Below are positions 1 through 64,000 of a stretch of 64,000 nt of DNA, piece after piece. The stretch's first letter is position 1. Every line of letters starts with the position of its first letter. A program made the position numbers and the translations under genes. Below the pieces are notes generated by a model. It was given only the letters and a program-made list of their open reading frames with translations. It was not told where the DNA came from and did not search any database. The stretch spans positions 34,833 through 98,832 of the forward strand of contig CACZUR010000010.1 of the NCBI GenBank assembly GCA_902784435.1, given 5' to 3'. Source of the DNA: an uncultured Bacteroidia bacterium (GTDB taxonomy: Bacteria > Bacteroidota > Bacteroidia > Bacteroidales > UBA932).

Positions 1-18
1 GGAAGGCCATTTCTTTCA

Positions 19-51
19 CTTATCCGTGTTATCCTTGAAAACACGGATAAG
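19..51. repeat. Perfect 12-bp inverted repeat
   Basis: The arms CTTATCCGTGTT (19-30) and AACACGGATAAG (40-51) are exact reverse complements around a 9-base loop. The repeat lies just upstream of the first lipoprotein gene and of a TTTGC at about 62-66 that could belong to its promoter. It could be an operator or the terminator hairpin of a gene to the left; no T-run follows it on the + strand. Confidence 0.5.
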
Positions 52-81
52 TATGCTGTACTTTGCAAAAAGACTTGAATT

Positions 82-1242
82 ATGCAGTGCAGACATTTTC
101 TTGCCGCCCTCTCTGCGGCTTTTCTGGCAGCCCTTTCCGCAGGCTGTGACAAAGACGAAACCCCTTCTTCCGCCACGCAGGAGCCCGACGGCTTCATCTC
201 GTTGCCGGAGGTGGCGCAGCTGCTCTCTTCGCTGCCGCTGGAGCGCGAACATCTCTTGGAGGTCCACGATGCGGCGCTTGCATCGGCCGGCAACGGCTAC
301 GACGAAGAATACCGGATGCAGGATCTTTTTGCCTCGCCCGGCAGCGGGGTGGGCAGCGCCCCTTCCACCAAGGCCGATGCCTACCCGCATCCGCTGCGGG
401 AGCTGCTCCGGGAGGCCCTGCTGGCCACCAAGGCCGGTTCCGGGGAGCCCGAAGCCTGGCTGGATTCCCTGAGCACATCCGATGTCCAGATTTACTGGCC
501 CTATTCCGAGGACTGGGACGGGGAAACGCCGCCCGTCATTACCTATGACAGGGGAGACGATGCCCAGCAGAACGAAGGCTGGGCCCTTCGCCGGGACGGC
601 TCTGTCCAGAAGGTCCTGGTTACGGAAGCCCTGGCCCGCCAGACGCCCGTATGGGTGGTGAACCGCAATACCGACGCCGACTACAAGTCTCTGGAAATGC
701 GCCGTCGGGAAGACCCTTCCTGGGGCAGCGGCGGCGGTACCGTCCTGGTGAAGGCGGCCCAGAAGCAGGAACTCAGGACCCTGGTGCTCCGCTCCATGAA
801 AGTGAAGCGCCAGTTTGACAGCTGGCTGGCCGGCGGCAGTGAGTTCTGGGTGAAAATCGGGGCTGTAGAAGACTTCACGGCCTCTACGGACGCGGAACTG
901 CGCCTGTTCGAACCCTCCCTCACGGACTTTATGATTGTGGTGCGCCGGAAACAGGTAGAGGAGGAAATCCCCTTCAACGCCGTCCTGGTGGCCGACTGGT
1001 TCTCGGGCCTTTCCAACGTGGCGCTCATGATTCTGGAAGACGACGGCGGAACCCGCACCACCTGGAAGGCCAACGCCACGGTCAAGTACAATTCCAAAAG
1101 CTATGGTATCGACCTGGAAATCCCCCTGCACACGCGCGACGACATTGTCTGGCGCGGCTCCCTTACCCGTACCTACATAGAAAAGTACAGCGGCGTCACT
1201 TCCGGCTTCGGCGACGTAGACCTGGTTTTGGAACTGATCTGA
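82..1242 (+). CDS. Hypothetical lipoprotein
   Basis: This encodes 386 residues. The N-terminus is a type II signal peptide with the lipobox Cys at residue 22, followed by Asp-Lys-Asp-Glu. That resembles the surface-export signal of Bacteroidota lipoproteins, so an outer-membrane, possibly outward-facing, location is inferred. The rest is soluble and I recognise no domain; the C-terminal half (from about residue 240) looks beta-rich. The ATG at 82 fits because the signal peptide starts directly there. The downstream neighbour is the toxin-antitoxin pair, with its own promoter 20 bp after this stop, so the gene is probably transcribed alone. The function is unknown. Confidence 0.75.
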   Translation: MQCRHFLAALSAAFLAALSAGCDKDETPSSATQEPDGFISLPEVAQLLSSLPLEREHLLEVHDAALASAGNGYDEEYRMQDLFASPGSGVGSAPSTKADAYPHPLRELLREALLATKAGSGEPEAWLDSLSTSDVQIYWPYSEDWDGETPPVITYDRGDDAQQNEGWALRRDGSVQKVLVTEALARQTPVWVVNRNTDADYKSLEMRRREDPSWGSGGGTVLVKAAQKQELRTLVLRSMKVKRQFDSWLAGGSEFWVKIGAVEDFTASTDAELRLFEPSLTDFMIVVRRKQVEEEIPFNAVLVADWFSGLSNVALMILEDDGGTRTTWKANATVKYNSKSYGIDLEIPLHTRDDIVWRGSLTRTYIEKYSGVTSGFGDVDLVLELI

Positions 1243-1262
1243 TGGTGGCACCGGCTTGGGGT

Positions 1263-1306
1263 GTTATTACAGATTTGTTTTTCTGTAATAACTTGCCTAC
1301 CTTTGT
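1263..1306 (+). promoter_or_regulatory. vapBC promoter with overlapping operator
   Basis: A perfect inverted repeat, GTTATTACAG (1263-1272) and CTGTAATAAC (1283-1292), surrounds the -33 box TTTG (1274-1277). After 20 bp comes the -7 box TACCTTTGT (1298-1306). A protein bound to both arms would cover the -33 box. This is the layout expected for autorepression by an AbrB-type antitoxin or the toxin-antitoxin complex. Confidence 0.75.
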
Positions 1307-1325
1307 CATAGAAATCGACAAAGGT

Positions 1326-1631
1326 ATGGAAACGACCATCATCCGGATCGGCAACAGCCGGGGAATCATTATTCCGTCGGCCATCCTGAAAAGGCTGGGC
1401 GTCAAAGAAGGCGCCAAGGTCAGGCTGGAAGAAAAGGAAGGGGGCTCTTTCGTCCTCAGCTTTCCGCCGGAGGAAGAGCCTTATACCGGTCCTTTCACAG
1501 GTCCCTTCAAAGCTTTGGCCGATATCGTGGATGAGGATGCCTGGGGCGGGCGGGACATGGATTCCGTAGAGTATATCCGGCAGCTCCGGGACGATACAGG
1601 CCTGGAAAAACGTGAACTTCCTGAATGGTAG
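1326..1631 (+). CDS. vapB: AbrB/MazE-type antitoxin
   Basis: This encodes 101 residues. The first 45 residues form a SpoVT/AbrB swapped-hairpin DNA-binding domain: they read IIRIGNSRGIIIPSAILKRL followed by a Lys/Glu-rich strand. The C-terminal half is acidic and would wrap the toxin. An in-frame start at 1242 exists but lies upstream of the -7 box; the ATG at 1326 is about 15 bases after the predicted transcription start. The toxin gene follows after 6 bp. The protein should neutralise the downstream PIN nuclease and repress the operon through the inverted repeat at 1263-1292. The partner is a VapC, so VapB is the natural name, although the fold is MazE-like. Confidence 0.85.
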   Translation: METTIIRIGNSRGIIIPSAILKRLGVKEGAKVRLEEKEGGSFVLSFPPEEEPYTGPFTGPFKALADIVDEDAWGGRDMDSVEYIRQLRDDTGLEKRELPEW

Positions 1632-1637
1632 GCCATT

Positions 1638-2030
1638 ATGTATTTGATAGATTCGGACATATTGATTGATTTGGGCAGGGGAAAAGCGGCTATCCAACAG
1701 CAGATGAACCGTGTGGGGCTTTCCCAGTGCGTTTTGTCGGAGATTAGCCTGGCCGAATTGTATGTAGGTGTCTACAAAAGGAAGAATAAAAGGCAGGAGG
1801 CCCTCATGCATTTCTTTGAAAACACTTTTACTGCAATCCCTATTACATCGGCTTTGCAGACCTATGCCCGCATTCGTGCCCAGCTGGATTTACAGGGCGT
1901 TCGTTTGGACAGTTTTGACCTGCTCATCGGGGCGACCGCCCTGGCAAACGGCTATACGCTGGTCACCCACAACTCCCGGCATTTTTCCCGCATACCCGGT
2001 CTCAAGATCGTGGACTGGCCGGTAGATTAA
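1638..2030 (+). CDS. vapC: PIN-domain toxin ribonuclease, VapC family
   Basis: This encodes 130 residues, the usual length for VapC. The acidic residues that bind Mg2+ in PIN domains are present: Asp5/Asp7 in YLIDSDILID, Glu40 in SLAELYVGV and Asp94 in DSFDLLIGATA. The conserved TLVTHNSRHF strand follows near residue 107. VapC toxins cut RNA, often tRNA or the sarcin-ricin loop of 23S rRNA; the target here cannot be read from sequence. The gene is co-transcribed with the antitoxin. The U32 gene starts 13 bp downstream and may be read from the same promoter. Confidence 0.88.
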   Translation: MYLIDSDILIDLGRGKAAIQQQMNRVGLSQCVLSEISLAELYVGVYKRKNKRQEALMHFFENTFTAIPITSALQTYARIRAQLDLQGVRLDSFDLLIGATALANGYTLVTHNSRHFSRIPGLKIVDWPVD

Positions 2031-2043
2031 GCGTCGAAGTAGT

Positions 2044-3858
2044 ATGAAATCATTGGAACTGCTGGCACCGGCCAGAACGGTGGAGATTGGCATCGCGGCC
2101 ATAGACTGCGGGGCCGATGCAGTATACATTGCCGGCCCGGCGTTCGGCGCCAGGCAGGCGGCCGGCAATTCCGTGGAGGACATTGCCCGCCTGTGTACCT
2201 ATGCCCACCGCTACGGGGCACGTATCTTCGTGACGGTGAACACCATCCTGTACGACCACGAACTTCCCCAGGCCCGGGAACTGGTGGCCGCGCTGGAGAA
2301 GGCCGGGGCCGATGCCCTCATCGTCCAGGACCCGGCCGTACTGGAGATGAGCAGCAGCCTGCCCATGCATGCCTCTACCCAATGCGCCATCCGTACGCCG
2401 GAGAAAGCCCGCTTTGTAGAGAGCCTGGGATATGGCCGGCTGGTGCTGGAGCGGGAACTGTCCCTGGAGCAGATCCGCGCCATCGCCCAGGCCGTAGATG
2501 CAGAGATAGAGTTCTTTGTCCACGGGGCGCTTTGCGTCTGTTACAGCGGCCAATGCTACCTGTCGGAGTATCTGACAGGCCGCAGTGCCAACCGGGGAGA
2601 ATGTGCCCAGGCCTGCCGCAGCCTGTACGATTTGGAAACGGCCGGCGGCCAAGTCCTCCTGCGCAAGAAAGCCCTGCTTTCCCTGAAAGACTATAATTTG
2701 CTGCACCGGCTGGAAGACCTGGCCGGGGCTGGTGTGTCCTCGTTTAAGATTGAAGGGCGGCTCAAGAACGAATCCTATGTCCGGAACGTAGTAAAAGCCT
2801 ATTCAGAAGCGCTGGATGCCCTGGTGGCCCGTTACCCCGAACAGTACTGCCGTTTCTCCTTCGGCCATGTTCGGAATGGGTTCACGCCCCATTTGGACAA
2901 GACCTTCAACCGCGGCTACACCCAGCTGTACCTGGACGGCAAGCGGGGACAGTGGTCCTCCATGGACGCGCCCAAATCCATGGGCGAATACGTGGGTACG
3001 GTGGACCGCATGAAACCCGACGGATTCGTCCTCAGGCCCTCAGACCCCCAGCTGAAACTGGCCAACGGCGACGGCTTCGCCTTTACGGCCCCGGACGGCA
3101 GCATCGTCGGCTTCCGGGCCGATGTATGCGACGGGTTCCGGATCCGCTGCAAACGGGTGGAAGGCCTGAAAGAAGGTTTGCGCCTGTACCGCAACATCAG
3201 CGCGGAATTCGAGAGACAGCTGGAGGCCGCAAGGCCGGTCAGGGAGATAGACGTGCAGCTAAACGCCACGATAGCCCATGGCCTCCTGATGGTTACCGCG
3301 GTCACCGAAGATGGAAGACAGGCCGTGGAACAGGCCCAAACGCCTCCGGACCTGGCCCGGGAGCCGGAAAAGATGCTGCTTTCCGTCAAAAGCCAATTGG
3401 CCAAACGCAGCGGCCATTATGCTTTCCGGGAACCCGCCGTAAGTGTTGAGGGCACCGTTCCGTTTATGGGAGCCGCCTTCCTCAACGGCATCCGCCGCGC
3501 CCTGGCCGGGCAACTGGACCAGATGGAAGTGCATGCACGGCCGCTGAAGAAAGGCGTGGTCAATCCAGCGGTCGCAGCGCCCGAGACGCTCACGTACAAA
3601 GCCAATATCGCCAACGCCCGAGACCGGCGCATCTATGCCGGGCGGGGAGCGAAATCCCTGGAAGATGCCTACGAGCTAAGCCATCGGCCCGGGGTGGAGT
3701 ATATGCGCACCAAATATTGCGTCCGCCACGAACTGGGGCTGTGTCCCAGGCAGGGAAAGACGCAAAAAGCGGAACCGCTCTTCCTCCGGAACGGGGAAAA
3801 GCGGCTCTGCCTCAAGTTCGACTGTGCCGTTTGCGAAATGACGGTCACCGATGCCTAA
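2044..3858 (+). CDS. U32 family protein (RlhA/YegQ-like)
   Basis: This encodes 604 residues, the length of the long U32 class. The N-terminal half is a TIM-barrel U32 domain (MKSLELLAPARTVEIG, then DAVYIAGPAFGAR). It carries a Cys-rich segment near residues 167-196 (CVCYSGQC, then GECAQACR) and the signature FKIEGRLKNESYV. A DUF3656-like region follows, and the C-terminus has further Cys residues (KYCVRHELGLC, CLKFDCAVC). Studied members such as RlhA hydroxylate a cytidine of 23S rRNA, and relatives act in other RNA or quinone hydroxylations; none is a proven collagenase despite the old name. I infer an RNA-modifying hydroxylase. It may share the vapBC transcript. Confidence 0.82.
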   Translation: MKSLELLAPARTVEIGIAAIDCGADAVYIAGPAFGARQAAGNSVEDIARLCTYAHRYGARIFVTVNTILYDHELPQARELVAALEKAGADALIVQDPAVLEMSSSLPMHASTQCAIRTPEKARFVESLGYGRLVLERELSLEQIRAIAQAVDAEIEFFVHGALCVCYSGQCYLSEYLTGRSANRGECAQACRSLYDLETAGGQVLLRKKALLSLKDYNLLHRLEDLAGAGVSSFKIEGRLKNESYVRNVVKAYSEALDALVARYPEQYCRFSFGHVRNGFTPHLDKTFNRGYTQLYLDGKRGQWSSMDAPKSMGEYVGTVDRMKPDGFVLRPSDPQLKLANGDGFAFTAPDGSIVGFRADVCDGFRIRCKRVEGLKEGLRLYRNISAEFERQLEAARPVREIDVQLNATIAHGLLMVTAVTEDGRQAVEQAQTPPDLAREPEKMLLSVKSQLAKRSGHYAFREPAVSVEGTVPFMGAAFLNGIRRALAGQLDQMEVHARPLKKGVVNPAVAAPETLTYKANIANARDRRIYAGRGAKSLEDAYELSHRPGVEYMRTKYCVRHELGLCPRQGKTQKAEPLFLRNGEKRLCLKFDCAVCEMTVTDA

Positions 3859-3880
3859 TCTTACCTCCCCCTCCACCATC

Positions 3881-4013
3881 TCTCATCCGGAAAAACGGCC
3901 GAAAACCCGGATAACAAGAGCCCGGCAGGCCTCTCATCCGGAAAAACGGCCGAAAACCCGGATAACCTGCGCCCGACAGGCCTCTCATCCGGAAAAACGG
4001 CCGAAAACCCGGA
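3881..4013 (+). repeat. Three tandem copies of a 51-bp unit
   Basis: Copies begin at 3881, 3932 and 3983. Each holds an identical 31-base core that starts TCTCATCCGG, contains AAAAACGGCCGAAAACC and ends CCCGGA. The 20-base spacers between copies are similar but not identical. The array fills the gap between two convergent genes and directly precedes the TPR-gene terminator. The core contains CGGCCG and flanking CCGG steps, so each unit could fold. With three units and similar spacers it is not a CRISPR array. Confidence 0.85.
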
Positions 4014-4022
4014 CGAAGGGGT

Positions 4023-4054
4023 AAAAAAAGAGAGTGGCCTGCGAGGTCACTCTC
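4023..4054 (-). terminator. Intrinsic terminator of the TPR gene
   Basis: On the minus strand, GAGAGTG pairs with CACTCTC. The stem continues past one mismatch with CCT/AGG, the loop is short, and a run of seven T follows. It lies 25 bp past the stop of the TPR gene. Confidence 0.85.
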
Positions 4055-4078
4055 ATGTACGTTGGCGGTCCCGGAGGA

Positions 4079-5002
4079 CTACAGGGTCTTGAGCTGAGCC
4101 TCTGCCTGGGCGGCGTACTTGGTGCCGGCGAGTTTACCGTAGTACTCCTTGGCGGTAGCCTTGTCCCCGGACTTCTGGGCGGTGGCGGCGATGGTGAAGA
4201 TGATGTCGGCCGCGTTCTTGGCGTTAGGGGTGAGCTCCAGATACTTCTTGTAGGCGTCGATGGCCTTGGCGCTCTTGCCGGCCTTGGTGAGGGCATTGGC
4301 CATGAGCATGTAGGCGTTGCCGCTTTCTGCGTAGCTGTTGGATTTCTCGAAAGCCTCGATGGCTTCGGCGTTCTTACCGGCCTTCATCAGGGCCTGTCCC
4401 TGCTTCAGGTAGGTGGTGCCCAGCAGTTTGGCCGCGTTTTCCTGGCCCATTTCGTTGGCCTTGGTAAGGGCGGCGATGGCTTTGTCCGTGGCACCGCTCT
4501 GCAGAAGGGCCTGACCGTACAGGAGGAATGCCTGGCCGTTGTCCGGGGTGAGGATGGTTACCTGCTCCAGGGCGGCTACGGCACCGGCGAAGTCCTTTTC
4601 CTTCAGCAGGGTGGAACCTTTGCGGAGGTATACGTTGGGAACCAGCGTGGCCACTTCCTCTGTGGCGGCTGCGGCCTCATAGGCGGCGGCGACACCCTTG
4701 GCTTCTTCCAGCGTGGCCAGGGCTTCGTCGTACTTGGCGTCGTTGATCTGTTCCTTGGCGATGGAAAGGAGCGTGGAAGGGATGGCTTCCTTGCACTTGG
4801 CAGTCAGGTCGGCGGCATCATCCCCCTCCAGGGCGGATACGACCTCCAGGGCGGCGCGGAAATGACCCAGTGCTTCCACTTTATTGGTTTCCAGTGCCTG
4901 GGCACCGGCATTGAAGGATTCTACTGCTGCGTTGATGTCCTGGGCAAGCGCCACAGAGACACTGAGCCCGAAAGCTGCGAGCGCTACAAAAAATCTTTTC
5001 AT
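4079..5002 (-). CDS. Periplasmic tetratricopeptide-repeat protein
   Basis: This encodes 307 residues with a cleavable signal peptide (MKRFFVALAAFGLSVSVALAQ). The body is alpha-helical and Ala-rich. At least four TPR-like helical pairs are visible from about residue 95 to the end, with the phrases AFLLYGQALLQSG, YLKQGQALMKAGKNAEAIEAFEKS and YMLMANALTKAGKSAKAIDAYKKYL. TPR proteins are scaffolds; the partner is unknown. The ATG at 5002 is chosen because it opens the signal peptide; an in-frame ATG at 5032 would add ten residues that do not belong to it. The gene has its own promoter and terminator, so it is monocistronic. Its 5' leader starts with a 12-base motif shared with the TonB gene at 32941. 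Confidence 0.85.
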   Translation of the reverse strand: MKRFFVALAAFGLSVSVALAQDINAAVESFNAGAQALETNKVEALGHFRAALEVVSALEGDDAADLTAKCKEAIPSTLLSIAKEQINDAKYDEALATLEEAKGVAAAYEAAAATEEVATLVPNVYLRKGSTLLKEKDFAGAVAALEQVTILTPDNGQAFLLYGQALLQSGATDKAIAALTKANEMGQENAAKLLGTTYLKQGQALMKAGKNAEAIEAFEKSNSYAESGNAYMLMANALTKAGKSAKAIDAYKKYLELTPNAKNAADIIFTIAATAQKSGDKATAKEYYGKLAGTKYAAQAEAQLKTL

Positions 5003-5031
5003 AAGGCTTTTGTTTATTGTTAAGTTATACA

Positions 5032-5080
5032 TTACTCACTAACGGAATTGCAAAAATAGCAAAATATGTTGTAATTTTGC
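5032..5080. promoter_or_regulatory. Divergent promoters between TPR and M16-like genes
   Basis: On the minus strand the -7 box TATTTTTGC spans 5058-5050, and the transcript should start near 5046. Its first bases include GTTAGTGAGTAA (5043-5032). On the plus strand ATTG (5047-5050) and the -7 box TAATTTTGC (5072-5080) lie 21 bp apart. The plus box touches the ATG at 5081, so that ATG is too close to be translated and the next in-frame ATG at 5099 is used. Confidence 0.75.
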
Positions 5081-5098
5081 ATGAAAATCCATGTAAAA

Positions 5099-7618
5099 AT
5101 GAACTTTTGGAGGCTCAAACATACCCTGCTTGCTTTCTGCGCCCTGTTTGTCTGGTCAATAACCGTGCCAGCGCAGGTCCAGTTGCCTCCGTTACCCGTC
5201 GATAAACGCATCCAGAAGGGTACGCTGCCCTGCGGTGTCACCTATTATATGGTGACGGACCCCGCCGTGAAAGGCTATGCCGATGTAGCCATTGTCCGCC
5301 GCGACGAGCCCCTTTCGTCCTCGCAGCGGGATAACTTGCAGTCGGCCTTTTTCGGCCGGATGGGCATCGCTCCCTCTGCAGAAGGCTTCCTGTCGGACTG
5401 GGATGGTTCTACGGTGTATCATTTCCGCGACGTTCCCTTTTACCGGCCCGAAGTCCTGGATTCCACGTTGCTGTACACTTTCTCCCAGGTGGCCCGTTCC
5501 CGCGCCCAGCAGGCGGTCATCGTGAGCGGGGACATCGATGCCGTGGAACTGAAGAAGAAGATGGATATCTTCTCCATGCTGGTGCCCCGGATGCTGGTGC
5601 GGGAAAACCATGCCCCGGATTACGTCTGGGAGCCTTCGCCCGCCCCGGTGGTGAATGTCCGCACCGACGGAGAGGCGGAGGTGTCCGTCACCTACTCCGG
5701 CGCCCGCATCCCCTTCGATTATATGAACACGGCCCAGGCCATCGTCACCGATATCTTCGGCCGGGAGTTCCTCTCGCTGCTCCAGCATCGCCTGGAGCGC
5801 AATTTCCGCGATGCCGGGCTGCCGTACGGGGAAATCGGCTTCCGTTCCCTGCGCAGCGCCGATTATGGCGGCGACGAGCGGTATACCGTCTATGTGCGGG
5901 TGCGGCCCGACCAGCTGGACCCGGCGATGCGCGTCATTTCCTCTACCCTGGGCGAGATGGATGCTTTCGGCGTGGCCGTGGACGAGTTCCGGGAGGCCAA
6001 GCAGTCCATCCTGCCGGACTTCCGCCGGCGTTCGGCCACCTTGCCCCCGGCCGGCTCTTATGTGAACCGCTGCATTGCCAATTTCCTGTATGGCGCCAAT
6101 CTGGCTCCCGTGGACGAGGCTCTTCGCTTCTTCGCGCGGAAGAATGTGGCCGACAGCACGGAAACGCGTCTGTTCAACCACTTCGCCGGCGCGCTGCTGG
6201 AGCAGTTGAGCAACCTGACGCTGGAGTTCCGGGGCGCACCGGATTCCCTGGACCACGACGCTGCGCTGTTCTACTATAATTTGGCCTATCTCTATGGCTC
6301 TATCGCCCGTTCCGGTAAGGATTACAGCTGGCGCAGCCAGGATACGCTGGGCCTGCAGGTTGCCTGCCCCAGGGTCAAGATCCGCAGCGAAAAGACGGAA
6401 GCCGTGACCGGAGGCACCCTGTGGACCTTCTCCAACGGCATGCGGGTGGTGTTCAAGAAAGTGAAAGGCTCCGGCATGTTCTCCTATGCCTGGCACCTGA
6501 ACGGAGGCCTGGCGCAGATTCCGGACCTGAAGGAGGGTGAAGGCGGTTACATCGGCGACATGCTGCTGCTCTCCGATGCCGGCGGCCTGCCCGCTGCTAC
6601 CTTCCGGGACCTGCTGGTGGCCGGCGGCATCTCCATGACCCCCAAGGTGGGGCTTCACAGCATGTCCGTGAGCGGGCATGCCCCGTCGGACCGTTTCATG
6701 CTGCTGGTCAAGTCTTTCCTGGCCCTGGCCAATACCCGTGCACAGAATGTGTCGGAATTCAATGCCTATTACCAGCGGGCGCAGGTGGTCCCGGACAACC
6801 TGGACGGGAAGCTCTCCCGCCTGTTGCATCCCGGATACCGTTATGGGGCCTATAAGAAAAAATCGGCCCTGTCCCAGCAAACCTGGCAGAAGGCGGAACA
6901 GTATTTCCAGGACCGTTTCTCCCGCGTGAACGACGGCACGCTCATCCTGGCCGGAGACCTGGACGAAGACTTCGTAAAACGCGTGCTGCAGCTGTATCTG
7001 GGCGGCTTCCGCGTCCTTCGCGGCAGCCTGGTGCGCAAGGTGGTGGAGATGCCCACCCTGAGCGGGGTATCCACCCATACGGAAGCGGGCGTAAGCCCTG
7101 CCATCCACGTGCTGATGGATGCCGAATACACCATGACCCTGGATCACTTCTATACGGCGCAGGTGGCGGTTCCCGCCCTGAAGCAGGCACTCCTGCGTGC
7201 CCTTTCCGGCACGGCCTATTCGCCGGAAGTCACGCTGGAATATACGGCCCAGCCCCAGGAGCGTTTCCAACTGCTGGTCTCCTGCACGCCCGTCCCGCAG
7301 GATGCCCTGCCTGCAGATGTTATGGAACTGTCAGAGGAGCAGGTGCTTACCCTTGTCCGCTCGGCCATCGTGCAAGCTTGCACGCATGCCCCCGAGCCCA
7401 CGGACCTCAAGGCGTGGAAAGCCCGTCTGGAGGCCGATGCCAAGGCGCTTCTGTCCCATCCGGACGGCTTTGTGACCACACTTCTGGCCCGCTATTCGGC
7501 CAACAAGGACATGACTTCCCGTTACCAGGAAGGCATTGCGGGCATCAGCGCGGCCGGCGTGCAGCAGTTCCTTACCACCCTGGCCGCCGGCGGCCGCATC
7601 GAGTACCTTGTACAATAG
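5099..7618 (+). CDS. Secreted M16-like protein lacking the zinc motif
   Basis: This encodes 839 residues with a signal peptide (FWRLKHTLLAFCALFVW, ending near VPAQ). The mature part begins like a pitrilysin-family peptidase (IQKGTLPCGVTYYMV). A second half-unit begins near residue 440 (LWTFSNGMRVVFKKV). The HxxEH zinc motif that should follow the first strand is absent; the corresponding stretch reads DEPLSSSQRDNLQSAFFGR. It therefore looks like a non-catalytic member, as found in paired M16 systems. The ATG at 5099 is preferred over 5081 because the -7 box ends at 5080. The role is unknown; it may bind peptides or partner with an active M16 encoded elsewhere. Confidence 0.72.
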   Translation: MNFWRLKHTLLAFCALFVWSITVPAQVQLPPLPVDKRIQKGTLPCGVTYYMVTDPAVKGYADVAIVRRDEPLSSSQRDNLQSAFFGRMGIAPSAEGFLSDWDGSTVYHFRDVPFYRPEVLDSTLLYTFSQVARSRAQQAVIVSGDIDAVELKKKMDIFSMLVPRMLVRENHAPDYVWEPSPAPVVNVRTDGEAEVSVTYSGARIPFDYMNTAQAIVTDIFGREFLSLLQHRLERNFRDAGLPYGEIGFRSLRSADYGGDERYTVYVRVRPDQLDPAMRVISSTLGEMDAFGVAVDEFREAKQSILPDFRRRSATLPPAGSYVNRCIANFLYGANLAPVDEALRFFARKNVADSTETRLFNHFAGALLEQLSNLTLEFRGAPDSLDHDAALFYYNLAYLYGSIARSGKDYSWRSQDTLGLQVACPRVKIRSEKTEAVTGGTLWTFSNGMRVVFKKVKGSGMFSYAWHLNGGLAQIPDLKEGEGGYIGDMLLLSDAGGLPAATFRDLLVAGGISMTPKVGLHSMSVSGHAPSDRFMLLVKSFLALANTRAQNVSEFNAYYQRAQVVPDNLDGKLSRLLHPGYRYGAYKKKSALSQQTWQKAEQYFQDRFSRVNDGTLILAGDLDEDFVKRVLQLYLGGFRVLRGSLVRKVVEMPTLSGVSTHTEAGVSPAIHVLMDAEYTMTLDHFYTAQVAVPALKQALLRALSGTAYSPEVTLEYTAQPQERFQLLVSCTPVPQDALPADVMELSEEQVLTLVRSAIVQACTHAPEPTDLKAWKARLEADAKALLSHPDGFVTTLLARYSANKDMTSRYQEGIAGISAAGVQQFLTTLAAGGRIEYLVQ

Positions 7619-7622
7619 CGTC

Positions 7623-8219
7623 ATGAAATTTGGCACGATCATAGAAATTGGCGACGTCCTGGTGTCGGAAGACGTCATCCTGGAGTTCTTTGCCTGCGAT
7701 TACCCCGTATGCAAAGGCAAATGCTGCATCATCGGGGACAGCGGCGCCCCCCTCAAGGAGGAAGAACTGGAGCTCCTGGAGGCCCATTACGACGTGTTTT
7801 CTCCGCTGATGCGCCCGGAGGGCAGGGCGGCCGTCGAGGCCAAAGGCTTTTTCGAAATCGACCGGGACGGAGACATTGTCACGCCCCTGGTGCCGGGCAG
7901 CGAGGAATGCGCCTTCTGCCATTTCCGGGAAGACGGCAGCTGCATGTGCGCCATCGAGCGCCGGTTCGACCAGGGACTGTCCACTTTCCGCAAACCCATT
8001 TCCTGCTCGCTCTATCCCATCCGGGTGGTGGATCTGGGCGGCGGCCGGGTAGGTCTGAACCTGCACCGCTGGGATATTTGCAAGGACGCCTATGAAAAAG
8101 GGCGCCGCGAAGGAATCCGTGTGTACGAATTCCTCCGCGGACCGCTTACAGACGCTTTTGGCGAGGAGTTTTACTCCGCTTTGTCGGCGGCGGCCAAAAT
8201 GCTCATCGCCGCCTCGTAA
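7623..8219 (+). CDS. DUF3109 family protein
   Basis: This encodes 198 residues. The sequence matches the Bacteroidota DUF3109 family: an N-terminal Cys cluster CDYPVCKGKCC followed by IGDSGAPLKEEEL, then CAFCHFREDGSCMCAIE in the middle and KPISCSLYPIRV. The many conserved Cys suggest a bound Fe-S cluster or zinc, as in the related YkgJ-type proteins. No biochemical role is established. The start at 7623 opens the family N-terminus, only 4 bp after the M16-like stop, so the two genes are probably co-transcribed. The 3' end overlaps the convergent DUF2007 gene by 49 bp. Confidence 0.85.
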   Translation: MKFGTIIEIGDVLVSEDVILEFFACDYPVCKGKCCIIGDSGAPLKEEELELLEAHYDVFSPLMRPEGRAAVEAKGFFEIDRDGDIVTPLVPGSEECAFCHFREDGSCMCAIERRFDQGLSTFRKPISCSLYPIRVVDLGGGRVGLNLHRWDICKDAYEKGRREGIRVYEFLRGPLTDAFGEEFYSALSAAAKMLIAAS

Positions 8220-8395
8220 TCGCTTGCGTTCACTTTTACTTCGATGGGCTTTGCATAGCTCAGCGAAGGGTAGGATGAGTCTGCGCCGAACACGCCGGCG
8301 GGGATTCCGTTGTCGCCCAGCAGGGCCACACACATGTCGGCCTGTACCCTTTCGGTGAAGGTGGCCACGGTTTTGAATCCTTGTGAATCAGTCAT
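8171..8395 (-). CDS. DUF2007-like small protein
   Basis: This encodes 74 residues that fit the DUF2007 fold: FKTVATFTERVQADMCVALL, then a Gly/Asp loop, a YAKPIEVKV strand and the final helix YEAAMSILAA. Family members are annotated as putative signal-transducing proteins on weak grounds. It is the last gene of the hemW cluster: its ATG overlaps the stop of the preceding membrane-protein gene by 8 bp. Its 3' end lies inside the convergent DUF3109 gene. Confidence 0.72.
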   Translation of the reverse strand: MTDSQGFKTVATFTERVQADMCVALLGDNGIPAGVFGADSSYPSLSYAKPIEVKVNASDYEAAMSILAAADKAE

Positions 8396-8855
8396 AACGG
8401 TTGATTTTACGGTCTATGGACATACCCACCCGTGCCAGGTCCCGCACCAGGCCTTCTGCCTGGAAACCGCCCAGCATGGGGGTAAGGGTAATGCTGTCTT
8501 CCCACAGGCGGGCGGCCCGGTTGAGGGAAGCTTTCAGGTGATAGCGGCGCCCGCCGTCTTCCGTTTCTCCGGAGAGGACATAGCCGCGCTCCTCCAGGGC
8601 CTCGTCAATGGCTTTCCAGTGTTCCGAAGGCTCTCCGGTGGCGCGGATGGTGCGTTTCCCGTATCCGAAGAGGGGGTATACGGCGGCCATCAGGGCAAAG
8701 ATGCCCAGGATGTAGAAGATGGATGTCCAGCCTTTGCGGAAGGCGATGGCAATATCTTTGGGTATCATGCCGGCGAGCATCAGGATGCCCACCAGCAGAA
8801 TGAAGAGGAGGGTGAGCTGAACCAGGTATTTAAAGGCTCTTCTGAGATAGGTCAT
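8388..8855 (-). CDS. Small membrane protein
   Basis: This encodes 155 residues. Two transmembrane helices lie near residues 10-30 and 44-66 (LVQLTLLFILLVGILMLAGM and IFYILGIFALMAAVYPLFGY). They are followed by a soluble domain with an alternating strand/helix pattern to the end. I do not recognise the family. The ATG overlaps the hemW stop as ATGA, and the DUF2007 start overlaps this stop, so the three genes are translationally coupled. The soluble domain probably faces the cytoplasm. Confidence 0.7.
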   Translation of the reverse strand: MTYLRRAFKYLVQLTLLFILLVGILMLAGMIPKDIAIAFRKGWTSIFYILGIFALMAAVYPLFGYGKRTIRATGEPSEHWKAIDEALEERGYVLSGETEDGGRRYHLKASLNRAARLWEDSITLTPMLGGFQAEGLVRDLARVGMSIDRKINRYD

Positions 8856-9928
8856 ATCAATTGTCTGATGATTTCGTCCGACACAAAGAAGTGGTCTTCG
8901 GGGATGCGGTAGCGGCGTCCCTGCCGGATCAGGGCCCCTTCCTGCACCAGCAGGTCTATCTGTCCGGGCATGCTGTTGGCCTGCAGGAACTCTGCATCTA
9001 CGCCGTTGGATGTCCTGAGGCCCAGCATCAGGGTTTCCACTTTTTCGTCTTCCACGCTCAGGGCTTCCTGGGTGTGGATATAGTTTTCCAGTTCCGGGGA
9101 ATTCCAGCTGCGGCCCCGTCCGCTGAAGGAATGGGCGCTGGGACCCAGGCCCACATAAGGCCTTCTTTGCCAGTAGCCGCGGTTGTGCACGGCCTCGAAG
9201 CCGGGCTTGGCGAAGTTGGAGATTTCGTAATGGTTGTAGCCGGCCTCCCGGAGTTTTTCGCAGAGGATGTCGTACTGGTGGCGGCATACTTCGTCCGAGG
9301 CCTCCTCATAGTCTCCCCGTTCCAGTCGGAGGGCCAGTTCGTTGTCTCCTTCCACGGTGAGCTGATAGCAGGAAATGTGCTCCGGACCCAGCTTCAGGGC
9401 CTCCTGGATGGTGTTTTCCCAAACCTCGTCCGACAGATTGCTCAGGCCGAAGATGAGGTCTATGCTGATGTTGGGAATGCCGGCTTCCCGGCACAGGCGG
9501 AAGGCCTCGCGGGCGGCGGAGGCGTCGTGCCGGCGGTTCATCCAGCGGAGCAGGCTGTCGTCAAAGGACTGCACGCCGATGCTGATGCGGTTCACCCCCA
9601 GCATCTGGAGGCTCTGGACGTAGGGCAGGCCTTTCTGGACCAGGTCGTCCGGGTTCACTTCCATGGTGAACTCCGTGTAGGGACCGCCGTGCTTGCATTC
9701 CTCCAGGGTAAGGAGGATGCGGGTAAGGTCCGTGAGCGGCAGCAGGGAAGGGGTGCCGCCCCCGAAGTACAGGGTTCTGGGATAGTCGTCTATCTCCGGG
9801 CTGCGGCGGCGGATTTCCTCACAGAGCTGCTGGGTATATCGGGCGTACTTTCCCTCATCGCCCATTTCTGAGTAGAAGTCGCAGTAAATGCAGTAGCTCT
9901 TGCAGAAGGGAACGTGGATATAGATCAT
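8852..9928 (-). CDS. hemW: Radical SAM heme chaperone HemW
   Basis: This encodes 358 residues. The radical SAM motif CxxxCxxC is at Cys9, Cys13 and Cys16 (IHVPFCKSYCIYCDFYS). The family phrases YFGGGTPSLL, TMEVNPDD, NRISIGVQSFDD and YVGLGPSAHSF follow in order. HemW binds heme and a 4Fe-4S cluster and hands heme to target proteins; it was long misannotated as oxygen-independent coproporphyrinogen oxidase. The length and the CxxxCxxC spacing favour HemW over HemN. The gene lies 4 bp downstream of the coiled-coil gene. Confidence 0.9.
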   Translation of the reverse strand: MIYIHVPFCKSYCIYCDFYSEMGDEGKYARYTQQLCEEIRRRSPEIDDYPRTLYFGGGTPSLLPLTDLTRILLTLEECKHGGPYTEFTMEVNPDDLVQKGLPYVQSLQMLGVNRISIGVQSFDDSLLRWMNRRHDASAAREAFRLCREAGIPNISIDLIFGLSNLSDEVWENTIQEALKLGPEHISCYQLTVEGDNELALRLERGDYEEASDEVCRHQYDILCEKLREAGYNHYEISNFAKPGFEAVHNRGYWQRRPYVGLGPSAHSFSGRGRSWNSPELENYIHTQEALSVEDEKVETLMLGLRTSNGVDAEFLQANSMPGQIDLLVQEGALIRQGRRYRIPEDHFFVSDEIIRQLI

Positions 9929-9932
9929 ACCG

Positions 9933-10844
9933 CTACCTCAACATGCATTCGGCACGTCCCAGAAGGCTCTGTTCCGTGTATACTTCCAGCGTGTATACGC
10001 CTTTCACGAAGTCTCCGGTGTCGTTGATGTAGATGGACATGTCCACCTCCGAACCTTCGTAGTCCACTTCGCGGGAAGCGGTGGCCTGCAGGGATTCCCC
10101 GCCCAGGAGGAAGCTCACGGATTCGTTGTTCATCAGGAGCACGCCCTCCGGGTCTTTCACGCGGACATACACGCGCACGGGGCCGCGGTCTGCCAGGGAA
10201 TTCTCTACCAGCGACAGGCCGGCCACCATATAACGCACGCGGCTGTGGCGGTCTCCGGCTTTGTCGTTGCTGTAGTAACCGGTGAGGGAGATGGCGCGGG
10301 CGCGCAGCACTTTGCCGGCGTTCACCTGGGAAGACAGGTTTTCGATCTTCTGGGTGAGCTCTTCGTTGGCACGGCGGTGCTCGGCGGCTTCGCGGCGGGC
10401 CTGGGCGGCATCGGCCGTGAGTTTCTTGTTCAGGGTGTTCAGGGAATCTATCTGGACGATGTAGCCCTTCATGATGGTGCGCAGGGTGCCCAGTTCCTTT
10501 TCGTATTGGCGGATCTTGGCCCGGTTGGTGGCCTCTGTCTTGTTGAGCTTTTCGATGAGCATGGCCACCTGTTCACGGGAGGTGTCCAGCTGGTGGTTGA
10601 TGGCTTCGTAGTCCGAGTTCAGGGAAGAGAAATCGTTCTGCAATTCCACCATCTGCTGGGCCAGTTCCTGTTTTTCGCCTTCCAGTTGGCCCACCAGGCT
10701 GTTGCGCTGGTACAGCAGATAACCCAGCCCGCAGGCCAGGACAACCGCCACGGCGGCCAGGATGGTCATGAGGGTCTGGGGGCCTTTTCTGGCCTTTCTT
10801 TCACGCTCCTCGCGTTCAATTCTTTCGAGCGGATCTTCAGTCAT
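9933..10844 (-). CDS. Membrane-anchored coiled-coil protein
   Basis: This encodes 303 residues. A short charged cytoplasmic head (about 22 residues) precedes one transmembrane helix (residues 25-45, TLMTILAAVAVVLACGLGYL). A long heptad-patterned coiled coil follows from about residue 50 to 175. The C-terminal globular domain (about 180-303) is beta-rich. I do not recognise the C-terminal domain. The layout suggests a periplasm-facing envelope protein. It heads a four-gene minus-strand cluster with hemW and shares a divergent promoter region with the aminopeptidase gene. Confidence 0.75.
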   Translation of the reverse strand: MTEDPLERIEREERERKARKGPQTLMTILAAVAVVLACGLGYLLYQRNSLVGQLEGEKQELAQQMVELQNDFSSLNSDYEAINHQLDTSREQVAMLIEKLNKTEATNRAKIRQYEKELGTLRTIMKGYIVQIDSLNTLNKKLTADAAQARREAAEHRRANEELTQKIENLSSQVNAGKVLRARAISLTGYYSNDKAGDRHSRVRYMVAGLSLVENSLADRGPVRVYVRVKDPEGVLLMNNESVSFLLGGESLQATASREVDYEGSEVDMSIYINDTGDFVKGVYTLEVYTEQSLLGRAECMLR

Positions 10845-10866
10845 ATGTCTCTTGTTTTAAAATCAT

Positions 10867-10886
10867 ACAAATATAGTTATATTTGT
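10867..10886. promoter_or_regulatory. Back-to-back -7 boxes of divergent genes
   Basis: TATATTTGT on the minus strand (10875-10867) serves the coiled-coil gene. TATATTTGT on the plus strand (10878-10886) serves the aminopeptidase. Only two bases separate them, so RNA polymerase can probably occupy just one direction at a time. Confidence 0.7.
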
Positions 10887-10908
10887 GCAAATATCGTACT
10901 AGCGCACT

Positions 10909-12714
10909 ATGGATTCAATCTTTTCTGGCAGAGTGAGCGCCCTCCGTAGGCTGATGCAGGAACACGGATGGGACATCGTGGTACTTACGGGCAGTGACCC
11001 CCACGGCAGCGAATATCCCGCTACCCGCTGGCAGCAGGTAGCCTGGCTTTCCGGCTTCACCGGAGAGGCCGGAGATCTGGTCATTACCCAGGACCACGCC
11101 GGATTGTGGACAGACACCCGCTACTTTATCCAGGCCCATCGGCAACTGGAGGGCAGCGGCATCGTGCTGCACAAGATGCGTGTGCCGGAACAGGTGCCCA
11201 TCCCGCAGTGGATTGCTTCGCTGGGGCTGGACGAACCCGTTATCGCGGTAGACGGCCTCTGCCAGAGCGTATCGGCCATCGACACCCTGCAGGAAGCCGT
11301 TCCGTCGGCCATCATCGTGTCGGTGCCGGATTTGCTCTCGGCGCTGTGGACCGACCGGCCGGCCATCCCCACTTCGCCCGTCATCACGCTGGGCGAAGAC
11401 CTGGTGGGGGAGAGCCGTGACGCCAAACTGCGCCGCCTGCGCAAATGGCTGGTGATGCAGGGGGCCGATGCCATCTTCCTGTCGGCCCTGGACGAAATTG
11501 CCTGGCTGCTCAACGTGCGCGGGGCCGACGTAGCCTACAATCCGGTGGTCATCTCCTATCTGCTGGTCACCCTGGACGATGCCTTCTGGTTCGTGCGCAA
11601 GGATGCTTTCCAGGACCCGGATCCGGACACGGCCGACAGTTTCCAGGAGCTGCAGGCCGACGGCGTGACCATCCGGGATTACGAGGAAGCCAACGTTACC
11701 CTGGCCTCGCTGCGCCTGGACGGCGTAGACCGCATCTGTCTGGACCCCTCCGTCCTGAATCTGTTTCTGCGGGAAGCCATCGACGACGGAGACTTGCTCC
11801 CGGAAGTGGTGGAGATGCCGTCCCCGGTGGCCCTGTGGAAGGCTGTGAAAAATGCCGTGGAGATAGACGGGATGCGGGAAGCCCACCTGGAAGACGGCCT
11901 GGTCATGGAGCAGTTCCTGTTCTGGCTGTCCCACAAGGCCGGCTGCGTGAACGAATGGGAAGCGGCCTGTGAACTGGGGCGGCTCCGCTCGCAGGTGTCC
12001 GGATACCGGGGCGACAGTTTCCAGACCATATCGGCCTATGGCCCGTCCGCAGCCCTGCCGCACTACGTTACGCCGCAGGAAGGGTCGGCCCTGCTGGAGG
12101 CCCGCGGCCTGTATCTCGTAGACTCCGGCGGCCAGTATCTGTTTGGCACGACGGACATTACCCGTACCGTTCCGCTGGGGCCCTGCACCGCCCTGGAGCG
12201 GGAAGACTATACGCTGGTGCTCAAAGGCCACATCCAGCTGGCCATGGCCCTGTTCCCCAAGGGGACGGCCGGCTGCCAGATCGACGCCCTGGCCCGGGAG
12301 CCCCTGTGGCGGGCCAAGCGCAACTTCGGCCACGGGACCGGCCATGGCGTGGGCTTTTACCTGAACGTCCACGAAGGGCCGCAGGACATCCGGCAGAACT
12401 TCAATGCCCAGCCCCTGCTGCCGGGCATGATCATTTCCGACGAACCCGGCCTGTACCGGGAGGGCATGCACGGCGTCCGCCACGAAAACCTTGTCCTGGT
12501 GCGCCCGGTGGGGGATAACGAGTTCGGCTCCTTCCTGGGTTTCGAAACCCTTACCCTGTGCCACTTCTCCACTTCCTGCCTGGATGTCTCACTGCTCACC
12601 TCCGACGAACGGGACTGGCTCAACGCCTATAACAACCGCGTGTACGAGGCCCTGTCGGCCCGTCTTCCGGCCCCTGTCGCCGCCTGGCTCCGGCAGGAGA
12701 CCCTGCCGGTGTAG
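10909..12714 (+). CDS. Xaa-Pro aminopeptidase (M24B)
   Basis: This encodes 601 residues, matching the long three-domain aminopeptidase P type. Two creatinase-like domains fill the first 310 residues. The pita-bread metallopeptidase domain follows, with the dinuclear metal ligands in order: Asp in LVDSGGQY, Asp in GTTDITRT, His in HGTGHGVGFYLNVHEGP, Glu in SDEPGLYREG and Glu in GVRHENLVLV. It removes an N-terminal residue preceding proline in cytoplasmic peptides. There is no signal peptide. The start follows the -7 box at 10878-10886 by 22 bases. Confidence 0.92.
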   Translation: MDSIFSGRVSALRRLMQEHGWDIVVLTGSDPHGSEYPATRWQQVAWLSGFTGEAGDLVITQDHAGLWTDTRYFIQAHRQLEGSGIVLHKMRVPEQVPIPQWIASLGLDEPVIAVDGLCQSVSAIDTLQEAVPSAIIVSVPDLLSALWTDRPAIPTSPVITLGEDLVGESRDAKLRRLRKWLVMQGADAIFLSALDEIAWLLNVRGADVAYNPVVISYLLVTLDDAFWFVRKDAFQDPDPDTADSFQELQADGVTIRDYEEANVTLASLRLDGVDRICLDPSVLNLFLREAIDDGDLLPEVVEMPSPVALWKAVKNAVEIDGMREAHLEDGLVMEQFLFWLSHKAGCVNEWEAACELGRLRSQVSGYRGDSFQTISAYGPSAALPHYVTPQEGSALLEARGLYLVDSGGQYLFGTTDITRTVPLGPCTALEREDYTLVLKGHIQLAMALFPKGTAGCQIDALAREPLWRAKRNFGHGTGHGVGFYLNVHEGPQDIRQNFNAQPLLPGMIISDEPGLYREGMHGVRHENLVLVRPVGDNEFGSFLGFETLTLCHFSTSCLDVSLLTSDERDWLNAYNNRVYEALSARLPAPVAAWLRQETLPV

Positions 12715-12780
12715 CCTCCGGCGGCCAACGCCGGGCCCATTCCCTGACTGGCATGCTCGCCGCCGGTGGAAAAACTGGCT

Positions 12781-12888
12781 GTTTTTGTTAAGTTATTAAC
12801 AATGAGTTAATTACAACATTTCCTCCCGGCTTTTTTGCTGGGAGGAAAATGCGTAAATGTCTGTGAATTAGTACTTTAGCAGAAACAC
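12781..12888 (+). repeat. RAYT-associated hairpin element, copy A
   Basis: This is a 108-bp unit that starts GTTTTTGTTAAGTTATTAAC and ends near TTTAGCAGAAACAC. It has a central hairpin with left arm 12817-12830 (CATTTCCTCCCGGC), a T-rich loop and right arm 12837-12851. The first half is almost identical to the inverted copy C. It lies in the 300-bp gap between the aminopeptidase and the transposase gene. Confidence 0.85.
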
Positions 12889-12903
12889 CCAAACAGAGAA
12901 ACC

Positions 12904-12962
12904 ATCGGAAGCGAACAATTATCTTACACAAAAGATTTGTTTTTCTGCAAGAAGCTTCCGAT
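12904..12962. repeat. 9-bp inverted repeat with long spacer
   Basis: ATCGGAAGC (12904-12912) and GCTTCCGAT (12954-12962) are exact reverse complements 41 bases apart. They lie between hairpin element A and the transposase gene and could form a long-range stem in its 5' leader or serve as a protein site. Confidence 0.55.
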
Positions 12963-13015
12963 ATTCGTTTCGTAGAGCTTGTTAGGGGAAATAGTTCTTT
13001 TTCCTTAACCGTTTT

Positions 13016-13978
13016 ATGAGCTCTATGAAGCATCGGTCTTTCTACAAAAACATCTTAAACCACTGCTATCAGCGATCGGCAGGTGGTGTTCTATTCTACA
13101 CCTATAGCGATCATCTGGTCTATTTTACTAATTTTTGCACTCTGGCCCGGCAATATGGCATCCAGGTTCTGGCTGCCTGTCAGATGCCCGACCACGTGCA
13201 TGACGCCCTTGTCGCGCAAAAGCTGCAGGATTTGGTTTTCTTCAAAAAAGCGCTTAACGCCCGTTTCGCCAAACTATACAATGCCAACAGCAAGACCACG
13301 GGGCCGGTTTTTGAAACGCCTTTCAACAATGCCCCAAAAACCGGTGCAAAAAAAGCCCGGACCAATCTCGTCTATATTGGCAACAATCCGGTAGAACGTC
13401 AGTTGGTTGCACGGGCCGAAGAGTACCGCTGGAACTATCTGGCCTACGCAGTGTCTGACCATCCTTTTTCCGAGCCCATTGTCATCCGCCGCTCCTCCAA
13501 GGCACTCCGGACGGCTCTTCGGGTGGTCAAAGCTCAGTTTTTAGCTTCACGGCCTGTCAACTATCCCCTCCTCAAACGGCTTACGGAGAATCTGAATCCT
13601 GTGGAAGTCCAGCAGTTCACGGATTATGTCATCTCCACTTACAATGTCATCGACTATACCCAGGCCATCCGGTACTTCGACAGCTACGATGATATGATTA
13701 CCTCTATGCATGTTACAACTGGCAGTGAATATGACATCAATGAGGTTTTTATCGGTAAGTCCGACAGATCTTATGCAACGATGAGCCGGATTCTCCTTCG
13801 GGAATGCCATCTTTCAGATATTCACGACATCCTGTCCATGAGTATAGAAGACAAGTGGCAACTATTTTCTATCCTTCGGAAGCACACTTCCGTAATGGGA
13901 GCACAAATTGCGGCTTTTCTCCATATCCCTCTAAAAGAAGGAGCCACCGACATGTCGCCGTTTTTAATAAGTGGTTGA
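13016..13978 (+). CDS. REP-associated tyrosine transposase (RAYT)
   Basis: This encodes 320 residues. The N-terminal 160 residues form a Y1 transposase domain: the opening RSFYKNILNHCYQRS, the HUH metal motif in CQMPDHVHDAL, and the expected catalytic Tyr in NLVYIGNNPVERQL. The C-terminal part (about 185-310) holds a DnaA-C-like helix-turn-helix region ending MGAQIAAFLHIPLK, as in other large RAYTs. RAYTs cut and join single-stranded hairpins (REP sequences) and are single-copy domesticated relatives of IS200/IS605. Here matching hairpin elements lie on both sides, and the stop codon is inside the downstream one. Met4 (13025) is an alternative start. Confidence 0.85.
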   Translation: MSSMKHRSFYKNILNHCYQRSAGGVLFYTYSDHLVYFTNFCTLARQYGIQVLAACQMPDHVHDALVAQKLQDLVFFKKALNARFAKLYNANSKTTGPVFETPFNNAPKTGAKKARTNLVYIGNNPVERQLVARAEEYRWNYLAYAVSDHPFSEPIVIRRSSKALRTALRVVKAQFLASRPVNYPLLKRLTENLNPVEVQQFTDYVISTYNVIDYTQAIRYFDSYDDMITSMHVTTGSEYDINEVFIGKSDRSYATMSRILLRECHLSDIHDILSMSIEDKWQLFSILRKHTSVMGAQIAAFLHIPLKEGATDMSPFLISG

Positions 13979-14066
13979 TAATTAGAATATTACGTATTTT
14001 TCTCCCGGCTCTTTTGCCAGGAGGAAAATACGCAAAGTGCTGTCTATTAGTATTTTAGCAAAAACG
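13960..14066 (+). repeat. RAYT-associated hairpin element, copy B
   Basis: This is a 107-bp unit in the same orientation as copy A. The left arm (13990-14009, TTACGTATTTTTCTCCCGGC) pairs with 14016-14035 (GCCAGGAGGAAAATACGCAA) around a 6-base loop, with two mismatches and a G-T pair. Its first 19 bases are the last codons and stop of the transposase gene. It ends TTTTAGCAAAAACG. Confidence 0.88.
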
Positions 14067-14154
14067 CTCGGTCAAAAACTCGCACAAACGCACTTTCCTT
14101 TTTAACATTTTCCCCCGTGGTGCGTCTTTTGTATACAAGCGCTTGAATTGCGAT

Positions 14155-14640
14155 ATGAAAAAGACACTCCTCACCATTACCATTCTCCTCATCAGCGCCG
14201 CCCTCGCCTGGGCGGGAGGACCTGCCAAAGTGCAGTCGCTCATCAAACAGTACCGGGACAAGGACGGCTTCGAGACCGTTTCCATCGGCCCGATGGGCAT
14301 GCTCCTGGCAAGGACGGTTACGCGCCTTTCGGCCGATGTGGACAAGGAAGACCTGGCCATCCTGCGCTCCTTCGACAGCATCCGCCGGCTCACCATCCTG
14401 GATTTTTCCGATGCCGATTCCACCGTCCGCGAACACTTTACCCACAAGGTGCAGAAAGCCCTGAAGGGCATGGAACTGATCCTGGAAGCCAAAGACGACG
14501 GTGACGGCCTGAGCATCTATGGCGTCGACGACGGAAAACGGGTGCGCGACTGCATCCTGTACAGTCCCGACGGCACGCTTATCTGCGTACGCGGATCCAT
14601 CGACCTGGAAAAACTGATGGCGGCTGCCGACAATGACTGA
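14155..14640 (+). CDS. DUF4252-type secreted protein
   Basis: This encodes 161 residues with a signal peptide (MKKTLLTITILLISAALAWAGG). The mature part matches DUF4252: KVQSLIKQYRDKDGFETVSIGPMG, then a helix, LTILDFSDAD, ALKGMELILEAKDDGDGLSIYG and a final strand-helix ending SIDLEKLMAAAD. DUF4252 proteins are common in Bacteroidota next to ECF sigma factors and have no known role. The ATG at 14155 starts the signal peptide; an in-frame ATG at 14143 would add four residues. The stop overlaps the sigma-factor gene by 8 bp, so the genes are coupled. A second member closes the operon at 15441. Confidence 0.85.
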   Translation: MKKTLLTITILLISAALAWAGGPAKVQSLIKQYRDKDGFETVSIGPMGMLLARTVTRLSADVDKEDLAILRSFDSIRRLTILDFSDADSTVREHFTHKVQKALKGMELILEAKDDGDGLSIYGVDDGKRVRDCILYSPDGTLICVRGSIDLEKLMAAADND

Positions 14641-15106
14641 ACGCGCGTTCCATACGGTCTGGATCCCTTTGCAGGGGCATTTCTACCGCATCGCATTCTA
14701 TATCCTGGAAAACGAGGCCGATGCGAAGGATGCCGTGCAGGACCTGTACCTGAAGCTGTGGAACCTCCGCGACCATCTGGAGATGATCCGGCAGCCATCG
14801 GCCTACGGAGCCCTGCTCTTGAAGAATCTGTGCATCGACCGCCTTCGCAGGGCGTGGCCCACGGAAGAACCTTCGGAAACGATGGCCGGCGATGCTCCGC
14901 CCGATCAGGCCCTGGAAAGCCGCGAGCAACTGCAACAAGTGGACCTGGCCCTGCAAACTCTTCCGGAGAGCCAGCGCAAACTACTGAGCCTCAGAGTGCT
15001 GGAAGGCCTTAGCTATGAAGAGATTGCCCAGCGTACCGGACTGAATCCCTTGAATATCCGGGTACAGGTGAGCCTGGCCCGCAAAAAAATAAGACAAATG
15101 CTATGA
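14633..15106 (+). CDS. ECF RNA polymerase sigma factor
   Basis: This encodes 157 residues, typical of ECF sigma factors. Region 2 is near residues 10-70 (FYRIAFYILENEADAKDAVQ then LYLKLW). Region 4 is near 98-155 (LQTLPESQRKLLSLRVLEGL then SYEEIAQRTGLNPLNIRVQV). There is no region 1.1 or 3. The start at 14633 overlaps the DUF4252 gene, and the stop overlaps the next ATG as ATGA. The protein should direct RNA polymerase to a small regulon, probably including this operon, under control of the membrane protein encoded next. Confidence 0.9.
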   Translation: MTERAFHTVWIPLQGHFYRIAFYILENEADAKDAVQDLYLKLWNLRDHLEMIRQPSAYGALLLKNLCIDRLRRAWPTEEPSETMAGDAPPDQALESREQLQQVDLALQTLPESQRKLLSLRVLEGLSYEEIAQRTGLNPLNIRVQVSLARKKIRQML

Positions 15107-15444
15107 AACGGATCCAAGACATAGAGAAACTGACGGCGGAAGACCTCTCCCGCATCGGGGCCGATGAAAGCATCCCCGTGCCGGAAGACCTGTCGGTCAA
15201 ACTGCCCGGAAAAGCCCGCCACACCGCGCTCTGGAGCGCTGCCGCTTCCGTGGCCATCGTCGCAGGCGTGGGACTGGGCGTCCTGCTGCACTCGCCGGAG
15301 CCCAAGGATACCTTCACGGACCCGTACCTGGCCTATGCCGCCGTGGAAGACGCCCTGAACCGGATGGGCGGAACCATCCAGGAAAGTGCCAGCCTCCTGG
15401 CTCAGACAGAAAAGGATTATAACAAGATAAATTATTGGAAATGA
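15103..15444 (+). CDS. Small membrane protein, probable anti-sigma factor
   Basis: This encodes 113 residues. A cytoplasmic head of about 40 residues precedes one transmembrane helix (about 44-62, LWSAAASVAIVAGVGLGVLL) and a periplasmic tail of about 50 residues. Position, overlap with the sigma gene and topology are those of an anti-sigma factor, but I see no ZAS or FecR motif, so the role is inferred from context. The next DUF4252 gene overlaps its stop by 4 bp. Confidence 0.7.
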   Translation: MKRIQDIEKLTAEDLSRIGADESIPVPEDLSVKLPGKARHTALWSAAASVAIVAGVGLGVLLHSPEPKDTFTDPYLAYAAVEDALNRMGGTIQESASLLAQTEKDYNKINYWK

Positions 15445-15953
15445 AAAAATTATATGCAATAGTGGCCATGCTCACCCTGGCCGTTACCGCCTTCGCCCAG
15501 AGCGGCAAGGAGATTTACAACAAGTATTCCGACCTTCCCGGCTTCAGCGCCGTGTATGTTTCCCCTGCCATGTTCCGGATGATTGGCAAGCTCCCCGATG
15601 TGGACATCCAGGACGACAAAGTGAACTTCGGCTCCGTCATCAAGTCCATGAGCGGCTTCTACCTGCTCTCCGCGGAAAACAATCCCGGTGCAGCCCAAGA
15701 CCTGTATAAGGATGTGAACAAACTGATGGACAAGGGCAAGTACGAACTGCTCCTGGAAGCCAAGGAAGACGGTGAGGCTACGCGCCTTTACACTGTCGGG
15801 GACGAGAAAACCGTCACGGCCCTGGTCATGCTCACCAAAAGCGGAGACGAGGTAACCTACATCTCCATCGACGGAAAGATGGATCGCGGCAAACTGGAAG
15901 AGCTGCTGGCCGAGTCGTCCGCGGACGATTCCGACGGGAATCTATTACAATAG
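15441..15953 (+). CDS. Second DUF4252-type secreted protein
   Basis: This encodes 170 residues with a signal peptide (MKKLYAIVAMLTLAVTAFAQ). It is a paralogue of the product of 14155-14640: EIYNKYSDLPGFSAVYVSPA, a helix, YELLLEAKEDGEATRLYTVG and SIDGKMDRGKLEELLAES align with the first protein. The start overlaps the preceding stop as ATGA. The four genes from 14155 form one coupled operon with a secreted DUF4252 protein at each end, so the two proteins may be the signal or client of the sigma/anti-sigma pair between them. Confidence 0.85.
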   Translation: MKKLYAIVAMLTLAVTAFAQSGKEIYNKYSDLPGFSAVYVSPAMFRMIGKLPDVDIQDDKVNFGSVIKSMSGFYLLSAENNPGAAQDLYKDVNKLMDKGKYELLLEAKEDGEATRLYTVGDEKTVTALVMLTKSGDEVTYISIDGKMDRGKLEELLAESSADDSDGNLLQ

Positions 15954-16014
15954 GCAGCGTTGCAATCGGCAGCATTGCACCCAGGGACATTGTGACGGCC
16001 GCCACGCGATAGAG

Positions 16015-16124
16015 GCGTTTTGGTTAAACAATTGATACAAAGTATTTTATGCATTTTCCTCCCGGCCAAAAAGCCGGGAGGAAATGTTGTAATTAACTCA
16101 TAATCAATAACTTGACAAAAACGC
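16015..16124 (-). repeat. RAYT-associated hairpin element, copy C (inverted)
   Basis: This copy runs opposite to copies A and B. Read on the minus strand it contains GAGTTAATTACAACATTTCC and CCTCCCGGC exactly as in copy A. Its ends GCGTTTT and AAAACGC are perfect 7-bp inverted repeats. The central stem CCTCCCGGC/GCCGGGAGG is fully paired. It fills most of the 215-bp gap after the DUF4252 operon. Confidence 0.88.
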
Positions 16125-16168
16125 ACGAATGACGGAGGAAAACGGCGGGCAACCATCGGCCCGGGCCG

Positions 16169-17236
16169 TTACCCCTCCAGCCGATGCAGGTGGCAGAGGA
16201 TGAGGTGGCCGTCGGCGTCGCGAAGGTGCATCCCGTTGCCGCGGCAGTAGCGCCAGTATCGGCAGGAGGCGCATTCGTCGGTTTTCATCCAGGAACGGTC
16301 GCGGTAGGGCTGGTATCGGCTGTTCCAGACGTCCATGAAGTCGTCGCCCTTGTAGATGTTGCCCTGGCTGTAGTCGGCCCGGATGCTGGGGCAGGCGGCG
16401 ATGGCGCCGTCGGCCATGACGGAGCCGATGGTAATGCCGGCGCCGCAGAAGAAGAAGTGGTCGCGGACATCGCCCTCATAATTGCCCAGGAAGCCCTCAC
16501 AGCCGTAACTGACGCGGATGCGGCCTTCCCTGCGGGTTCGTTTGATGAACTCCATCACCCCGCGGAATTCCTCGCCGGAAAGCTGCAGCTCCGGGTCTTT
16601 CGCCGCCCGGCCCACCGGGAACACGGTGAATAGCCGCCACTCCTTGATGCCATTGCCGATGAGCAGTTCCTTGATGCGGTCCAGTTCCTGGTAGCTGCGC
16701 TGGTTCACGCAGGTGACCACGTCGTTCTCTACGACGCCCGACAGCGCCACCATCCGGGCGGCCGCCAGGGCTTTGGGGTAGCTTCCGGGAAGGCCCCGCA
16801 TCCACTCGTGGGTGGGGCCGATGCCGTCCAGGCTCACCGTCACGGCCCGGAGCCCGCTCTGCAGCAGACTGTGGTAGCGCTCCGGCGTGAGCAACTGTCC
16901 GTTGGTGACAATCCCCCAGGGGAAGCCCCGCTCGTAGAAAGCCTGGCCGCACGCTTCCAGGTCCCTTCGCATGAGCGGTTCGCCGCCGGTGACGTTGATC
17001 ATCACCTTGTGCGGGTCTGTATGCCGGGCGATGCTGTCCAGGACGGGCAGGAAGTCTTCCAGGGGCATGTCTTTTACATCCGACGTGACGCGGCAGTCGC
17101 TTCCGCAGTGGCGGCAATGCAGATTGCAGCGCAGGGTACATTCCCAAAACAGCGTGGTCAGGGGATGTTCCCTGATCACGCGTTCCATCACGGGCCTGGA
17201 GAGTTCCAGACCCAGTTTATGCCGGGCCGACAACAT
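16169..17236 (-). CDS. Radical SAM/SPASM enzyme of the rSAM/lipoprotein system
   Basis: This encodes 355 residues. The radical SAM cluster is at Cys37, Cys41 and Cys44 (CTLRCNLHCRHC), followed by INVTGGEPLMRRDL and TVSLDGIGPTHEWMRG. A C-terminal SPASM region carries many Cys (YGCEGFLG, FFFCGAG, AACPSI, CASCRYWRYCRGNG) and probably binds auxiliary Fe-S clusters. SPASM enzymes usually modify peptides. The gene directly follows, with 1 bp overlap, a lipoprotein gene of the type that accompanies this enzyme family in Bacteroidota (I recall the pair as TIGR04133/TIGR04134). I infer that the enzyme modifies this lipoprotein. The chemistry is unknown. Confidence 0.85.
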   Translation of the reverse strand: MLSARHKLGLELSRPVMERVIREHPLTTLFWECTLRCNLHCRHCGSDCRVTSDVKDMPLEDFLPVLDSIARHTDPHKVMINVTGGEPLMRRDLEACGQAFYERGFPWGIVTNGQLLTPERYHSLLQSGLRAVTVSLDGIGPTHEWMRGLPGSYPKALAAARMVALSGVVENDVVTCVNQRSYQELDRIKELLIGNGIKEWRLFTVFPVGRAAKDPELQLSGEEFRGVMEFIKRTRREGRIRVSYGCEGFLGNYEGDVRDHFFFCGAGITIGSVMADGAIAACPSIRADYSQGNIYKGDDFMDVWNSRYQPYRDRSWMKTDECASCRYWRYCRGNGMHLRDADGHLILCHLHRLEG

Positions 17237-18093
17237 TATTCCGCTTTCTTGAGCCGGATATCCACGGTGGCGCCGAAAGTGCCGTCGTCCCAGTTGCCGT
17301 CGCCTTCGGCCTGGCGGGTGAGAGTGGCTTCTTCACTGGCGCTTTCGAAAAGGCCGCCGTTGGCCTCACCGTCCACGTCCTTGCATTCTACGCGGACATT
17401 CGTGGCTCCCGGCCAGTCTTTCTCTTCCAGAGAGAACTGGCCTTGGGCATCCGTGACGCCGGCCGGGAGGTACATTTCCTCTTCCGGGCCGCTTTCCTGG
17501 TTCCACAGTTTGGCCAGCACTTCGATGCCGGGGATGGGTTTGCCGTCGGGATCTGTTACCGTTCCCTTGATCTGATAGGTGGCGTGGGGAACGCCATATT
17601 CGGCCGGTAGTTCTGTATAGTCGTTCAAAAGTGCCTGGAAGCCGATGGTGTAGGTTCCCATGTGCCAGTTGGATTTGCTGTCTTTTTCGAAGGTGATGTC
17701 CAGGTCTTTTTTGGCAAGCTCCTGCGTTTCGTACAGACCATTCTTCTCCCCGTCAATGTCCTCTATGCGCAAAGACAGTTTGTCGGAAGCCTCCTCGTAG
17801 TATTCCTGCAGCGTAGCCTGGACGGATCCGTCTTTCCCGCTGAGGACACTTTCTTCGTAGAAGGTCTGCTCCTCATTTTCGCCCGTGGGGTACGGACGGC
17901 GGTAGGTAACCCGCAGGCCTTCGATGCCCTCTCCGGTCCGGGCGTCTTTGACGCTGCCGACCAGTTTATAGGTGGCATGGGGCATGCCGTATTCTTCGCG
18001 CATTTGGATAATCTTGTCGCACGAAGTGAACCCCAGCAGCGAGAGGATGAATCCCGCCACGACTTCATAGAGATGGACGATTTTGGCTTTCAT
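17236..18093 (-). CDS. Lipoprotein partner of the radical SAM enzyme
   Basis: This encodes 285 residues with the lipobox Cys at residue 25 (SLLGFTSCDK). Two related domains follow, each opening with the same motif: EYGMPHATY near residues 34-42 and EYGVPHATY near 164-172. Each then reads like a transthyretin-like beta-sandwich (KLVGSVKDARTGEGIEGLRV and QIKGTVTDPDGKPIPGIEVL). The repeated EYGxPHATY is the likely recognition or modification site for the adjacent radical SAM enzyme. The stop overlaps the enzyme start by one base, so the two are made together. The gene lies 52 bp downstream of pyrH and may be read through from it. Confidence 0.82.
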   Translation of the reverse strand: MKAKIVHLYEVVAGFILSLLGFTSCDKIIQMREEYGMPHATYKLVGSVKDARTGEGIEGLRVTYRRPYPTGENEEQTFYEESVLSGKDGSVQATLQEYYEEASDKLSLRIEDIDGEKNGLYETQELAKKDLDITFEKDSKSNWHMGTYTIGFQALLNDYTELPAEYGVPHATYQIKGTVTDPDGKPIPGIEVLAKLWNQESGPEEEMYLPAGVTDAQGQFSLEEKDWPGATNVRVECKDVDGEANGGLFESASEEATLTRQAEGDGNWDDGTFGATVDIRLKKAE

Positions 18094-18145
18094 ACAGCGT
18101 TCAGTTTATACACAACATAAACCCGCCGGGCGCCGCTTCCTTGCA

Positions 18146-18850
18146 TTAAGGATGCACCAGCGTGCCCACCTTTTCTCCGGAAAGGAGTTTGGTGAGGTTG
18201 CCGGTGGCATTCATGTCAAAGACGATGATAGGCATTTTGCCGTCGGAGCACAGGGCGTAGGCCGTCTGGTCCATCACCTTCAGGTGCTTGGAGATGGCCT
18301 CGTCGAAGGAAAGCTCGTCGTATTTGACGGCCGACGGATCCTTTTCCGGATCGGCGGTATACACGCCGTCTACGCGGGTGCCCTTCAGGAGGGCATCGGC
18401 CCCGATTTCCAGGGCACGGAGGGCGGCGCCGCTGTCCGTGGTGAAGAAGGGGTTGCCGGTGCCGCCGGCGATGAGGGCCACGCCGCCGCGCTCCAGCACC
18501 TTTACGGCCTCGTCGCGCATGTAGTACTTGGCGTGGGGCTCCATGGGTGTAGATGTAAATACTTCTGCTTCAACGCCTTCTGACTGGATGAACATCTTCA
18601 GGGCCAGGGAGTTGATGACGGTGGCCAGCATGCCCATCTTGTCTCCGTCCACCCGGTCGAAGCCCTTGCCCACGCCCTGCAGGCCGCGGAAAATGTTGCC
18701 GCCGCCGTTCACGATGGCTACCTGTAGACCGGCCTTGGCCGCCGATGCAATTTCCTTGGCATATTTTTCCAGCCAAACCGTATCCAGACCCTTTCCGGCA
18801 GGGCCGCCGAGGCTTTCGCCCGAGAGTTTCAGTAAAACGCGTTTATACAT
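18146..18850 (-). CDS. pyrH: UMP kinase
   Basis: This encodes 234 residues, normal for bacterial UMP kinase. Family marks are the N-terminal YKRVLLKLSGESLGG, the VNGGGNIFRG loop, FFTTDSGAALRALEIGADAL and the DGVYTADPEKDPSA segment. The enzyme phosphorylates UMP to UDP in pyrimidine synthesis. The ATG at 18850 is chosen because it starts the conserved strand; a longer frame to 18904 would run past the -7 box at 18873-18881. Confidence 0.95.
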   Translation of the reverse strand: MYKRVLLKLSGESLGGPAGKGLDTVWLEKYAKEIASAAKAGLQVAIVNGGGNIFRGLQGVGKGFDRVDGDKMGMLATVINSLALKMFIQSEGVEAEVFTSTPMEPHAKYYMRDEAVKVLERGGVALIAGGTGNPFFTTDSGAALRALEIGADALLKGTRVDGVYTADPEKDPSAVKYDELSFDEAISKHLKVMDQTAYALCSDGKMPIIVFDMNATGNLTKLLSGEKVGTLVHP

Positions 18851-18872
18851 ATAATTCTTAACGATAATCCTA

Positions 18873-18923
18873 ACAAAAGTATCGAAATATTGGGAAACTT
18901 CCAAGAAAGATTCCTATATTTGC
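18873..18923. promoter_or_regulatory. Divergent promoters of pyrH and sdhC
   Basis: On the minus strand TACTTTTGT (18881-18873) is the -7 box of pyrH. On the plus strand TATATTTGC (18915-18923) is the -7 box of sdhC, with ATTG at 18889-18892 as a possible -33 box. Confidence 0.72.
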
Positions 18924-18952
18924 ATACTAAGACAAACAACTAAACAACAATA

Positions 18953-19714
18953 ATGGCTAACTTTTTAACCTCCTCCATCGGCAAGAAGTTCATTCAGAGC
19001 GTTTCCGGCGCTTTCCTTCTCATCTTCCTGCTCCTTCATGGCACCATCAATTTCTTCTCCGTCATAGATTCCCTGCACGGGAAATTCGCCAAGGTGGCGG
19101 CAGACGGTATGCCTTATACCCACGGTGACGGCTGGTTCCAGCTGGGCTGCGACTTCATGTCTTCGCCCGTGATCGACATCATGGTCCCCATCCTGGCCCT
19201 GGGCTTCCTCATCCACATCTGCTACGGTATCTGGCTGTCGGTAGACAATCTGCGCCGCAGGGGCGGTTACAAGCGCTACGAGGTGGCTTCCAAGGCCAAG
19301 AACGACAGCTGGAGCGCCAAGAATATGGCCGTGCTGGGTGTCATTATCCTCGGCTTCCTGTGCTTCCACCTCACCCATTTCTGGGCCAAGATGCAACTGC
19401 AGGAATTCATGGGCAGTGAGGCTGATAACCCGTATTTCCTGCTGCTGAACACCTTCCGCCACGAGTGGGTCCTGGCCCTGTACATCGTCTGGTTCGTGGC
19501 CATCTGGCTGCACCTGAACCATGGTTTCTGGAGCATGTTCCAGACCATCGGCTGGAATAACAAGAAGTGGCTGCCCCGCCTCAGGGTTATCGGCATCATC
19601 CTCAGCACCTTAATCGTGCTTCTGTTCGTCTGCACCGCCGTCAACGCCTACGTAGAGGCTCACTTCGTAACGGCATCGGCCCAGTGGACGGAACCCCTGC
19701 TGGCAAATTTTTAA
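18953..19714 (+). CDS. sdhC: Succinate dehydrogenase/fumarate reductase cytochrome b subunit
   Basis: This encodes 253 residues with five predicted transmembrane helices, matching the b558-type single-subunit anchor of Bacteroidota. Histidines placed to bind two hemes lie in LLHGTINFF, FLIHICYGIWL, FHLTHFW and WLHLNHGFW. The subunit anchors the flavoprotein and iron-sulfur subunits and exchanges electrons with quinone. In most Bacteroidota sdhA and sdhB follow directly. Here the next gene is trpB2 with its own regulation, and no sdhA or sdhB is in the window. Confidence 0.9.
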   Translation: MANFLTSSIGKKFIQSVSGAFLLIFLLLHGTINFFSVIDSLHGKFAKVAADGMPYTHGDGWFQLGCDFMSSPVIDIMVPILALGFLIHICYGIWLSVDNLRRRGGYKRYEVASKAKNDSWSAKNMAVLGVIILGFLCFHLTHFWAKMQLQEFMGSEADNPYFLLLNTFRHEWVLALYIVWFVAIWLHLNHGFWSMFQTIGWNNKKWLPRLRVIGIILSTLIVLLFVCTAVNAYVEAHFVTASAQWTEPLLANF

Positions 19715-19721
19715 ATTATTT

Positions 19722-19754
19722 CTTGCAATTGTAATTTCTATTGCACATCTTTGC
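19722..19754 (+). promoter_or_regulatory. Promoter of the trpB2 leader
   Basis: CTTG (19722-19725) and a near-consensus -7 box CATCTTTGC (19746-19754) are 20 bp apart. Transcription should start within a few bases of the leader-peptide ATG at 19761. Confidence 0.6.
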
Positions 19755-19760
19755 AAAAGA

Positions 19761-19811
19761 ATGAGAACAAACAACAATAACTGGTGGCGCACTTACAGTT
19801 CAGTCTTGTAA
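19761..19811 (+). CDS. Trp leader peptide
   Basis: This encodes the 16-residue peptide MRTNNNNWWRTYSSVL with two adjacent Trp codons at 19782-19787. It has the size, position and tandem Trp codons of an attenuator leader. A ribosome stalled at these codons for lack of charged Trp-tRNA would cover the first ACTTACA (19791-19797). The stop codon lies inside the segment that pairs with it. The Bacteroid-trp RNA motif described in Bacteroidetes has the same design. Confidence 0.85.
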   Translation: MRTNNNNWWRTYSSVL

Positions 19812-19874
19812 GTCGCTTTGCCGTAGTTATTTGTATAAAAGGCCCGCTGACTTACAGTGGGCCTTGTTTTTTTT
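19787..19874 (+). terminator. Trp attenuator: alternative hairpins and intrinsic terminator
   Basis: Segment 1 ACTTACA (19791-19797) can pair with segment 2 TGTAAGT (19807-19813), extended by GCG/CGC past one bulged base. Segment 2 can instead pair, over 8 bp, with GACTTACA (19849-19856), which lies in the loop of the terminator. The terminator stem is AAGGCCCGC (19839-19847) with GTGGGCCTT (19857-19865), followed by eight T (19867-19874). Stalling at the Trp codons frees segment 2, which then opens the terminator and lets trpB2 be read. Confidence 0.85.
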
Positions 19875-19908
19875 GAATTCAATGAACAAACATAAAACAC
19901 TTAACATT

Positions 19909-21273
19909 ATGAAACAGAAAAAGTACCTGCTTCCGGAATCCGAGATTCCCACTCATTTCTTTAACATTCAGGCCATTATGCCCAACAAGCCCCTGCCGTT
20001 CCTGCATCCGGCCACCAAGCAGCCCCTGAAGGCCGAAGACCTGTACCCCATCTTCTGCAAGGCCTGCGCCGACCAGGAACTGAACCAGACCGATGAGTGG
20101 ATCCCCATCCCGGAGGAAGTCCGGCAGCAGTATGCCGCTTACCGCTGTACGCCGCTGGTGCGTGCCTATGAACTGGAGGCGGCTCTGGGAACACCTGCCC
20201 ATATCTATTTCAAGAATGAGAGCGTATCGCCGGCGGGCAGCCACAAGCTCAATTCGGCCATCGCCCAGGCCTACTATGCCAAGGAGCAGGGCATCACCAA
20301 CCTCACCACCGAAACCGGTGCCGGCCAGTGGGGCGGTGCACTGAGTTATGCCACCAAAAAATTCGGCATCGACTGCGCCGTCTATATGGTGAAGGTGAGC
20401 TACGAGCAGAAGCCCTACCGTCGCTCCATCATGCAGACTTTCGGTGCGGCCATCACCCCCTCCCCGTCCATGAGCACCCGCGCGGGTAAAGACATCATCA
20501 CCCGCAACCCCAACGACCAGGGCTCCCTGGGTTGCGCCATTTCCGAGGCCATCGAACTGGCGGTGAGCACCCCCAACTGCAAATACGCCCTGGGTTCCGT
20601 GCTCAACCACGTGTGCCTGCACCAGAGCATTATCGGCCTGGAGGCAGAAAAACAGATGGAACTGGCCGGGGAGTATCCCGACATCGTGATTGCCTGTTTC
20701 GGCGGCGGCTCCAACTTCTCCGGAATAGCCTATCCGTTCATGCGCCACAACATCCTGGAAGGCAAGAAAACCCGTTTCATCGCGGCCGAGCCCTGTTCCT
20801 GCCCCAAACTCACCAAGGGCAAATTCGAGTACGACTTCGGCGACGAGGCCGGCATGACCCCGCTGCTTCCCATGTTCACCCTGGGCCACAGCTTCAAGCC
20901 CGCCTCCATCCACGCCGGCGGCCTTCGTTACCACGGTGCCGGCGTTATCCTGAGCCAGCTCATGAAGGACGGATATATGGAAGCCGTGGACATTGAGCAG
21001 CTGGATTCTTTCAAGGCTGGAGTACTGTTCGCCCGCACGGAGGGCATCATCCCCGCGCCGGAAAGCTGCCACGCCATTGCCGCTACTATCCAGGAAGCCC
21101 TCAAGTGCAAGGAAACCGGCGAGCAGAAGACCATCCTGTTCAATCTGTCCGGCCACGGTTTCGTGGATATGGGCGCCTACGACAGTTATTTCTCCGGCGA
21201 AATGCAGAACTACCACGTCTCCGACGGAGATCTGGCCAAGTTCATCGCATCGGCCGATGCCTTGAACAAGTAG
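19909..21273 (+). CDS. trpB: TrpB2-type tryptophan synthase beta chain
   Basis: This encodes 454 residues. It is longer than classic TrpB and fits the TrpB2 family. The PLP lysine is in NESVSPAGSHKLNSAIAQAY, and the glycine-rich phosphate loop is CFGGGSNFSG. TETGAGQWGGALSYATKKFG and GLRYHGAGVILSQLM are family phrases. It condenses serine with indole to tryptophan; TrpB2 enzymes often work without TrpA and can salvage free indole. No other trp gene is in the window. The upstream Trp attenuator ties its expression to Trp-tRNA charging. The ATG at 19909 opens MKQKKYLLPESEIP; an upstream in-frame ATG at 19882 is possible. Confidence 0.9.
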   Translation: MKQKKYLLPESEIPTHFFNIQAIMPNKPLPFLHPATKQPLKAEDLYPIFCKACADQELNQTDEWIPIPEEVRQQYAAYRCTPLVRAYELEAALGTPAHIYFKNESVSPAGSHKLNSAIAQAYYAKEQGITNLTTETGAGQWGGALSYATKKFGIDCAVYMVKVSYEQKPYRRSIMQTFGAAITPSPSMSTRAGKDIITRNPNDQGSLGCAISEAIELAVSTPNCKYALGSVLNHVCLHQSIIGLEAEKQMELAGEYPDIVIACFGGGSNFSGIAYPFMRHNILEGKKTRFIAAEPCSCPKLTKGKFEYDFGDEAGMTPLLPMFTLGHSFKPASIHAGGLRYHGAGVILSQLMKDGYMEAVDIEQLDSFKAGVLFARTEGIIPAPESCHAIAATIQEALKCKETGEQKTILFNLSGHGFVDMGAYDSYFSGEMQNYHVSDGDLAKFIASADALNK

Positions 21274-21293
21274 CCGAAACTTGCTAACTTTGC
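21262..21293 (+). promoter_or_regulatory. Promoter of the esterase gene
   Basis: TTG (21262-21264) and the -7 box TAACTTTGC (21285-21293) are 20 bp apart; the -33 box lies in the last codons of trpB2. The ATG at 21298 is six bases after the G of the -7 box, so the mRNA is predicted to be leaderless. Confidence 0.7.
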
Positions 21294-21297
21294 GGGC

Positions 21298-22155
21298 ATG
21301 AAACGGATTTGTATTGTTTTGACCCTTCTGGTCATGGGCTTTCAGGTGCTGGCCCAGAGTAAAATCGTTACAGAAAGCATCCGGAGTTCGGTTTTGGGCT
21401 GCGAACAGAAGTACAACGTATACCTGCCGGACGGCTACGATGCCGCCCGGACCTACCCGGTGGTGTATCTCCTGCACGGCCTGTACGGAGACTACAGCAA
21501 CTGGGCCAGGACGGGCCGTCTGAAAGATGTGGCCGACCCGCTCATCGCTTCCGGAGAGATTGTCCCCATGGTCATCATCATGCCCAATGCCGGCGACAGC
21601 GATGTGCACGGCTACCAGAACGGTTACTTCAACGTACAGGACTGGCCCTACGAAGACTTCTTCTATCAGGAGCTCCTGCCGGCCGCTGAGGCCAAATTCC
21701 ACTGCGGGGGCTCTAAGGGCCGGCGGGCCATCATGGGCCTGTCCATGGGCGGGGGCGGTACCATCGTCTATGCCCAGCGCCATCCGGACATGTTCTCCAG
21801 CGCCTATGGCATGAGCGCCTGGCTGGACAACAAGCAGCGCGAGGTGCGTGGGGAGAATCGGCCCGGCAGCAAGCTCACCATCACCGACAAGTCTGTCCGC
21901 GAACACTCGGCCCTGGACTTCCTGGACCAGGCCGATGCCGCCACCCTCGGCCGGCTCAAAACCGTGAAATGGTTCCTGGACTGCGGCGACGACGACTTCC
22001 TGCTGGACCTGTCGGAAGAACTGCACCGCAAGATGAAAAAAGCCGGCCTGAACAGCCAGCTGCGCGTGCGGGACGGCGGCCACACCTGGGAATACTGGCA
22101 CACGGCGCTTTATACCGCCCTGCCTTTCGCCAGCCGGAATTTCAGCGGCCGCTAG
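21298..22155 (+). CDS. Secreted esterase, alpha/beta hydrolase (esterase D/CE1 type)
   Basis: This encodes 285 residues with a signal peptide (MKRICIVLTLLVMGFQVLAQ). The family pattern is clear: LPDGYDAARTYPVVYLLHGL, IIMPNAGDSDVHG, the nucleophile elbow GLSMGGGGT, the acid in DCGDDDFL and the catalytic His in DGGHTWEYW. Relatives include antigen 85, feruloyl/acetyl xylan esterases and S-formylglutathione hydrolase. Export suggests a carbohydrate esterase, but the substrate cannot be read. The stop overlaps the convergent thiN gene by 4 bp. Confidence 0.87.
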   Translation: MKRICIVLTLLVMGFQVLAQSKIVTESIRSSVLGCEQKYNVYLPDGYDAARTYPVVYLLHGLYGDYSNWARTGRLKDVADPLIASGEIVPMVIIMPNAGDSDVHGYQNGYFNVQDWPYEDFFYQELLPAAEAKFHCGGSKGRRAIMGLSMGGGGTIVYAQRHPDMFSSAYGMSAWLDNKQREVRGENRPGSKLTITDKSVREHSALDFLDQADAATLGRLKTVKWFLDCGDDDFLLDLSEELHRKMKKAGLNSQLRVRDGGHTWEYWHTALYTALPFASRNFSGR

Positions 22156-22793
22156 TCCACCATCACCAGCGCGGTGGAAGGGTGATTGAAGTGGAGGGAA
22201 ACGATGGGGGCGGTGGTGCGGTTGAGGGTCGCTTTCCACCAGGCGTCAAAGACAACGTTGTCCGTGGGCCACTGCAGGCCTTTGGAGCTGATTCGCAGGG
22301 AGTTGTCGGCCGAAAAGAGGGAAAAGCGCCGGCCTTCGCCCAGGTGCAATTCACAGCTGTCGGTGATGGCGAAGGCGGTGCCGAAGTCCGACACCAGGGA
22401 AATCTTGCGTTCTCCCAGGTCAAACCGGCGGGGGTAGTCCATGAGCAGGCCCAGATTGCCGATGGTATGGTCTTCGCGCAGTCCGGTAGCGCCCAGAAGG
22501 ACAATCTCGGACACCTCCGGATGGTGCTCCAGTACCCAGCGCAGCGCCTTGGTCTGGTCGTTGTCCTCCTGCTCTTCCACGGGTACTACGATGTTCGAAA
22601 ACCGCTCCTGAAGCGCCTGGGGCAGGGAATCCATGTCGCCTACGACGGCCATCGGCATACGGTCCGGCCAGCGGTCCAAGTACTTCTGAAGGGCTCCGTC
22701 ACAGCACACGACCCCTTCGGCGCTGTCCAGCAGAAACAGCGGAAACGGCTCCGTGGGGAACGCCCCGTTGCAGAGAATGACAATAGAATTCAT
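22152..22793 (-). CDS. thiN: Thiamine diphosphokinase
   Basis: This encodes 213 residues. The TPK catalytic domain has CDGALQKYLDRW, the metal-binding GDMDSLPQAL and EDNDQTKALRWVLEH. Next comes LLGATGLREDHTIGNLGLLM, and a C-terminal beta domain follows. The enzyme transfers diphosphate from ATP to thiamine. It is the last gene of the alaS - lptG::fmt - thiN operon, 7 bp after the fusion gene. The ATG at 22793 opens the first strand MNSIVILCNG. Confidence 0.9.
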   Translation of the reverse strand: MNSIVILCNGAFPTEPFPLFLLDSAEGVVCCDGALQKYLDRWPDRMPMAVVGDMDSLPQALQERFSNIVVPVEEQEDNDQTKALRWVLEHHPEVSEIVLLGATGLREDHTIGNLGLLMDYPRRFDLGERKISLVSDFGTAFAITDSCELHLGEGRRFSLFSADNSLRISSKGLQWPTDNVVFDAWWKATLNRTTAPIVSLHFNHPSTALVMVD

Positions 22794-22800
22794 GGCAGGG

Positions 22801-25359
22801 TTATTCCTCCTCCTTGGGGGCGGCTTTGGCCATCTCTGCCTTGGACGTGCCGAGGGTCGTGGTATAGGAAGTAGGATGGCGGAAGCCCAGCAGGAAGGCT
22901 TTGACGTCCATGCGCTTCTTGCCGGAGAGCTGCAGGTCCGTGATGCCGATGGCACCGTCTTCCGTAGCAACGGCAAAATACGTCTTGCCGTCGGACAATA
23001 CGGTTCCGGGCGCCGCCTTGGGCAGGTCGTAGCGCATCTCCCCGAAGAACACTTTCAGCTGCAGGGGAGCCGCACCGGAGGCAGATGCCCCTAAGGGAGC
23101 ATCGGCCTTCTTATCAGCGACCGCAGGGGCATCTGCATCCGGGGCGTTGGCCTTCTTATCAGCGACCGCAGGGGCATCCCCCTCCGTTACCGGTACCAGT
23201 TCCGTATAGGCGCAGGGGAACGGGGACAGGCCGCGGATGAGGTTGTAGATGTGCCGCGTGGTGTCCCGCCAGTCTATGTGCTGCAGTTCGCGGTTGAGCT
23301 TGGGGGCGGGTTTGAGCAGCTCCGAACCCTGGATGAAGCTGCGCTGCACACGCAGTTCCACATTCTTTTGGACAAGGCCCTCCACGGTTTCCAGGACCAG
23401 CTGCGAACCCAGTTCCATGAGTTTGTCGTGCACGTCGCCGGCCGTGTCCGTGGGCTCTATGTGGCATTCGGAACGCAGGATGATGCCGCCGGTGTCGATT
23501 TTCTTGTCAATCATGAAGGTGGTGACACCGGTGATGTTCTCTCCGTTGATGACCGCCCAGTTGATGGGAGCGGCGCCGCGGTACTGCGGCAGCAGGGCGG
23601 CGTGCAGGTTGAACGTGCCGTAGCGGGGCATCTGCCACACCACTTCCGGCAGCATCCGGAAGCCTACCACCACAAAGAGGTCCGCCTTCCAGGCGGCCAA
23701 ATCATGCAGGAAAGCTTCGTCGCGCAGTTTCTCCGGCTGCAGCAGCGGCAGCCCGTTGGCTACGGCGTACTTTTTCACGGCGCTCTCGTTCATCTTGAGG
23801 CCGCGGCCGGAAGGTTTGTCCGGCACGGTGACCACGCCCACCACCTTGTATCCGCCTTTGATAAGGGCATCCAGCGGGCCCACCGAGAACTCCGGCGTGC
23901 CCATATATACGATACGGGTTTTTCTGAACATACGGAAGAATTTACTTTTGACGCGGCGGAACCAGGTCTTGATTCCGTCTACATTGAACAGGCTGGAATC
24001 CTCTACCGCTTTCACGGTAAGGAAAGCGCCGATGGGCGCCAGCACAAAGGCCGATATGAACTTGCCCACGAAGGCGGTGGTGGTGCCGCTGTTGGCCAGG
24101 CGCTCACCGGTGATGTCCACCACCCAGTATAGCACGAAAAACAGCATGGAAATGACCGCCGGTGCGCCCAGGCCGCCCTTTTTGAGGATGGCCCCGACCG
24201 GCGCGCCGATGAAGAACAGCAGCAGGCAGGCCAGCGCCTGGGCATATTTCTTCCAGATTTCCACATCGGTGCGGTAAATCAGGCGTGTGTAGTCGTACGA
24301 CTCCATGGTCTGCCCGCGCGCCAGGCTCTCGTATTGCCGGGCATTGGACACGGCCGATTCCAGCTGCCGCTCCCGGTCCTTGAGCTTGGTCCACCGGGCA
24401 TCGGACGGAGGATCCATGATGGCGGTGGCGCTTTCCCGCCAGGCCGTGTCCAGCTGTTGCCGATAACCGATGAAATTCTGCCGGCGGAACTCGTCCACAT
24501 GCCGTTTCGTGCCCTGATTCACCAGCCCGGTGAGGGAGTCGTGGCCGTGCCGGAGGTCCTTCAGGCCCATGGAACGAACCTGCTCGCCGTAGCGGGCACT
24601 GTCCGAATGGTGGAAAGCGTAATTCTCCAGCAGGATGACCATTTCCTGGCTGTGGAACTGGATGCGCTGCAGGGCCAGGGAGGTGTCCCTGTACTTGCGG
24701 CGGTTTTCCTCCTGGTAGTTGACGCCGTCGAAGAGCTGGAACGTGAGGTAATCCTTGGCCTTGGACATCTTGATGATGCCGCTGTCCGCCACCGTGATGC
24801 GCGTGTTGCCGCGCCCGGAGGTGTGGTCATAGACCTGGATGTTGTACATCATCCCGGTTTTCTTGTTCCGCCGTTCCACCCGCAGGATATAGCCCTCGAT
24901 ACCGTCGTAGAAGGTTCCGGTGGGGATTTTGATCTCACTTTTGGTGCGGCCGATGTCGTCGCGCATGGTGTATATCTGGTTGATGGAGTAGGGCACCAGC
25001 CGGTCTCCCACGAAGAAGGCACCCACACTCACCAGCACTGCCACGATCATCATGGGCACCAGGGCCCGCCATAGCGAAATGCCGGCCGCCTTCATGGCGG
25101 TGAGCTCGAATTTCTCGCCCATGTCGCCCAAGGTCATCATGGCGCTGAGCAGCGTGGCCAGCGGAATGGCCATGGGGAGCGTCTGGCAGCTGCCCCACAT
25201 CATGAATTCCAGGATGACCTTGAATTCCAGGCCCTTGCCCACCAGCTCGTCGATATACAGCCACAGGAACTGCATGACCAGTATGAACGTGACAATCGCC
25301 AGGATCGCGATAAACGGTCCTACGAACGACTTCAACAGGAACTGGTCAAGTTTTTTCAC
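22801..25359 (-). CDS. In-frame fusion of LptG-type permease and methionyl-tRNA formyltransferase
   Basis: This is one open frame of 852 codons. Residues 1-476 are a YjgP/YjgQ (LptF/LptG) permease, with N-terminal helices starting LDQFLLKSFVGPFIAILAIV, a beta-jellyroll periplasmic domain and C-terminal helices near 370-460. This part should help move lipopolysaccharide. From Met477 (ATG at 23931) the rest is a complete formyltransferase: MFRKTRIVYMGTPEFSVGPL, then the catalytic Asn and His in FNLHAALLPQYRGAAPINWA and Asp in KKIDTGGIIL. No stop separates the halves. Fmt may be made as a fusion, by internal initiation at 23931, or both. The Fmt half carries an Ala/Asp/Lys-rich insert of about 45 residues near 730-775, built on a 45-bp DNA repeat. 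Confidence 0.85.
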   Translation of the reverse strand: MKKLDQFLLKSFVGPFIAILAIVTFILVMQFLWLYIDELVGKGLEFKVILEFMMWGSCQTLPMAIPLATLLSAMMTLGDMGEKFELTAMKAAGISLWRALVPMMIVAVLVSVGAFFVGDRLVPYSINQIYTMRDDIGRTKSEIKIPTGTFYDGIEGYILRVERRNKKTGMMYNIQVYDHTSGRGNTRITVADSGIIKMSKAKDYLTFQLFDGVNYQEENRRKYRDTSLALQRIQFHSQEMVILLENYAFHHSDSARYGEQVRSMGLKDLRHGHDSLTGLVNQGTKRHVDEFRRQNFIGYRQQLDTAWRESATAIMDPPSDARWTKLKDRERQLESAVSNARQYESLARGQTMESYDYTRLIYRTDVEIWKKYAQALACLLLFFIGAPVGAILKKGGLGAPAVISMLFFVLYWVVDITGERLANSGTTTAFVGKFISAFVLAPIGAFLTVKAVEDSSLFNVDGIKTWFRRVKSKFFRMFRKTRIVYMGTPEFSVGPLDALIKGGYKVVGVVTVPDKPSGRGLKMNESAVKKYAVANGLPLLQPEKLRDEAFLHDLAAWKADLFVVVGFRMLPEVVWQMPRYGTFNLHAALLPQYRGAAPINWAVINGENITGVTTFMIDKKIDTGGIILRSECHIEPTDTAGDVHDKLMELGSQLVLETVEGLVQKNVELRVQRSFIQGSELLKPAPKLNRELQHIDWRDTTRHIYNLIRGLSPFPCAYTELVPVTEGDAPAVADKKANAPDADAPAVADKKADAPLGASASGAAPLQLKVFFGEMRYDLPKAAPGTVLSDGKTYFAVATEDGAIGITDLQLSGKKRMDVKAFLLGFRHPTSYTTTLGTSKAEMAKAAPKEEE
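23104..23178 (-). repeat. Tandem 45-bp repeat inside the fmt part
   Basis: The same 30 bases, from GGCCTTCTTATCAGCGACC to GGGGCATC on the plus strand, occur at 23104-23133 and again 45 bp on at 23149-23178. The repeat encodes the low-complexity insert DAPAVADKKA, present twice in the Fmt half of the fusion protein. Confidence 0.85.
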
Positions 25360-25362
25360 GGT

Positions 25363-27984
25363 TTATGCAGTTGCTGTTTCCACCAATTTGTCCAGGGCGC
25401 TGCCCAGGCCTTCCAGGAGGCGTCCGCCGGCATTGGCCAGGCCGGGCTGTCCGCCGCCGCCGCCCTGGATGAGCTGGGCGGCCTGACGGATATCCTTGCC
25501 GGCATGCTTGCCCTTGGCCACCAGGTCCTGCGAGTACATGAGCAGGAGGTTGGGCTTGCCGTCGAAGGCGAAGGCGCCGCAGAGGGCGAAATTCTGCACT
25601 TTCTTCTGCAAAAGCAGGGCCACGTTGCGGGCGATGGCCGGGTCGATGGAATTGTCGAAGCGAACCACCCGGATGCCGTTCACCTCCACGGCGGCGGCCT
25701 CCAGCTTCTCTGCCAGGGCGGCGGCCTTTTCGGCGGCGATGGCTTCCAGCTGCTTGCGGGCATCGGCATTCTCGGCGATCATTTTCTCGATGGCGCCGGT
25801 GAGGTCGGGCACGTTGTTGAACAGGCCCTTCAGGCTGCGGAGCAGGTCTTCCACCGCGTGGATGCCTTCTTCGGCCGCTGCGCCGGTGACGGCCTCGATG
25901 CGGCGTACGCCGGCGGCAACGGCGCTCTCTGCGCGCACTTTGAACAGGCCGATGGTGCCGGTGGCACGGGTGTGGGTGCCGCCGCACAGCTCTACCGAGT
26001 TGCCGAAGCGGACTACGCGCACCACATCGCCGTACTTTTCTCCGAACAGGGCCATGGCGCCCATCGCACGGGCTTCGTCCATGGTGGCGTCACGTTTTTC
26101 GCGCAGCGGTTCATCGGCCCGGATGAGGGCGTTCACGCGGTTTTCCACGGCGCGGAGTTCCTCGTCAGTCACTTTCTGGAAGTGGGAGAAGTCGAAGCGG
26201 AAGTAGTCCGGACCTACGAAGGAGCCTTTCTGCTCCACGTGGGTGCCCAGGATTTCCCGCAGGGCCTGGTGCAGCAGGTGCGTGGCCGTGTGGTTGTTCA
26301 TGATGCGCTGCCGGCGCTCGCCGTCCACCACCAGGGTGAAGGTCTGGGCGCTGTTGGCCGGCAGATGCTGGGCCAGATGGATGGTGAGGTTGTTCTCCTT
26401 CACGGTGTTCAGGATGTCGATCTTTTCGCCGTCCTCGCCCTGGATATAGCCGGTGTCGCCCACCTGGCCGCCCATTTCGGCATAGAAAGGCGTGCGGTCG
26501 AAGACCAGCTGGAAGTACTCCTTGTTCTTCTGTTTCACGGTGCGCTGGCGCAGCAGGCGGGCGCCTTCTACCTGCAGCACGTCGTAGCCTTCGAACACCA
26601 CTTCTTCGTCGGCGTCGGAGAAGACGGTCCAGTCGCCGAATTCGTTGGCGGTGGCGTTGCGGGCGCGTTCCTTCTGCTTCTGGAGCTCCACGTTGAAGCC
26701 TTCCAGGTCCACGGTGTAGCCCTTTTCAGAGGCGATGAGCTCCGTCAGGTCGATGGGGAAGCCGTAGGTGTCGTACAGCACGAAGGCGTCCGTGCCGGCC
26801 ACCACCTTGGTTGCGGCATTGCGGGCCATGTTGTCTTCCAGCATGCGGATACCGCGGTCCAGGGTGCGCAGGAAGGCGTTTTCTTCCTCGCGGATCACGT
26901 TTTCGATGAGCTTCTGCTGGGCGGCAATCTCCGGATAGGCTTCGCCCATATCGGCCACCAGCTGGGGGATGAGGCGGCACAGGAAGGGCTCCGTGAAGCC
27001 CAGGAAGGTGTAGCCGTAGCGCACGGCGCGGCGGAGGATGCGGCGGATCACATAGCCGGCCTTCACGTTGGAGGGCAGCTGGCCGTCGGCGATGGAGAAG
27101 GCGATGGCGCGGATGTGGTCGGCGATGACGCGCATGGCCACCTGCACATTGCCGCCTTCCGCATATTGGTGCCCGGAGAATTCCTCTACCTTGCCGATCA
27201 GGCCGGAGAAGACGTCGGTCTCATAGTTGCTCTTCTTGTTCTGCAGGATCATGCACAGGCGCTCGAAGCCCATGCCGGTGTCGATGTTCTTGGCGGGGAG
27301 GGACTCCAGGTGGCCGTCGGCCTTGCGCTCATACTGCATGAACACCAGGTTCCAGATTTCAATGACGTCGTCGTTGTCCGTATTCACGAGCTCACGGCCG
27401 GGAATCCGGGCAATTTCCTCGTCGGACCGGAGGTCGATGTGGATTTCGCTGCAGGGACCGCAGGGGCCGGTGTCGCCCATTTCCCAGAAATTGTCGTGCT
27501 TGTTGCCGGTGAGCACATGGTCTGCGGGCAGGTGCCTGAGCCAGGCGGCCTGCGCCTCGGTATCCAGGGCGGTTCCGTCTTCTTCGGAGCCCTCGAACAC
27601 GGTGGCGTACAGCTTGGTGGCGTCTATCTTGTACACTTCGGTGAGCAGTTCCCACGCCCAGTCGATGGCTTCTTTCTTGAAGTAGTCTCCGAAGCTCCAG
27701 TTGCCCAGCATCTCGAACATGGTGTGGTGCCGGCCGTCGTGGCCCACGGCTTCCAGGTCGTTGTGCTTGCCGCTCACGCGGAGGCACTTCTTCTGGCTGT
27801 CTGCCGCACGGGGGAATTTGGGTGCCGAATTGCCCAGGAAGATGTCTTTGAACTGGTTCATGCCGGCGTTGGTGAACATGAGCGTAGGGTCATTCTTGAT
27901 GACCATGGGAGCACTGGGAACCACGGTGTGGCCCTTGGAGGCGAAGAAGTCCAGATACTTCTGGCGGATTTCTTTTGCAGTCAT
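25363..27984 (-). CDS. alaS: Alanyl-tRNA synthetase
   Basis: This encodes 873 residues, full length. The class II catalytic core starts [20 protein letters not shown] and includes [15 protein letters not shown]. The editing domain has both zinc/catalytic motifs: [11 protein letters not shown] and [15 protein letters not shown]-terminal C-Ala domain follows, with a Gly-rich tail ([14 protein letters not shown]). It charges tRNA-Ala and clears mischarged Ser and Gly. The ATG at 27984 starts the family N-terminus; the -7 box at 28025-28033 excludes longer frames. The stop is 3 bp before the LptG-Fmt start, so the genes share an mRNA. Confidence 0.96.
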
Positions 27985-28024
27985 ATGGTGTGATCGATTA
28001 TTACCTATTATTTTAATATAGTCT

Positions 28025-28115
28025 GCAAAAGTAAGCATTTTTTGGGGAATAACCTTGCCGTGGGCACAGAATGTGCACAGAGGGCGGGGGATTGCGAGAT
28101 TATTCTTATATTTGC
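28025..28115. promoter_or_regulatory. Divergent promoters of alaS and the first M23 gene
   Basis: On the minus strand TACTTTTGC (28033-28025) is the alaS -7 box. On the plus strand TATATTTGC (28107-28115) is the -7 box of the M23 gene. The GTG at 28121 is seven bases past its G, so a leaderless mRNA is predicted. Confidence 0.7.
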
Positions 28116-28120
28116 AAACT

Positions 28121-29071
28121 GTGGCAAGATTGGCAAAATACATCGGAGACCCGGAGATTCTGGTGAAGGAAATCCACCGGAACCCCTCCCGCAGTATCTG
28201 GAAACTGCTCATCGTGATTGCGTTGGGCACGCTCATCTTTGTCTCTTATCTGTGGTTCTATGTGTCGGTCCTGGGGCTGGACCTGCCCAAAACGGCCATC
28301 CTGAAGCGGCAGAACGCCGTGTGGAACACCCGGATAGACCAGATGTCCCAGCAGCTGGACCGCTACGACAACCTGCTGTCCCTGCTGGAGGTGCGCGACG
28401 ACCGCATCTACCGTTCCGTGTACGGCATGGACGAGATTCCTTCCGCCGTCAGGCAGGCCGGTTTCGGCGGGGAAAACCGTTACGCAGACCTGGAAGGCAC
28501 TTCGCTGCTCAAGGTGTCCCGCCGGCTGGACGTACTGGAAAAGCGGGCCTACATCCAGACCCGTTCCTTTGACGAGATTACCCACCTGCAGTTCACGGCC
28601 GGCGACATGGCCAAGCACATTCCCGCCATCCCGCCCATCAACACGGACCGTTCCACCTACCGCATGTCCAGTCCTTTCGGCTGGCGCGCAGACCCGCTCT
28701 TCGGCTACAACAAGCGCCACACGGGCATGGACTTCGCCTGCCCGCCCGGCAATCCCATCTATGCCACCGGCGACGGTGTGGTGGTTAAAGTGGCCACCGA
28801 GCGCAAAGGCTATGGCTGGCATGTGGAGATAGACCACGGCTTTGGCTACAAAACCCGCTATGCCCACATGTCACGCATCGACGTAGTCATGGGGCAGACG
28901 GTGTCCCGCGGGGACTGTATCGGCCTTACGGGACGCTCCGGCCGCGTTTCCGGCCCGCACCTGCACTATGAGGTGCACTACCGCAAAGATTATGTGAACC
29001 CGGCGCTGTATATGGACCTGGACATTTCGCCCGAGGATTATGCAGCCATGGTCAGAAAACCCGAGAAGTAA
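28121..29071 (+). CDS. M23 (LytM) family peptidoglycan peptidase
   Basis: This encodes 316 residues from a GTG start. One transmembrane helix near residues 28-48 anchors it, and a coiled-coil-like segment follows (about 60-95). The C-terminal LytM domain has all zinc and catalytic residues: [14 protein letters not shown] and HLHYEV. It should cut peptidoglycan cross-bridges in the periplasm. The frame extends upstream to 28055, but those codons precede the -7 box at 28107. The second M23 gene follows after 3 bp. Confidence 0.86.
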
Positions 29072-29074
29072 GTT

Positions 29075-29977
29075 GTGAACACGACCATCCGTAATATCAT
29101 TGGCAAAGTGCTCCGGTACCTGGTGGCATCGGCCTCCTTCTCCATTCTGCTGTATGTGGTGCTGGCGCTGCTGTTCTCGACGGAAGAGGAAGCCCTGCTG
29201 CAGCGGGAAAACCGCCTGTACAAGGAACGCTATGCCAGGATGAAGGAGAAAGAGCGCCTGATTGCCGACGTGGTGGAGGGACTGCAGGAAAAGGACGATG
29301 CCATTTACGAAGGCCTGTTCAAGACCGCCGCGCCGTCGCTGGATGCCCTGCAGGCGGTGGACGTGATTGCCACCAGCGACTCCCTGTCGGAGGCTTTCTA
29401 CCTGTCCACTACGGCATCGGCCTCCGGGCGCCTGATGCTCATGGCCGGCAATGTGGACGATAAATTCACGGAGATCTTTTCGCTGCTGCAGTCGCGCCGG
29501 GACAGCATTCCGCCGCTTTCCCTGCCGCTCAGGGGTATGTCCTATGTACAGGCCGGCGCATCGGTGGGTCTCAAGTACAATCCCCTGTACCAGATCCAGA
29601 CCCAGCACGACGGCCTGGACCTGGTGGCACCGCAGGGAGACCCGGTGTATGCGGCCGCCCCGGGGGTGGTGTCGCAGGTAACCCGCTCCCGCAAGGGCCT
29701 GGGGAACATCGTGGCCATCGACCACGGAAACGGTTATGTAACCCGCTATTGCCTGCTGGGCGACATCCGGGTGGACAAGGGACGGAAAGTGAAACTGGGC
29801 CAGCAGATCGGTACCGTGGGCATATCGGCCTCCGTGACGGCCCCGCACCTGCATTTCGAAGTGCTGCACAGGGACAAGGTCTGCGATCCGGTGGACTTTC
29901 TCTTCGCTTCCCTTTCCCCGGAAGAATACTCCCGCATCATGTACATGGCAGCGTCTACGCTGCAGTCCATGGACTAA
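29075..29977 (+). CDS. M23-like protein with a lost catalytic His
   Basis: This encodes 300 residues from a GTG start. The layout matches its neighbour: a transmembrane helix near residues 18-37, a coiled coil to about 80 and a C-terminal LytM domain. The zinc-binding HDGLDL and HLHFEV are present. However, the catalytic His found in the neighbour as YAHMSRI is replaced here: the aligned stretch reads YCLLGDI. It may therefore be inactive and act as a regulator, as degenerate LytM proteins such as EnvC do for amidases. The 3-bp gap means it is made together with the active paralogue. Confidence 0.8.
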   Translation: MNTTIRNIIGKVLRYLVASASFSILLYVVLALLFSTEEEALLQRENRLYKERYARMKEKERLIADVVEGLQEKDDAIYEGLFKTAAPSLDALQAVDVIATSDSLSEAFYLSTTASASGRLMLMAGNVDDKFTEIFSLLQSRRDSIPPLSLPLRGMSYVQAGASVGLKYNPLYQIQTQHDGLDLVAPQGDPVYAAAPGVVSQVTRSRKGLGNIVAIDHGNGYVTRYCLLGDIRVDKGRKVKLGQQIGTVGISASVTAPHLHFEVLHRDKVCDPVDFLFASLSPEEYSRIMYMAASTLQSMD

Positions 29978-29985
29978 GGCGGGGA

Positions 29986-30441
29986 TCAGTAGCCGCTGCG
30001 GTCCATTTCCCGGCGCAGGTCCTTGGCTTTGATGGATTCCCGCTTGTCGTACTCTTTCTTGCCCTTGGCCAGGGCGATGACCAGTTTGGCGAAGCCGTTG
30101 TCGGCGATGAAGAGCCTGACAGCGACGATGGTGAGGCCCTTCTGTTTGTCGGCCTGCTGCAAGTGCCTGAGCTCCTTGCGGTTAAGGAGGAGCCGACGGT
30201 CCCGGACGGGCTCGTGCTGCCCCCAGCTGCCCCAGTGATACAGGGCGATGTTCATGCCCCTCACGAAGAGCTCGTTTCCTACGAAGAAGCAGTAGGCGTC
30301 CTGCAGGGAGCACTTGCCGGCCCGGATGCTCTTGATCTCCGTTCCCACCAGCTGGATGCCGGCGGTATAGGTTTCCAGGAACTCGTAGTCGAACGAGGCC
30401 CGGCGGTTTTTAATCTGTATGGTACTCCTGGCTTTGGGCAT
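29986..30441 (-). CDS. smpB: SsrA-binding protein
   Basis: This encodes 151 residues. The OB-type core is typical of Smp[56 protein letters not shown] and the basic C-terminal tail [20 protein letters not shown]. It carries tmRNA to stalled ribosomes. The ATG at 30441 is used; upstream codons in the frame lie in the promoter. It is convergent with the M23 pair and divergent from miaA. Confidence 0.95.
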
Positions 30442-30445
30442 AGGA

Positions 30446-30478
30446 TTGCAAAGGTAGCAAAAAAAAGAGTATTTTTGC
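30446..30478. promoter_or_regulatory. Overlapping divergent promoters of smpB and miaA
   Basis: The plus strand has TTG (30446-30448) and the -7 box TATTTTTGC (30470-30478). The ATG of miaA at 30483 is six bases past its G. The minus strand has TACCTTTGC (30456-30448), with the smpB ATG eight bases past its G. Both mRNAs should be leaderless or nearly so, and the two promoters overlap. Confidence 0.75.
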
Positions 30479-30482
30479 AAAA

Positions 30483-31352
30483 ATGAACCAACTCAACCGC
30501 ACACAACTGCTGCCGGACCGCCCCGGCGTGCCGCCCATGGCCCAGCTTCCGGATCCCGAAACCGTGGACCCGGCCGCCCTGGCGCAGGCCTATGCCCGCG
30601 GCGAAACAGACCTCATCTGCGTCCTGGGACCCACCGCCTCGGGAAAAACCCGCTACGCCGTCCAGCTGGCGCACGCACTGCGGGGGAAGGAAGGAGTTCC
30701 GGGGGCGAAAGAGAAGGCCGATGCCCCCGGAACCCCTTCCTTCCCCGCCGAGATCCTTTCGGCCGACAGCCGGCAGGTGTACGTGGGCATGGATATCGGC
30801 ACGGGAAAGGACCTGGGAGAGTACGGGGACGTTCCCTATCACCTGATTGACATCGCTCCGGCGGGGTCCCGATTCAATATTTACCAGTATCAGGCGGCCT
30901 TTGCCGATGCTTGGGCCGATGTCCGCCGCCGCGGCGCCGTCCCCATCCTCTGCGGCGGGTCCGGCCTGTACATAGAATCGGCCACCCGTGCATACAGGTT
31001 CCGGAAGGAGAACGGCGTTCCCCCGGAGCGGCTGCCGCAAAAGGTGTATTATATAGGCACGCTGGTCACGCGCGAAGAGCGGGTGGAGCGCATCGACCGC
31101 CGTCTGCAGGAGCGCCTGCAGGAGGGACTGGTAGAGGAAATCCGCACTCTGCTGCAAACCGTCCCTGCCGATGACCTGATCTACTACGGGCTTGAGTACA
31201 AGTTTGTTACCCAGTATGTCCTGGGACAGTTGAGCTATGAGGAGATGGTCATTTGCCTGGGCAATGCCATCCACCAGTTTGCCAAACGCCAGATGACCTG
31301 GTTCCGCGGGATGGAGCGCGACGGAGTGTGCATCCACTGGGTAAGGCCGTAA
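30483..31352 (+). CDS. miaA: tRNA dimethylallyltransferase
   Basis: This encodes 289 residues. The P-loop is [18 protein letters not shown], and the family motifs [20 protein letters not shown] and [14 protein letters not shown] follow. The middle insertion domain is short and the C-terminal substrate region is present. It adds a dimethylallyl group to A37 of tRNAs that read codons starting with U. After the P-loop helix there is an extra low-complexity stretch (about 70-87, rich in Lys, Gly and Pro) not usual in the family. The ATG at 30483 is the only start compatible with the promoter. Confidence 0.88.
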
Positions 31353-31356
31353 TTAT

Positions 31357-31389
31357 TTTGCAGATTCAAAAAAAAAGTACTACCTTTGC
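31357..31389 (+). promoter_or_regulatory. metK promoter
   Basis: TTTG (31357-31360) and the -7 box TACCTTTGC (31381-31389) are exactly 20 bp apart, the best match to the Bacteroidota consensus in the window. The transcript should start near 31394, leaving a leader of about 120 bases that holds the riboswitch. Confidence 0.85.
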
Positions 31390-31404
31390 CCTCCCAAAAA
31401 ATAT

Positions 31405-31449
31405 GTGGATAGATTTGGCTGCTTGCAACCACGTTAAAAAATGCTAAAA
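31405..31449 (+). ncRNA. SAM-II riboswitch aptamer
   Basis: The segment has the SAM-II (metA motif) pattern: a P1 stem GTGG (31405-31408) with CCAC (31429-31432). Inside it is GATTTGG and then CTTGCAACCACGTTAAA, followed by the pseudoknot strand GCTAAAA (31443-31449). SAM-II aptamers are known upstream of methionine and SAM genes in alphaproteobacteria and Bacteroidetes. The next gene is metK, which makes SAM, so feedback control is expected. Confidence 0.8.
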
Positions 31450-31475
31450 TTTCATTCATATCAGTGTTTTGTGTT

Positions 31476-31511
31476 TTAGCCTCCGCATATTCGCACGGGG
31501 CTAATTTTTTT
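31476..31511 (+). terminator. Riboswitch-controlled terminator before metK
   Basis: TTAGCCTC (31476-31483) pairs with GGGGCTAA (31497-31504), with one G-T pair and a 13-base loop, and seven T follow (31505-31511). The start codon is only four bases further on. The left arm overlaps TTTTAGC (31474-31480), which is complementary to the aptamer strand GCTAAAA (31443-31449), so the aptamer and the terminator compete for the same bases. Confidence 0.8.
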
Positions 31512-31515
31512 GTAT

Positions 31516-32823
31516 ATGGCAAAGAACTATCTGTTTACAAGCGAATCGGTGAGCGAAGGGCATCCCGACAAAGTGGCGGATCAGATTTCCGACGCTATCC
31601 TGGACGAATTCCTGAAGCAGGACCCGGAGGCCAAGGTGGCCTGCGAGAGTTTCTGCTCTACCGGCATGGTGGTGGTGATGGGCGAGGTAAAGGCCGAAGC
31701 CTACGTGGACATCCAGAACACGGTGCGCAGTACCATCCGCCGCATCGGCTACACCAAGGCCGACTATATGTTTGACGCCTCCAGCTGCGGCGTGCTGAGC
31801 GCCCTGCATGAGCAGAGTGCCGATATCAACCGCGGCGTAGAGCGTGCTGTGGAAGAGGACCAGGGCGCCGGCGACCAGGGCATGATGTTCGGCTATGCCT
31901 GCCGGGACACCGAGGACTATATGCCCCTGCCGCTGTACCTGAGCCATAAGCTGCTGGAAATCCTGGCACAGATCCGGAAACACGAGACAGGCCTGATGCC
32001 GTACCTGCGTCCGGATGCCAAGAGCCAGTTCACCATCGAGTACGACGGGGAAACGGGCAAGCCCGTGAAGGTGCACACCATCGTCCTGAGCACCCAGCAC
32101 GACGAATTTGTGCCGCAGAGCCTGGGGCGCATGTCGTATGAGAAGGCAGTGGCCCAGTTCGGCCAGGCCAAGGTGGACCAGGCCATGCAGGAAAAGATCC
32201 GCCAGGATGTGGAAAAGATTCTGATTCCCCGCCTGAAGGCTGTCCTGCCGGAGGGAACGGCCCGGCTCATCCACGATTACGTGCTGCACGTGAACCCCAC
32301 CGGCAAGTTCGTGATCGGCGGCCCGCACGGAGACACCGGCCTCACCGGCCGCAAGATCATCGTGGACACTTACGGCGGCAAGGGGGCACACGGCGGCGGA
32401 GCCTTCTCCGGCAAAGACCCTTCCAAGGTGGACCGCAGCGCCGCGTATGCCGCCCGCTACATCGCCAAGAACCTGGTGGCTGCCGGCGTGGCCGACGAAT
32501 GCCTGGTGCAGCTGGCCTATGCCATTGGCGTGGCCCGGCCCGTGAGTGTGTTCGTAGACACGTACGGAACGGCCAAAAACGGCCTTTCCGACGGTGAAAT
32601 TGCGGAAAAGGTGGCCCGGATCTTCGACCTCAGGCCGGCCGCCATCATCCGGAAGTTCGGTCTCAAGAACCCCATCTATGCCCCCACGGCCGCCTACGGG
32701 CACATGGGCCGGAAGCCCTATAAGAAGACGGTAACAGTGCAGGGAAAAGAGCGGATTGTCCAGTTCTTTGGCTGGGAACTGCTTGACAGTGTGGCACTTG
32801 TAAAAAAAGCCTTTGGCCTGTAA
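31516..32823 (+). CDS. metK: S-adenosylmethionine synthase
   Basis: This encodes 435 residues. The start [20 protein letters not shown] is the family N-terminus. The ATP loop [13 protein letters not shown] and the P-loop-like [20 protein letters not shown] are intact. It joins methionine and ATP to SAM. Expression is set by the SAM-II riboswitch and terminator just upstream. The ATG at 31516 follows the T-run of that terminator by four bases, so little room is left for a ribosome-binding site. A strong terminator follows the gene. Confidence 0.96.
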
Positions 32824-32832
32824 CCAATTTTG

Positions 32833-32862
32833 AACGGAATCCTTCGGGGTTCCGTTTTTTTT
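32833..32862 (+). terminator. metK terminator
   Basis: AACGGAATCC (32833-32842) and GGGTTCCGTT (32847-32856) form a 10-bp stem with a TTCG tetraloop and one G-T pair, followed by a run of T to 32862. Confidence 0.92.
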
Positions 32863-32877
32863 CTCCATAAAATGTTG

Positions 32878-32934
32878 TACCTTTGCGCCCGGTTAGTGAG
32901 TAAGGAATTACTTTTTACCTATCAATATTTATTC
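32878..32934 (+). promoter_or_regulatory. Promoter and leader of the first TonB-receptor gene
   Basis: The -7 box is TACCTTTGC (32878-32886). The transcript then begins almost at once with GTTAGTGAGTAA (32892-32903), the same 12 bases found at the start of the TPR-gene transcript. TATCAATATTTATTC (32920-32934) precedes the ATG and recurs upstream of the second TonB receptor. Confidence 0.72.
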
Positions 32935-32940
32935 TACCTT

Positions 32941-35900
32941 ATGAAGAAATTCTTCAAAACTGTTCTGCTTGCAGTCATTACGCTGATTGCGAGTAATGTC
33001 GCCTATGCACAGGTGACCACAGCTTCCCTGGGTGGCCGTATCGTAGACCAGAACGGGGAAACCATCATCGGCGCAGCTGTCATCGCTACGCACACTCCTT
33101 CCGGTACCACTTACGGTGCCGTGACCAACGCCGACGGCCGTTACACCATGAACGGCATGCGTACCGGCGGCCCCTACATCATCGAGGTATCCTGCCTGGG
33201 CTACCAGACGGTGAAATTCACGGAGATCAAACTCGCCCTTGGTGAAAACTACGTGCTGGACGGTTATCTGGAGGAAGACACCCAGGCCCTGAAAGAGGCC
33301 GTTGTCGTGGCTACTCCCGCATCCCGTTTCGCCGCCACCAAGACCGGTGCTTCCGTGAACGTGAGCAACGAGGAAATGATGGCCCTCCCGAACAGCGACC
33401 GTTCCATCAGCGCCCTCACCAAACTCAGCCCCTATGCCTCCGGCATGAGCTTCGCCGGTTCCGACGGCCGCAGCACCAACTTCACCGTGGACGGTGCCAA
33501 CCTGAACAACAACTTCGGTCTTTCCGCCAATCTGCCTGGCGGCGGCACGCCTATCTCCCTGGATGCCATCGAGGAGGTCCAGCTGGTGGTTGCTCCCTAT
33601 GACGTCCGTCAGTCCAACTTCGTGGGCGGCGGTATCAACGCCGTTACCAAGTCCGGTACCAACACCTTCAAGGGTACGGCCTATGCCTACTACAGCGACG
33701 AAGGCACCCGCGGTAACGAGCTCATGGGCGAAAACCTCGGAGAGCGCATGTTCGAACAGAACAAGATTTACGGTTTCACCCTGGGCGGCCCCATCATCAA
33801 GAACAGACTCTTCTTCTTCGTGAACTACGAAGTGCAGAATCAGCCCGGTCAGGCCATCGAATTCAGGACCACTGACAAGGAAAAGATTGCCAAGCTGGAT
33901 GCCATTGCCAAGCGCCTGCGCGAGGTTTACAACTACGAACCCGGTTCCTATGACAACTATCCCGGCGGCAGCGAAGGTTCCAAGCTCCTGGCCCGCCTGG
34001 ATTGGAACATTTCCCAGAACCACAAGCTGAGCCTGCGCTATAACAACACGCTTTTCAAGTCCTGGCCCATCAACGGCGGCGGCAGCACCAACCCCAACGG
34101 TAACTCGACCGACGACGCTTTCCGCAACAGGAATTTCAATCGCGCCAGCGCTGTTTCCCAGCCGTTCTCCAACAACATGTACAGCCAGCAGAACAATGTC
34201 TGGTCCATCGCCGGTGAACTCAACAGCCGTTTCTCCAATGTAGTGAGCAACCGCCTGCTGGCCACCTACACCAACATCAACGACCAGCGCGGCTCCAATT
34301 CCAGCCTGTTCCCGCACATCGACATCATGACCGACGGAGATCTTTCCACGGGTAACTATATCCCTTACACCTCCCTGGGTTATGAGCTCTTCACCTACAA
34401 CAACGGTGTGCTCAACGACGTGCTCAACATCCAGGACAACCTTACCCTCTATCTGGGTTCCCACACGGTTACGGCCGGCGTAAGCTTCGAAAACCAGAAC
34501 GCCCGCAACTCCTATATGCGTAACGGTACCGGTTACTACCGTTTTGCCAGCGCCGACGACTTCATCAACGGCAACCTGCCGCTGTCCTTCGTCTTCACCT
34601 ATGGTAACAATGATGTCGCCAAGCCCGCCGGCATCGTGGACTACAACCAGATTGGTGCTTATGTCCAGGACGAGTGGAACATCACGCCCCGCTTCAAGCT
34701 CAGCTATGGCCTGCGCGCCGACATGCTGGCCTTCAATGAGGCCGCCCTCATGACCAACAACGCCATCAAGGCCATCGATTACGGCGGCAAGAGCATCGAC
34801 ACCGGCAAGTGGCCCACCACCCGCGTGCAGGTTTCCCCGCGCGTAGGTTTCAACTGGGATGTGAACGGTGACAAGAGCCTCGTTGTCCGTGGCGGTACCG
34901 GCCTGTTCCAGGGCCGTCTCCCGCTGGTGTTCTTCACCAACATGCCGCAGAATGCCCAGATGATCCAGACCACCGTCAAGTACACCCAGTCTCTCCAAAG
35001 CGGTGCTCTCGTAGAGGATCCTGCGGTAACTGCAGCCCTGACCCAGCTCAACGGCGGCAAGACCACCGGCGGAACCCTTGTAACCGACATGGCCGATTTC
35101 ATCAAGATCCTGAATCTGAACACGACGGTCACGCCCGATCAGGGTACGATCGGTGAAAAAGCCGACATCAACGCGGTGGATCCCGACTTCCACATGCCGC
35201 AGATCTGGAAGACTTCCGTGGCCGTAGACTACACCGTGCCCGTGTCCTTCCCGTTTGTCCTCACCGCCGAAGGCATGTTCAACAAGACCATCTGGGGCAC
35301 CCGTCTCGTGAACTGGAACATCGACGAGAGCAAGCTCACCGAGCGCTTTGCCGGTCCCGACCAGCGCCTGAAGTATCCTGCCAACTTCACCTATGGCAAG
35401 AACAACGCCTATGTGCTCACCAACACCAACAAGGGTTACGGTTACATCTTCAACCTCACGGCCAAGGCCACTCCGGTACGCAACCTGAACCTGACCGCTT
35501 CCTACACCCACACCGAGTCCAAGGAAATCTCCGGCATGCCCGGTTCTGCCGCCAGTTCCGCTTATCAGGGCCTGCCTTCCGTAGACGGTCCCAACTTCCT
35601 CACCCTGGCCCGCAGCCAGTATGTGGTTCCGGATAAGCTCTCCTTCAACGCCAGCTACTATCTGGAGTCCCAGGGCCTGCACTTCAACCTGTACTACACC
35701 GGTTCCAGCGCCTTCGGCAACAGCTACACCTACTCCAATGACATGAACGGCGACGGACTGGGTCAGGACCTGATGTACATCCCGGCCACCAAGGAGGAAC
35801 TCAACTTCAAGACCGAAGATGACCGCAACGCTTTCTGGAAGTATCTGGAACAGGACAAGTATCTGTCCAGCCACAAGGGCCAGTACGCCGAGGCCAATGC

Positions 35901-36246
35901 CGCCCGCAATCCCTGGTACCACCGCTTCGACCTGAGCATCGCCAAGGACTTCACCTTCAACATCGGCAGCACCAAGCACAACATCCAGGTGAGCGCTTCC
36001 ATCGACAACGTGGGCAACATGATCAACAGCCGCTGGGGCGTCCGCAAACTGGATGTATACAGCACCGGCTCCAACATGGGCTCCATCAGTCCGCTCAAGT
36101 ACGAAGGCGTAGACGCATCCAACAAGCCCGTCTTCTCCATGAATAAGGTGGACGGCGCCTATCCTACCCAGACTTACACCAAGTATTTGAACCTGACCAG
36201 CGAGTGCTGGCACGTTCTGCTGGGTATCAAGTACTTCTTCAACTAA
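32941..36246 (+). CDS. TonB-dependent receptor, Oar-like, with carboxypeptidase-regulatory domain
   Basis: This encodes 1101 residues. A signal peptide (MKKFFKTVLLAVITLIASNV, cut near AYAQ) leads into a carboxypeptidase-regulatory-like domain (about 25-110). A plug domain follows, with FTVDGANLNNNFG and GGGINAVTKSGTNTFKGTAY, then a beta-barrel ending in LLGIKYFFN with the terminal aromatic residue. This is the Oar-like class, which has no SusD partner, and none is nearby. It should be a TonB-driven outer-membrane importer. It has its own promoter and terminator and is a paralogue of the next gene. The ATG at 32941 opens the signal peptide. Confidence 0.9.
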   Translation: MKKFFKTVLLAVITLIASNVAYAQVTTASLGGRIVDQNGETIIGAAVIATHTPSGTTYGAVTNADGRYTMNGMRTGGPYIIEVSCLGYQTVKFTEIKLALGENYVLDGYLEEDTQALKEAVVVATPASRFAATKTGASVNVSNEEMMALPNSDRSISALTKLSPYASGMSFAGSDGRSTNFTVDGANLNNNFGLSANLPGGGTPISLDAIEEVQLVVAPYDVRQSNFVGGGINAVTKSGTNTFKGTAYAYYSDEGTRGNELMGENLGERMFEQNKIYGFTLGGPIIKNRLFFFVNYEVQNQPGQAIEFRTTDKEKIAKLDAIAKRLREVYNYEPGSYDNYPGGSEGSKLLARLDWNISQNHKLSLRYNNTLFKSWPINGGGSTNPNGNSTDDAFRNRNFNRASAVSQPFSNNMYSQQNNVWSIAGELNSRFSNVVSNRLLATYTNINDQRGSNSSLFPHIDIMTDGDLSTGNYIPYTSLGYELFTYNNGVLNDVLNIQDNLTLYLGSHTVTAGVSFENQNARNSYMRNGTGYYRFASADDFINGNLPLSFVFTYGNNDVAKPAGIVDYNQIGAYVQDEWNITPRFKLSYGLRADMLAFNEAALMTNNAIKAIDYGGKSIDTGKWPTTRVQVSPRVGFNWDVNGDKSLVVRGGTGLFQGRLPLVFFTNMPQNAQMIQTTVKYTQSLQSGALVEDPAVTAALTQLNGGKTTGGTLVTDMADFIKILNLNTTVTPDQGTIGEKADINAVDPDFHMPQIWKTSVAVDYTVPVSFPFVLTAEGMFNKTIWGTRLVNWNIDESKLTERFAGPDQRLKYPANFTYGKNNAYVLTNTNKGYGYIFNLTAKATPVRNLNLTASYTHTESKEISGMPGSAASSAYQGLPSVDGPNFLTLARSQYVVPDKLSFNASYYLESQGLHFNLYYTGSSAFGNSYTYSNDMNGDGLGQDLMYIPATKEELNFKTEDDRNAFWKYLEQDKYLSSHKGQYAEANAARNPWYHRFDLSIAKDFTFNIGSTKHNIQVSASIDNVGNMINSRWGVRKLDVYSTGSNMGSISPLKYEGVDASNKPVFSMNKVDGAYPTQTYTKYLNLTSECWHVLLGIKYFFN

Positions 36247-36262
36247 TCGGTTGACTTGTCTG

Positions 36263-36297
36263 AAAAAGTCCCTGCCTTTCCGGCGGGGACTTTTTTT
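36263..36297 (+). terminator. Terminator of the first TonB-receptor gene
   Basis: AAGTCCCTGCC (36266-36276) pairs with GGCGGGGACTT (36282-36292), with one G-T pair and a 5-base loop. An A-run precedes the stem and seven T follow, so it may work in both directions. Confidence 0.92.
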
Positions 36298-36313
36298 GCA
36301 ATGGCGCTGCAGG

Positions 36314-36346
36314 TTTGTAATAATCAAAGATTATTCGTAAATTTGT
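36314..36346 (+). promoter_or_regulatory. Promoter of the nucleic-acid locus operon
   Basis: TTTG (36314-36317) and TAAATTTGT (36338-36346) are 20 bp apart, a full consensus match. The leader of about 48 bases contains TATCAATATTTATTC (36372-36386), shared with the first receptor. It probably drives the eight genes from 36399 to 51715 and perhaps the M3 peptidase as well. Confidence 0.8.
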
Positions 36347-36398
36347 CCGTATTGTAGCAGGACTACAGCCGTATCAATATTTATTCAAGATATTCTTT

Positions 36399-39300
36399 AT
36401 GAGAAAAGCGCTTAAAAGCCTAATGCTCACCTGCTTGGCATTTTTGCTGAGCGTAACGGCCCTCGCACAGGTAACCACGTCCTCCATGAGCGGACGCATT
36501 ACCGACAATCAGGGACCCGTGGTGGGCGCCGCCGTCGTGGCTGTGCACCAGCCCACGGGTTCGCAGTTCTATGCCATTACGGACGCGAAAGGTTACTATC
36601 GGCTGAACAACATCACTTCCGGCGGCCCCTATGTGGTCACCATCCAGTGCATGGGATATGCCGATGCAGTATTCAAGGACATCAACGTGGCCCTGTCCGA
36701 CAACCTGGTGCTGGACACCAGCCTGGCGGAGGAATCCCTCACGCTGGAAGGCGTGGTGGTGAGCGCGGAAGGCCGCACTTCCAACATGCGCAGCGACCGT
36801 GCGGGTGCCATCACCTCGCTGGCCGCCAAGGAGATCATGGAAGTGCCCACCATCTCCCGCAGCATGAACGACCTCCTGAAGCAGACGCCCCAGGCCTTCG
36901 TGGACGGCAGCAAGGTGTCCATCGGCGGCGGTAACTACCGCCAGTCCTATGTGACCGTGGACGGTGCCGCGTTCAACAACGCTTTCGGTATCGGCTCCAA
37001 CCTGCCGGCCGGCGGAAGCCCCATCTCCCTGGACGCCCTGGACCAGGTGGCCATCTCGGTCACCCCGTACGATGTGCGTCAGTCCGGTTTCACGGGCGGC
37101 GGCATCGCAGCCACCACCAAGAGCGGTACCAACGAGTTCAAGGGAACGGCCTATGTGTTCTTCCGCAACCAGAATATGATCGGCCGTCAGGTGGCCGATA
37201 TGGAACCCCTCACCCTGGACCCCAGCCGCTACCTGATGTACGGCGCCTCGGTGGGCGGCCCCATCATCAAGGACAAGCTGTTCCTGTTCCTGAACGTAGA
37301 GGCCGACAAGAGCATCTCCCCGGGCCCGTCCCGCCGCCTGTCCAATTACATCGATGACGGTAACGGCAACCTGGTGCGCGATGCTGACAAAGAAGTGTTC
37401 AGGGACGGCAAAGACGGCGTAGCCCGTCCCAGCGCCGTGGTGCTGGATGCCTTCAGCAAGTACCTGATGGACACTTACGGCTACGACACCGGCGTTTACA
37501 AGGGCTATTCCACGGAGTCTCCCTCCCTGAAAATCCTGGCCCGCCTGGACTGGAACATCAACCGCAACCACAAGCTGAATCTCCGTTACAGCCTTACCAA
37601 TTCCAAGAGCGCCAACACCATGTCCGGCTCCCTGACCGGTTTCAAGGACACGGGTTATGCCCCCAAGGGCGGCCGTACTTCCATGTACTCCATGTACTAC
37701 AAGAACGCCCGCTACTACCAGGAGCAGAACTTCTACTCCGTGGCGGCCGAACTCAACTCCCGCTTCCTGGACGGCAAGCTCAACAACGCCCTCCGCGTCA
37801 CCTATTCGCACCAGTACGACCCCCGCACCCAGGAAGGCGGCTATTTCCCGGGCGTAGACGTGGTGGTGGGAGAAGGCTCCAACCGTGCCATCTACACGGT
37901 CATCGGCTCGGAAACCTATTCCTACGGCAACCTGCGTGACGTGCACACCGTGCTGGCCACGGACGAGTTCACCCTGAGCGCCGGCATCCACAACCTCCTC
38001 GTGGGCGCCCAGTTCGAGTACAACCACACTACCAACGGTTACCAGACCCAGGGCGGTGCGGCCTATGTGTTCGAATATCCTACGGAGCAGGCTTTCTACA
38101 GCTCCATCCTGAACGGGACGGTGTTCAATAATCCTACCCAGTTCGCCGTCACCCACGGCAACAACGCCACCCTTTCCCAGGAATATCCCACTTTCCAGTA
38201 CGAGCAGGCTTCGGTCTATCTGCAGGACCAGATGAACATCTCCAACAACTTCCGCTTCACCGCGGGCGTCCGTCTGGAGTATCCGTTCTATCCGTCCATC
38301 GCCTATAACGACAACCCTTATGTGCGGGCCACCGCCTTCGCTCCCACGGACACCAACCCTGCCGGCACCTACGACACTTCCGTGCTGCCCAAGGCCCAGG
38401 TGACCATCTCCCCGCGTGCGGGCTTCAACTGGGATGTCTTCGGCAACCGCAAAGTGGTGGTGCGCGGCGGTACCGGTATCTTCGTGGGCCGTCTGCCCTT
38501 CGTCTGGATCGTCGCCCAGGCCGGTAACTCCGGTGTGGTCCAGACTTCCATCGCCCGTAACGCCAAGGACGGCATTCCCGCCATCGGCGCAGACCGCAAT
38601 ACCATTATCCAGAGTATCTACGGCGGCAATTATACGCCGCAGATCGCAGCCAACCTGCCGCAGCTCACGCTCATCGACCCGGCCATCAAGAACCCCCGCA
38701 ACTGGAAATCTTCCCTGGCCGTGGACTTCGAACTTCCCGCCGGCTGGCAGTTCAGCGTAGAGGGTGTGTATAGCAAGGAGATGTATCCCACCACCATCAC
38801 CAACATCGGCCTCCGGGCTCCTTCCGCCCTTGCGGAGGTTCCGGACGTGAGCGCCCGTCCCTATTATGCCAACGGCTCGTACGACAGCAACATGGCCAAT
38901 GTGTTCCTGCTTCGCAACGTGAACAACCGCGCCCTGTGGGGGTACTACTATTCCGTCACCGCCAACCTCCAGAAGAAACTCTGGAAGGGCTTCACCGGTA
39001 ATATCAGCTACACCTATACGGACGCCCGTTCCATCAACGACGGTATCGGCGACCAGGTTTCTTCGGCCTGGAAGGCCCTGGTGTCCAAGCGCGGCACCAA
39101 CTCCATGGAACTGGGCATTCCCAACTACGTGATGCCGCACCGCGTGATGGGCAGCATCACCTGGAACAAAGACTACTACAAGTACTTCGGCACCACCATC
39201 GCCCTGTACTACTACGGCGGTCCCCGCAGCCGCGGCAGCGCAGACTATGTGAACAACATCTACGGCGACGGCGCCTACCAGTACAGCCTTATGGACATTC

Positions 39301-39830
39301 CCACCTATCAGGATCTCTTCGGCAAGGATGGCTGGCAGTTCAACAGCTATACCTACCAGGACGCCGACAAGAAGAACATCACCTACAGCGCAGAGGACCA
39401 GAAGCGTGATTTCTGGGCCTACATCCAGCAGGATCCCTACCTGAGAGAGCACACCGGAGAGGTGGCGGAACGCAACTCCATCGTGGCTCCCTGGGTGCAT
39501 CAGTTTGACTTGAAGATCAACCAGAATTTCTACTTCTACACAGGTTCCAACCACCACAAGCACACCGTGCAGCTGGGTATCGACATCCAGAACTTTGCCA
39601 ACATGCTCAATCCTTACTGGGGCAACACCTGGTCGCTCAACGCCAGTGACGGCTACGGCAACACCAAGCCCCTGGACCTGACCAATCCGGACAAAGTGTT
39701 CCTGGAGGGTGCAAAACCCATCTTCCAGTTCCAGCGCAACGGCATCAACAAGCTGGACAAGACCTACACCCGCGCCTGGGGTACCGGCAGCACCTGGTCC
39801 ATGATGATCAGCGCACGTTACATTTTCTAA
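36399..39830 (+). CDS. TonB-dependent receptor, Oar-like, second copy
   Basis: This encodes 1143 residues with the same order of domains as the product of 32941-36246: signal peptide (MRKALKSLMLTCLAFLLSV), carboxypeptidase-regulatory domain (VTTSSMSGRITDNQGPVVGA), plug (YVTVDGAAFNNAFGIGSN and FTGGGIAATTKSGTNEFKGT) and barrel ending MMISARYIF. The plugs align closely, but the barrels differ in many loops, so the cargo may differ. It is the first gene of a near-contiguous operon; the next start is 12 bp after its stop. Confidence 0.9.
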   Translation: MRKALKSLMLTCLAFLLSVTALAQVTTSSMSGRITDNQGPVVGAAVVAVHQPTGSQFYAITDAKGYYRLNNITSGGPYVVTIQCMGYADAVFKDINVALSDNLVLDTSLAEESLTLEGVVVSAEGRTSNMRSDRAGAITSLAAKEIMEVPTISRSMNDLLKQTPQAFVDGSKVSIGGGNYRQSYVTVDGAAFNNAFGIGSNLPAGGSPISLDALDQVAISVTPYDVRQSGFTGGGIAATTKSGTNEFKGTAYVFFRNQNMIGRQVADMEPLTLDPSRYLMYGASVGGPIIKDKLFLFLNVEADKSISPGPSRRLSNYIDDGNGNLVRDADKEVFRDGKDGVARPSAVVLDAFSKYLMDTYGYDTGVYKGYSTESPSLKILARLDWNINRNHKLNLRYSLTNSKSANTMSGSLTGFKDTGYAPKGGRTSMYSMYYKNARYYQEQNFYSVAAELNSRFLDGKLNNALRVTYSHQYDPRTQEGGYFPGVDVVVGEGSNRAIYTVIGSETYSYGNLRDVHTVLATDEFTLSAGIHNLLVGAQFEYNHTTNGYQTQGGAAYVFEYPTEQAFYSSILNGTVFNNPTQFAVTHGNNATLSQEYPTFQYEQASVYLQDQMNISNNFRFTAGVRLEYPFYPSIAYNDNPYVRATAFAPTDTNPAGTYDTSVLPKAQVTISPRAGFNWDVFGNRKVVVRGGTGIFVGRLPFVWIVAQAGNSGVVQTSIARNAKDGIPAIGADRNTIIQSIYGGNYTPQIAANLPQLTLIDPAIKNPRNWKSSLAVDFELPAGWQFSVEGVYSKEMYPTTITNIGLRAPSALAEVPDVSARPYYANGSYDSNMANVFLLRNVNNRALWGYYYSVTANLQKKLWKGFTGNISYTYTDARSINDGIGDQVSSAWKALVSKRGTNSMELGIPNYVMPHRVMGSITWNKDYYKYFGTTIALYYYGGPRSRGSADYVNNIYGDGAYQYSLMDIPTYQDLFGKDGWQFNSYTYQDADKKNITYSAEDQKRDFWAYIQQDPYLREHTGEVAERNSIVAPWVHQFDLKINQNFYFYTGSNHHKHTVQLGIDIQNFANMLNPYWGNTWSLNASDGYGNTKPLDLTNPDKVFLEGAKPIFQFQRNGINKLDKTYTRAWGTGSTWSMMISARYIF

Positions 39831-39842
39831 ACCGTGACCATT

Positions 39843-40967
39843 ATGAAACTACAGCATATCTTTTTTGGTCTTTTCCTTGCGGGCGCCCTTACCGCCTGCA
39901 ACGCAGACACTTATGATGTAAAAGACCCGCTCATCACTACAGACCGGGTCACGTATGCCGCCGAAGGATCCGAGGCCGGCAGCATGCTGGTCATGTTCAA
40001 CTGCAATATGCCCTGGCACATCGTGGTCTCTCCCGCCAATGCCAATAGCAGCGTGGACGACATCCTGGTGCGTCCTTCCTCTGGTGAAGGTTCCCAGAGC
40101 CCCATTGTGGTAGAGGTAATCTACGGCGCCAATGAAGACAAGAAGCGCGAAGCCGTCATTACCATCATGGGAACGGCCGCAGAAACGGCTTTCCGCTTTT
40201 CCCAGCCCGGACAGAACGATCCTACGGAAGTTTTTGGAACCCTCGCTACGCCTTATGCTCCCGCCGCCCTGGTGGCGGAGATGATGGCCGGACAGGTTCC
40301 TACCGGCGACGTGTACGTACGCGGCATCGTTTCCAAAGTGAAGGAAATCAGCACTGCCTATGGCAATGCCACCTTCTGGCTCACGGACGACGGTGTTCAC
40401 CCGGACGATGACAATGCGGCCTTCCAGGTGTATCGCGCCAAGGATTACGGTCTGCTGAACATCACCAATGAAAACATTCTGAAGGAGGGTGATGTGGTCA
40501 CCGTCTACGGCGGCGTTACCGTGTACAACGGCGTCACCCCCGAAACCCAGGCCAACAAGGCCCAGATCCTGGCGGTGAACGGCCTGGCATCGGCCCTGGG
40601 AAGCGGAACGGAAGAAGATCCCTACACCGTGGGCAAGGCCATGGAAGTAATCCAGGCCACCGGTGAAACCGCTTCTCCCGAGGTGTGTGTGAAGGGTGTC
40701 ATCAGTTCCATCGTGGAAGTGAGCCCCTCCTATGGCAACGCCACCTATTACATTTCCGACGACGGTTATCAGCCGGACGACAAGGCTGCCATCGTGCAGG
40801 TGTTTCGCGGCAAGTGGTTCGGCGGAGAGTCCTTCACCGCCGAAGACCAGATCAAAGTGGGCGACGAAGTGGTGGTCAGAGGCACGCTCGTGAACTACAA
40901 GAGCAATACCCCGGAAGTGAACCAGGGCAACCAGCTTGTCCTTCTGAATGGAACAAAACCCGAATAA
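39843..40967 (+). CDS. Surface lipoprotein with BACON-like and two OB-fold-like domains
   Basis: This encodes 374 residues. The lipobox Cys is residue 19 (LAGALTACNADT). A BACON-like beta-sandwich follows (about 30-125, with NMPWHIVVSPANAN and ITIMGTAAETAFRFSQPG). Two copies of an OB-fold-like unit come next (about 130-240 and 250-370). Each unit reads DVYVRGIVSKV or EVCVKGVISSI, then YGNATFWLTDDG or YGNATYYISDDG, and ends with a GDVV/GDEV strand and VNYKSNTPE-type loop. The same unit is repeated in the next, giant lipoprotein. OB folds commonly bind single-stranded nucleic acid or oligosaccharide; with nucleases in the same operon, nucleic acid is the better guess. Confidence 0.75.
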   Translation: MKLQHIFFGLFLAGALTACNADTYDVKDPLITTDRVTYAAEGSEAGSMLVMFNCNMPWHIVVSPANANSSVDDILVRPSSGEGSQSPIVVEVIYGANEDKKREAVITIMGTAAETAFRFSQPGQNDPTEVFGTLATPYAPAALVAEMMAGQVPTGDVYVRGIVSKVKEISTAYGNATFWLTDDGVHPDDDNAAFQVYRAKDYGLLNITNENILKEGDVVTVYGGVTVYNGVTPETQANKAQILAVNGLASALGSGTEEDPYTVGKAMEVIQATGETASPEVCVKGVISSIVEVSPSYGNATYYISDDGYQPDDKAAIVQVFRGKWFGGESFTAEDQIKVGDEVVVRGTLVNYKSNTPEVNQGNQLVLLNGTKPE

Positions 40968-40989
40968 TCAATAACAAAACTAATATCGT

Positions 40990-43900
40990 ATGAAATTCAG
41001 AAAACTCTTTTTGGCTGTTGTAGCCGGTCTGGCCCTGGTCACCGGCTGTAACAAGGAAGTGGACCTGGGTCCCGCCAAGCTCACCGTGGATCCTGCCCAG
41101 CTGAGCTTCGGCCAGGCCGATGCTTCGGAGAACATCACCATCCTGGCCACGCGTGACTGGATGGTGTCCGGCATCCCGGACTGGGTTGCCGTTCAGGAGA
41201 AAGGTCCCGCCTCGGAAGGCACGCAGACCATCCGCCTGTCCGTAACCGAAAACAAGGGTAACAACCGCAGCGCTACCCTGAACTTCTCTATCGGCTTCGA
41301 CCGCGCCGCCCTGGTGATCAATCAGGCCGGCCCCGAAGGCGAGATTGACCTGGGCGACGGCTCCAAGACCAACCCCTATACCGTTCAGGGCGTAATCAAT
41401 TACGTGAACGAACTGGGAGCCGATGTCACCAGCCCCAACAAGGTGTATGTAAAGGGTAAGGTTTCCCGTATTGTCAACGAATATGCCGCGGACAACTACG
41501 GAAACGGTACTTTCTACATCTCCGATGACGGAACCCAGAAAAACGAGTTTTATGCCTACCGCATCCTGTATCTGGGCAACAAGAAGTTCACTGCGAGCGA
41601 CACCCAGATCAAGGAGGGCGACGACGTAATCATCTTCGGCAGCGTGGTCAACTACAAGGGAAATACCCCTGAAACCGCCCAGAACAACGCCTTCCTGTTC
41701 AGCCTGAATGGCGTGGACAAGGGCGGTGACGCCGGCGGCCAGGGCAGCGGTACCACCGCCGAGCCTAAGGGCACCGGCACCGAGGCGGATCCTTTCAATG
41801 TGGCGGCAGCCATCGCCAAGGCCGTCGAGGTGGGCGAAACCGCCTCCGAGAACTCATACTATATCAAGGGTAAAGTGGCCGAGGTCACAGAGCAGTTCGC
41901 CGCCCAGTACGGCAATGCCACCTTCACCCTGGTGGACGAAGGCGCCGATGCCGTGTTCACTGCCTTCCGTGTGCTTTATATCGGCAATAAGAAGTGGGCC
42001 GAAGGCGACAAGACCCTGAATGCAGGTGACGTCGTAGTCATTTGCGCCAAGGTGGTGAATTTCAAGGGCAATACCCCGGAAACCTCCGGCGGTTTTGTGG
42101 TGTCCATCAATGACGAAGGCGGCAGCACGCCCGGCGGCGACACGCCTTCCGTGGAAGCCAAGGGCACCGGCTCCGAGACGGATCCTTTCAACGTAGCGGC
42201 AGCCATCGCCAAGGCCGTCGAGACCGGCGAAACCGCTACGACGGATTTCTACTATATCAAGGGTAAGGTATCGGCCGTATCCCTGAGCGCCCAGTACAAG
42301 AACGGCGACCTGGATCTGGTTGACGTAGACGGCGGTCCCGTATTCAAGGCCTTCCGTATCAAGGGCTTCGACGGCGCCGATATCACCGGTGAGGAACCCA
42401 TCAAGGCCGGCGACGAAGTGGTCGTTTATGGTCAGATCGTGAACTACAAGGGCAACACGCCCGAAACCGCCCAGGGCGGTAAACTCATCAGCTGGAACGG
42501 CAAGACCAACTTCGACGGCGGCAGCACGCCCGGCGGCGATACGCCTTCCGGCGATGCCGGCAGCGCCACCAACCCCTTCAACGTGGCCCAGGCCATTGCC
42601 AAGGCCCAGGAGACCGGCGAAACCGCCACGGCCGATGTTTACTACATCAAGGGTAAAGTGGCAGCCGTTTCCCTGAGCGCCCAGTATAAGAACGGAGACT
42701 TGGATCTGGTAGACACCGACGGCGGTCCCGTGTTCAAGGCCTTCCGCATCAAGGGCTTCAACGGTGCCGATATCACCGGCGAGGAACCCATTGCAGTGGG
42801 CGACGAGGTGGTCGTGAGCGGCAACATCGTGAATTACAAGGGCAACACCCCCGAAACCACCCAGGGCGGTACGCTCATCAGCTGGAACGGTAAGACCAGC
42901 TTCGACGGCGACACGCCCGGTGGAGACACCCCTGGTGGAGACACCCCTGCCGGCGATGTGGACTTCAGCAAGGCCACGACCATCAAACTGAACAACGAAA
43001 GCACCTGGACGGCGGCTACGGACGGTACCTATAAGGCCGGTTTCGAAACCACCGCATCCAATGGTATCAAGATTGGCGTGTACAAACACTCCAGTACCTC
43101 CAATATCATCGAACCGGACCAGTACAGCGCCCGCGTATACAAGAGCGCCGTCATTTCCGTAAGTGCTCCCGCCGGCAGGAAGCTCCTGGGTATCCGCTTC
43201 AAGGCCAACGACCTGAACAGCGGCCAGTACTGCAAGAACCTCACCGTCATCGAGGGTGGCAGCGGCGTCATCGAGGCCAACACCACTACCTATATGATCG
43301 GTGACTGGACCGGCAGCGCAGATAAGGTGGTCTTCCAGTCTGTCGAAGCCCAGACCCGTTTGGTAGAAGCCTATGTGGTCCTGGACGGTGAAAGCGGCGA
43401 CACCCCCGGTGGAGATACCCCTGGTGGAGACACGCCCGAAACGCCTTCCACACCCGTTAACGACGGTCTCACCGAGGCAACGGCCTTCACCGTGTCCGAC
43501 GCCCTCATCGCTGCCAGGAACGCAGACTACAGCGGCAAGGAATACTTCGTCAAGGCTGTCGTGGGCAAGAAAGTGAGTATCAAGGACGGCACAGCCTCCT
43601 TGGAACTGATTGACGGTACCTCCGACGGCGCACTCACGGTAGTCAAGGCCAAATCTTTCAATGGCGCAGACTTTACCGGCAACGAACCGCTGGAGTGGCT
43701 GGACGAAGTGGTCCTGAAGGGTAAAGTGGGTGAATACCGCACCCTCCCGGCCCTGCTGGACGGCGTGTTCATCAAGTGGAACGACAAGACCGCGTTCTCC
43801 GACGAGCCGGTCACGCCTCCTGCTCCCACCTATGATTTCACCTCCATCGCTGCCCTGAACGCCCTGGCCACCAATACGGCCACGGAATATACCGGTACGC

Positions 43901-45321
43901 TGGAGAATGCCGTGGTCTCCTTCGTTCCCAATACGGGCAACGCCATCATCAAGGACGCTACGGGTTCCACCCTGCTCTACAAGAGCGGCCATGGCCTGAA
44001 ACAGGGCCAGACCTTCAGCGGAGAGACCAAGGTGAAAGTCGTCCTCTATCAGGGCGCCGACGAAGCCGCTGTGGAGCCTCAGGCCGCCACCCTGGCAGAA
44101 CTTGCCGCCGACTTCAACAAGTGGCAGAGCGCCTACGTTAAGGTGTCCAACCTGGAAGTGACGGGTGTCAGCGGCAAGAACATCAGCGTGAAGGATGGAG
44201 ACAACGTCTATGTAGTGTACTCCAATGCCGGCAACGCTACCTGCGTCGTGGGTGACAAGCTCACGGTGACGGGTACCATCTGCCAGTACAACTCCACGGC
44301 CCAGATCAAGGCCTGGTCGGCGGATGCCATCGAAGTGGCCCAGCCCGACTTCACCAGCATCGCCGCCCTGAACGCCCTGGCCACCGCTACGGCTACGGAG
44401 TATACCGGTACGCTGCAGAATGCCGTGGTATCCTTCGTTCCCAATGCCAACAACGCCATCATCAAGGACGCCACGGGTTCCACCCTGCTCTACAAGAGCG
44501 GCCATGGCCTGAAACAGGGCCAGACCTTCAGCGGAGAGACCAAGGTGAAAGTCGTCCTCTATCAGGGCGCCAGCGCCTATGTAAAGGTCTCCGACCTGGA
44601 GGTAACGGGTGTCAGCGGCAAGAATATCTCCGTGAAGAACGGCAACGACACGTATGTCGTGTACTCCAACGCCGGCAACGCTACTTGCTCTGTGGGCGAC
44701 ATGCTCACGGTGACGGGTACCATCTGCCAATACAACTCCACGGCCCAGATCAAGGCCTGGAAGGCGGCCGATATCGAAGTGGTTCCTCCCACCGGCGGCG
44801 GTGACCAGCCCGGCGATGATCCTACCACTGGTAACCAGCCCGGCGGTAATATAACTGCTTCCAACATTGTCTTCACTTATCCGGATGATGACGTGACTGC
44901 CAGCAAGGTGGGTTCCTATACCGCAACCTGGACTGCCAAGAAGGGAGACTATACCTGGACCATCTCCAACTTCAACAACAACAACGGCGGCTGGTCATTT
45001 ATCAAGTGCGGCCGCAAGAACAACGATTCCGTGGCTTCCATCACGCTGGATCAGGCCCCCACGTTTGCCATTTCCAAGGTGGTTGTCACCTTTGACAGCG
45101 TGGTGGCGGACAAGCTCAATTCCTCCAAGCTGTATGTAGCGACGAACGCCGATTTCACCGAGGGCGTCCAGGAAATTCCGGTAACCGTTACCGAAGCCGG
45201 TGATGTGGACTTTGTGGTGACCAACCCTGCAGCCAACCTCTATTACAAGCTGGAGTTTGACTGTGCTTCCCACACGGCAAACGGTTTTGTGGTTATTTCC
45301 AAAATAACCTATAAACCTTAA
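40990..45321 (+). CDS. Giant surface lipoprotein with tandem OB-fold-like repeats
   Basis: This encodes 1443 residues. The lipobox Cys is residue 20, followed by Asn-Lys-Glu, a surface-export pattern. A BACON domain (about 30-115) comes first. Four OB-like units follow to about residue 640, each with YIKGKV, a YGN or YKNGDL strand and VNYKGNTPET; they are joined by linkers rich in TPGGDTP. A jelly-roll domain (about 655-800) comes next, then a fifth unit, two units of another OB type (DFTSIAALNALAT) and a C-terminal jelly roll. The protein looks like a long flexible binder on the cell surface. Units 3 and 4 are nearly identical, and the two DFTSIAALNALAT units share a 99-bp identical DNA stretch, so the gene grows by internal duplication. 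Confidence 0.78.
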   Translation: MKFRKLFLAVVAGLALVTGCNKEVDLGPAKLTVDPAQLSFGQADASENITILATRDWMVSGIPDWVAVQEKGPASEGTQTIRLSVTENKGNNRSATLNFSIGFDRAALVINQAGPEGEIDLGDGSKTNPYTVQGVINYVNELGADVTSPNKVYVKGKVSRIVNEYAADNYGNGTFYISDDGTQKNEFYAYRILYLGNKKFTASDTQIKEGDDVIIFGSVVNYKGNTPETAQNNAFLFSLNGVDKGGDAGGQGSGTTAEPKGTGTEADPFNVAAAIAKAVEVGETASENSYYIKGKVAEVTEQFAAQYGNATFTLVDEGADAVFTAFRVLYIGNKKWAEGDKTLNAGDVVVICAKVVNFKGNTPETSGGFVVSINDEGGSTPGGDTPSVEAKGTGSETDPFNVAAAIAKAVETGETATTDFYYIKGKVSAVSLSAQYKNGDLDLVDVDGGPVFKAFRIKGFDGADITGEEPIKAGDEVVVYGQIVNYKGNTPETAQGGKLISWNGKTNFDGGSTPGGDTPSGDAGSATNPFNVAQAIAKAQETGETATADVYYIKGKVAAVSLSAQYKNGDLDLVDTDGGPVFKAFRIKGFNGADITGEEPIAVGDEVVVSGNIVNYKGNTPETTQGGTLISWNGKTSFDGDTPGGDTPGGDTPAGDVDFSKATTIKLNNESTWTAATDGTYKAGFETTASNGIKIGVYKHSSTSNIIEPDQYSARVYKSAVISVSAPAGRKLLGIRFKANDLNSGQYCKNLTVIEGGSGVIEANTTTYMIGDWTGSADKVVFQSVEAQTRLVEAYVVLDGESGDTPGGDTPGGDTPETPSTPVNDGLTEATAFTVSDALIAARNADYSGKEYFVKAVVGKKVSIKDGTASLELIDGTSDGALTVVKAKSFNGADFTGNEPLEWLDEVVLKGKVGEYRTLPALLDGVFIKWNDKTAFSDEPVTPPAPTYDFTSIAALNALATNTATEYTGTLENAVVSFVPNTGNAIIKDATGSTLLYKSGHGLKQGQTFSGETKVKVVLYQGADEAAVEPQAATLAELAADFNKWQSAYVKVSNLEVTGVSGKNISVKDGDNVYVVYSNAGNATCVVGDKLTVTGTICQYNSTAQIKAWSADAIEVAQPDFTSIAALNALATATATEYTGTLQNAVVSFVPNANNAIIKDATGSTLLYKSGHGLKQGQTFSGETKVKVVLYQGASAYVKVSDLEVTGVSGKNISVKNGNDTYVVYSNAGNATCSVGDMLTVTGTICQYNSTAQIKAWKAADIEVVPPTGGGDQPGDDPTTGNQPGGNITASNIVFTYPDDDVTASKVGSYTATWTAKKGDYTWTISNFNNNNGGWSFIKCGRKNNDSVASITLDQAPTFAISKVVVTFDSVVADKLNSSKLYVATNADFTEGVQEIPVTVTEAGDVDFVVTNPAANLYYKLEFDCASHTANGFVVISKITYKP
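43960..44571 (+). repeat. Identical 99-bp internal duplication
   Basis: Bases 43960-44058 recur without change at 44473-44571 inside the giant lipoprotein gene. The first copy is followed by 69 bases (44059-44127, 23 codons) that the second copy lacks in frame. Confidence 0.9.
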
Positions 45322-45330
45322 ACTTAAACT

Positions 45331-46497
45331 ATGTCCCAAAAACTGACCGTTATCGTTTTGTCCCTTCTGGTGGCCTTCACGGGCTGCCAGAAAGAGGACA
45401 AAGTATCCATCCAGGCCCGGAGCACCTATGTGAGCCCTGAGGCGGACGGCCAGTTTGTGTCCGTCACCGCCACCGGGGCGTGGAAACTGACGCTGGAATA
45501 CCCGTCCGGAACCACCCCCTGGGCCAGTGTGAACCCTTCCGAAGGAACGGGCTCGGCAAGCGACATCCGCTTCAAGTACGAGGCCAATACCCTGGAGGAA
45601 GCCCGCCAGGTAACCCTGGTGCTCACCCCCGCCAAGGGAACGCCCGCCCGGGAAGTCATTACCCAGGGCGCCAAGGCCGAGGAAGCCGTCCACGGCAGCT
45701 ACGGATACGACGTGGCCCCCATGGACTGGCTGGAACTGCCCGCTACCAAGGCTGGGGACGGCCGCGAAGTCCTGGTGCACGCCATGGACGGCGGCAAGTA
45801 CCTGGGCCGGGACAAGAGCGGCACCCGCAACTGGTCCTGCGACTGGGATTATGAGGAGCACATGTCTCTCTGGGTGGCCTATCCGCTGAACAACAGCCTG
45901 AAAGGCAGTGGTAACCGTTCCAACGAATGGGGGTGGGACAAGCTGCTTCCGACCAGCCTGCAGCCAGACCTTACCAACGGTTCTTATGGCGGCGGCTGGA
46001 CCCGCGGCCACCAGATTCCGTCGGCCGACAGGCTCTCGCCCCGCGCCGCCAACGTGTCCACCTTCGTTCCCACCAACATGACTCCGCAGGCCTATGACTT
46101 CAACGGAGAAATCTGGGCCAGGCTGGAGGGCAAAGTGCGGGATTACGCAGGCCTGTCCGACACGTTGTACGTGGTAACCGGTGCCCTGTGGAAAAATTCG
46201 ACCCGTGCTACCAGTAAATCCAGCGGGTTCATCGTGAAGGTTCCCACCCACTATTTCAAGGCACTCCTTTACAAGGGTTCGTCCTCCTATGCCAAGGACA
46301 CGGAAGGCTATATGATGGCCGGCTTCCTGCTGCCCCACGACAACGGCATCGCCGGGGGCAACTACAAGGATTACCGCATGTCCATCGACCAGCTGGAGGA
46401 ACAGACCGGCATAGACTTTTTCCCCAACCTGGAAAAGCGCAACAAGGCGCTGTCCCAGCAGCTGGAGGCGGCACAGCCGAACGGTTTTTGGAATTAA
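45331..46497 (+). CDS. DNA/RNA non-specific endonuclease lipoprotein
   Basis: This encodes 388 residues. The lipobox Cys is residue 19 (AFTGCQKEDK), with a Gln-Lys-Glu-Asp surface-export signal. A BACON-like domain (about 25-115) precedes a beta-beta-alpha-Me nuclease domain (about 125-385). The catalytic motif is TRGHQIPSADR, with the His general base; the usual first Asp of DRGH is Thr here. The metal-binding Asn is in FVPTNMTPQAYDFN. Related enzymes of the NucA family cut DNA and RNA without sequence preference. Its place between OB-type binders and TonB receptors suggests that it shortens captured nucleic acid on the surface. Confidence 0.85.
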   Translation: MSQKLTVIVLSLLVAFTGCQKEDKVSIQARSTYVSPEADGQFVSVTATGAWKLTLEYPSGTTPWASVNPSEGTGSASDIRFKYEANTLEEARQVTLVLTPAKGTPAREVITQGAKAEEAVHGSYGYDVAPMDWLELPATKAGDGREVLVHAMDGGKYLGRDKSGTRNWSCDWDYEEHMSLWVAYPLNNSLKGSGNRSNEWGWDKLLPTSLQPDLTNGSYGGGWTRGHQIPSADRLSPRAANVSTFVPTNMTPQAYDFNGEIWARLEGKVRDYAGLSDTLYVVTGALWKNSTRATSKSSGFIVKVPTHYFKALLYKGSSSYAKDTEGYMMAGFLLPHDNGIAGGNYKDYRMSIDQLEEQTGIDFFPNLEKRNKALSQQLEAAQPNGFWN

Positions 46498-46523
46498 ATA
46501 ACTGACAACTAATAGCTTGCAAT

Positions 46524-47621
46524 ATGAAAAGACTCTTATACGCACTTGCCGTACTGCTCCTGATTCCCGGATGCGGGACATCGGCCCAGGTGAACAGCGG
46601 ATCCAAGGTGAGCGGAAAGTCCTACGTGATAGGCTTCTACAACCTGGAGAACCTCTTCGACACCTATCACGACGAAGGCAAGAACGACTATGAGTATCTG
46701 CCGGACGGTGCCAATGAGTGGACCGAAGCCAAGTATGCCAAGAAGCAGCAGAACATGGCCCGCGTCATTGCCGATATGGCCAAGGACAACGGTGCCTGGC
46801 ATGCCGTCCTGGGCGTTTCCGAAATTGAGAACCGCCACGTCCTGGAAGACCTGGTGGTAGAGCCTGCCATCGCCGCAGCCAACTATCAGATCGTGCACTA
46901 CGACAGCCCGGACCGCCGCGGCGTGGACTGCGCCCTGCTCTACCGGCCGGACGTGTTCAAGTACATCGCCAGTGAGCCCATCCGCTTCGACTTCGACACC
47001 GATACCCGCATCGACTGGAGCCAGTGGACCCAGGAAGAGAAAGACGACTTCCGCACCCGTGACGTGCTGATGGTCCGTGGTACCATCGACGGGGAGATGT
47101 TCGCCTTCTTCGTGTGCCACCTGCCTTCCCGTCTGGGCGGCAAGGGTGCAGACCTGCGTCCCCGCGGAGCGGAGATTGCCTACAACCGCGCCATGGAGCT
47201 GCAGAAGGAATTCCCCGGCATCAAGATCGTGGTCATGGGCGATATGAACGACAACCCCACGGACGTGAGCATGACGGAATACCTGCGTGGCAAGGAGACC
47301 ATCGAGGAAACCACGGGAGAAGACTTCTTCGACCCGTTCCTGAGCATGATCAAGGCCGGCTACAGCTCCCTGTATTACAGGGGCGAAGGCAATATCTTCG
47401 ATATCGTGATGGTGAACAGCGCTCTGGCCAAAGCCCCGAAGGGCACGTTCCAGATCCAGCCCATCGTGAAGGGCAAGTATTACGGCCGCATTTTCAACAA
47501 GCCTTACATGACCAATCAGAGCGGTCAGTACAAGGGCACGCCTTTCCGCACCTTCTCCAACGGTGCTTTCGTGGGCGGCTACTCTGACCACTATCCCACT
47601 TACATTGTCATTAAAAAATAA
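46524..47621 (+). CDS. Endonuclease/exonuclease/phosphatase-family lipoprotein
   Basis: This encodes 365 residues. The lipobox Cys is residue 17 (LIPGCGTSAQ). The DNase I-like fold has its motifs in order: FYNLENLFDTYHD, VSEIENRHVL (metal Glu), GVDCALLYRPD, FFVCHLPSRLGG (catalytic His), VVMGDMNDNPTD and the final SDHYPTYI with Asp-His. All catalytic residues are intact. Family members are nucleases or phosphodiesterases. It lies 26 bp after the other nuclease and 9 bp before the third receptor, so the two nucleases form a matched pair in the operon. Confidence 0.86.
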   Translation: MKRLLYALAVLLLIPGCGTSAQVNSGSKVSGKSYVIGFYNLENLFDTYHDEGKNDYEYLPDGANEWTEAKYAKKQQNMARVIADMAKDNGAWHAVLGVSEIENRHVLEDLVVEPAIAAANYQIVHYDSPDRRGVDCALLYRPDVFKYIASEPIRFDFDTDTRIDWSQWTQEEKDDFRTRDVLMVRGTIDGEMFAFFVCHLPSRLGGKGADLRPRGAEIAYNRAMELQKEFPGIKIVVMGDMNDNPTDVSMTEYLRGKETIEETTGEDFFDPFLSMIKAGYSSLYYRGEGNIFDIVMVNSALAKAPKGTFQIQPIVKGKYYGRIFNKPYMTNQSGQYKGTPFRTFSNGAFVGGYSDHYPTYIVIKK

Positions 47622-47630
47622 ACCTGTTAT

Positions 47631-50546
47631 ATGACTAAACGAATTTTACTGGCATTTGCCGCCCTCGCGTGCACCGTGGCCCTGTTTGCGCAGGAGCCGA
47701 CGGGTGGCGTGAAGGGTACGGTGGTCAACCGCAACGGCCGCCAGCCGGTGGAAAAGGCCCGTCTGGTAGTGATGCAGGGGGCAACCCAGGTTGCCACGGC
47801 GTCATCGGCCCAGGACGGTACCTTCCTGATTCCGGGGCTGGCCGACGGCATCTACACCCTGGTCATCGAGGCGCCTGAATTCCTGGAGAGCCAGGTGCAG
47901 GTAACCGTGAACGACGGCTATGTGAAGAACATGTTCAACCTCTCGCTCACGGCTTCCCAGCAGGTGACGGAGGTGGATGACGATTCCTTCTCGGCCTTCG
48001 ACCTGGACGACAGCGGCTATTCCGACAACCCCACCATCCTGTTCGGCAGCAACGACGTGTTCAACAGCATCGCCGGTTACAACTTCTCGTCCGTGCGTTT
48101 CCGCGCCCGCGGTTACAGCTCCGAGAGCCAGGATGTGCTGCTGGCCGGCGTCAAGCTGAACGACGCCATCACCGGCTACAGCCCCTTCTCCCTGTGGAGC
48201 GGCCTGAATGAGGCCACCCGCGCCAAAGAGTCGGTGAACGGTGCCGAACTGTCGGATTACGGCTTCGGCGGCTACAACGGCCTTACCAATATCTTCGGCA
48301 CGGCTTCGGAGATGCGGAAGGGCCTCCGGGGCAGCGTGCTCACCAACAGCACCCTGTACCGCCTGCGCCTGATGGCCTCGTATGCCACCGGTATGCAGGA
48401 CAACGGCTGGGCCTTCGCCGCCAATGTCAGCGCCCGTCTGGGCGGCAACGACTGGATCCGTGGCGTGTACTACCGCTCTTTCGCCTACTATCTGGCGGCC
48501 GACAAAGTGCTCAACGACCAGAACAAACTGAGTTTCGCCTTCTTTGGTACGCCCGGACAGCGCGGCGCCCAGAATTCCTCTACGCAGGAGGTCTATGACC
48601 TGGTGGGCGACAACATGTATAACAGCAACTGGGGTTACCAGAACGGCCACGTCCGCAATGCCCGTGTGCGCAAGACGCACGAGCCCATCGCCTTCGTGAA
48701 GTGGGATTTCACCCCGTCGGACAAGTTCGAGGGATCGGCCACCGTCCTGTACCGTTTCGGTAAGAACGGCTACACCGCCCTGGACTGGTACGACGCCCAG
48801 GATCCCCGCCCGGACTACTACCGCAACCTGCCCAGCTATTACTACGGCACCATTGACGGCGTATATGTGGACGACCTCAACCGCAACAATCCGGACAAGT
48901 ACCAGACGGCCCTGAATGTGTGGAAGTACGCCAACATGTACTCCAACCTCACCCATGTGGACTGGGACCGCCTGTACAATGTGAACCGCATGCAGGAATA
49001 CGGCCGTTCCAAGTATGTGCAGGAAGAGCGTCGCGTAGACCAGAAGGACCTGAACCTGGCGTTCACCTTCAAGGCCCGCCCCGCCCAGTGGGTTACCCTG
49101 AACGGCGGCCTGAACGCCCGCGTGAACCGGACGGAATACTATAAGACGGTGGCCGACCTCCTGGGCGGAGAATACTTCGTGGATGTGGACAACTTCGCCG
49201 AGCGCGACTTCGCCGCATCTCCTTACAAGACCCAGAACGACCTCAATTACTACCTGATCAACCGCGCCGCCCGCGAACTGAAGGTGGGCGACAAATACGG
49301 CTACGACTACTATGCGCAGGTGCGCAGCTACGAAGCCTGGCTCAGCGGCCGCTTCGTTTCCGGTCCGTTCAGCGCCACGCTGGCCGGCCGCGTGGGCTAC
49401 GATACCTTCTGGCGTGAGGGCCTCATGCGCAAGGGCCTGTTCCCCGGCCTGGCACCCAACGGCACCATGATGGTAGACCCGCTCACCGGCGAAACCATCG
49501 TCCCCAGCTATGAGGCCGACGGCTCCGTGACCACCTCCTTCGGCAAGTCCAAGGCGGCCCGCTTCTTCACCTACGCCGGCAAGGCCAACCTGAACTATGT
49601 GATCGGCGGCAACATGCGCGTGTATGCCAATGTGGGCTACTTCAACGACGCTCCCAAGTTCAACCAGGTGTTCCTGAGCCCCCGTACCCGCAATTCCATG
49701 GTCAGCGACCTCACCACCACCAAGACCTTCTCGTCGGACATCAACTGGCAGTTCTTCGGCAGCGGCATCAATGTGCGCGCTACGGCCTACTGGACCAAGA
49801 TGTGGGACCAGAGCAAGGTGATGAGCGCCTACGACGACCTGCAGAACGCCTTCTCCAACTTTGCCATCAGCGGCATCAACGAGCGCCACATGGGTGTGGA
49901 ACTGGGCTTCAAGATGCCCACCTACATCATCCCCAACGTGTCCCTGCAGGGTGTCCTGTCCCTGGGTGAGTACATCTACACTTCCACCCCGAAGATGACC
50001 CAGACCGTGGACAACAGCGCAGAGGTGGTGATGAGCGACGTCTATGTACCCTACTGGACCAAGACCATGCTCTCCGACGGCAGCGTAGCCCAGAAGCACT
50101 ATGTGCCTTCCACGCCGCAGACAGCCGCCAGCCTGGGCCTTGCCTACAACTACAATTACTGGTTCATCGACGCCGATGTGGAATACTTCGACCGCGCCTA
50201 CCTGGACATGAATCCCCTGTATCGTACAGACTATGCCGTGGCCGGCCTGGACAACGCCATCACGGACGAGGAAGTGCTGTACATGACCACCCAGGAGAAA
50301 TTCAAACCCGCCTGGCTGGTGAACCTGTCCGTGGGTAAGAGCTGGTACATCCAGCGCAAGTACCAGATCGGCTTCTCCCTGAATGTGAAGAACCTCCTGA
50401 ACAACAAGGAAGTGAAGACCGGCGGTTACGAGCAAACCCGTCTGGTGGACAATACGGCCTCCAAGAACCGCTATTACCGCTTCGACTCCAAGTATTTCTA
50501 TATGGCGGGTACCAACTATATGCTTAACGTTTATTTCAGATTCTAA
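47631..50546 (+). CDS. TonB-receptor-like outer-membrane protein, third copy
   Basis: This encodes 971 residues. A signal peptide (MTKRILLAFAALACTVALFA) precedes a carboxypeptidase-regulatory domain (about 25-105, GGVKGTVVNRNGRQPVEKAR). A plug-like region (about 125-250) and a barrel ending TNYMLNVYFRF follow. It differs in class from the two Oar-like receptors: it is shorter, has an acidic stretch after the first domain (DDDSFSAFDLDDSG), and lacks the GGGINAVTKSGTN plug motif. It is probably an importer or outer-membrane partner for the DUF5689 lipoprotein encoded 5 bp downstream. Confidence 0.82.
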   Translation: MTKRILLAFAALACTVALFAQEPTGGVKGTVVNRNGRQPVEKARLVVMQGATQVATASSAQDGTFLIPGLADGIYTLVIEAPEFLESQVQVTVNDGYVKNMFNLSLTASQQVTEVDDDSFSAFDLDDSGYSDNPTILFGSNDVFNSIAGYNFSSVRFRARGYSSESQDVLLAGVKLNDAITGYSPFSLWSGLNEATRAKESVNGAELSDYGFGGYNGLTNIFGTASEMRKGLRGSVLTNSTLYRLRLMASYATGMQDNGWAFAANVSARLGGNDWIRGVYYRSFAYYLAADKVLNDQNKLSFAFFGTPGQRGAQNSSTQEVYDLVGDNMYNSNWGYQNGHVRNARVRKTHEPIAFVKWDFTPSDKFEGSATVLYRFGKNGYTALDWYDAQDPRPDYYRNLPSYYYGTIDGVYVDDLNRNNPDKYQTALNVWKYANMYSNLTHVDWDRLYNVNRMQEYGRSKYVQEERRVDQKDLNLAFTFKARPAQWVTLNGGLNARVNRTEYYKTVADLLGGEYFVDVDNFAERDFAASPYKTQNDLNYYLINRAARELKVGDKYGYDYYAQVRSYEAWLSGRFVSGPFSATLAGRVGYDTFWREGLMRKGLFPGLAPNGTMMVDPLTGETIVPSYEADGSVTTSFGKSKAARFFTYAGKANLNYVIGGNMRVYANVGYFNDAPKFNQVFLSPRTRNSMVSDLTTTKTFSSDINWQFFGSGINVRATAYWTKMWDQSKVMSAYDDLQNAFSNFAISGINERHMGVELGFKMPTYIIPNVSLQGVLSLGEYIYTSTPKMTQTVDNSAEVVMSDVYVPYWTKTMLSDGSVAQKHYVPSTPQTAASLGLAYNYNYWFIDADVEYFDRAYLDMNPLYRTDYAVAGLDNAITDEEVLYMTTQEKFKPAWLVNLSVGKSWYIQRKYQIGFSLNVKNLLNNKEVKTGGYEQTRLVDNTASKNRYYRFDSKYFYMAGTNYMLNVYFRF

Positions 50547-50551
50547 GAGCC

Positions 50552-51715
50552 ATGAAAAAGTATATTATCGCTGTTGCAGCGCTTGCGGCGCTCGTTTCCT
50601 GCCGGAATCTGAAAGAAGAGTGGGATCCGGTCTTTACCCTTAAGCAGCCGGACGCCACCTGGTTCGTTCCGGTGACCGAAGAGTATCTGAAGGAGACGGA
50701 AGGTCTGGAAACCATTTCCTCCATCGCCGAGCTGAAGGCCTTGTACAAGAACAAGCCCCTTCTGATTATGGATAACATCTGGATCAAGGGCAAGGTCATT
50801 TCCTCTGACCAGTCCGGCAACATCTACAACGAGGTGTATATCCAGGACGGCAAGTCCGAAGCGGACGGTGACGCCATTACCATAAAACTGGGAAAAAGCT
50901 CCCTGTACAATGAGTACGAGCCGGGCCGATGGGTCTATGTGAAGTGCAAAAGCCTTACGCTGGGCGCCTATAACGGCATGCTCCAGCTGGGTATGGGACA
51001 GGACGAAACCGCGTCCAACGAGTATGAGACCTCTTATATGAACATGCAGGCCGTCATCGACGCCCACGTGTTCCGCGGATTCCTGGATGAACCTTACAAA
51101 CCCGTAACGCTGACGGAATCTTCGCTGAAGGCCGCCGTCGCCGCCGGTGCTTCGGACCACATCTGGGGCAAGGTGGTGAAGATCAAGGGCCTTACCTACG
51201 GAGACCAGATCTTCGCCCTCTTCTATCCCAATCCCAACATGGCGCACAAGTCCGGTAACCCCGAAAACCGTGTGTTCCTGTCGGACAAGGGTGTCTGGGG
51301 CGTGACCACCTGGTCCTGCACCAAGGCCAGTTACGTCGCTTACCTGAACTCCGGTGCCTGGGATACGGCCGAGGTGGGCAGTGGCGCTACGCGCTACGGC
51401 ACCATCCTGGGAACGCCCGAACAGTATCTGGATGCGGTGACTGCCGCCAAGTTCGGAGCGGACGCCTACCTCAGCTACAAGGGCATCATGATCAAATATG
51501 CATCGGCCAACTACATCTCGCACTACTTCAAGCTGGGTGAGACCGATGTCCAGGTGCGCACCAGCGGCTATGCCAAGTTCGCCGACCTGGAGATAGACCC
51601 CGCCATCCGGGAGGAAAAGAAGCCCGTTACCATTGAAGGCATCATCACCCTCTACAACGATGCGGCTCAGATCTCCCTGGTAAATGATCCATCACAATCC
51701 GTCGTTATTGAATAA
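50552..51715 (+). CDS. DUF5689-type lipoprotein
   Basis: This encodes 387 residues. The lipobox Cys is residue 17 (LAALVSCRNLKEEWD). The body reads ISSIAELKALYKNKPLLIMD, IWIKGKVISSDQSGNIYNEV and YIQDG, as in DUF5689, an OB-like domain found next to Bacteroidota TonB receptors. A second OB-like part lies near 195-380. The stop overlaps the M3 peptidase start by one base. It probably sits on the third receptor and feeds it, a role comparable to SusD but with a different fold. Confidence 0.8.
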   Translation: MKKYIIAVAALAALVSCRNLKEEWDPVFTLKQPDATWFVPVTEEYLKETEGLETISSIAELKALYKNKPLLIMDNIWIKGKVISSDQSGNIYNEVYIQDGKSEADGDAITIKLGKSSLYNEYEPGRWVYVKCKSLTLGAYNGMLQLGMGQDETASNEYETSYMNMQAVIDAHVFRGFLDEPYKPVTLTESSLKAAVAAGASDHIWGKVVKIKGLTYGDQIFALFYPNPNMAHKSGNPENRVFLSDKGVWGVTTWSCTKASYVAYLNSGAWDTAEVGSGATRYGTILGTPEQYLDAVTAAKFGADAYLSYKGIMIKYASANYISHYFKLGETDVQVRTSGYAKFADLEIDPAIREEKKPVTIEGIITLYNDAAQISLVNDPSQSVVIE

Positions 51716-53724
51716 TGAGTAAACTTTTAAATATTGCCAGGCTCTCGGGCCTGGCTTTGCTTATGATAGCAAGCGCTTGTAACCAACAGCCCAAGAACAT
51801 CTTCCTGCAGGAGTGGGACACCCCTTACGGCACCGCTCCGTTCTCTAAAATCACGGTGGACCAGTATATGCCCGCCTTCAAGGCCGGCATCGAGGAGCAG
51901 AAGGCCAACGTCCAGGCCATCATCGCCTGCAAAGAGGCTCCCACCTTCGAGAACACCGTCCTGGCCTTCGAGAAATCCAGCCCCATCCTGGACAAGGTGC
52001 AGGGAGTCTTCTTCAACCTGAGCGAAAGCGACTCCACGCCCGAGATGCAGGCCATCGAGGAAGAGGCGCTTCCGATGCTCACAGAGGCCTCCAATGAGAT
52101 CATGATGAACGAAGACCTGTTCGCCCGCGTAAAGGCCGTCTACGAGGCTTCTGAGGGCCTTACGCGCGAACAGCAGATGGTGGTGAAGAAACTCTACCAG
52201 AGCTTCGAGCGCAACGGCGTGGGCCTGTCGGCCGAAAAGAAGGCCCGCTTTGCGGAAATCAGCACCCGCCTGAGCACCCTTTCGCAGAAGTTCGGACAGA
52301 ATCTGCTGGCCGAAAACAATGCCTTCAAGGAAGCTACGGGCATCACCGTGAGCGAATACTACGACTTCATGTCTTCCTGCCCGGACAGGGCCAAGCGTGA
52401 GCAGGTGTTCAAGGCCTATGCCGCCCGCGGCAACAACGGCGACGAGCACGACAACAACGCCATCGTCCTGGAAATCCTGAAGCTGCGCGCCGAAATGGCC
52501 CAGCTGCTGGGCTATCCTTCCTTTGCCGCCTTCCAGCTGTCGGACAAGATGGCCGGCGATCCCGCTACCGTGGACAACTTCCTGCAGCCCATCATGGACG
52601 CAGCCATGCGCAAGGCCGGGGAAGAGAAGGCCGACATGGAAAAGCTGGCCGGCCACAAGATTGAGGCCTGGGACTGGAGCTACTATGCAGAGAAAGTGCG
52701 GGCGCAGAAATTTGCCCTGGACGAAAGCCAGACCAAGCCTTACTTCCAGGCCGACAGCGTGCTGAAGGGCGTTTTCACCGCCGCCGAAAAGATTTATGGC
52801 ATCTGCATCGAGGAAGCCCCCGAAGTGGAGGTGTACAACCCCGAGGTACGGGCCTATAAGCTCACGGAACCCGACGGCGGCCTCATCGGCATCTTCTACC
52901 GCGACTACTATGTGCGTCCCACCAAACGCGGCGGCGCCTGGATGAACAACTTCCGCGACCAGGAAACCGGCATCCGTCCGGTGATTGTGAACGTGTGCAA
53001 CTTCCCGGCCCCCGGCACCGACCCCACGGACGCCAAGCCCAGCCTCCTCACCATCGACAATGTGCAGACGGCCTTCCACGAGTTCGGGCATGCCCTGCAC
53101 GGCTTCCTGTCCCAGTGCAACTACACCAGCGTTTCCGGCACCAGCGTGGCCCGCGACTTCGTGGAAATGTTCTCCCAGTTCAACGAGAACTTCGCCTTCG
53201 TGCCCGAAATTCTGGGCGCCTATGCGAACAACTGCTACACCGGCGAACCCATTCCCGCAGAGCTGGTGGAGAAAATCCAGAAGGCCCTCAAATTCAACCA
53301 GGGCTTCATGACCGGCGAACTGTGCGCCGCCTCCATCCTGGACATGAAGTGGCACGAACTGTCCCTGAACCAGCTCTCCGCCATGAAGGGCCCGGAAGAC
53401 ATCCGGGACTTCGAACAGATGGTCTGCCGGAAGATGGGCCTCATCGGCGAGATCATCCCGCGCTACCGCACCACCTACTTCAACCACATTTTCAACAGCG
53501 GATACAGCGCCGGCTACTACAGCTACCTGTGGAGCGAAGTGCTGGCCGTAGACGCCTGGGAGAAGTTCAAGGCCGACGGCGTGTTCAACAAGGCCACGGC
53601 CAATGCCTTCCGCAAGACCTTCCTGGAGAAGGGCGGTTCCGAAGAGCCCATGGTGCTATACAGGCAGTTCCGCGGCGCGGAGCCCGATCCTTCGGCCCTC
53701 ATGCGGGCACGTGGCCTGGAATAG
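51715..53724 (+). CDS. M3 family oligopeptidase lipoprotein (Dcp-like)
   Basis: This encodes 669 residues. The lipobox Cys is residue 22 (IASACNQQPK). The M3 fold is complete: a long helical N-terminal half, the zinc motif HEFGHALHGFLSQ, the downstream Glu in VARDFVEMFSQF and the C-terminal YLWSEVLAVDAW. It resembles peptidyl-dipeptidase Dcp, here exported and lipid-anchored. It cuts short peptides. It is coupled to the DUF5689 gene by a one-base overlap (TAATG), so it belongs to the operon, although a peptidase does not obviously fit a nucleic-acid role; it could process peptides from captured nucleoprotein. Confidence 0.9.
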   Translation: MSKLLNIARLSGLALLMIASACNQQPKNIFLQEWDTPYGTAPFSKITVDQYMPAFKAGIEEQKANVQAIIACKEAPTFENTVLAFEKSSPILDKVQGVFFNLSESDSTPEMQAIEEEALPMLTEASNEIMMNEDLFARVKAVYEASEGLTREQQMVVKKLYQSFERNGVGLSAEKKARFAEISTRLSTLSQKFGQNLLAENNAFKEATGITVSEYYDFMSSCPDRAKREQVFKAYAARGNNGDEHDNNAIVLEILKLRAEMAQLLGYPSFAAFQLSDKMAGDPATVDNFLQPIMDAAMRKAGEEKADMEKLAGHKIEAWDWSYYAEKVRAQKFALDESQTKPYFQADSVLKGVFTAAEKIYGICIEEAPEVEVYNPEVRAYKLTEPDGGLIGIFYRDYYVRPTKRGGAWMNNFRDQETGIRPVIVNVCNFPAPGTDPTDAKPSLLTIDNVQTAFHEFGHALHGFLSQCNYTSVSGTSVARDFVEMFSQFNENFAFVPEILGAYANNCYTGEPIPAELVEKIQKALKFNQGFMTGELCAASILDMKWHELSLNQLSAMKGPEDIRDFEQMVCRKMGLIGEIIPRYRTTYFNHIFNSGYSAGYYSYLWSEVLAVDAWEKFKADGVFNKATANAFRKTFLEKGGSEEPMVLYRQFRGAEPDPSALMRARGLE

Positions 53725-54696
53725 CTAGCGGATGTAACTGGTGAGGAGCTTCATGCCCTCATCGGGAACAAAGCAGATATCGTCGGCATCGGCGGGAATG
53801 AGCACAGTCTCTCCCTGGCCGATGCCGATTTCCTGTCCGTCCACCTCCAGGGAACCGCTGCCGGAGAGGCACATGATCACCAGGAAGGAGTCGATGGCCG
53901 ACAGGTCCTTGGCATAGGGGAGGGTGAGGTCCAGGATGGACGTGGTGAAATACGGGCAGCTCACCACCTCTATTTCCTCGTCCCGGGCGGGGGTGTACTC
54001 CGTGCGGTAGTTGTCGTAGACGGTATAGTCGATGGCATCCTTGGCCAGTTCCGTGTGCACCTCCCGCGGCTTTCCGTCCAGGCCCAGGCGGCCGTAGTCG
54101 TAAATGCGGTAGGTGATGTCCGAGGTCTGCTGGATTTCTGCGATGAAACACCCGCCGCAGATGGCGTGGATGCGGCCTGCGGGCAGGAAGAAGACGTCGC
54201 CGGGCTTTACCTCGTGGCGGGCCAGGACATCGGTGATGGTGCCGTCGGCCACCCTGGCGGCATATTCTTCCGGAGTGATGTGTTTCGTGAGGCCGGAGAG
54301 CAGGTGGGCCCCGGGCCGGGCGTCCACTACGTACCACATTTCGGTCTTCCCCTTGGAGCCGTTGTGCCTTGCGGCGGCCAGTTCATCGTTCGGGTGCACC
54401 TGGATGGACAGGTCCGTGAGCGCGTCGATGAATTTGATCAGGAGGGGAAACTCGTCGCCGGTATTCCGGTACACGTGCTCTCCCACCAGGGCACCTTTGT
54501 AAGTGTGCACCAGCTCGGCGATGGTCTTGCCGGCCAGGGGGCCTTCCAGGACCACACTCTCGTTGCCCTTTACGCCGGAGAGTTCCCAGCTTTCCCCAAT
54601 GTGTTTCTGTTCGGTTTCGATGCCTTTGTAGGGGGCGATCCTTTCGCCGCCCCAGACAATGGTCTTCAGGATAGGTTCAAACTTTAACGGATACAT
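53725..54696 (-). CDS. manA: Mannose-6-phosphate isomerase, class I
   Basis: This encodes 323 residues, the short Bacillus-type class I enzyme. The cupin motifs are intact: TIVWGGERIA, LLIKFIDALTDLSIQVHPND (metal His), KTEMWYVVDARPGA and FFLPAGRIHAI. It converts mannose-6-phosphate to fructose-6-phosphate. The ATG at 54696 starts MYPLKFEPI; an in-frame start at 54714 would lie in the mannosidase gene. It directly follows a GH92 mannosidase gene (1-bp gap), so mannose release and entry into glycolysis are co-expressed. Confidence 0.92.
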   Translation of the reverse strand: MYPLKFEPILKTIVWGGERIAPYKGIETEQKHIGESWELSGVKGNESVVLEGPLAGKTIAELVHTYKGALVGEHVYRNTGDEFPLLIKFIDALTDLSIQVHPNDELAAARHNGSKGKTEMWYVVDARPGAHLLSGLTKHITPEEYAARVADGTITDVLARHEVKPGDVFFLPAGRIHAICGGCFIAEIQQTSDITYRIYDYGRLGLDGKPREVHTELAKDAIDYTVYDNYRTEYTPARDEEIEVVSCPYFTTSILDLTLPYAKDLSAIDSFLVIMCLSGSGSLEVDGQEIGIGQGETVLIPADADDICFVPDEGMKLLTSYIR

Positions 54697-54697
54697 A

Positions 54698-56911
54698 TTA
54701 TTTTCCCATTTCAAATTCCAAAGTTCCGCCGGCCGTCAGGTCGGCATATTCGATATAAGGTTTGTCGTAGGGCTGTCCGTTCAGGCGGACGCCCCGGATG
54801 TACCGGTTCTCTTCCGAAAGGCCTTTGGCCTTGATGCTGAGTTCCCCGCCGGCTACTTTTACCCGCATCTCGGGGAAGAGGGGCGCGCCGAACCAGAAGC
54901 GGGTGCTGGCCGGTTCCGTCTGATAGAAGCCCATGGCCGACAGCACGTACCAGGCGCTCATCTGGCCCACGTCTTCGTTGCCGGCGAGGCCTTCCACGTC
55001 GTTGAAATACATTTCCTTATAGACCTGGCGGATGCGGTCGGCGGCCTTGTCCGGCTGCCCCAGCATGCTGTACAGGTACAGCGTATGGTGGCTGGGCTCG
55101 TTGCCGTGGGCATACTGGCCGATGAGTCCGGAGATGTCCGGCGATGCGTTTTCCCCTTCAATGTGGTCCGGGGCTTCGAACAGGCCGTCCAGCTTGGCCA
55201 GGGTGGCTTCCCGGCTGCCGAAGAGTTCCACCAGGCCGTCTACGTCCTGGGGAACCAGCCACAGGTACTGCCAGCCGGTGCCTTCGCAGTAATCGGAAGT
55301 CTCGTGACGGGAGTAGATGGGGTCGAAGGGCTCGGTGAACGTGCCGTCCGTCTTGCGCCCGCGCATGAACTGGCTTTCGGGGTCCCAGAAATGCCGGTAG
55401 GAGTGGCTGCGCTCCCGATATTCGGCCGCCACATCCTCCTTCCCCAGCACGGCTGCTGCATGGGAGAGGGCGGCGTCGGCAATGGCATACTCCATGTCGT
55501 TGGCCACCGATTCGCGGTAAAGATCGGCCGGGATGAAACCGTACCGGCGGCGCAGGTCCTGCCCGCGGTCTGTCTGGTTGGCGGTGGCGGTCATGGCTTC
55601 CAGGAGCTGCTCGTTCGTGAGGCCGGCGCGGAAGCCCTTGACAATGGCATCGGCAAAGACGATGAGGCCGGGGTTCCCCACCATGCAGTCTGTTTCGTTG
55701 CCCATCAGGTGCCAGACGGGAAGGTCTCCCTGCTCCTGATAGATGTGCCAGAAGGTTTGCACGATGTCTTCCATCTTTTCCGGATGGATGAGGGTCATCA
55801 GGGGCTGGGCGGCGCGGTAGGTGTCCCAGAGCGAGAACGTGGTGTAGTTCTGGAAGTCCCCTTTGCGCACCAGGTCGTCGGAGCCGCGGTACTGGCCGTC
55901 TACGTCGTTGTAGGCCGAAGGGGCAATCATGCTATGGTAAAGCGCCGTATAGAAAACGGTGCGGGTATCTGCGTCCGGACACTGGATGCGGATTTTGCCC
56001 AGTTCGTCGTTCCAGGCCTGCCGGGCGGCGGCGCGGGTGGCGTCAAAATCCCAGCCGGGCAGCTCGGCCGCCAGGTTGGCCCGGGCCCCTTCCATGGAAA
56101 CGGGGGAGAGGGCCACCTTTACCAGGATCTGTTCCCCCTCCTCCGTATGGCCCAGGGTATAGTAGCCGTAGAGGGGCTTCCGGTCCACGCCGCGCTCGCT
56201 GTCGTTGGCGGGATTTTCGGCCACGGAGAATTGGGCGGCGGGGCGGGAGAATTCCGCCCAGAAGAAGATTTTCTGGTTCTTGGCCCAGCCGGTGGAGAAG
56301 CGGCAGCCGCCGATGGCATTCACATGCCCGTCCTCGTCCTTGAGCACCCGGAATTCGGCATTCGTGACATCGTCCCAACAGCCGCCGTTTTCCAGGTCGA
56401 AGACCAGCGCGGCGTCTTCTGAGGCGGGGAAGGTATAGCGGTGGAAACCCACGCGCGAAGTGGCCGTGAGTTCGGCCTGGATGCCGTAGCGGGCCAGCGG
56501 AACGCTGTAGTAGCCGGGCTCGCAGATTTCCTGGGAACGCAGGGCATAGCTCCAGGCGCCGCGGGCGGGGTTGGCCTCCGTGCCGCGTTCCGGCGTGGTG
56601 GGCCCTGTCACGGGCATGACGGTGATGTCAAAGAGATCGCCGATGCCGGTGCCGCTCAGGTGGGTGTGGCTGAAGCCGATGACGGTGGAGTCGCTGTCGT
56701 GGTAGCCGGAGCACCAGTCCCAATCCTGCGGAATGCTGGTGGGGCCCAGCTGCACCAGGCCGAAGGGCACATTGGCGCCCACGAACACGTGCCCGTGCCC
56801 GCCGGTGCCTATCTTGGGATTCACATAAGCGGCGTAATCATCGGCATGATGGCAAGCTGCGGCGCCCAGAAGGAGGAGGGCGGCGGCCAGAAGAACAGAA
56901 TGGAATTTCAT
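54698..56911 (-). CDS. GH92 alpha-mannosidase lipoprotein
   Basis: This encodes 737 residues. The lipobox Cys is residue 20 (LLLGAAACHHADD). GH92 marks follow: YVNPKIGTGGHGHVFVGANV, PFGLVQLGPTS, GFSHTHLSGTGIGD, SLWDTYRAAQPLMTLIHPEK, GNEPSHHTLYLYSMLG and NEDVGQMSAWYVLSAMGFY. The last usually reads NDDxG, so one Asp is Glu here. GH92 enzymes are Ca2+-dependent exo-alpha-mannosidases acting on N-glycan and yeast mannan linkages. The lipid anchor suggests periplasmic or surface action. No TonB/SusD pair is adjacent, so this is an isolated pair with manA. Confidence 0.92.
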   Translation of the reverse strand: MKFHSVLLAAALLLLGAAACHHADDYAAYVNPKIGTGGHGHVFVGANVPFGLVQLGPTSIPQDWDWCSGYHDSDSTVIGFSHTHLSGTGIGDLFDITVMPVTGPTTPERGTEANPARGAWSYALRSQEICEPGYYSVPLARYGIQAELTATSRVGFHRYTFPASEDAALVFDLENGGCWDDVTNAEFRVLKDEDGHVNAIGGCRFSTGWAKNQKIFFWAEFSRPAAQFSVAENPANDSERGVDRKPLYGYYTLGHTEEGEQILVKVALSPVSMEGARANLAAELPGWDFDATRAAARQAWNDELGKIRIQCPDADTRTVFYTALYHSMIAPSAYNDVDGQYRGSDDLVRKGDFQNYTTFSLWDTYRAAQPLMTLIHPEKMEDIVQTFWHIYQEQGDLPVWHLMGNETDCMVGNPGLIVFADAIVKGFRAGLTNEQLLEAMTATANQTDRGQDLRRRYGFIPADLYRESVANDMEYAIADAALSHAAAVLGKEDVAAEYRERSHSYRHFWDPESQFMRGRKTDGTFTEPFDPIYSRHETSDYCEGTGWQYLWLVPQDVDGLVELFGSREATLAKLDGLFEAPDHIEGENASPDISGLIGQYAHGNEPSHHTLYLYSMLGQPDKAADRIRQVYKEMYFNDVEGLAGNEDVGQMSAWYVLSAMGFYQTEPASTRFWFGAPLFPEMRVKVAGGELSIKAKGLSEENRYIRGVRLNGQPYDKPYIEYADLTAGGTLEFEMGK

Positions 56912-56949
56912 ATCAGTATTCAGGTTATTGGCGGTTTCTCGGCTAATTT

Positions 56950-57011
56950 GCAAATTTACGAAAAAAGGCTGAAGGAAAACGCATTCGCCGAATTTTTATA
57001 GTTATCTTTGT
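56950..57011. promoter_or_regulatory. Divergent promoters of the GH92 and CotH genes
   Basis: On the minus strand TAAATTTGC (56958-56950) is the -7 box of the mannosidase operon. On the plus strand TATCTTTGT (57003-57011) is that of the CotH gene, whose GTG at 57015 is five bases past its G. Confidence 0.72.
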
Positions 57012-57014
57012 GCT

Positions 57015-58763
57015 GTGAAAAGAATAGGAATCATCGCAGCAGCGCTCCTCCTGGTATGGGCCTGCCAGCCGGAAAACATCATTCCGCCGGAGCCGGAAAA
57101 GCCGCAGAAAGAAGATACCGAGCCGGAGAAGCCGGTCGTGCCCAAAGTGCCTGTCAAACTCAGCGGCACCGTCATCGGCACGCAGCGCAGTGTCGACTAC
57201 GACACCAACCAGTCCAGCACCACGGTCAATACCCGGGCCAACGTCTTTGACGGCAATTTTGAGACTTTTTTCGCGTCCTACGACCGCAGCCGCACCTGGG
57301 TGGGCCTGGACCTGGGCACGCCGCACGTCATTACCAAGGTGGGTTATTCTCCCCGCATCGGCCAGGAAGGCCGCGTGGAACTGGCCCTCATAGAGGGGGC
57401 CAACAAGCCCGATTTTTCCGACGCCCTGCCCCTTGCCATCATTAAGCAGAAGGGGACGGCCCGCCAGATGTCCTATTTGAATATCCGTTTTTCCCGCGGC
57501 GTCCGCTATGTGCGCTATGTGGGTCCCAACAATGCCCGCTGCAACCTCTCGGAGCTGGAATTCCATGGATGGGAAGACGCCGGCGACGACAGTCAGTTAT
57601 ACCAGCTCACCAACCTCCCCACCGTTGTAATCAATACCGCCGGGGCGAAAGACATCACTTCCAAGGAGGTGTATATCCAGTCCAACGTGTACATCGTCTC
57701 CGAAGATGGAAAGAACCTGCTTTCTGCCGCAGAAACGGAGATCAAGGGCCGCGGGAATGCCAGCTGGAACTTCCCCAAGAAGCCTTACAAACTGCGTTTC
57801 AAGGAAAAGCAGCGGCCCCTGGGGGCGCCGGCCAACGACCGCAAATGGACCCTGATCAACAACTACGGGGACAAGACCCTCATGCGCAATATCCTGGCTT
57901 TTGAGGTGAGCCGCCGCGTGGGCATGGCGTATACGCCTTTCTGCACGCCCGTGGATGTAATCCTGAACGGGGAGTACGAGGGCTGCTACCAGTTCTGTGA
58001 CCAGGTAGAGGTGGACGGGAAGCGGGTTCCCGCCAAGGAGGGATACCTCATAGAGATAGATGCCTACAACTATACGGAGCAGGTGGTTTTCAATACCTCC
58101 AGGGGCACTCCCGTCACCATCAAGTACCCGGACGCAGACGAAATCACTTCTGCTCAGCGGAGCTTCATCCAGAACTATTTCACCCGGTTTGAGAATGCCG
58201 TCAACGCTTCCAACTATGCCGATGCCACCAATGGTTACAGGAAGTACCTGGATGTGGACAGTTTCCTCCGGAACTTCATCATCGGGGAGTTCTGCGGCAA
58301 CACGGATACCTACTGGAGCGTGTACATGTACAAGGACGGTGCGGACGGCGTGTTCTACACGGGTCCGGCATGGGACTATGACCTGGCCTTTGAGAACGAC
58401 GGCCGCACCTACCCCATCAATACCCTCACGGACTACATTTACTGCACAAAAGGCTCGGTGGCTTCCGGTTCCGTTCGCCAGATGGTAGACCGGATCGTGA
58501 AGAACGATCCCGCCTCCCGCGCCCGTCTGGCGGCCATCTGGGACGCCTATAAAGGCGGCCTTTCCAACCTCAATGACTATGTAGACCAGACCGCTGCGCT
58601 CCTGAAGGAGTCCCAGCAGCTCAATTTCAAGCGCTGGCCCATCATGAACGAGTGGGTGCACCAGAATCCCAAGGTTGAAGGCTCCTATGCCGGAGAGGTC
58701 AAGCGCGTCAAGGACTACATCACCGCCCGCCTTACCAAGTTCGACCAGCTGGTGCACAAATAG
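57015..58763 (+). CDS. CotH kinase family lipoprotein
   Basis: This encodes 582 residues from a GTG start. The lipobox Cys is residue 17 (LLLVWACQPE). A Pro/Glu/Lys-rich linker (about 20-45) leads to a discoidin-like domain (about 50-190, NVFDGNFETFFASYDRSRTW). The CotH domain follows (about 210-575): AETEIKGRGNASWNFPKKPY, KWTLINNYGDKTLMRNILAF, the catalytic-type YTGPAWDYDLAFEND and FIIGEFCGNTDTYW. CotH proteins are atypical kinases that phosphorylate secreted proteins, or act in spore coats and cellulosomes. The substrate is unknown. The GTG is the only start that fits the signal peptide and lies at the predicted transcription start. Confidence 0.85.
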   Translation: MKRIGIIAAALLLVWACQPENIIPPEPEKPQKEDTEPEKPVVPKVPVKLSGTVIGTQRSVDYDTNQSSTTVNTRANVFDGNFETFFASYDRSRTWVGLDLGTPHVITKVGYSPRIGQEGRVELALIEGANKPDFSDALPLAIIKQKGTARQMSYLNIRFSRGVRYVRYVGPNNARCNLSELEFHGWEDAGDDSQLYQLTNLPTVVINTAGAKDITSKEVYIQSNVYIVSEDGKNLLSAAETEIKGRGNASWNFPKKPYKLRFKEKQRPLGAPANDRKWTLINNYGDKTLMRNILAFEVSRRVGMAYTPFCTPVDVILNGEYEGCYQFCDQVEVDGKRVPAKEGYLIEIDAYNYTEQVVFNTSRGTPVTIKYPDADEITSAQRSFIQNYFTRFENAVNASNYADATNGYRKYLDVDSFLRNFIIGEFCGNTDTYWSVYMYKDGADGVFYTGPAWDYDLAFENDGRTYPINTLTDYIYCTKGSVASGSVRQMVDRIVKNDPASRARLAAIWDAYKGGLSNLNDYVDQTAALLKESQQLNFKRWPIMNEWVHQNPKVEGSYAGEVKRVKDYITARLTKFDQLVHK

Positions 58764-58778
58764 TCTCCCCGGAAGTGG

Positions 58779-58880
58779 CAAAAACTTTGAAATTTTAACG
58801 TATATAGATATTCCTCCCGGCTGTTTGGCTGGGAGGAAGATGCGTAAGTGGCTGTGCTGTAGTTACTTAAGAAAAACGGC
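58779..58880 (+). repeat. RAYT-associated hairpin element, copy D
   Basis: It runs in the same orientation as copies A and B. The core TTCCTCCCGGCTGTTTGGC is identical to that of copy E, and the right arm GCTGGGAGGAA completes the stem. The right end AAGAAAAACGGC is followed by CTCCATTT, an extension shared with copy E. D and E form a subfamily distinct from A, B and C. Confidence 0.85.
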
Positions 58881-58887
58881 CTCCATT

Positions 58888-58972
58888 TACGAAAAATGCC
58901 AGAATGTCAGTATCACTCCGCTGCCACGTTTTTTGATAGATTGGAGCAAAACGCTGATATATGGGCAGATTA
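58888..58972 (+). repeat. 85-bp direct repeat, left copy
   Basis: This differs from 62029-62113 at one base only (TATCACTCC against TATCGCTCC). It contains TGCCA-GAA-TGTCA, an imperfect palindrome, and the run CGTTTTTTGATAGATTGG. Near its right end ATGGGCAGATTA opens a short frame of 28 codons ending over the ridA start. Confidence 0.92.
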
Positions 58973-59043
58973 CGGCTCCCGGGAGAAGGGGAGGAGTATT
59001 TCTGGAAAAAGTTGTATCTTTACGGAAGAAACACGATACGCGT

Positions 59044-59421
59044 ATGAAACCCATCAAGACTTCGAATGCCCCAGAGGCAATAGGTCCCTACAGCCAGGCC
59101 GTCGACAGCGGCACAGGGCTGGTATTCCTGTCCGGACAGCTTCCCATCGACCCAGCTACCGGAGCGTTCCCCGAGGGGGGGGTGAAGGAGCAGACGAGGC
59201 AGAGCCTTCTCAACGTCGCAGCCATCCTCAGGGAGGCCGGTCTCGGCCTCGGGAATGTCGTCAAGACGACGGTCTTCCTCTCCGACATGGGGGACTTCGC
59301 AGCAATGAATGAGGTCTACGCGGAGTTCTTCTCCGCTCCTTTCCCCGCCCGCAGCGCAGTGGCGGTGAAGGCCCTCCCCAAGGGAGCCCTCGTGGAGATA
59401 GAATGCATTGCGGTTAGGTAA
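59044..59421 (+). CDS. ridA: RidA family reactive-intermediate deaminase
   Basis: This encodes 125 residues, full length. Family marks are IGPYSQAVDSGTGLVFLSGQ, the Arg in FPARSAVAVKALPKGALVEI that binds the substrate carboxylate, and the final EIECIAV. It hydrolyses 2-aminoacrylate and other enamine/imine products of PLP enzymes. A weak -7 box (TATCTTTAC, 59015-59023) lies 20 bases before the ATG. Leucine codons here are mostly CTC, unlike the CTG-rich genes before 58.8 kb. The C1B peptidase gene starts 12 bp downstream. Confidence 0.93.
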   Translation: MKPIKTSNAPEAIGPYSQAVDSGTGLVFLSGQLPIDPATGAFPEGGVKEQTRQSLLNVAAILREAGLGLGNVVKTTVFLSDMGDFAAMNEVYAEFFSAPFPARSAVAVKALPKGALVEIECIAVR

Positions 59422-59433
59422 GACTCTCTCACT

Positions 59434-60825
59434 ATGAAAAGAATCATCCTCATTCTTGCTGCAGGGATTTTCTCCCTGTCCGCCCTTGCCCAGAAGCCCG
59501 CGGGCGATACCAAGGGCGGCATATCCGCCGACATGCTCCGGGAACTGGCTGGAGCTTACGAGGGCAGCGCCGCGGACAAGGCCCTCCGGAACGCCCTGAA
59601 CGGAACGCCCATCAACGTGCTAGCCGTCTCGGCCGATCGTCCGGTGACAATGGACACGCATTTCTCCGACGAGGTCCTCACCAAGGGGCGCACCGACCAG
59701 AAATCCTCCGGGCGCTGCTGGCTCTTCACCGGCCTGAACGTCCTCCGCGCCCGTATGATCCAGCGGCACGACCTGGGGGCCTTCACCTTCTCGCAGAATT
59801 ACCTCTTCTTCTATGATCAGCTGGAGAAGTCCAACCTTTTCCTGCAGGGGATCATCGACACGCGGGACCTTCCCCTGGAAGACCGCAAGGTGGACTGGCT
59901 GCTCTCCAATCCGCTCGGGGACGGAGGGCAGTTCACCGGGGTGTCGAACCTCGTAATGAAGTACGGCGTGGTCCCTTCCGAGGCCATGGGCGAGACCCTG
60001 TCCGCCAACAACACCTCCCAGATGAGCGCGCAGATCAAGACCAAGCTCCGGGAGGACGCCCTTGCCCTCCGCGGGGCCAGGCCCGACCAGCTCCAGTCCA
60101 TGAAGATTGGCATGCTCAAGGAGGTGTACCGGATGCTCGCCCTCTGCCTGGGCGTTCCGCCGACGGAGTTCACCTGGTCCCGCTACAACTCCAGGGGCGA
60201 GTTTGTCAGCGAGAAGACTTACACTCCGAAGGGCTTCTATGAGGAGTTCATCGGCGAGGATTTGGAAAACAACTACATCATGGTGATGAACAACCCCGCC
60301 GTCGAGTACGGGAAGGTTTATGAGATCGAGTACGACCGCCATGTTTACGACGGGCAGAACTGGGTCTATCTCAACCTCCCCATCGAGCGCATCAAGGAGA
60401 TGGCCATCGCCTCCATCAAGGACAACACCGCCCTGTATTTCTCCTGTGACGTGGGCAAGTTCCTGGACCGTTCCCGCGGGGTCGCAGACCTCAGGAATTT
60501 CGATTACGAGTCCCTGATGGGGGTCTCCTTCGGCATGGACAAGAAGCAGCGCATTCTCACCCATGCCAGCGGCTCCACCCACGCGATGACCCTCATCGCC
60601 GTGGATATCCGGGACGGCAGGCCCGTCAAGTGGATGGTCGAAAACAGCTGGGGGGCCAACAGCGGATACAGGGGGAACATCATCATGACCGACGAATGGT
60701 TCGACGAATACATGTTCCGCCTTGTGGTCGAGAAGAAATACGTCCCCGACGACATCATGGCGCTCCTGCGCCAGAAACCTGTGATGCTGCCCTCCTGGGA
60801 CCCCATGTTCGCACCCGAGGAGTGA
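59434..60825 (+). CDS. Secreted C1B papain-like peptidase (aminopeptidase C/bleomycin hydrolase type)
   Basis: This encodes 463 residues with a signal peptide (MKRIILILAAGIFSLSALAQ). The catalytic Cys is in QKSSGRCWLFTGLNVLR with the oxyanion Gln before it. His is in GSTHAMTLIAVDIRDG and Asn in VENSWGANSGYRGN. The length and these motifs place it in the bleomycin hydrolase family, whose cytoplasmic members act as aminopeptidases; the signal peptide makes this one periplasmic or secreted. It is co-oriented with ridA and shares its CTC-rich codon use. The stop is 26 bp from the convergent gene. Confidence 0.9.
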   Translation: MKRIILILAAGIFSLSALAQKPAGDTKGGISADMLRELAGAYEGSAADKALRNALNGTPINVLAVSADRPVTMDTHFSDEVLTKGRTDQKSSGRCWLFTGLNVLRARMIQRHDLGAFTFSQNYLFFYDQLEKSNLFLQGIIDTRDLPLEDRKVDWLLSNPLGDGGQFTGVSNLVMKYGVVPSEAMGETLSANNTSQMSAQIKTKLREDALALRGARPDQLQSMKIGMLKEVYRMLALCLGVPPTEFTWSRYNSRGEFVSEKTYTPKGFYEEFIGEDLENNYIMVMNNPAVEYGKVYEIEYDRHVYDGQNWVYLNLPIERIKEMAIASIKDNTALYFSCDVGKFLDRSRGVADLRNFDYESLMGVSFGMDKKQRILTHASGSTHAMTLIAVDIRDGRPVKWMVENSWGANSGYRGNIIMTDEWFDEYMFRLVVEKKYVPDDIMALLRQKPVMLPSWDPMFAPEE

Positions 60826-60851
60826 ATAACTTGGGCTGAGTCGGCTGAGGC

Positions 60852-61958
60852 TTAACAGTACTCCCCGTATTCGCAACCGACATTCTCCGCATGGATGCGG
60901 TCGATGAGCTTTCCCTTCAGGTCAAACAGTTGGACTGTTCCCCGGCCATTGCCGCCGTTCCAAAGGCGGTTGTGCCGCTTGGCTCCGTCCGGAGCCTCGT
61001 AGTTCACAAGGAGCATGTCCTTCTTCTTGCAGGTGATGTCGGTAATCATCTTCCCGGAGAGGGAACGCTGCTCAACATGCCAGATGATCTTTGTGTCCGT
61101 TTCCCGGCAGTCGAACTCCGTGTGAACGCCGGTCCATGCCTTGGAGAAATTGAACTCGTAGGCCTTCCCTTCGTACCAGAAGGCCGACAGGAGCTTTCTC
61201 GGAAGGGCCAGGTGGCCGACTTTAGGCCGCCCTCCGCCGATATCGAAGACACTGTCTGATAGTATCTTTCCGGTGATCTCGCTGGTGAGGTTGTTGGAGG
61301 AAAGCCACACCCAGGGGCTTGTGAAATCCTTTCCCCAGTTCTTGTCGGCATATCCGTAGCAGTCCTCCGGGCGCACCACATAGCGTCGGCCGTTCCAGAA
61401 GACCTCCCCTTCGAATTCGCTCTTCATTCCCTCGGCGTGCCAGAACATCTCGAAGGCCTCGGCATGGCGGAACACTTCATCCGCACCGAAACCCACGTTG
61501 AAGGCCGTGATCTTGCGGATCCTGAGGTCCCAGGACATCTCACCGTCCTGGCACATCCATTCGGGATGCAAGGCGGCGTCGGAGACTTTCACATGGCCAT
61601 GGGTGCGGTCTTCGGTGAGGAAACAGTCATCGGCCTCCACGCTGAAGGGGACGCCCCAGTCCACCTTGGTTTTCTTCCAGCCGAAGAAGCGGTGGAGCTG
61701 CGCGGCATCCTCGCCCCAGGCGCCAGCCTTCACCATCAGGTAGGACGGCTTTTGCGGCTTCCCGGGAAGCTGGCCGAAGACGGGCTCGTCTCCGCCGAGT
61801 GCGGGATTGCACAGGAAGAATTCGATGAAAAAGGGCTTGGCCTCGCCGGTCTCGGCATCGTGGGCGGTGAAGGAATGCCACCACCAGTCGTAGCCTCTTG
61901 AGGCCTGGGCGCCGAAGAGCTGGCAGGCGTCACGGGCGATATCGTGCTTATTGAACAT
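60852..61958 (-). CDS. Tocopherol-cyclase-like protein
   Basis: This encodes 368 residues and no signal peptide. It is rich in Trp and beta-strand pattern. The phrases GYDWWWHSFTAHD, KPFFIEFFLCNPALGG, GYADKNWGKDFTSPWVWLSS and the C-terminal EAPDGAKRHNRLWNGGNGRG match the tocopherol-cyclase-like family (Pfam PF14249), which bacteria use for unknown substrates. Tocopherol synthesis itself is not expected here. The ATG at 61958 is used; an in-frame ATG at 62003 would add 15 mostly charged residues and still lies after the -7 box. Codon use is CTC-rich like its neighbours. It is convergent with the C1B peptidase gene. Confidence 0.68.
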   Translation of the reverse strand: MFNKHDIARDACQLFGAQASRGYDWWWHSFTAHDAETGEAKPFFIEFFLCNPALGGDEPVFGQLPGKPQKPSYLMVKAGAWGEDAAQLHRFFGWKKTKVDWGVPFSVEADDCFLTEDRTHGHVKVSDAALHPEWMCQDGEMSWDLRIRKITAFNVGFGADEVFRHAEAFEMFWHAEGMKSEFEGEVFWNGRRYVVRPEDCYGYADKNWGKDFTSPWVWLSSNNLTSEITGKILSDSVFDIGGGRPKVGHLALPRKLLSAFWYEGKAYEFNFSKAWTGVHTEFDCRETDTKIIWHVEQRSLSGKMITDITCKKKDMLLVNYEAPDGAKRHNRLWNGGNGRGTVQLFDLKGKLIDRIHAENVGCEYGEYC

Positions 61959-62021
61959 GTTCTTCAGTCGTTTGCGGTTCAGGTTTTCTTTCGGATGGCT
62001 CATTCGTACACAAGCCAGGCC

Positions 62022-62030
62022 ACAAAGGTA
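62022..62030 (-). promoter_or_regulatory. Promoter of the tocopherol-cyclase-like gene
   Basis: The -7 box TACCTTTGT (62030-62022 on the minus strand) directly adjoins, and overlaps by two bases, the right copy of the 85-bp repeat. The repeat therefore supplies this gene's upstream promoter region. Confidence 0.7.
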
Positions 62031-62113
62031 CGAAAAATGCCAGAATGTCAGTATCGCTCCGCTGCCACGTTTTTTGATAGATTGGAGCAAAACGCTGATA
62101 TATGGGCAGATTA
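62029..62113 (+). repeat. 85-bp direct repeat, right copy
   Basis: It is the partner of 58888-58972, with 84 of 85 bases identical, 3141 bp away. The two copies enclose exactly ridA, the C1B peptidase and the tocopherol-cyclase-like gene. Confidence 0.92.
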
Positions 62114-62215
62114 TCTTTCGATATAGACAAGAAACAGGTCGTAGAGCATGAGCATGTGACCGTGAGTTGGGACTGTGAGAACCCCGACCAGGTGACACTC
62201 ACCGTTTTTCAGTAA
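62102..62215 (+). pseudogene. Probable N-terminal gene fragment
   Basis: A 37-codon frame starts with ATG inside the 85-bp repeat. It reads MGRLSFDIDKKQVVEHEHVT, then VSWDCENPDQVTLTVFQ, and stops within the promoter of the next gene. It looks like the start of a real beta-strand domain rather than chance sequence, but it ends abruptly. I infer the 5' remnant of a gene lost when the region was rearranged. A genuine 37-residue protein cannot be excluded. Confidence 0.45.
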
Positions 62216-62221
62216 ATTTGG
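62213..62221 (+). promoter_or_regulatory. Promoter of the aldo/keto reductase gene
   Basis: The -7 box TAAATTTGG (62213-62221) ends four bases before the GTG at 62225. It overlaps the stop codon of the gene fragment upstream. Confidence 0.6.
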
Positions 62222-62224
62222 GAA

Positions 62225-63070
62225 GTGAATAGTTTTATGCAGAACGTCAAACTCAACTGCGGCATTGAGATGCCGATCATCGGCTACGGTGTCTATCTTG
62301 TAGACCCGTCCGTCACCGAGCGCTGCGTCCTGGAGGCTCTCAGCGTAGGATACCGCTCCCTGGACACCGCCCAGTACTACGAAAACGAAGCGATGGTGGG
62401 CTCTGCCGTCCGCAAGTCCGGCATTCCCAGGGACGAGGTTTTTATCACCTCCAAACTCTGCCAGTCCCGGCCCACCTATGCCCAGGCAATGGAAAACGTG
62501 AAGGGTTCGCTCCGGCGGATGAGGCTGGACTACCTGGATCTCATGCTCATTCACTGGCCGATGGGAAACGACAGCGAGATTTGGGCCGCCTTCGAAGATC
62601 TGGTCAAGGAAGGCTACATTCGGAGCATAGGCGTTTCCAACTTCTATCCGGCGCAGTTCGACAAGCTGGTCCGGGAGGCCTCGATCATCCCAGCCGTGAA
62701 CCAGATCGAGACCCATGTCTTTTACCAGCAGCGGCCGATGATGGCAAAGATGGCCGATGCTGGTACTGCCGTCGAATCCTGGGGACCCCTGGCCGAAGGG
62801 CTGAACGGCATCTTCACGAATCCGGTTCTAACCGAGGTCGGTGCCGCGCACGGGAAAACCGCCGCGCAGGTGGCCCTCCGCTTCCTCACCCAGCAGGGAA
62901 TCATCGTCATCCCAAAGTCCGTCCATAAGGAGCGAATGATCCAGAATCTGGAAACGCTTGACTTTGACCTGTCACAGGAAGAGATGGCGGCCATCCGAAG
63001 CCTTGACACCGGCCATAACCTGGAGGGGTGGCCGTCCGATGCCTTGAAGTATAACCCTAACACAGTGTAA
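62225..63070 (+). CDS. Aldo/keto reductase
   Basis: This encodes 281 residues from GTG, or 277 from the ATG at 62237. The AKR catalytic tetrad is visible: Asp and Tyr in SLDTAQYYENE, Lys in FITSKLCQ and His in LMLIHWPMG. The family phrases RSIGVSNFYPAQFDKL and VIPKSVHKERMIQNL are intact. It reduces carbonyls with NADPH; the substrate is not evident. The GTG fits a leaderless transcript, while the ATG gives the more usual N-terminus (MQNVKLNCGIEMP). It ends the small island that begins at 58.8 kb. Confidence 0.9.
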   Translation: MNSFMQNVKLNCGIEMPIIGYGVYLVDPSVTERCVLEALSVGYRSLDTAQYYENEAMVGSAVRKSGIPRDEVFITSKLCQSRPTYAQAMENVKGSLRRMRLDYLDLMLIHWPMGNDSEIWAAFEDLVKEGYIRSIGVSNFYPAQFDKLVREASIIPAVNQIETHVFYQQRPMMAKMADAGTAVESWGPLAEGLNGIFTNPVLTEVGAAHGKTAAQVALRFLTQQGIIVIPKSVHKERMIQNLETLDFDLSQEEMAAIRSLDTGHNLEGWPSDALKYNPNTV

Positions 63071-63133
63071 ATAATTAAACGAGTACAGCTATGAGAATTG
63101 CCGCTTGGACATCGGTTAGGCCAAAGATTGCGT

Positions 63134-63229
63134 TATCTTTGCGGCATGCAACCATTCCTTTGCTGCCCTGGAGAGGGAGGCCCGGCTCCCGGGAGCCATC
63201 GACTCCATTGCAGTTACGATAAAATATAG
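63134..63229 (+). other. Promoter with a 27-codon leaderless-type ORF
   Basis: The -7 box TATCTTTGC (63134-63142) is followed after three bases by ATG (63146), the spacing of the leaderless genes in this window. The frame from it gives 27 residues rich in Cys, Gly and Pro and looks non-coding. Another frame of the same DNA reads FAALEREARLPGAIDSIAVT, which looks like a fragment of a real protein. I infer a remnant gene start with a frameshift, cut off by hairpin element E. Confidence 0.35.
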
Positions 63230-63238
63230 CAGAGGGCT

Positions 63239-63348
63239 GTTTTTCTTAACTGGTTGATACAAGGGTTGTTACGGGTTTTCCTCCCGGCTGTTTGGCTGGG
63301 AGGAAAACCCGTAAGTTGCAGTGTTACAGTTACTTGAGAAAAACGGCC
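63239..63348 (+). repeat. RAYT-associated hairpin element, copy E
   Basis: This is the best-paired copy. TTACGGGTTTTCCTCCCGGC (63269-63288) pairs along all 20 bases with GCTGGGAGGAAAACCCGTAA (63295-63314), with one G-T pair. The outer stem CGGG/CCCG replaces CGTA/TACG of copy B on both sides, a compensatory change. The end AAAAACGGCCTACATTT is partly repeated just downstream (AAAACGGCCTTCATTT). Confidence 0.88.
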
Positions 63349-63470
63349 TACATTTGGTGAAAACGGCCTTCATTTTTGCGGAGAGAGCGAGAGTGCTGCC
63401 TGTATTTCAATCCTTCTCGTTTTGACGGTAAAAGCTCATTGTAGATACACACAACGGGTTTTTTAGTGGA

Positions 63471-63695
63471 TTACCGTTGCGCTGACATCAATGCAAAATC
63501 TTCAATTTCACCATATTCTTCGCGACTCAGTGCGCCTTTTTTGAATAGAAAATGCACGAGTGTTTATTCGGCAGCGGTGAGGTAAGCCACCATCACGGGG
63601 CGCCCCGCCTGGATACAGTAGCGCCGGACCTTTCGGGCCCGGCGCTGAAGGTATAAGAGGTAGGGATTACCTGCTGCTAATGGGTGAGTTCCCAC
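63471..63695 (-). pseudogene. Short gene remnant with an in-frame stop
   Basis: On the minus strand a frame from GTG 63695 reads VGTHPLAAGNPYLLYLQRRA, then RKVRRYCIQAGRPVMVAYL and TAAE. It meets TAA at 63566-63564 and continues as TLVHFLFKKGALSREEYGEI, EDFALMSAQR and a stop at 63471. Both halves look like real protein. A single C-to-T change would create the TAA from CAA. I do not recognise the family. A functional 43-residue protein ending at 63564 is possible. Confidence 0.42.
63620..63646. repeat. GC-rich hairpin
   Basis: AGCGCCGGACC (63620-63630) and GGCCCGGCGCT (63636-63646) pair with one mismatch around TTTCG. No T-run follows on either strand. On the minus strand it lies within the remnant at 63471-63695, so it may simply reflect coding sequence (the Arg-rich stretch). 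Confidence 0.5.
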
Positions 63696-63883
63696 TCACA
63701 AACACCAACAGTTGAATCAAGGCTGCCGATGGTACCATTGACGCCGTATTTCATTTGATTACCATCCATCACTTCGCTGGCAATGGTAATGGTGCCGCAG
63801 GTGCCGTGAGAGCCGTACCCAATAATACAGTATTCGGTTGATTCCGTGCTCCCTTTTTGGGGGTAAATAGAATTAACACAATG
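63677..63883 (-). pseudogene. ORF without a start codon
   Basis: On the minus strand 68 codons run from just after a TAA to TAG at 63677. They contain STEYCIIGYGSHGTCGTITI, then ASEVMDGNQMKYGVNGTIG and SLDSTVGVCEWELTH. The first possible Met is well inside. The composition looks like the end of a secreted, beta-rich protein. It may be a truncated gene tail. The next frame on the same strand (63695-63564) overlaps its last codons. Confidence 0.35.
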
Positions 63884-64000
63884 TTAATAACAAAATGTTT
63901 TCTTCTATGTTGCATTCCAAATAAATTTGATACTATTTTCAATCATTCTCAATAACTTACACATAACTCATTGATTTTGAACTGGTACAAGAAGGTTGGC

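Follow-up and report, generated by a model that had tools for sequence, protein, structure and literature searches.

The locus described here, found in an uncultured Bacteroidia bacterium, is probably an outer-membrane apparatus, driven by TonB, for the capture, cleavage and import of DNA. It occupies positions 32941..53724 of the 64,000-nucleotide stretch of DNA that was analysed, which is referred to as the window. Its core would consist of a nuclease (46524-47621), a TonB-dependent transporter (TBDT; 47631-50546) and a lipoprotein of the DUF5689 family with a predicted tandem OB-like fold (50552-51715). The transporter and the lipoprotein are identified, from sequence, as the counterparts of RA0C_RS04915 and RA0C_RS04920, a pair needed for natural transformation in Riemerella anatipestifer. 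It is the relation of the core to this uptake pair, taken together with the DNA-binding and DNA-cutting proteins added to it, that suggests an apparatus which catches DNA, cuts it and imports it.

Organization of the locus

All nine open reading frames of the locus are uninterrupted and lie on the forward strand. From 36399 onward, the order is a TBDT, two OB-fold lipoproteins, two nucleases, a second TBDT, a DUF5689 lipoprotein and an M3 peptidase, with intergenic gaps of 12, 22, 9, 26, 9, 5 and -1 bases. Upstream of this run, a pattern search found a match on the forward strand (36314..36345) to TTTG-N20-TAnnTTTG, which we take to be the Bacteroides-type promoter consensus. The pattern occurs five times in the whole window against 0.22 expected, while a spacing of 19 alone gave no matches within the window. 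The original prediction of eight nearly contiguous genes behind one consensus promoter is thus borne out by the intact reading frames, by gaps of at most 26 bases and by the promoter match. A GH92 gene adjoins the eight-gene run on the opposite strand.

The paralogous receptor that had been placed just upstream is also present (32941..36246) and matches the same Pfam domains, CarboxypepD_reg and OMP_b-brl_4, as the first receptor of the run (36399..39830). The two genes are separated by 152 bases that contain, at 36263..36298 on the forward strand, a GC stem and T run resembling an intrinsic terminator. This stem was read by eye and is absent from the output of an automated terminator scan with a loop limit of 8. 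Judging from the terminator-like stem and the promoter match, a boundary precedes the eight-gene run, and the upstream receptor forms a separate transcription unit.

The core transporter and its partner

The Pfam matches of the core transporter (47631..50546, forward strand) are confined to N-terminal beta-sandwich models (CarboxypepD_reg, EMC7), and no barrel or plug model was matched. Identification by Pfam alone was ruled out for this reason, and a family profile search, a tree and a predicted fold were used instead. The predicted structure has a pLDDT of 87.6, and the 50 Foldseek matches listed for it are TBDTs by title, the first at 5e-25; the model thus identifies the product as a TonB-dependent transporter with the plug and barrel fold. 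A sequence search against solved structures matched essentially just the N-terminal CarboxypepD_reg part. Across 247 genomes of the class, members of the transporter family (2e-198 or better) are set apart by a clear gap from all other matches (2e-61 or worse). The tree comprises 76 receptors, with a Riemerella paralogue as the sole outgroup and some weak deep nodes. With the Pfam domains of the other two receptors and the predicted fold of this one, all three TonB-dependent outer-membrane proteins of the original prediction are accounted for.

The DUF5689 gene (50552..51715, forward strand; Pfam DUF5689 2e-39) begins immediately downstream, after a gap of 5 bases. The best Foldseek matches to its predicted fold are an RPA-DNA filament, RPA and HIN-200-DNA, with TM-scores by query that are low (0.12-0.31 among the 50 matches listed). 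By its best matches, the modelled protein resembles tandem-OB DNA binders such as RPA and HIN-200. In a sequence search of solved structures, the DUF5689 profile retrieved nothing significant. A DUF5017/choice-of-anchor J domain had no Pfam match on this protein, nor on its Riemerella counterpart; the published work on the latter used CD-search (PMC8459023).

The counterpart in Riemerella anatipestifer

Markerless deletion of either RA0C_RS04915 or RA0C_RS04920 is reported to abolish the recovery of transformants, the limit being ~4e-10 and the wild-type value 5e-5 (PMC8459023). The same study describes uptake proteins that resemble no known competence machinery and a nuclease that is still missing, and reports homologues of the transporter from Flavobacteriaceae only (PMC8459023). 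Transformation was also lowered in tonB mutants of R. anatipestifer, and the effect of tonBB was ascribed by the authors to iron; the TonB effect is confounded (PMC8383284). Flavobacterium johnsoniae is said to possess all homologues, yet was not transformable under the conditions tried (PMC8459023, PMC7965970). The mutants named in the R. anatipestifer tables consulted do not include one of a PF19580 nuclease gene.

In R. anatipestifer CCUG25054, the receptor profile has a single end-to-end match (1e-204), and this match adjoins the only place in the genome with a DUF5689 gene. There are two PF19580 nucleases in the genome, one of which is beside the receptor-DUF5689 pair. The neighbouring recA, dinB, three sdh genes, comEC, two further genes and the PF19580 nuclease fit the spacing of RS04870-RS04920. 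Since this spacing places recA at RS04870 and comEC at RS04895, the pair is identified as RS04915 and RS04920. In direct comparison, the window receptor shares 28% identity with the Riemerella receptor over 996 columns (1e-106) and the window nuclease shares 33% with the Riemerella PF19580 nuclease (2e-58), while the DUF5689 proteins give a short match of 72 residues (2e-10).

The two systems are therefore alike in having orthologous CarboxypepD_reg outer-membrane proteins, each followed by a DUF5689 lipoprotein, with a PF19580 nuclease alongside. They differ in that the nuclease of the window is co-directional and lies within a larger operon, whose other members include an endonuclease of the NucA type, the OB-array lipoproteins, a receptor of a second type and the M3 peptidase. 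In addition, the ComEC match of the window's own genome is located on another contig (C16, with the window on C10). That match (3e-53) is a short one, to a protein of 360 amino acids covering 246 of 270 model positions, and contains a stop inside the matched stretch. The genome also has a DprA match (2e-67).

Distribution of the module

The transporter family was found in 60 of the 247 genomes, representing 17 of 71 family codes sampled, the window's own order included. Among these 60 loci, a DUF5689 gene follows directly in 57, a PF19580 nuclease is present in 50, and a divergent neighbour occurs in 40. The widespread core is thus, by sequence, a PF19580 nuclease-TonB transporter-DUF5689 unit of the transformation-type import kind, rather than a SusCD pair. 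ComEC matches, in comparison, occur in 243 of the 247 genomes, so that most genomes with ComEC have no such transporter. Co-occurrence with ComEC is uninformative as support, since nearly every genome has the gene; the four without a match all fall outside the 60.

The neighbourhood of the locus is conserved in relatives. Within the window's genus, the NucA-type endonuclease precedes the PF19580 nuclease in all 30 loci, a set that was picked for the PF19580 nuclease, and neighbourhoods without both enzymes were consequently not found there. Within these loci, OB-repeat lipoproteins turned up in 25, and a relative of the M3 peptidase follows in 24. Three loci retain both nucleases and the peptidase without an intact transporter-DUF5689 pair (L078, L079 and L074, the last with a 542-aa remnant).

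The two nucleases

The first nuclease (45331..46497, forward strand) combines a BACON domain with a NucA-type non-specific endonuclease domain (Pfam Endonuclease_NS, PF01223, 7e-38) and starts with a surface-type lipoprotein signal. Its closest solved structures, 2o3b and 1zm8, are both titled Nuclease and are presumably NucA. PF01223 is also the family of pneumococcal EndA. Like NucA, EXOG and EndoG, the protein has the RGH, Asn and Glu residues of the active site, and R225, H227, N249 and E266 are conserved in 35/35 aligned sequences. It differs from these enzymes in its BACON domain and lipoprotein signal, and in the Asp of the DRGH motif, which is replaced by Thr224 and is present in 10 of the 35 aligned sequences.

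The second nuclease (46524..47621, forward strand) is the core gene and belongs to the PF19580 endonuclease/exonuclease/phosphatase family (Exo_endo_phos_3, 1e-91; 307 bits against a family cut-off of 27). Residues E100, D240, N242, D355 and H356 are invariant in 85/85 sequences. A single-sequence search against solved structures gave no match. The window protein has a lipobox, which is shared by just 9 of 29 genus orthologues. Hence, of the two nuclease lipoproteins with intact or near-intact motifs in the original prediction, the catalytic residues stand, whereas the DRGH motif carries the Asp to Thr change and the lipid anchor of the second enzyme is not general to its orthologues.

OB-repeat lipoproteins and a separable module

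The receptor at 36399..39830 is followed by a lipoprotein (39843..40967) with two OB repeats (40260-40583 and 40617-40952) and by a 1443-residue lipoprotein (40990..45321) with OB repeats and internal duplications, all on the forward strand. Iterated profiles place five OB repeats in this giant protein (41371-41712, 41788-42111, 42181-42501, 42571-42891 and 43486-43782) plus a weak sixth. OB-fold Pfam models score above cut-off for both whole proteins. Single window repeats each fall below the cut-off, so OB identity is assigned from the whole proteins and the repeat family, in which the nucleic-acid OB models PF01336 and PF13742 are matched by 28/53 and 16/53 members (E 0.05), respectively. 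Against solved structures, a sequence search with the repeats gave weak matches, none better than 0.03, and several of these were nucleic-acid OB proteins. The profile comparison of the repeats with DUF5689 is likewise weak (probability 26%), and homology of the two is therefore not claimed. Of the three OB-fold-like lipoproteins originally proposed, two are upheld by Pfam OB models and the third has a predicted tandem OB-like fold.

OB folds also bind ligands other than nucleic acids. In extracellular nucleases such as ExeM/NucH and YhcR, OB domains are linked to secreted nucleases; in the window, the OB arrays and the nuclease domains reside on different polypeptides. The ExeM/NucH model (NCBIfam) matched the giant protein at 0.002, far below cut-off.

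The 36399 receptor and its OB lipoprotein, referred to as module A, are separable from the nuclease-transporter-DUF5689 core. Of 14 stretches fetched, five (L202-L205 and L207) have a relative of module A next to metK and no nucleases. A sixth such stretch (L201) is cut by the contig end, may belong to a nuclease locus and is not counted among the five. The metK-side module is followed by GH92 in L202 (Pfam) and L203 (similarity) and by an M3 peptidase in L204. Because of these metK-side copies, the claim of a nucleic-acid cargo stays with the core and is not extended to module A. In L196, L198, L199 and L200, the last a short contig, an OB or giant-like protein accompanies a PF01223 nuclease and receptors are absent.

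Comparison with known systems

The last gene of the run (51715..53724, forward strand) encodes a Dcp-like lipoprotein of the M3 peptidase family (Pfam Peptidase_M3 9e-124; below the Dcp equivalog cut-off). Its coupling to the end of the operon, as originally described, is seen in the gap of -1 base after the DUF5689 gene and in its recurrence among the genus loci. SusCD loci resemble the window in joining TonB-dependent transporters, surface lipoproteins and degrading enzymes in one operon. They differ in SusD and glycosidases, for neither of which (nor for other carbohydrate-active enzymes) was there a Pfam match among the nine proteins, and in the core lipoprotein, which in the window is tandem OB-like. 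The predicted absence of SusD is therefore confirmed, while polysaccharide-utilization logic is not supported as the main frame, and a simple analogue of such loci is disfavored by these absences and by the transformation-type core. The Bacteroides thetaiotaomicron B12 transporter (8bmx) is, by structure title, a TBDT with a surface lipoprotein partner, although its cargo is a vitamin. A defence system is not supported, as PADLOC gave no defence-family match for the six window proteins searched.

Proposed mechanism and alternative explanations

In the proposed mechanism, the DUF5689 and OB-array lipoproteins would hold DNA at the surface, as suggested by their folds and lipoprotein signals. 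The NucA-type lipoprotein may then nick or cut the DNA, a role read from its family and its conserved catalytic residues. The transporter would move DNA across the outer membrane under TonB power, consistent with its predicted TBDT fold and the need for its orthologue in transformation. In the periplasm, the PF19580 nuclease, apparently exported without a lipid anchor in most relatives, might trim the DNA, leaving either a single strand that ComEC can take or nucleotides that serve as food. Module A would be an addition to this core, and the M3 peptidase may, at a guess, digest protein arriving with the DNA. A nucleic-acid cargo, drawn in the original prediction from the nucleases, now has the support of both nucleases in 30/30 genus loci, the nucleic-acid OB models, the RPA/HIN-200-like fold and orthology to the R. 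anatipestifer transformation genes.

It is possible, if unlikely, that the locus is instead a nutrient scavenger, in which nucleases digest environmental DNA or RNA, receptors import oligonucleotides as sources of phosphate, nitrogen, carbon or bases, and Riemerella transformation is a side use. In favor of this, one operon holds a peptidase together with two nucleases, of which one begins like a surface lipoprotein, there are two receptors besides the single core transporter, and the receptor-free pairs of OB or giant-like protein and PF01223 nuclease would fit such a role. The core, however, is shared with a naturally competent species, and no nucleoside or phosphate transporter family was matched among the nine proteins (Pfam). 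A Flavobacterium phosphate-starvation study reported two orphan nucleases, which belong to a different family (PMC8115612), and the accessible portions of the literature on DNA-feeding loci, this study included, describe no matching operon.

An improbable reading is that the cargo is protein, nucleoprotein or glycoconjugate, the receptors importing peptides or glycans while the nucleases clear clinging DNA. It draws on the M3 peptidase that follows in 24/30 genus loci and on the metK-side copies of module A, with their M3 or GH92 neighbours. This evidence bears on the receptor-OB module and not on the core, in which transporter and DUF5689 are accompanied by a PF19580 nuclease in 50/60 loci and the M3 profile is never the best match of the genes displayed beside the pair. 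Removal of surface DNA, such as biofilm matrix or neutrophil traps, by secreted nucleases without import is very unlikely; the surface-type endonuclease lipoprotein, the large OB arrays and the OB-nuclease pairs without receptors elsewhere would suit it, but it leaves the conserved transporter and the transformation phenotype of its orthologue unexplained, and the negative PADLOC result for six proteins gives it no help.

Implications

The passage of DNA across the outer membrane of Bacteroidota is an unsettled question, and the available part of a work on pili (PMC6668835) has nothing on a DNA importer in this phylum. A wider proposal, made tentatively and more apt to fail than to hold, is that the PF19580 nuclease, transporter and DUF5689 lipoprotein form a widespread, pilus-independent, TonB-powered importer of Bacteroidota. 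PF19580 would then supply the missing activity, producing the single strands for a ComEC that lacks a nuclease domain, and the window's genus would have enlarged the system into a locus for high-capacity DNA harvesting by adding a NucA-type nuclease and OB arrays at the surface.

The R. anatipestifer pair emerges as central to a module that occurs in 17 of the 71 sampled family codes, mostly with one nuclease gene alongside (50/60 loci), and the PF19580 nuclease becomes a candidate for the missing nuclease of uptake of this type. The DUF5689 family gains a likely role as a tandem-OB DNA receptor. DNA import thereby becomes testable in many other Bacteroidota, which matters for gene exchange, for the use of DNA as a nutrient and for bringing genetics to uncultured groups.

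Organization of the Locus

Nine genes, all intact by ORF check, occupy window positions 32941–53724: paralogous TonB-dependent receptors (32941 and 36399), two OB lipoproteins (39843 and the giant, 1443-residue product of 40990), a PF01223 NucA-type endonuclease (45331), a PF19580 nuclease (46524), a further receptor (47631), a DUF5689 lipoprotein (50552), and an M3 peptidase (51715). The tight run and the domains described in the original prediction were correctly observed, and the domain assignments agree with Pfam. Intergenic distances within the eight-gene run after the first receptor are −1 to 26 bases. A terminator-like stem, found by eye at 36263–36298, ends the first-receptor unit, and a Bacteroides-type promoter match, found by pattern search, lies 3′ of it at 36314–36345; the pattern has five matches in the window versus 0.22 expected. 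Pfam revealed no SusD or glycosidase among the nine proteins. The giant OB gene (40990–45321) carries internal direct duplications, with DNA identity of up to 93% over 225 bases, that suggest a recent gain of repeats.

A SAM-II (long loop) riboswitch (31399–31457, 63.7 bits) lies 5′ of a metK-like gene at 31510, named by inspection, and an 852-residue ORF (22801–25359, minus strand) joins an LptF/LptG permease domain to formyltransferase N and C domains in an apparent lptG-fmt fusion. Mannose-6-phosphate isomerase and GH92 genes (53725–56953, minus strand) converge on the locus; in four of 30 loci from the genus (fetched stretches L060, L061, L070, and L074), the same end is occupied by a relative of either gene or of both. 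At 57015–58763 is a CotH-kinase-like protein, a lipoprotein by inspection, with a sub-threshold F5/8-type C match. Elsewhere in the same genome (L194:3048–11123), a SusD-family protein comes after a receptor-like gene, in what is a more typical utilization locus.

Predicted Folds and Location

Since Pfam gives only N-terminal beta-sandwich matches for the 47631 gene, its nature requires other evidence. The structural model (pLDDT 87.6) matches the TonB-dependent transporters PqqU, Fiu, FecA, FhuA, and BtuB, the first with an E value of 5e-25. The DUF5689 model (pLDDT 90.6) is best matched by HIN-200 bound to dsDNA, the RPA of P. abyssi, and an RPA-DNA filament, followed lower down by CST, RADX with ssDNA, BRCA2 with ssDNA, MCM proteins, and tRNA synthetases; five matches are at ≤0.001, with low TM-scores. 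Of the OB repeats, 28 of 53 match PF01336.

Nuclease active-site residues are conserved in alignments. By a crude lipobox rule, a lipobox is present in DUF5689 proteins (62/67 class and 26/26 genus sequences) and the endonuclease (25/27 genus sequences), and in only 6/51 class and 9/29 genus sequences of the PF19580 nuclease. Many of these lipoproteins have acidic residues C-terminal to the lipobox cysteine, a feature of surface-exported Bacteroidota lipoproteins.

Relationship to Natural Transformation

A full-text search, with subscription journals and preprints mostly outside its range, returned a sole paper naming DUF5689, a transposon screen in R. anatipestifer (PMC8459023). In that study, no transformants were obtained from markerless mutants of RA0C_RS04915 (a CarboxypepD_reg outer-membrane protein) or RS04920 (the DUF5689 protein), homologues of RS04915 were seen only in Flavobacteriaceae, and the strand-degrading nuclease was left unidentified. 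The original prediction of nucleic-acid import is right in direction and can be narrowed to an importer whose orthologue is required by a related species for natural transformation.

The genome compared was that of strain CCUG25054, reached via a published comEC primer. It has one end-to-end receptor-profile match (1e-204; the runner-up is partial, 4e-41), DUF5689 at one place, and two PF19580 nucleases, one adjoining the receptor-DUF5689 pair. Gene order is recA, dinB, three sdh genes, comEC, a 145-residue gene, a carboxylase, the PF19580 nuclease, receptor, and DUF5689, with recA, dinB, sdh, and carboxylase named by inspection. Steps of five from RS04870 (recA) place comEC at RS04895, the receptor at RS04915, and DUF5689 at RS04920, in full agreement with PMC8459023. 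Because this count matches, RS04910 should be the PF19580 nuclease, our own assignment from gene order in another strain. Alignment of the window receptor with its R. anatipestifer counterpart is end to end (28%, 1e-106). The PF19580 nucleases match at 33% (2e-58), and only 72 residues of the DUF5689 proteins align (2e-10).

The R. anatipestifer comEC matches Competence and DUF4131, and a domain scan gave no match to the nuclease-like lactamase; one survey reports this as the main ComEC profile in Bacteroidetes (PMC6299819). Since no such domain was matched in this ComEC and the strand-degrading nuclease is unnamed, we infer that the PF19580 enzyme may be the missing nuclease. The R. anatipestifer tables examined (PMC8459023) name no mutant of its gene. 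Several observations count against the DNA-import reading. ComEC occurs in 243/247 class genomes versus 60/247 for the transporter, and the organism's own ComEC (L192:1144–2226, 360 residues) stops inside the Competence domain. F. johnsoniae reportedly has the homologues, yet was not transformable under the conditions tried (PMC8459023, PMC7965970). Transformation is lowered in R. anatipestifer TonB mutants, with the tonBB effect attributed by the authors to iron (PMC8383284). The organism's own comEC also overlaps the end of a convergent gene, ApbE-like by inspection.

Distribution and Conservation

Run against 247 class genomes with three candidates scored per genome, the receptor profile gave 60 matches at ≤2e-198, the next falling only at 2e-61. 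Many begin after the CarboxypepD_reg domain and one (genome G156) is split across contigs; they represent 17 of 71 families by the search tool's codes. Neighbourhoods were counted in 60 loci (59 matches, omitting the window's own, plus R. anatipestifer). The next same-strand gene is DUF5689 in 57, the exceptions being L134, L168, and L190 (contig end). A PF19580 nuclease lies within the stretch in 50 and is adjacent and divergent in 40. Other families of the order contribute five loci (L081–L085) in which it is likewise divergent from receptor and DUF5689, and one further genome (L089/L090) has it without the receptor.

The PF01223 nuclease occurs in only four of the 60, all of family f26. In L120 and L154, from this other family of the order, the genes for endonuclease, PF19580 nuclease, transporter, and DUF5689 are arranged as in the window and all point the same way; the receptor tree places these two as sisters of the window's genus (support 1.0; some deeper nodes weak). 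The L120 genes are preceded by a DUF5689 protein of 887 residues whose BACON match is weak and sub-threshold. The same full-text search found no publication on this wider distribution and nuclease link.

Within the genus (37 genomes, own included, many incomplete), close homologues counted from match listings are present in 30 for the PF19580 nuclease (≥50% identity) and 26 for the 47631 receptor (≥56%). In 30 nuclease loci from 29 genomes other than its own, a PF01223 relative is always directly 5′ of the PF19580 nuclease, and an M3 relative is downstream in 24. The receptor-DUF5689 pair is absent from L078 and L079 and reduced to a 542-residue remnant in L074; L080 runs out at a contig edge. 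OB-repeat proteins accompany 25 of the 30; L051, L073, and L078 are cut before reaching it, while BLAST shows a giant-like protein lacking any OB-profile match in L063 and L069.

Two Joined Modules

Fourteen further stretches were selected because they encode OB proteins outside the main locus. In five (L202–L205, L207), metK is adjoined by a BACON-OB lipoprotein and a receptor resembling 32941/36399, without nucleases; L201 is similar, cut by a contig end. M3 follows this module in L204, and a GH92 protein does so in L202 and, by similarity, L203. The GH92 protein beside it in L202 (9136–12090) is a fusion that also contains a phosphodiester glycosidase (NAGPA) domain. In the window, the receptor-OB and nuclease-transporter modules are joined. 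L196 and L198–L200 pair large OB or giant-like proteins with a PF01223 nuclease, with no receptor in view. OB arrays therefore recur with nucleases.

That the locus is a new nutritional system is unproven. Its heart is probably an importer whose orthologue R. anatipestifer needs for natural transformation. Relative to the R. anatipestifer module, the window locus is an enlarged version.
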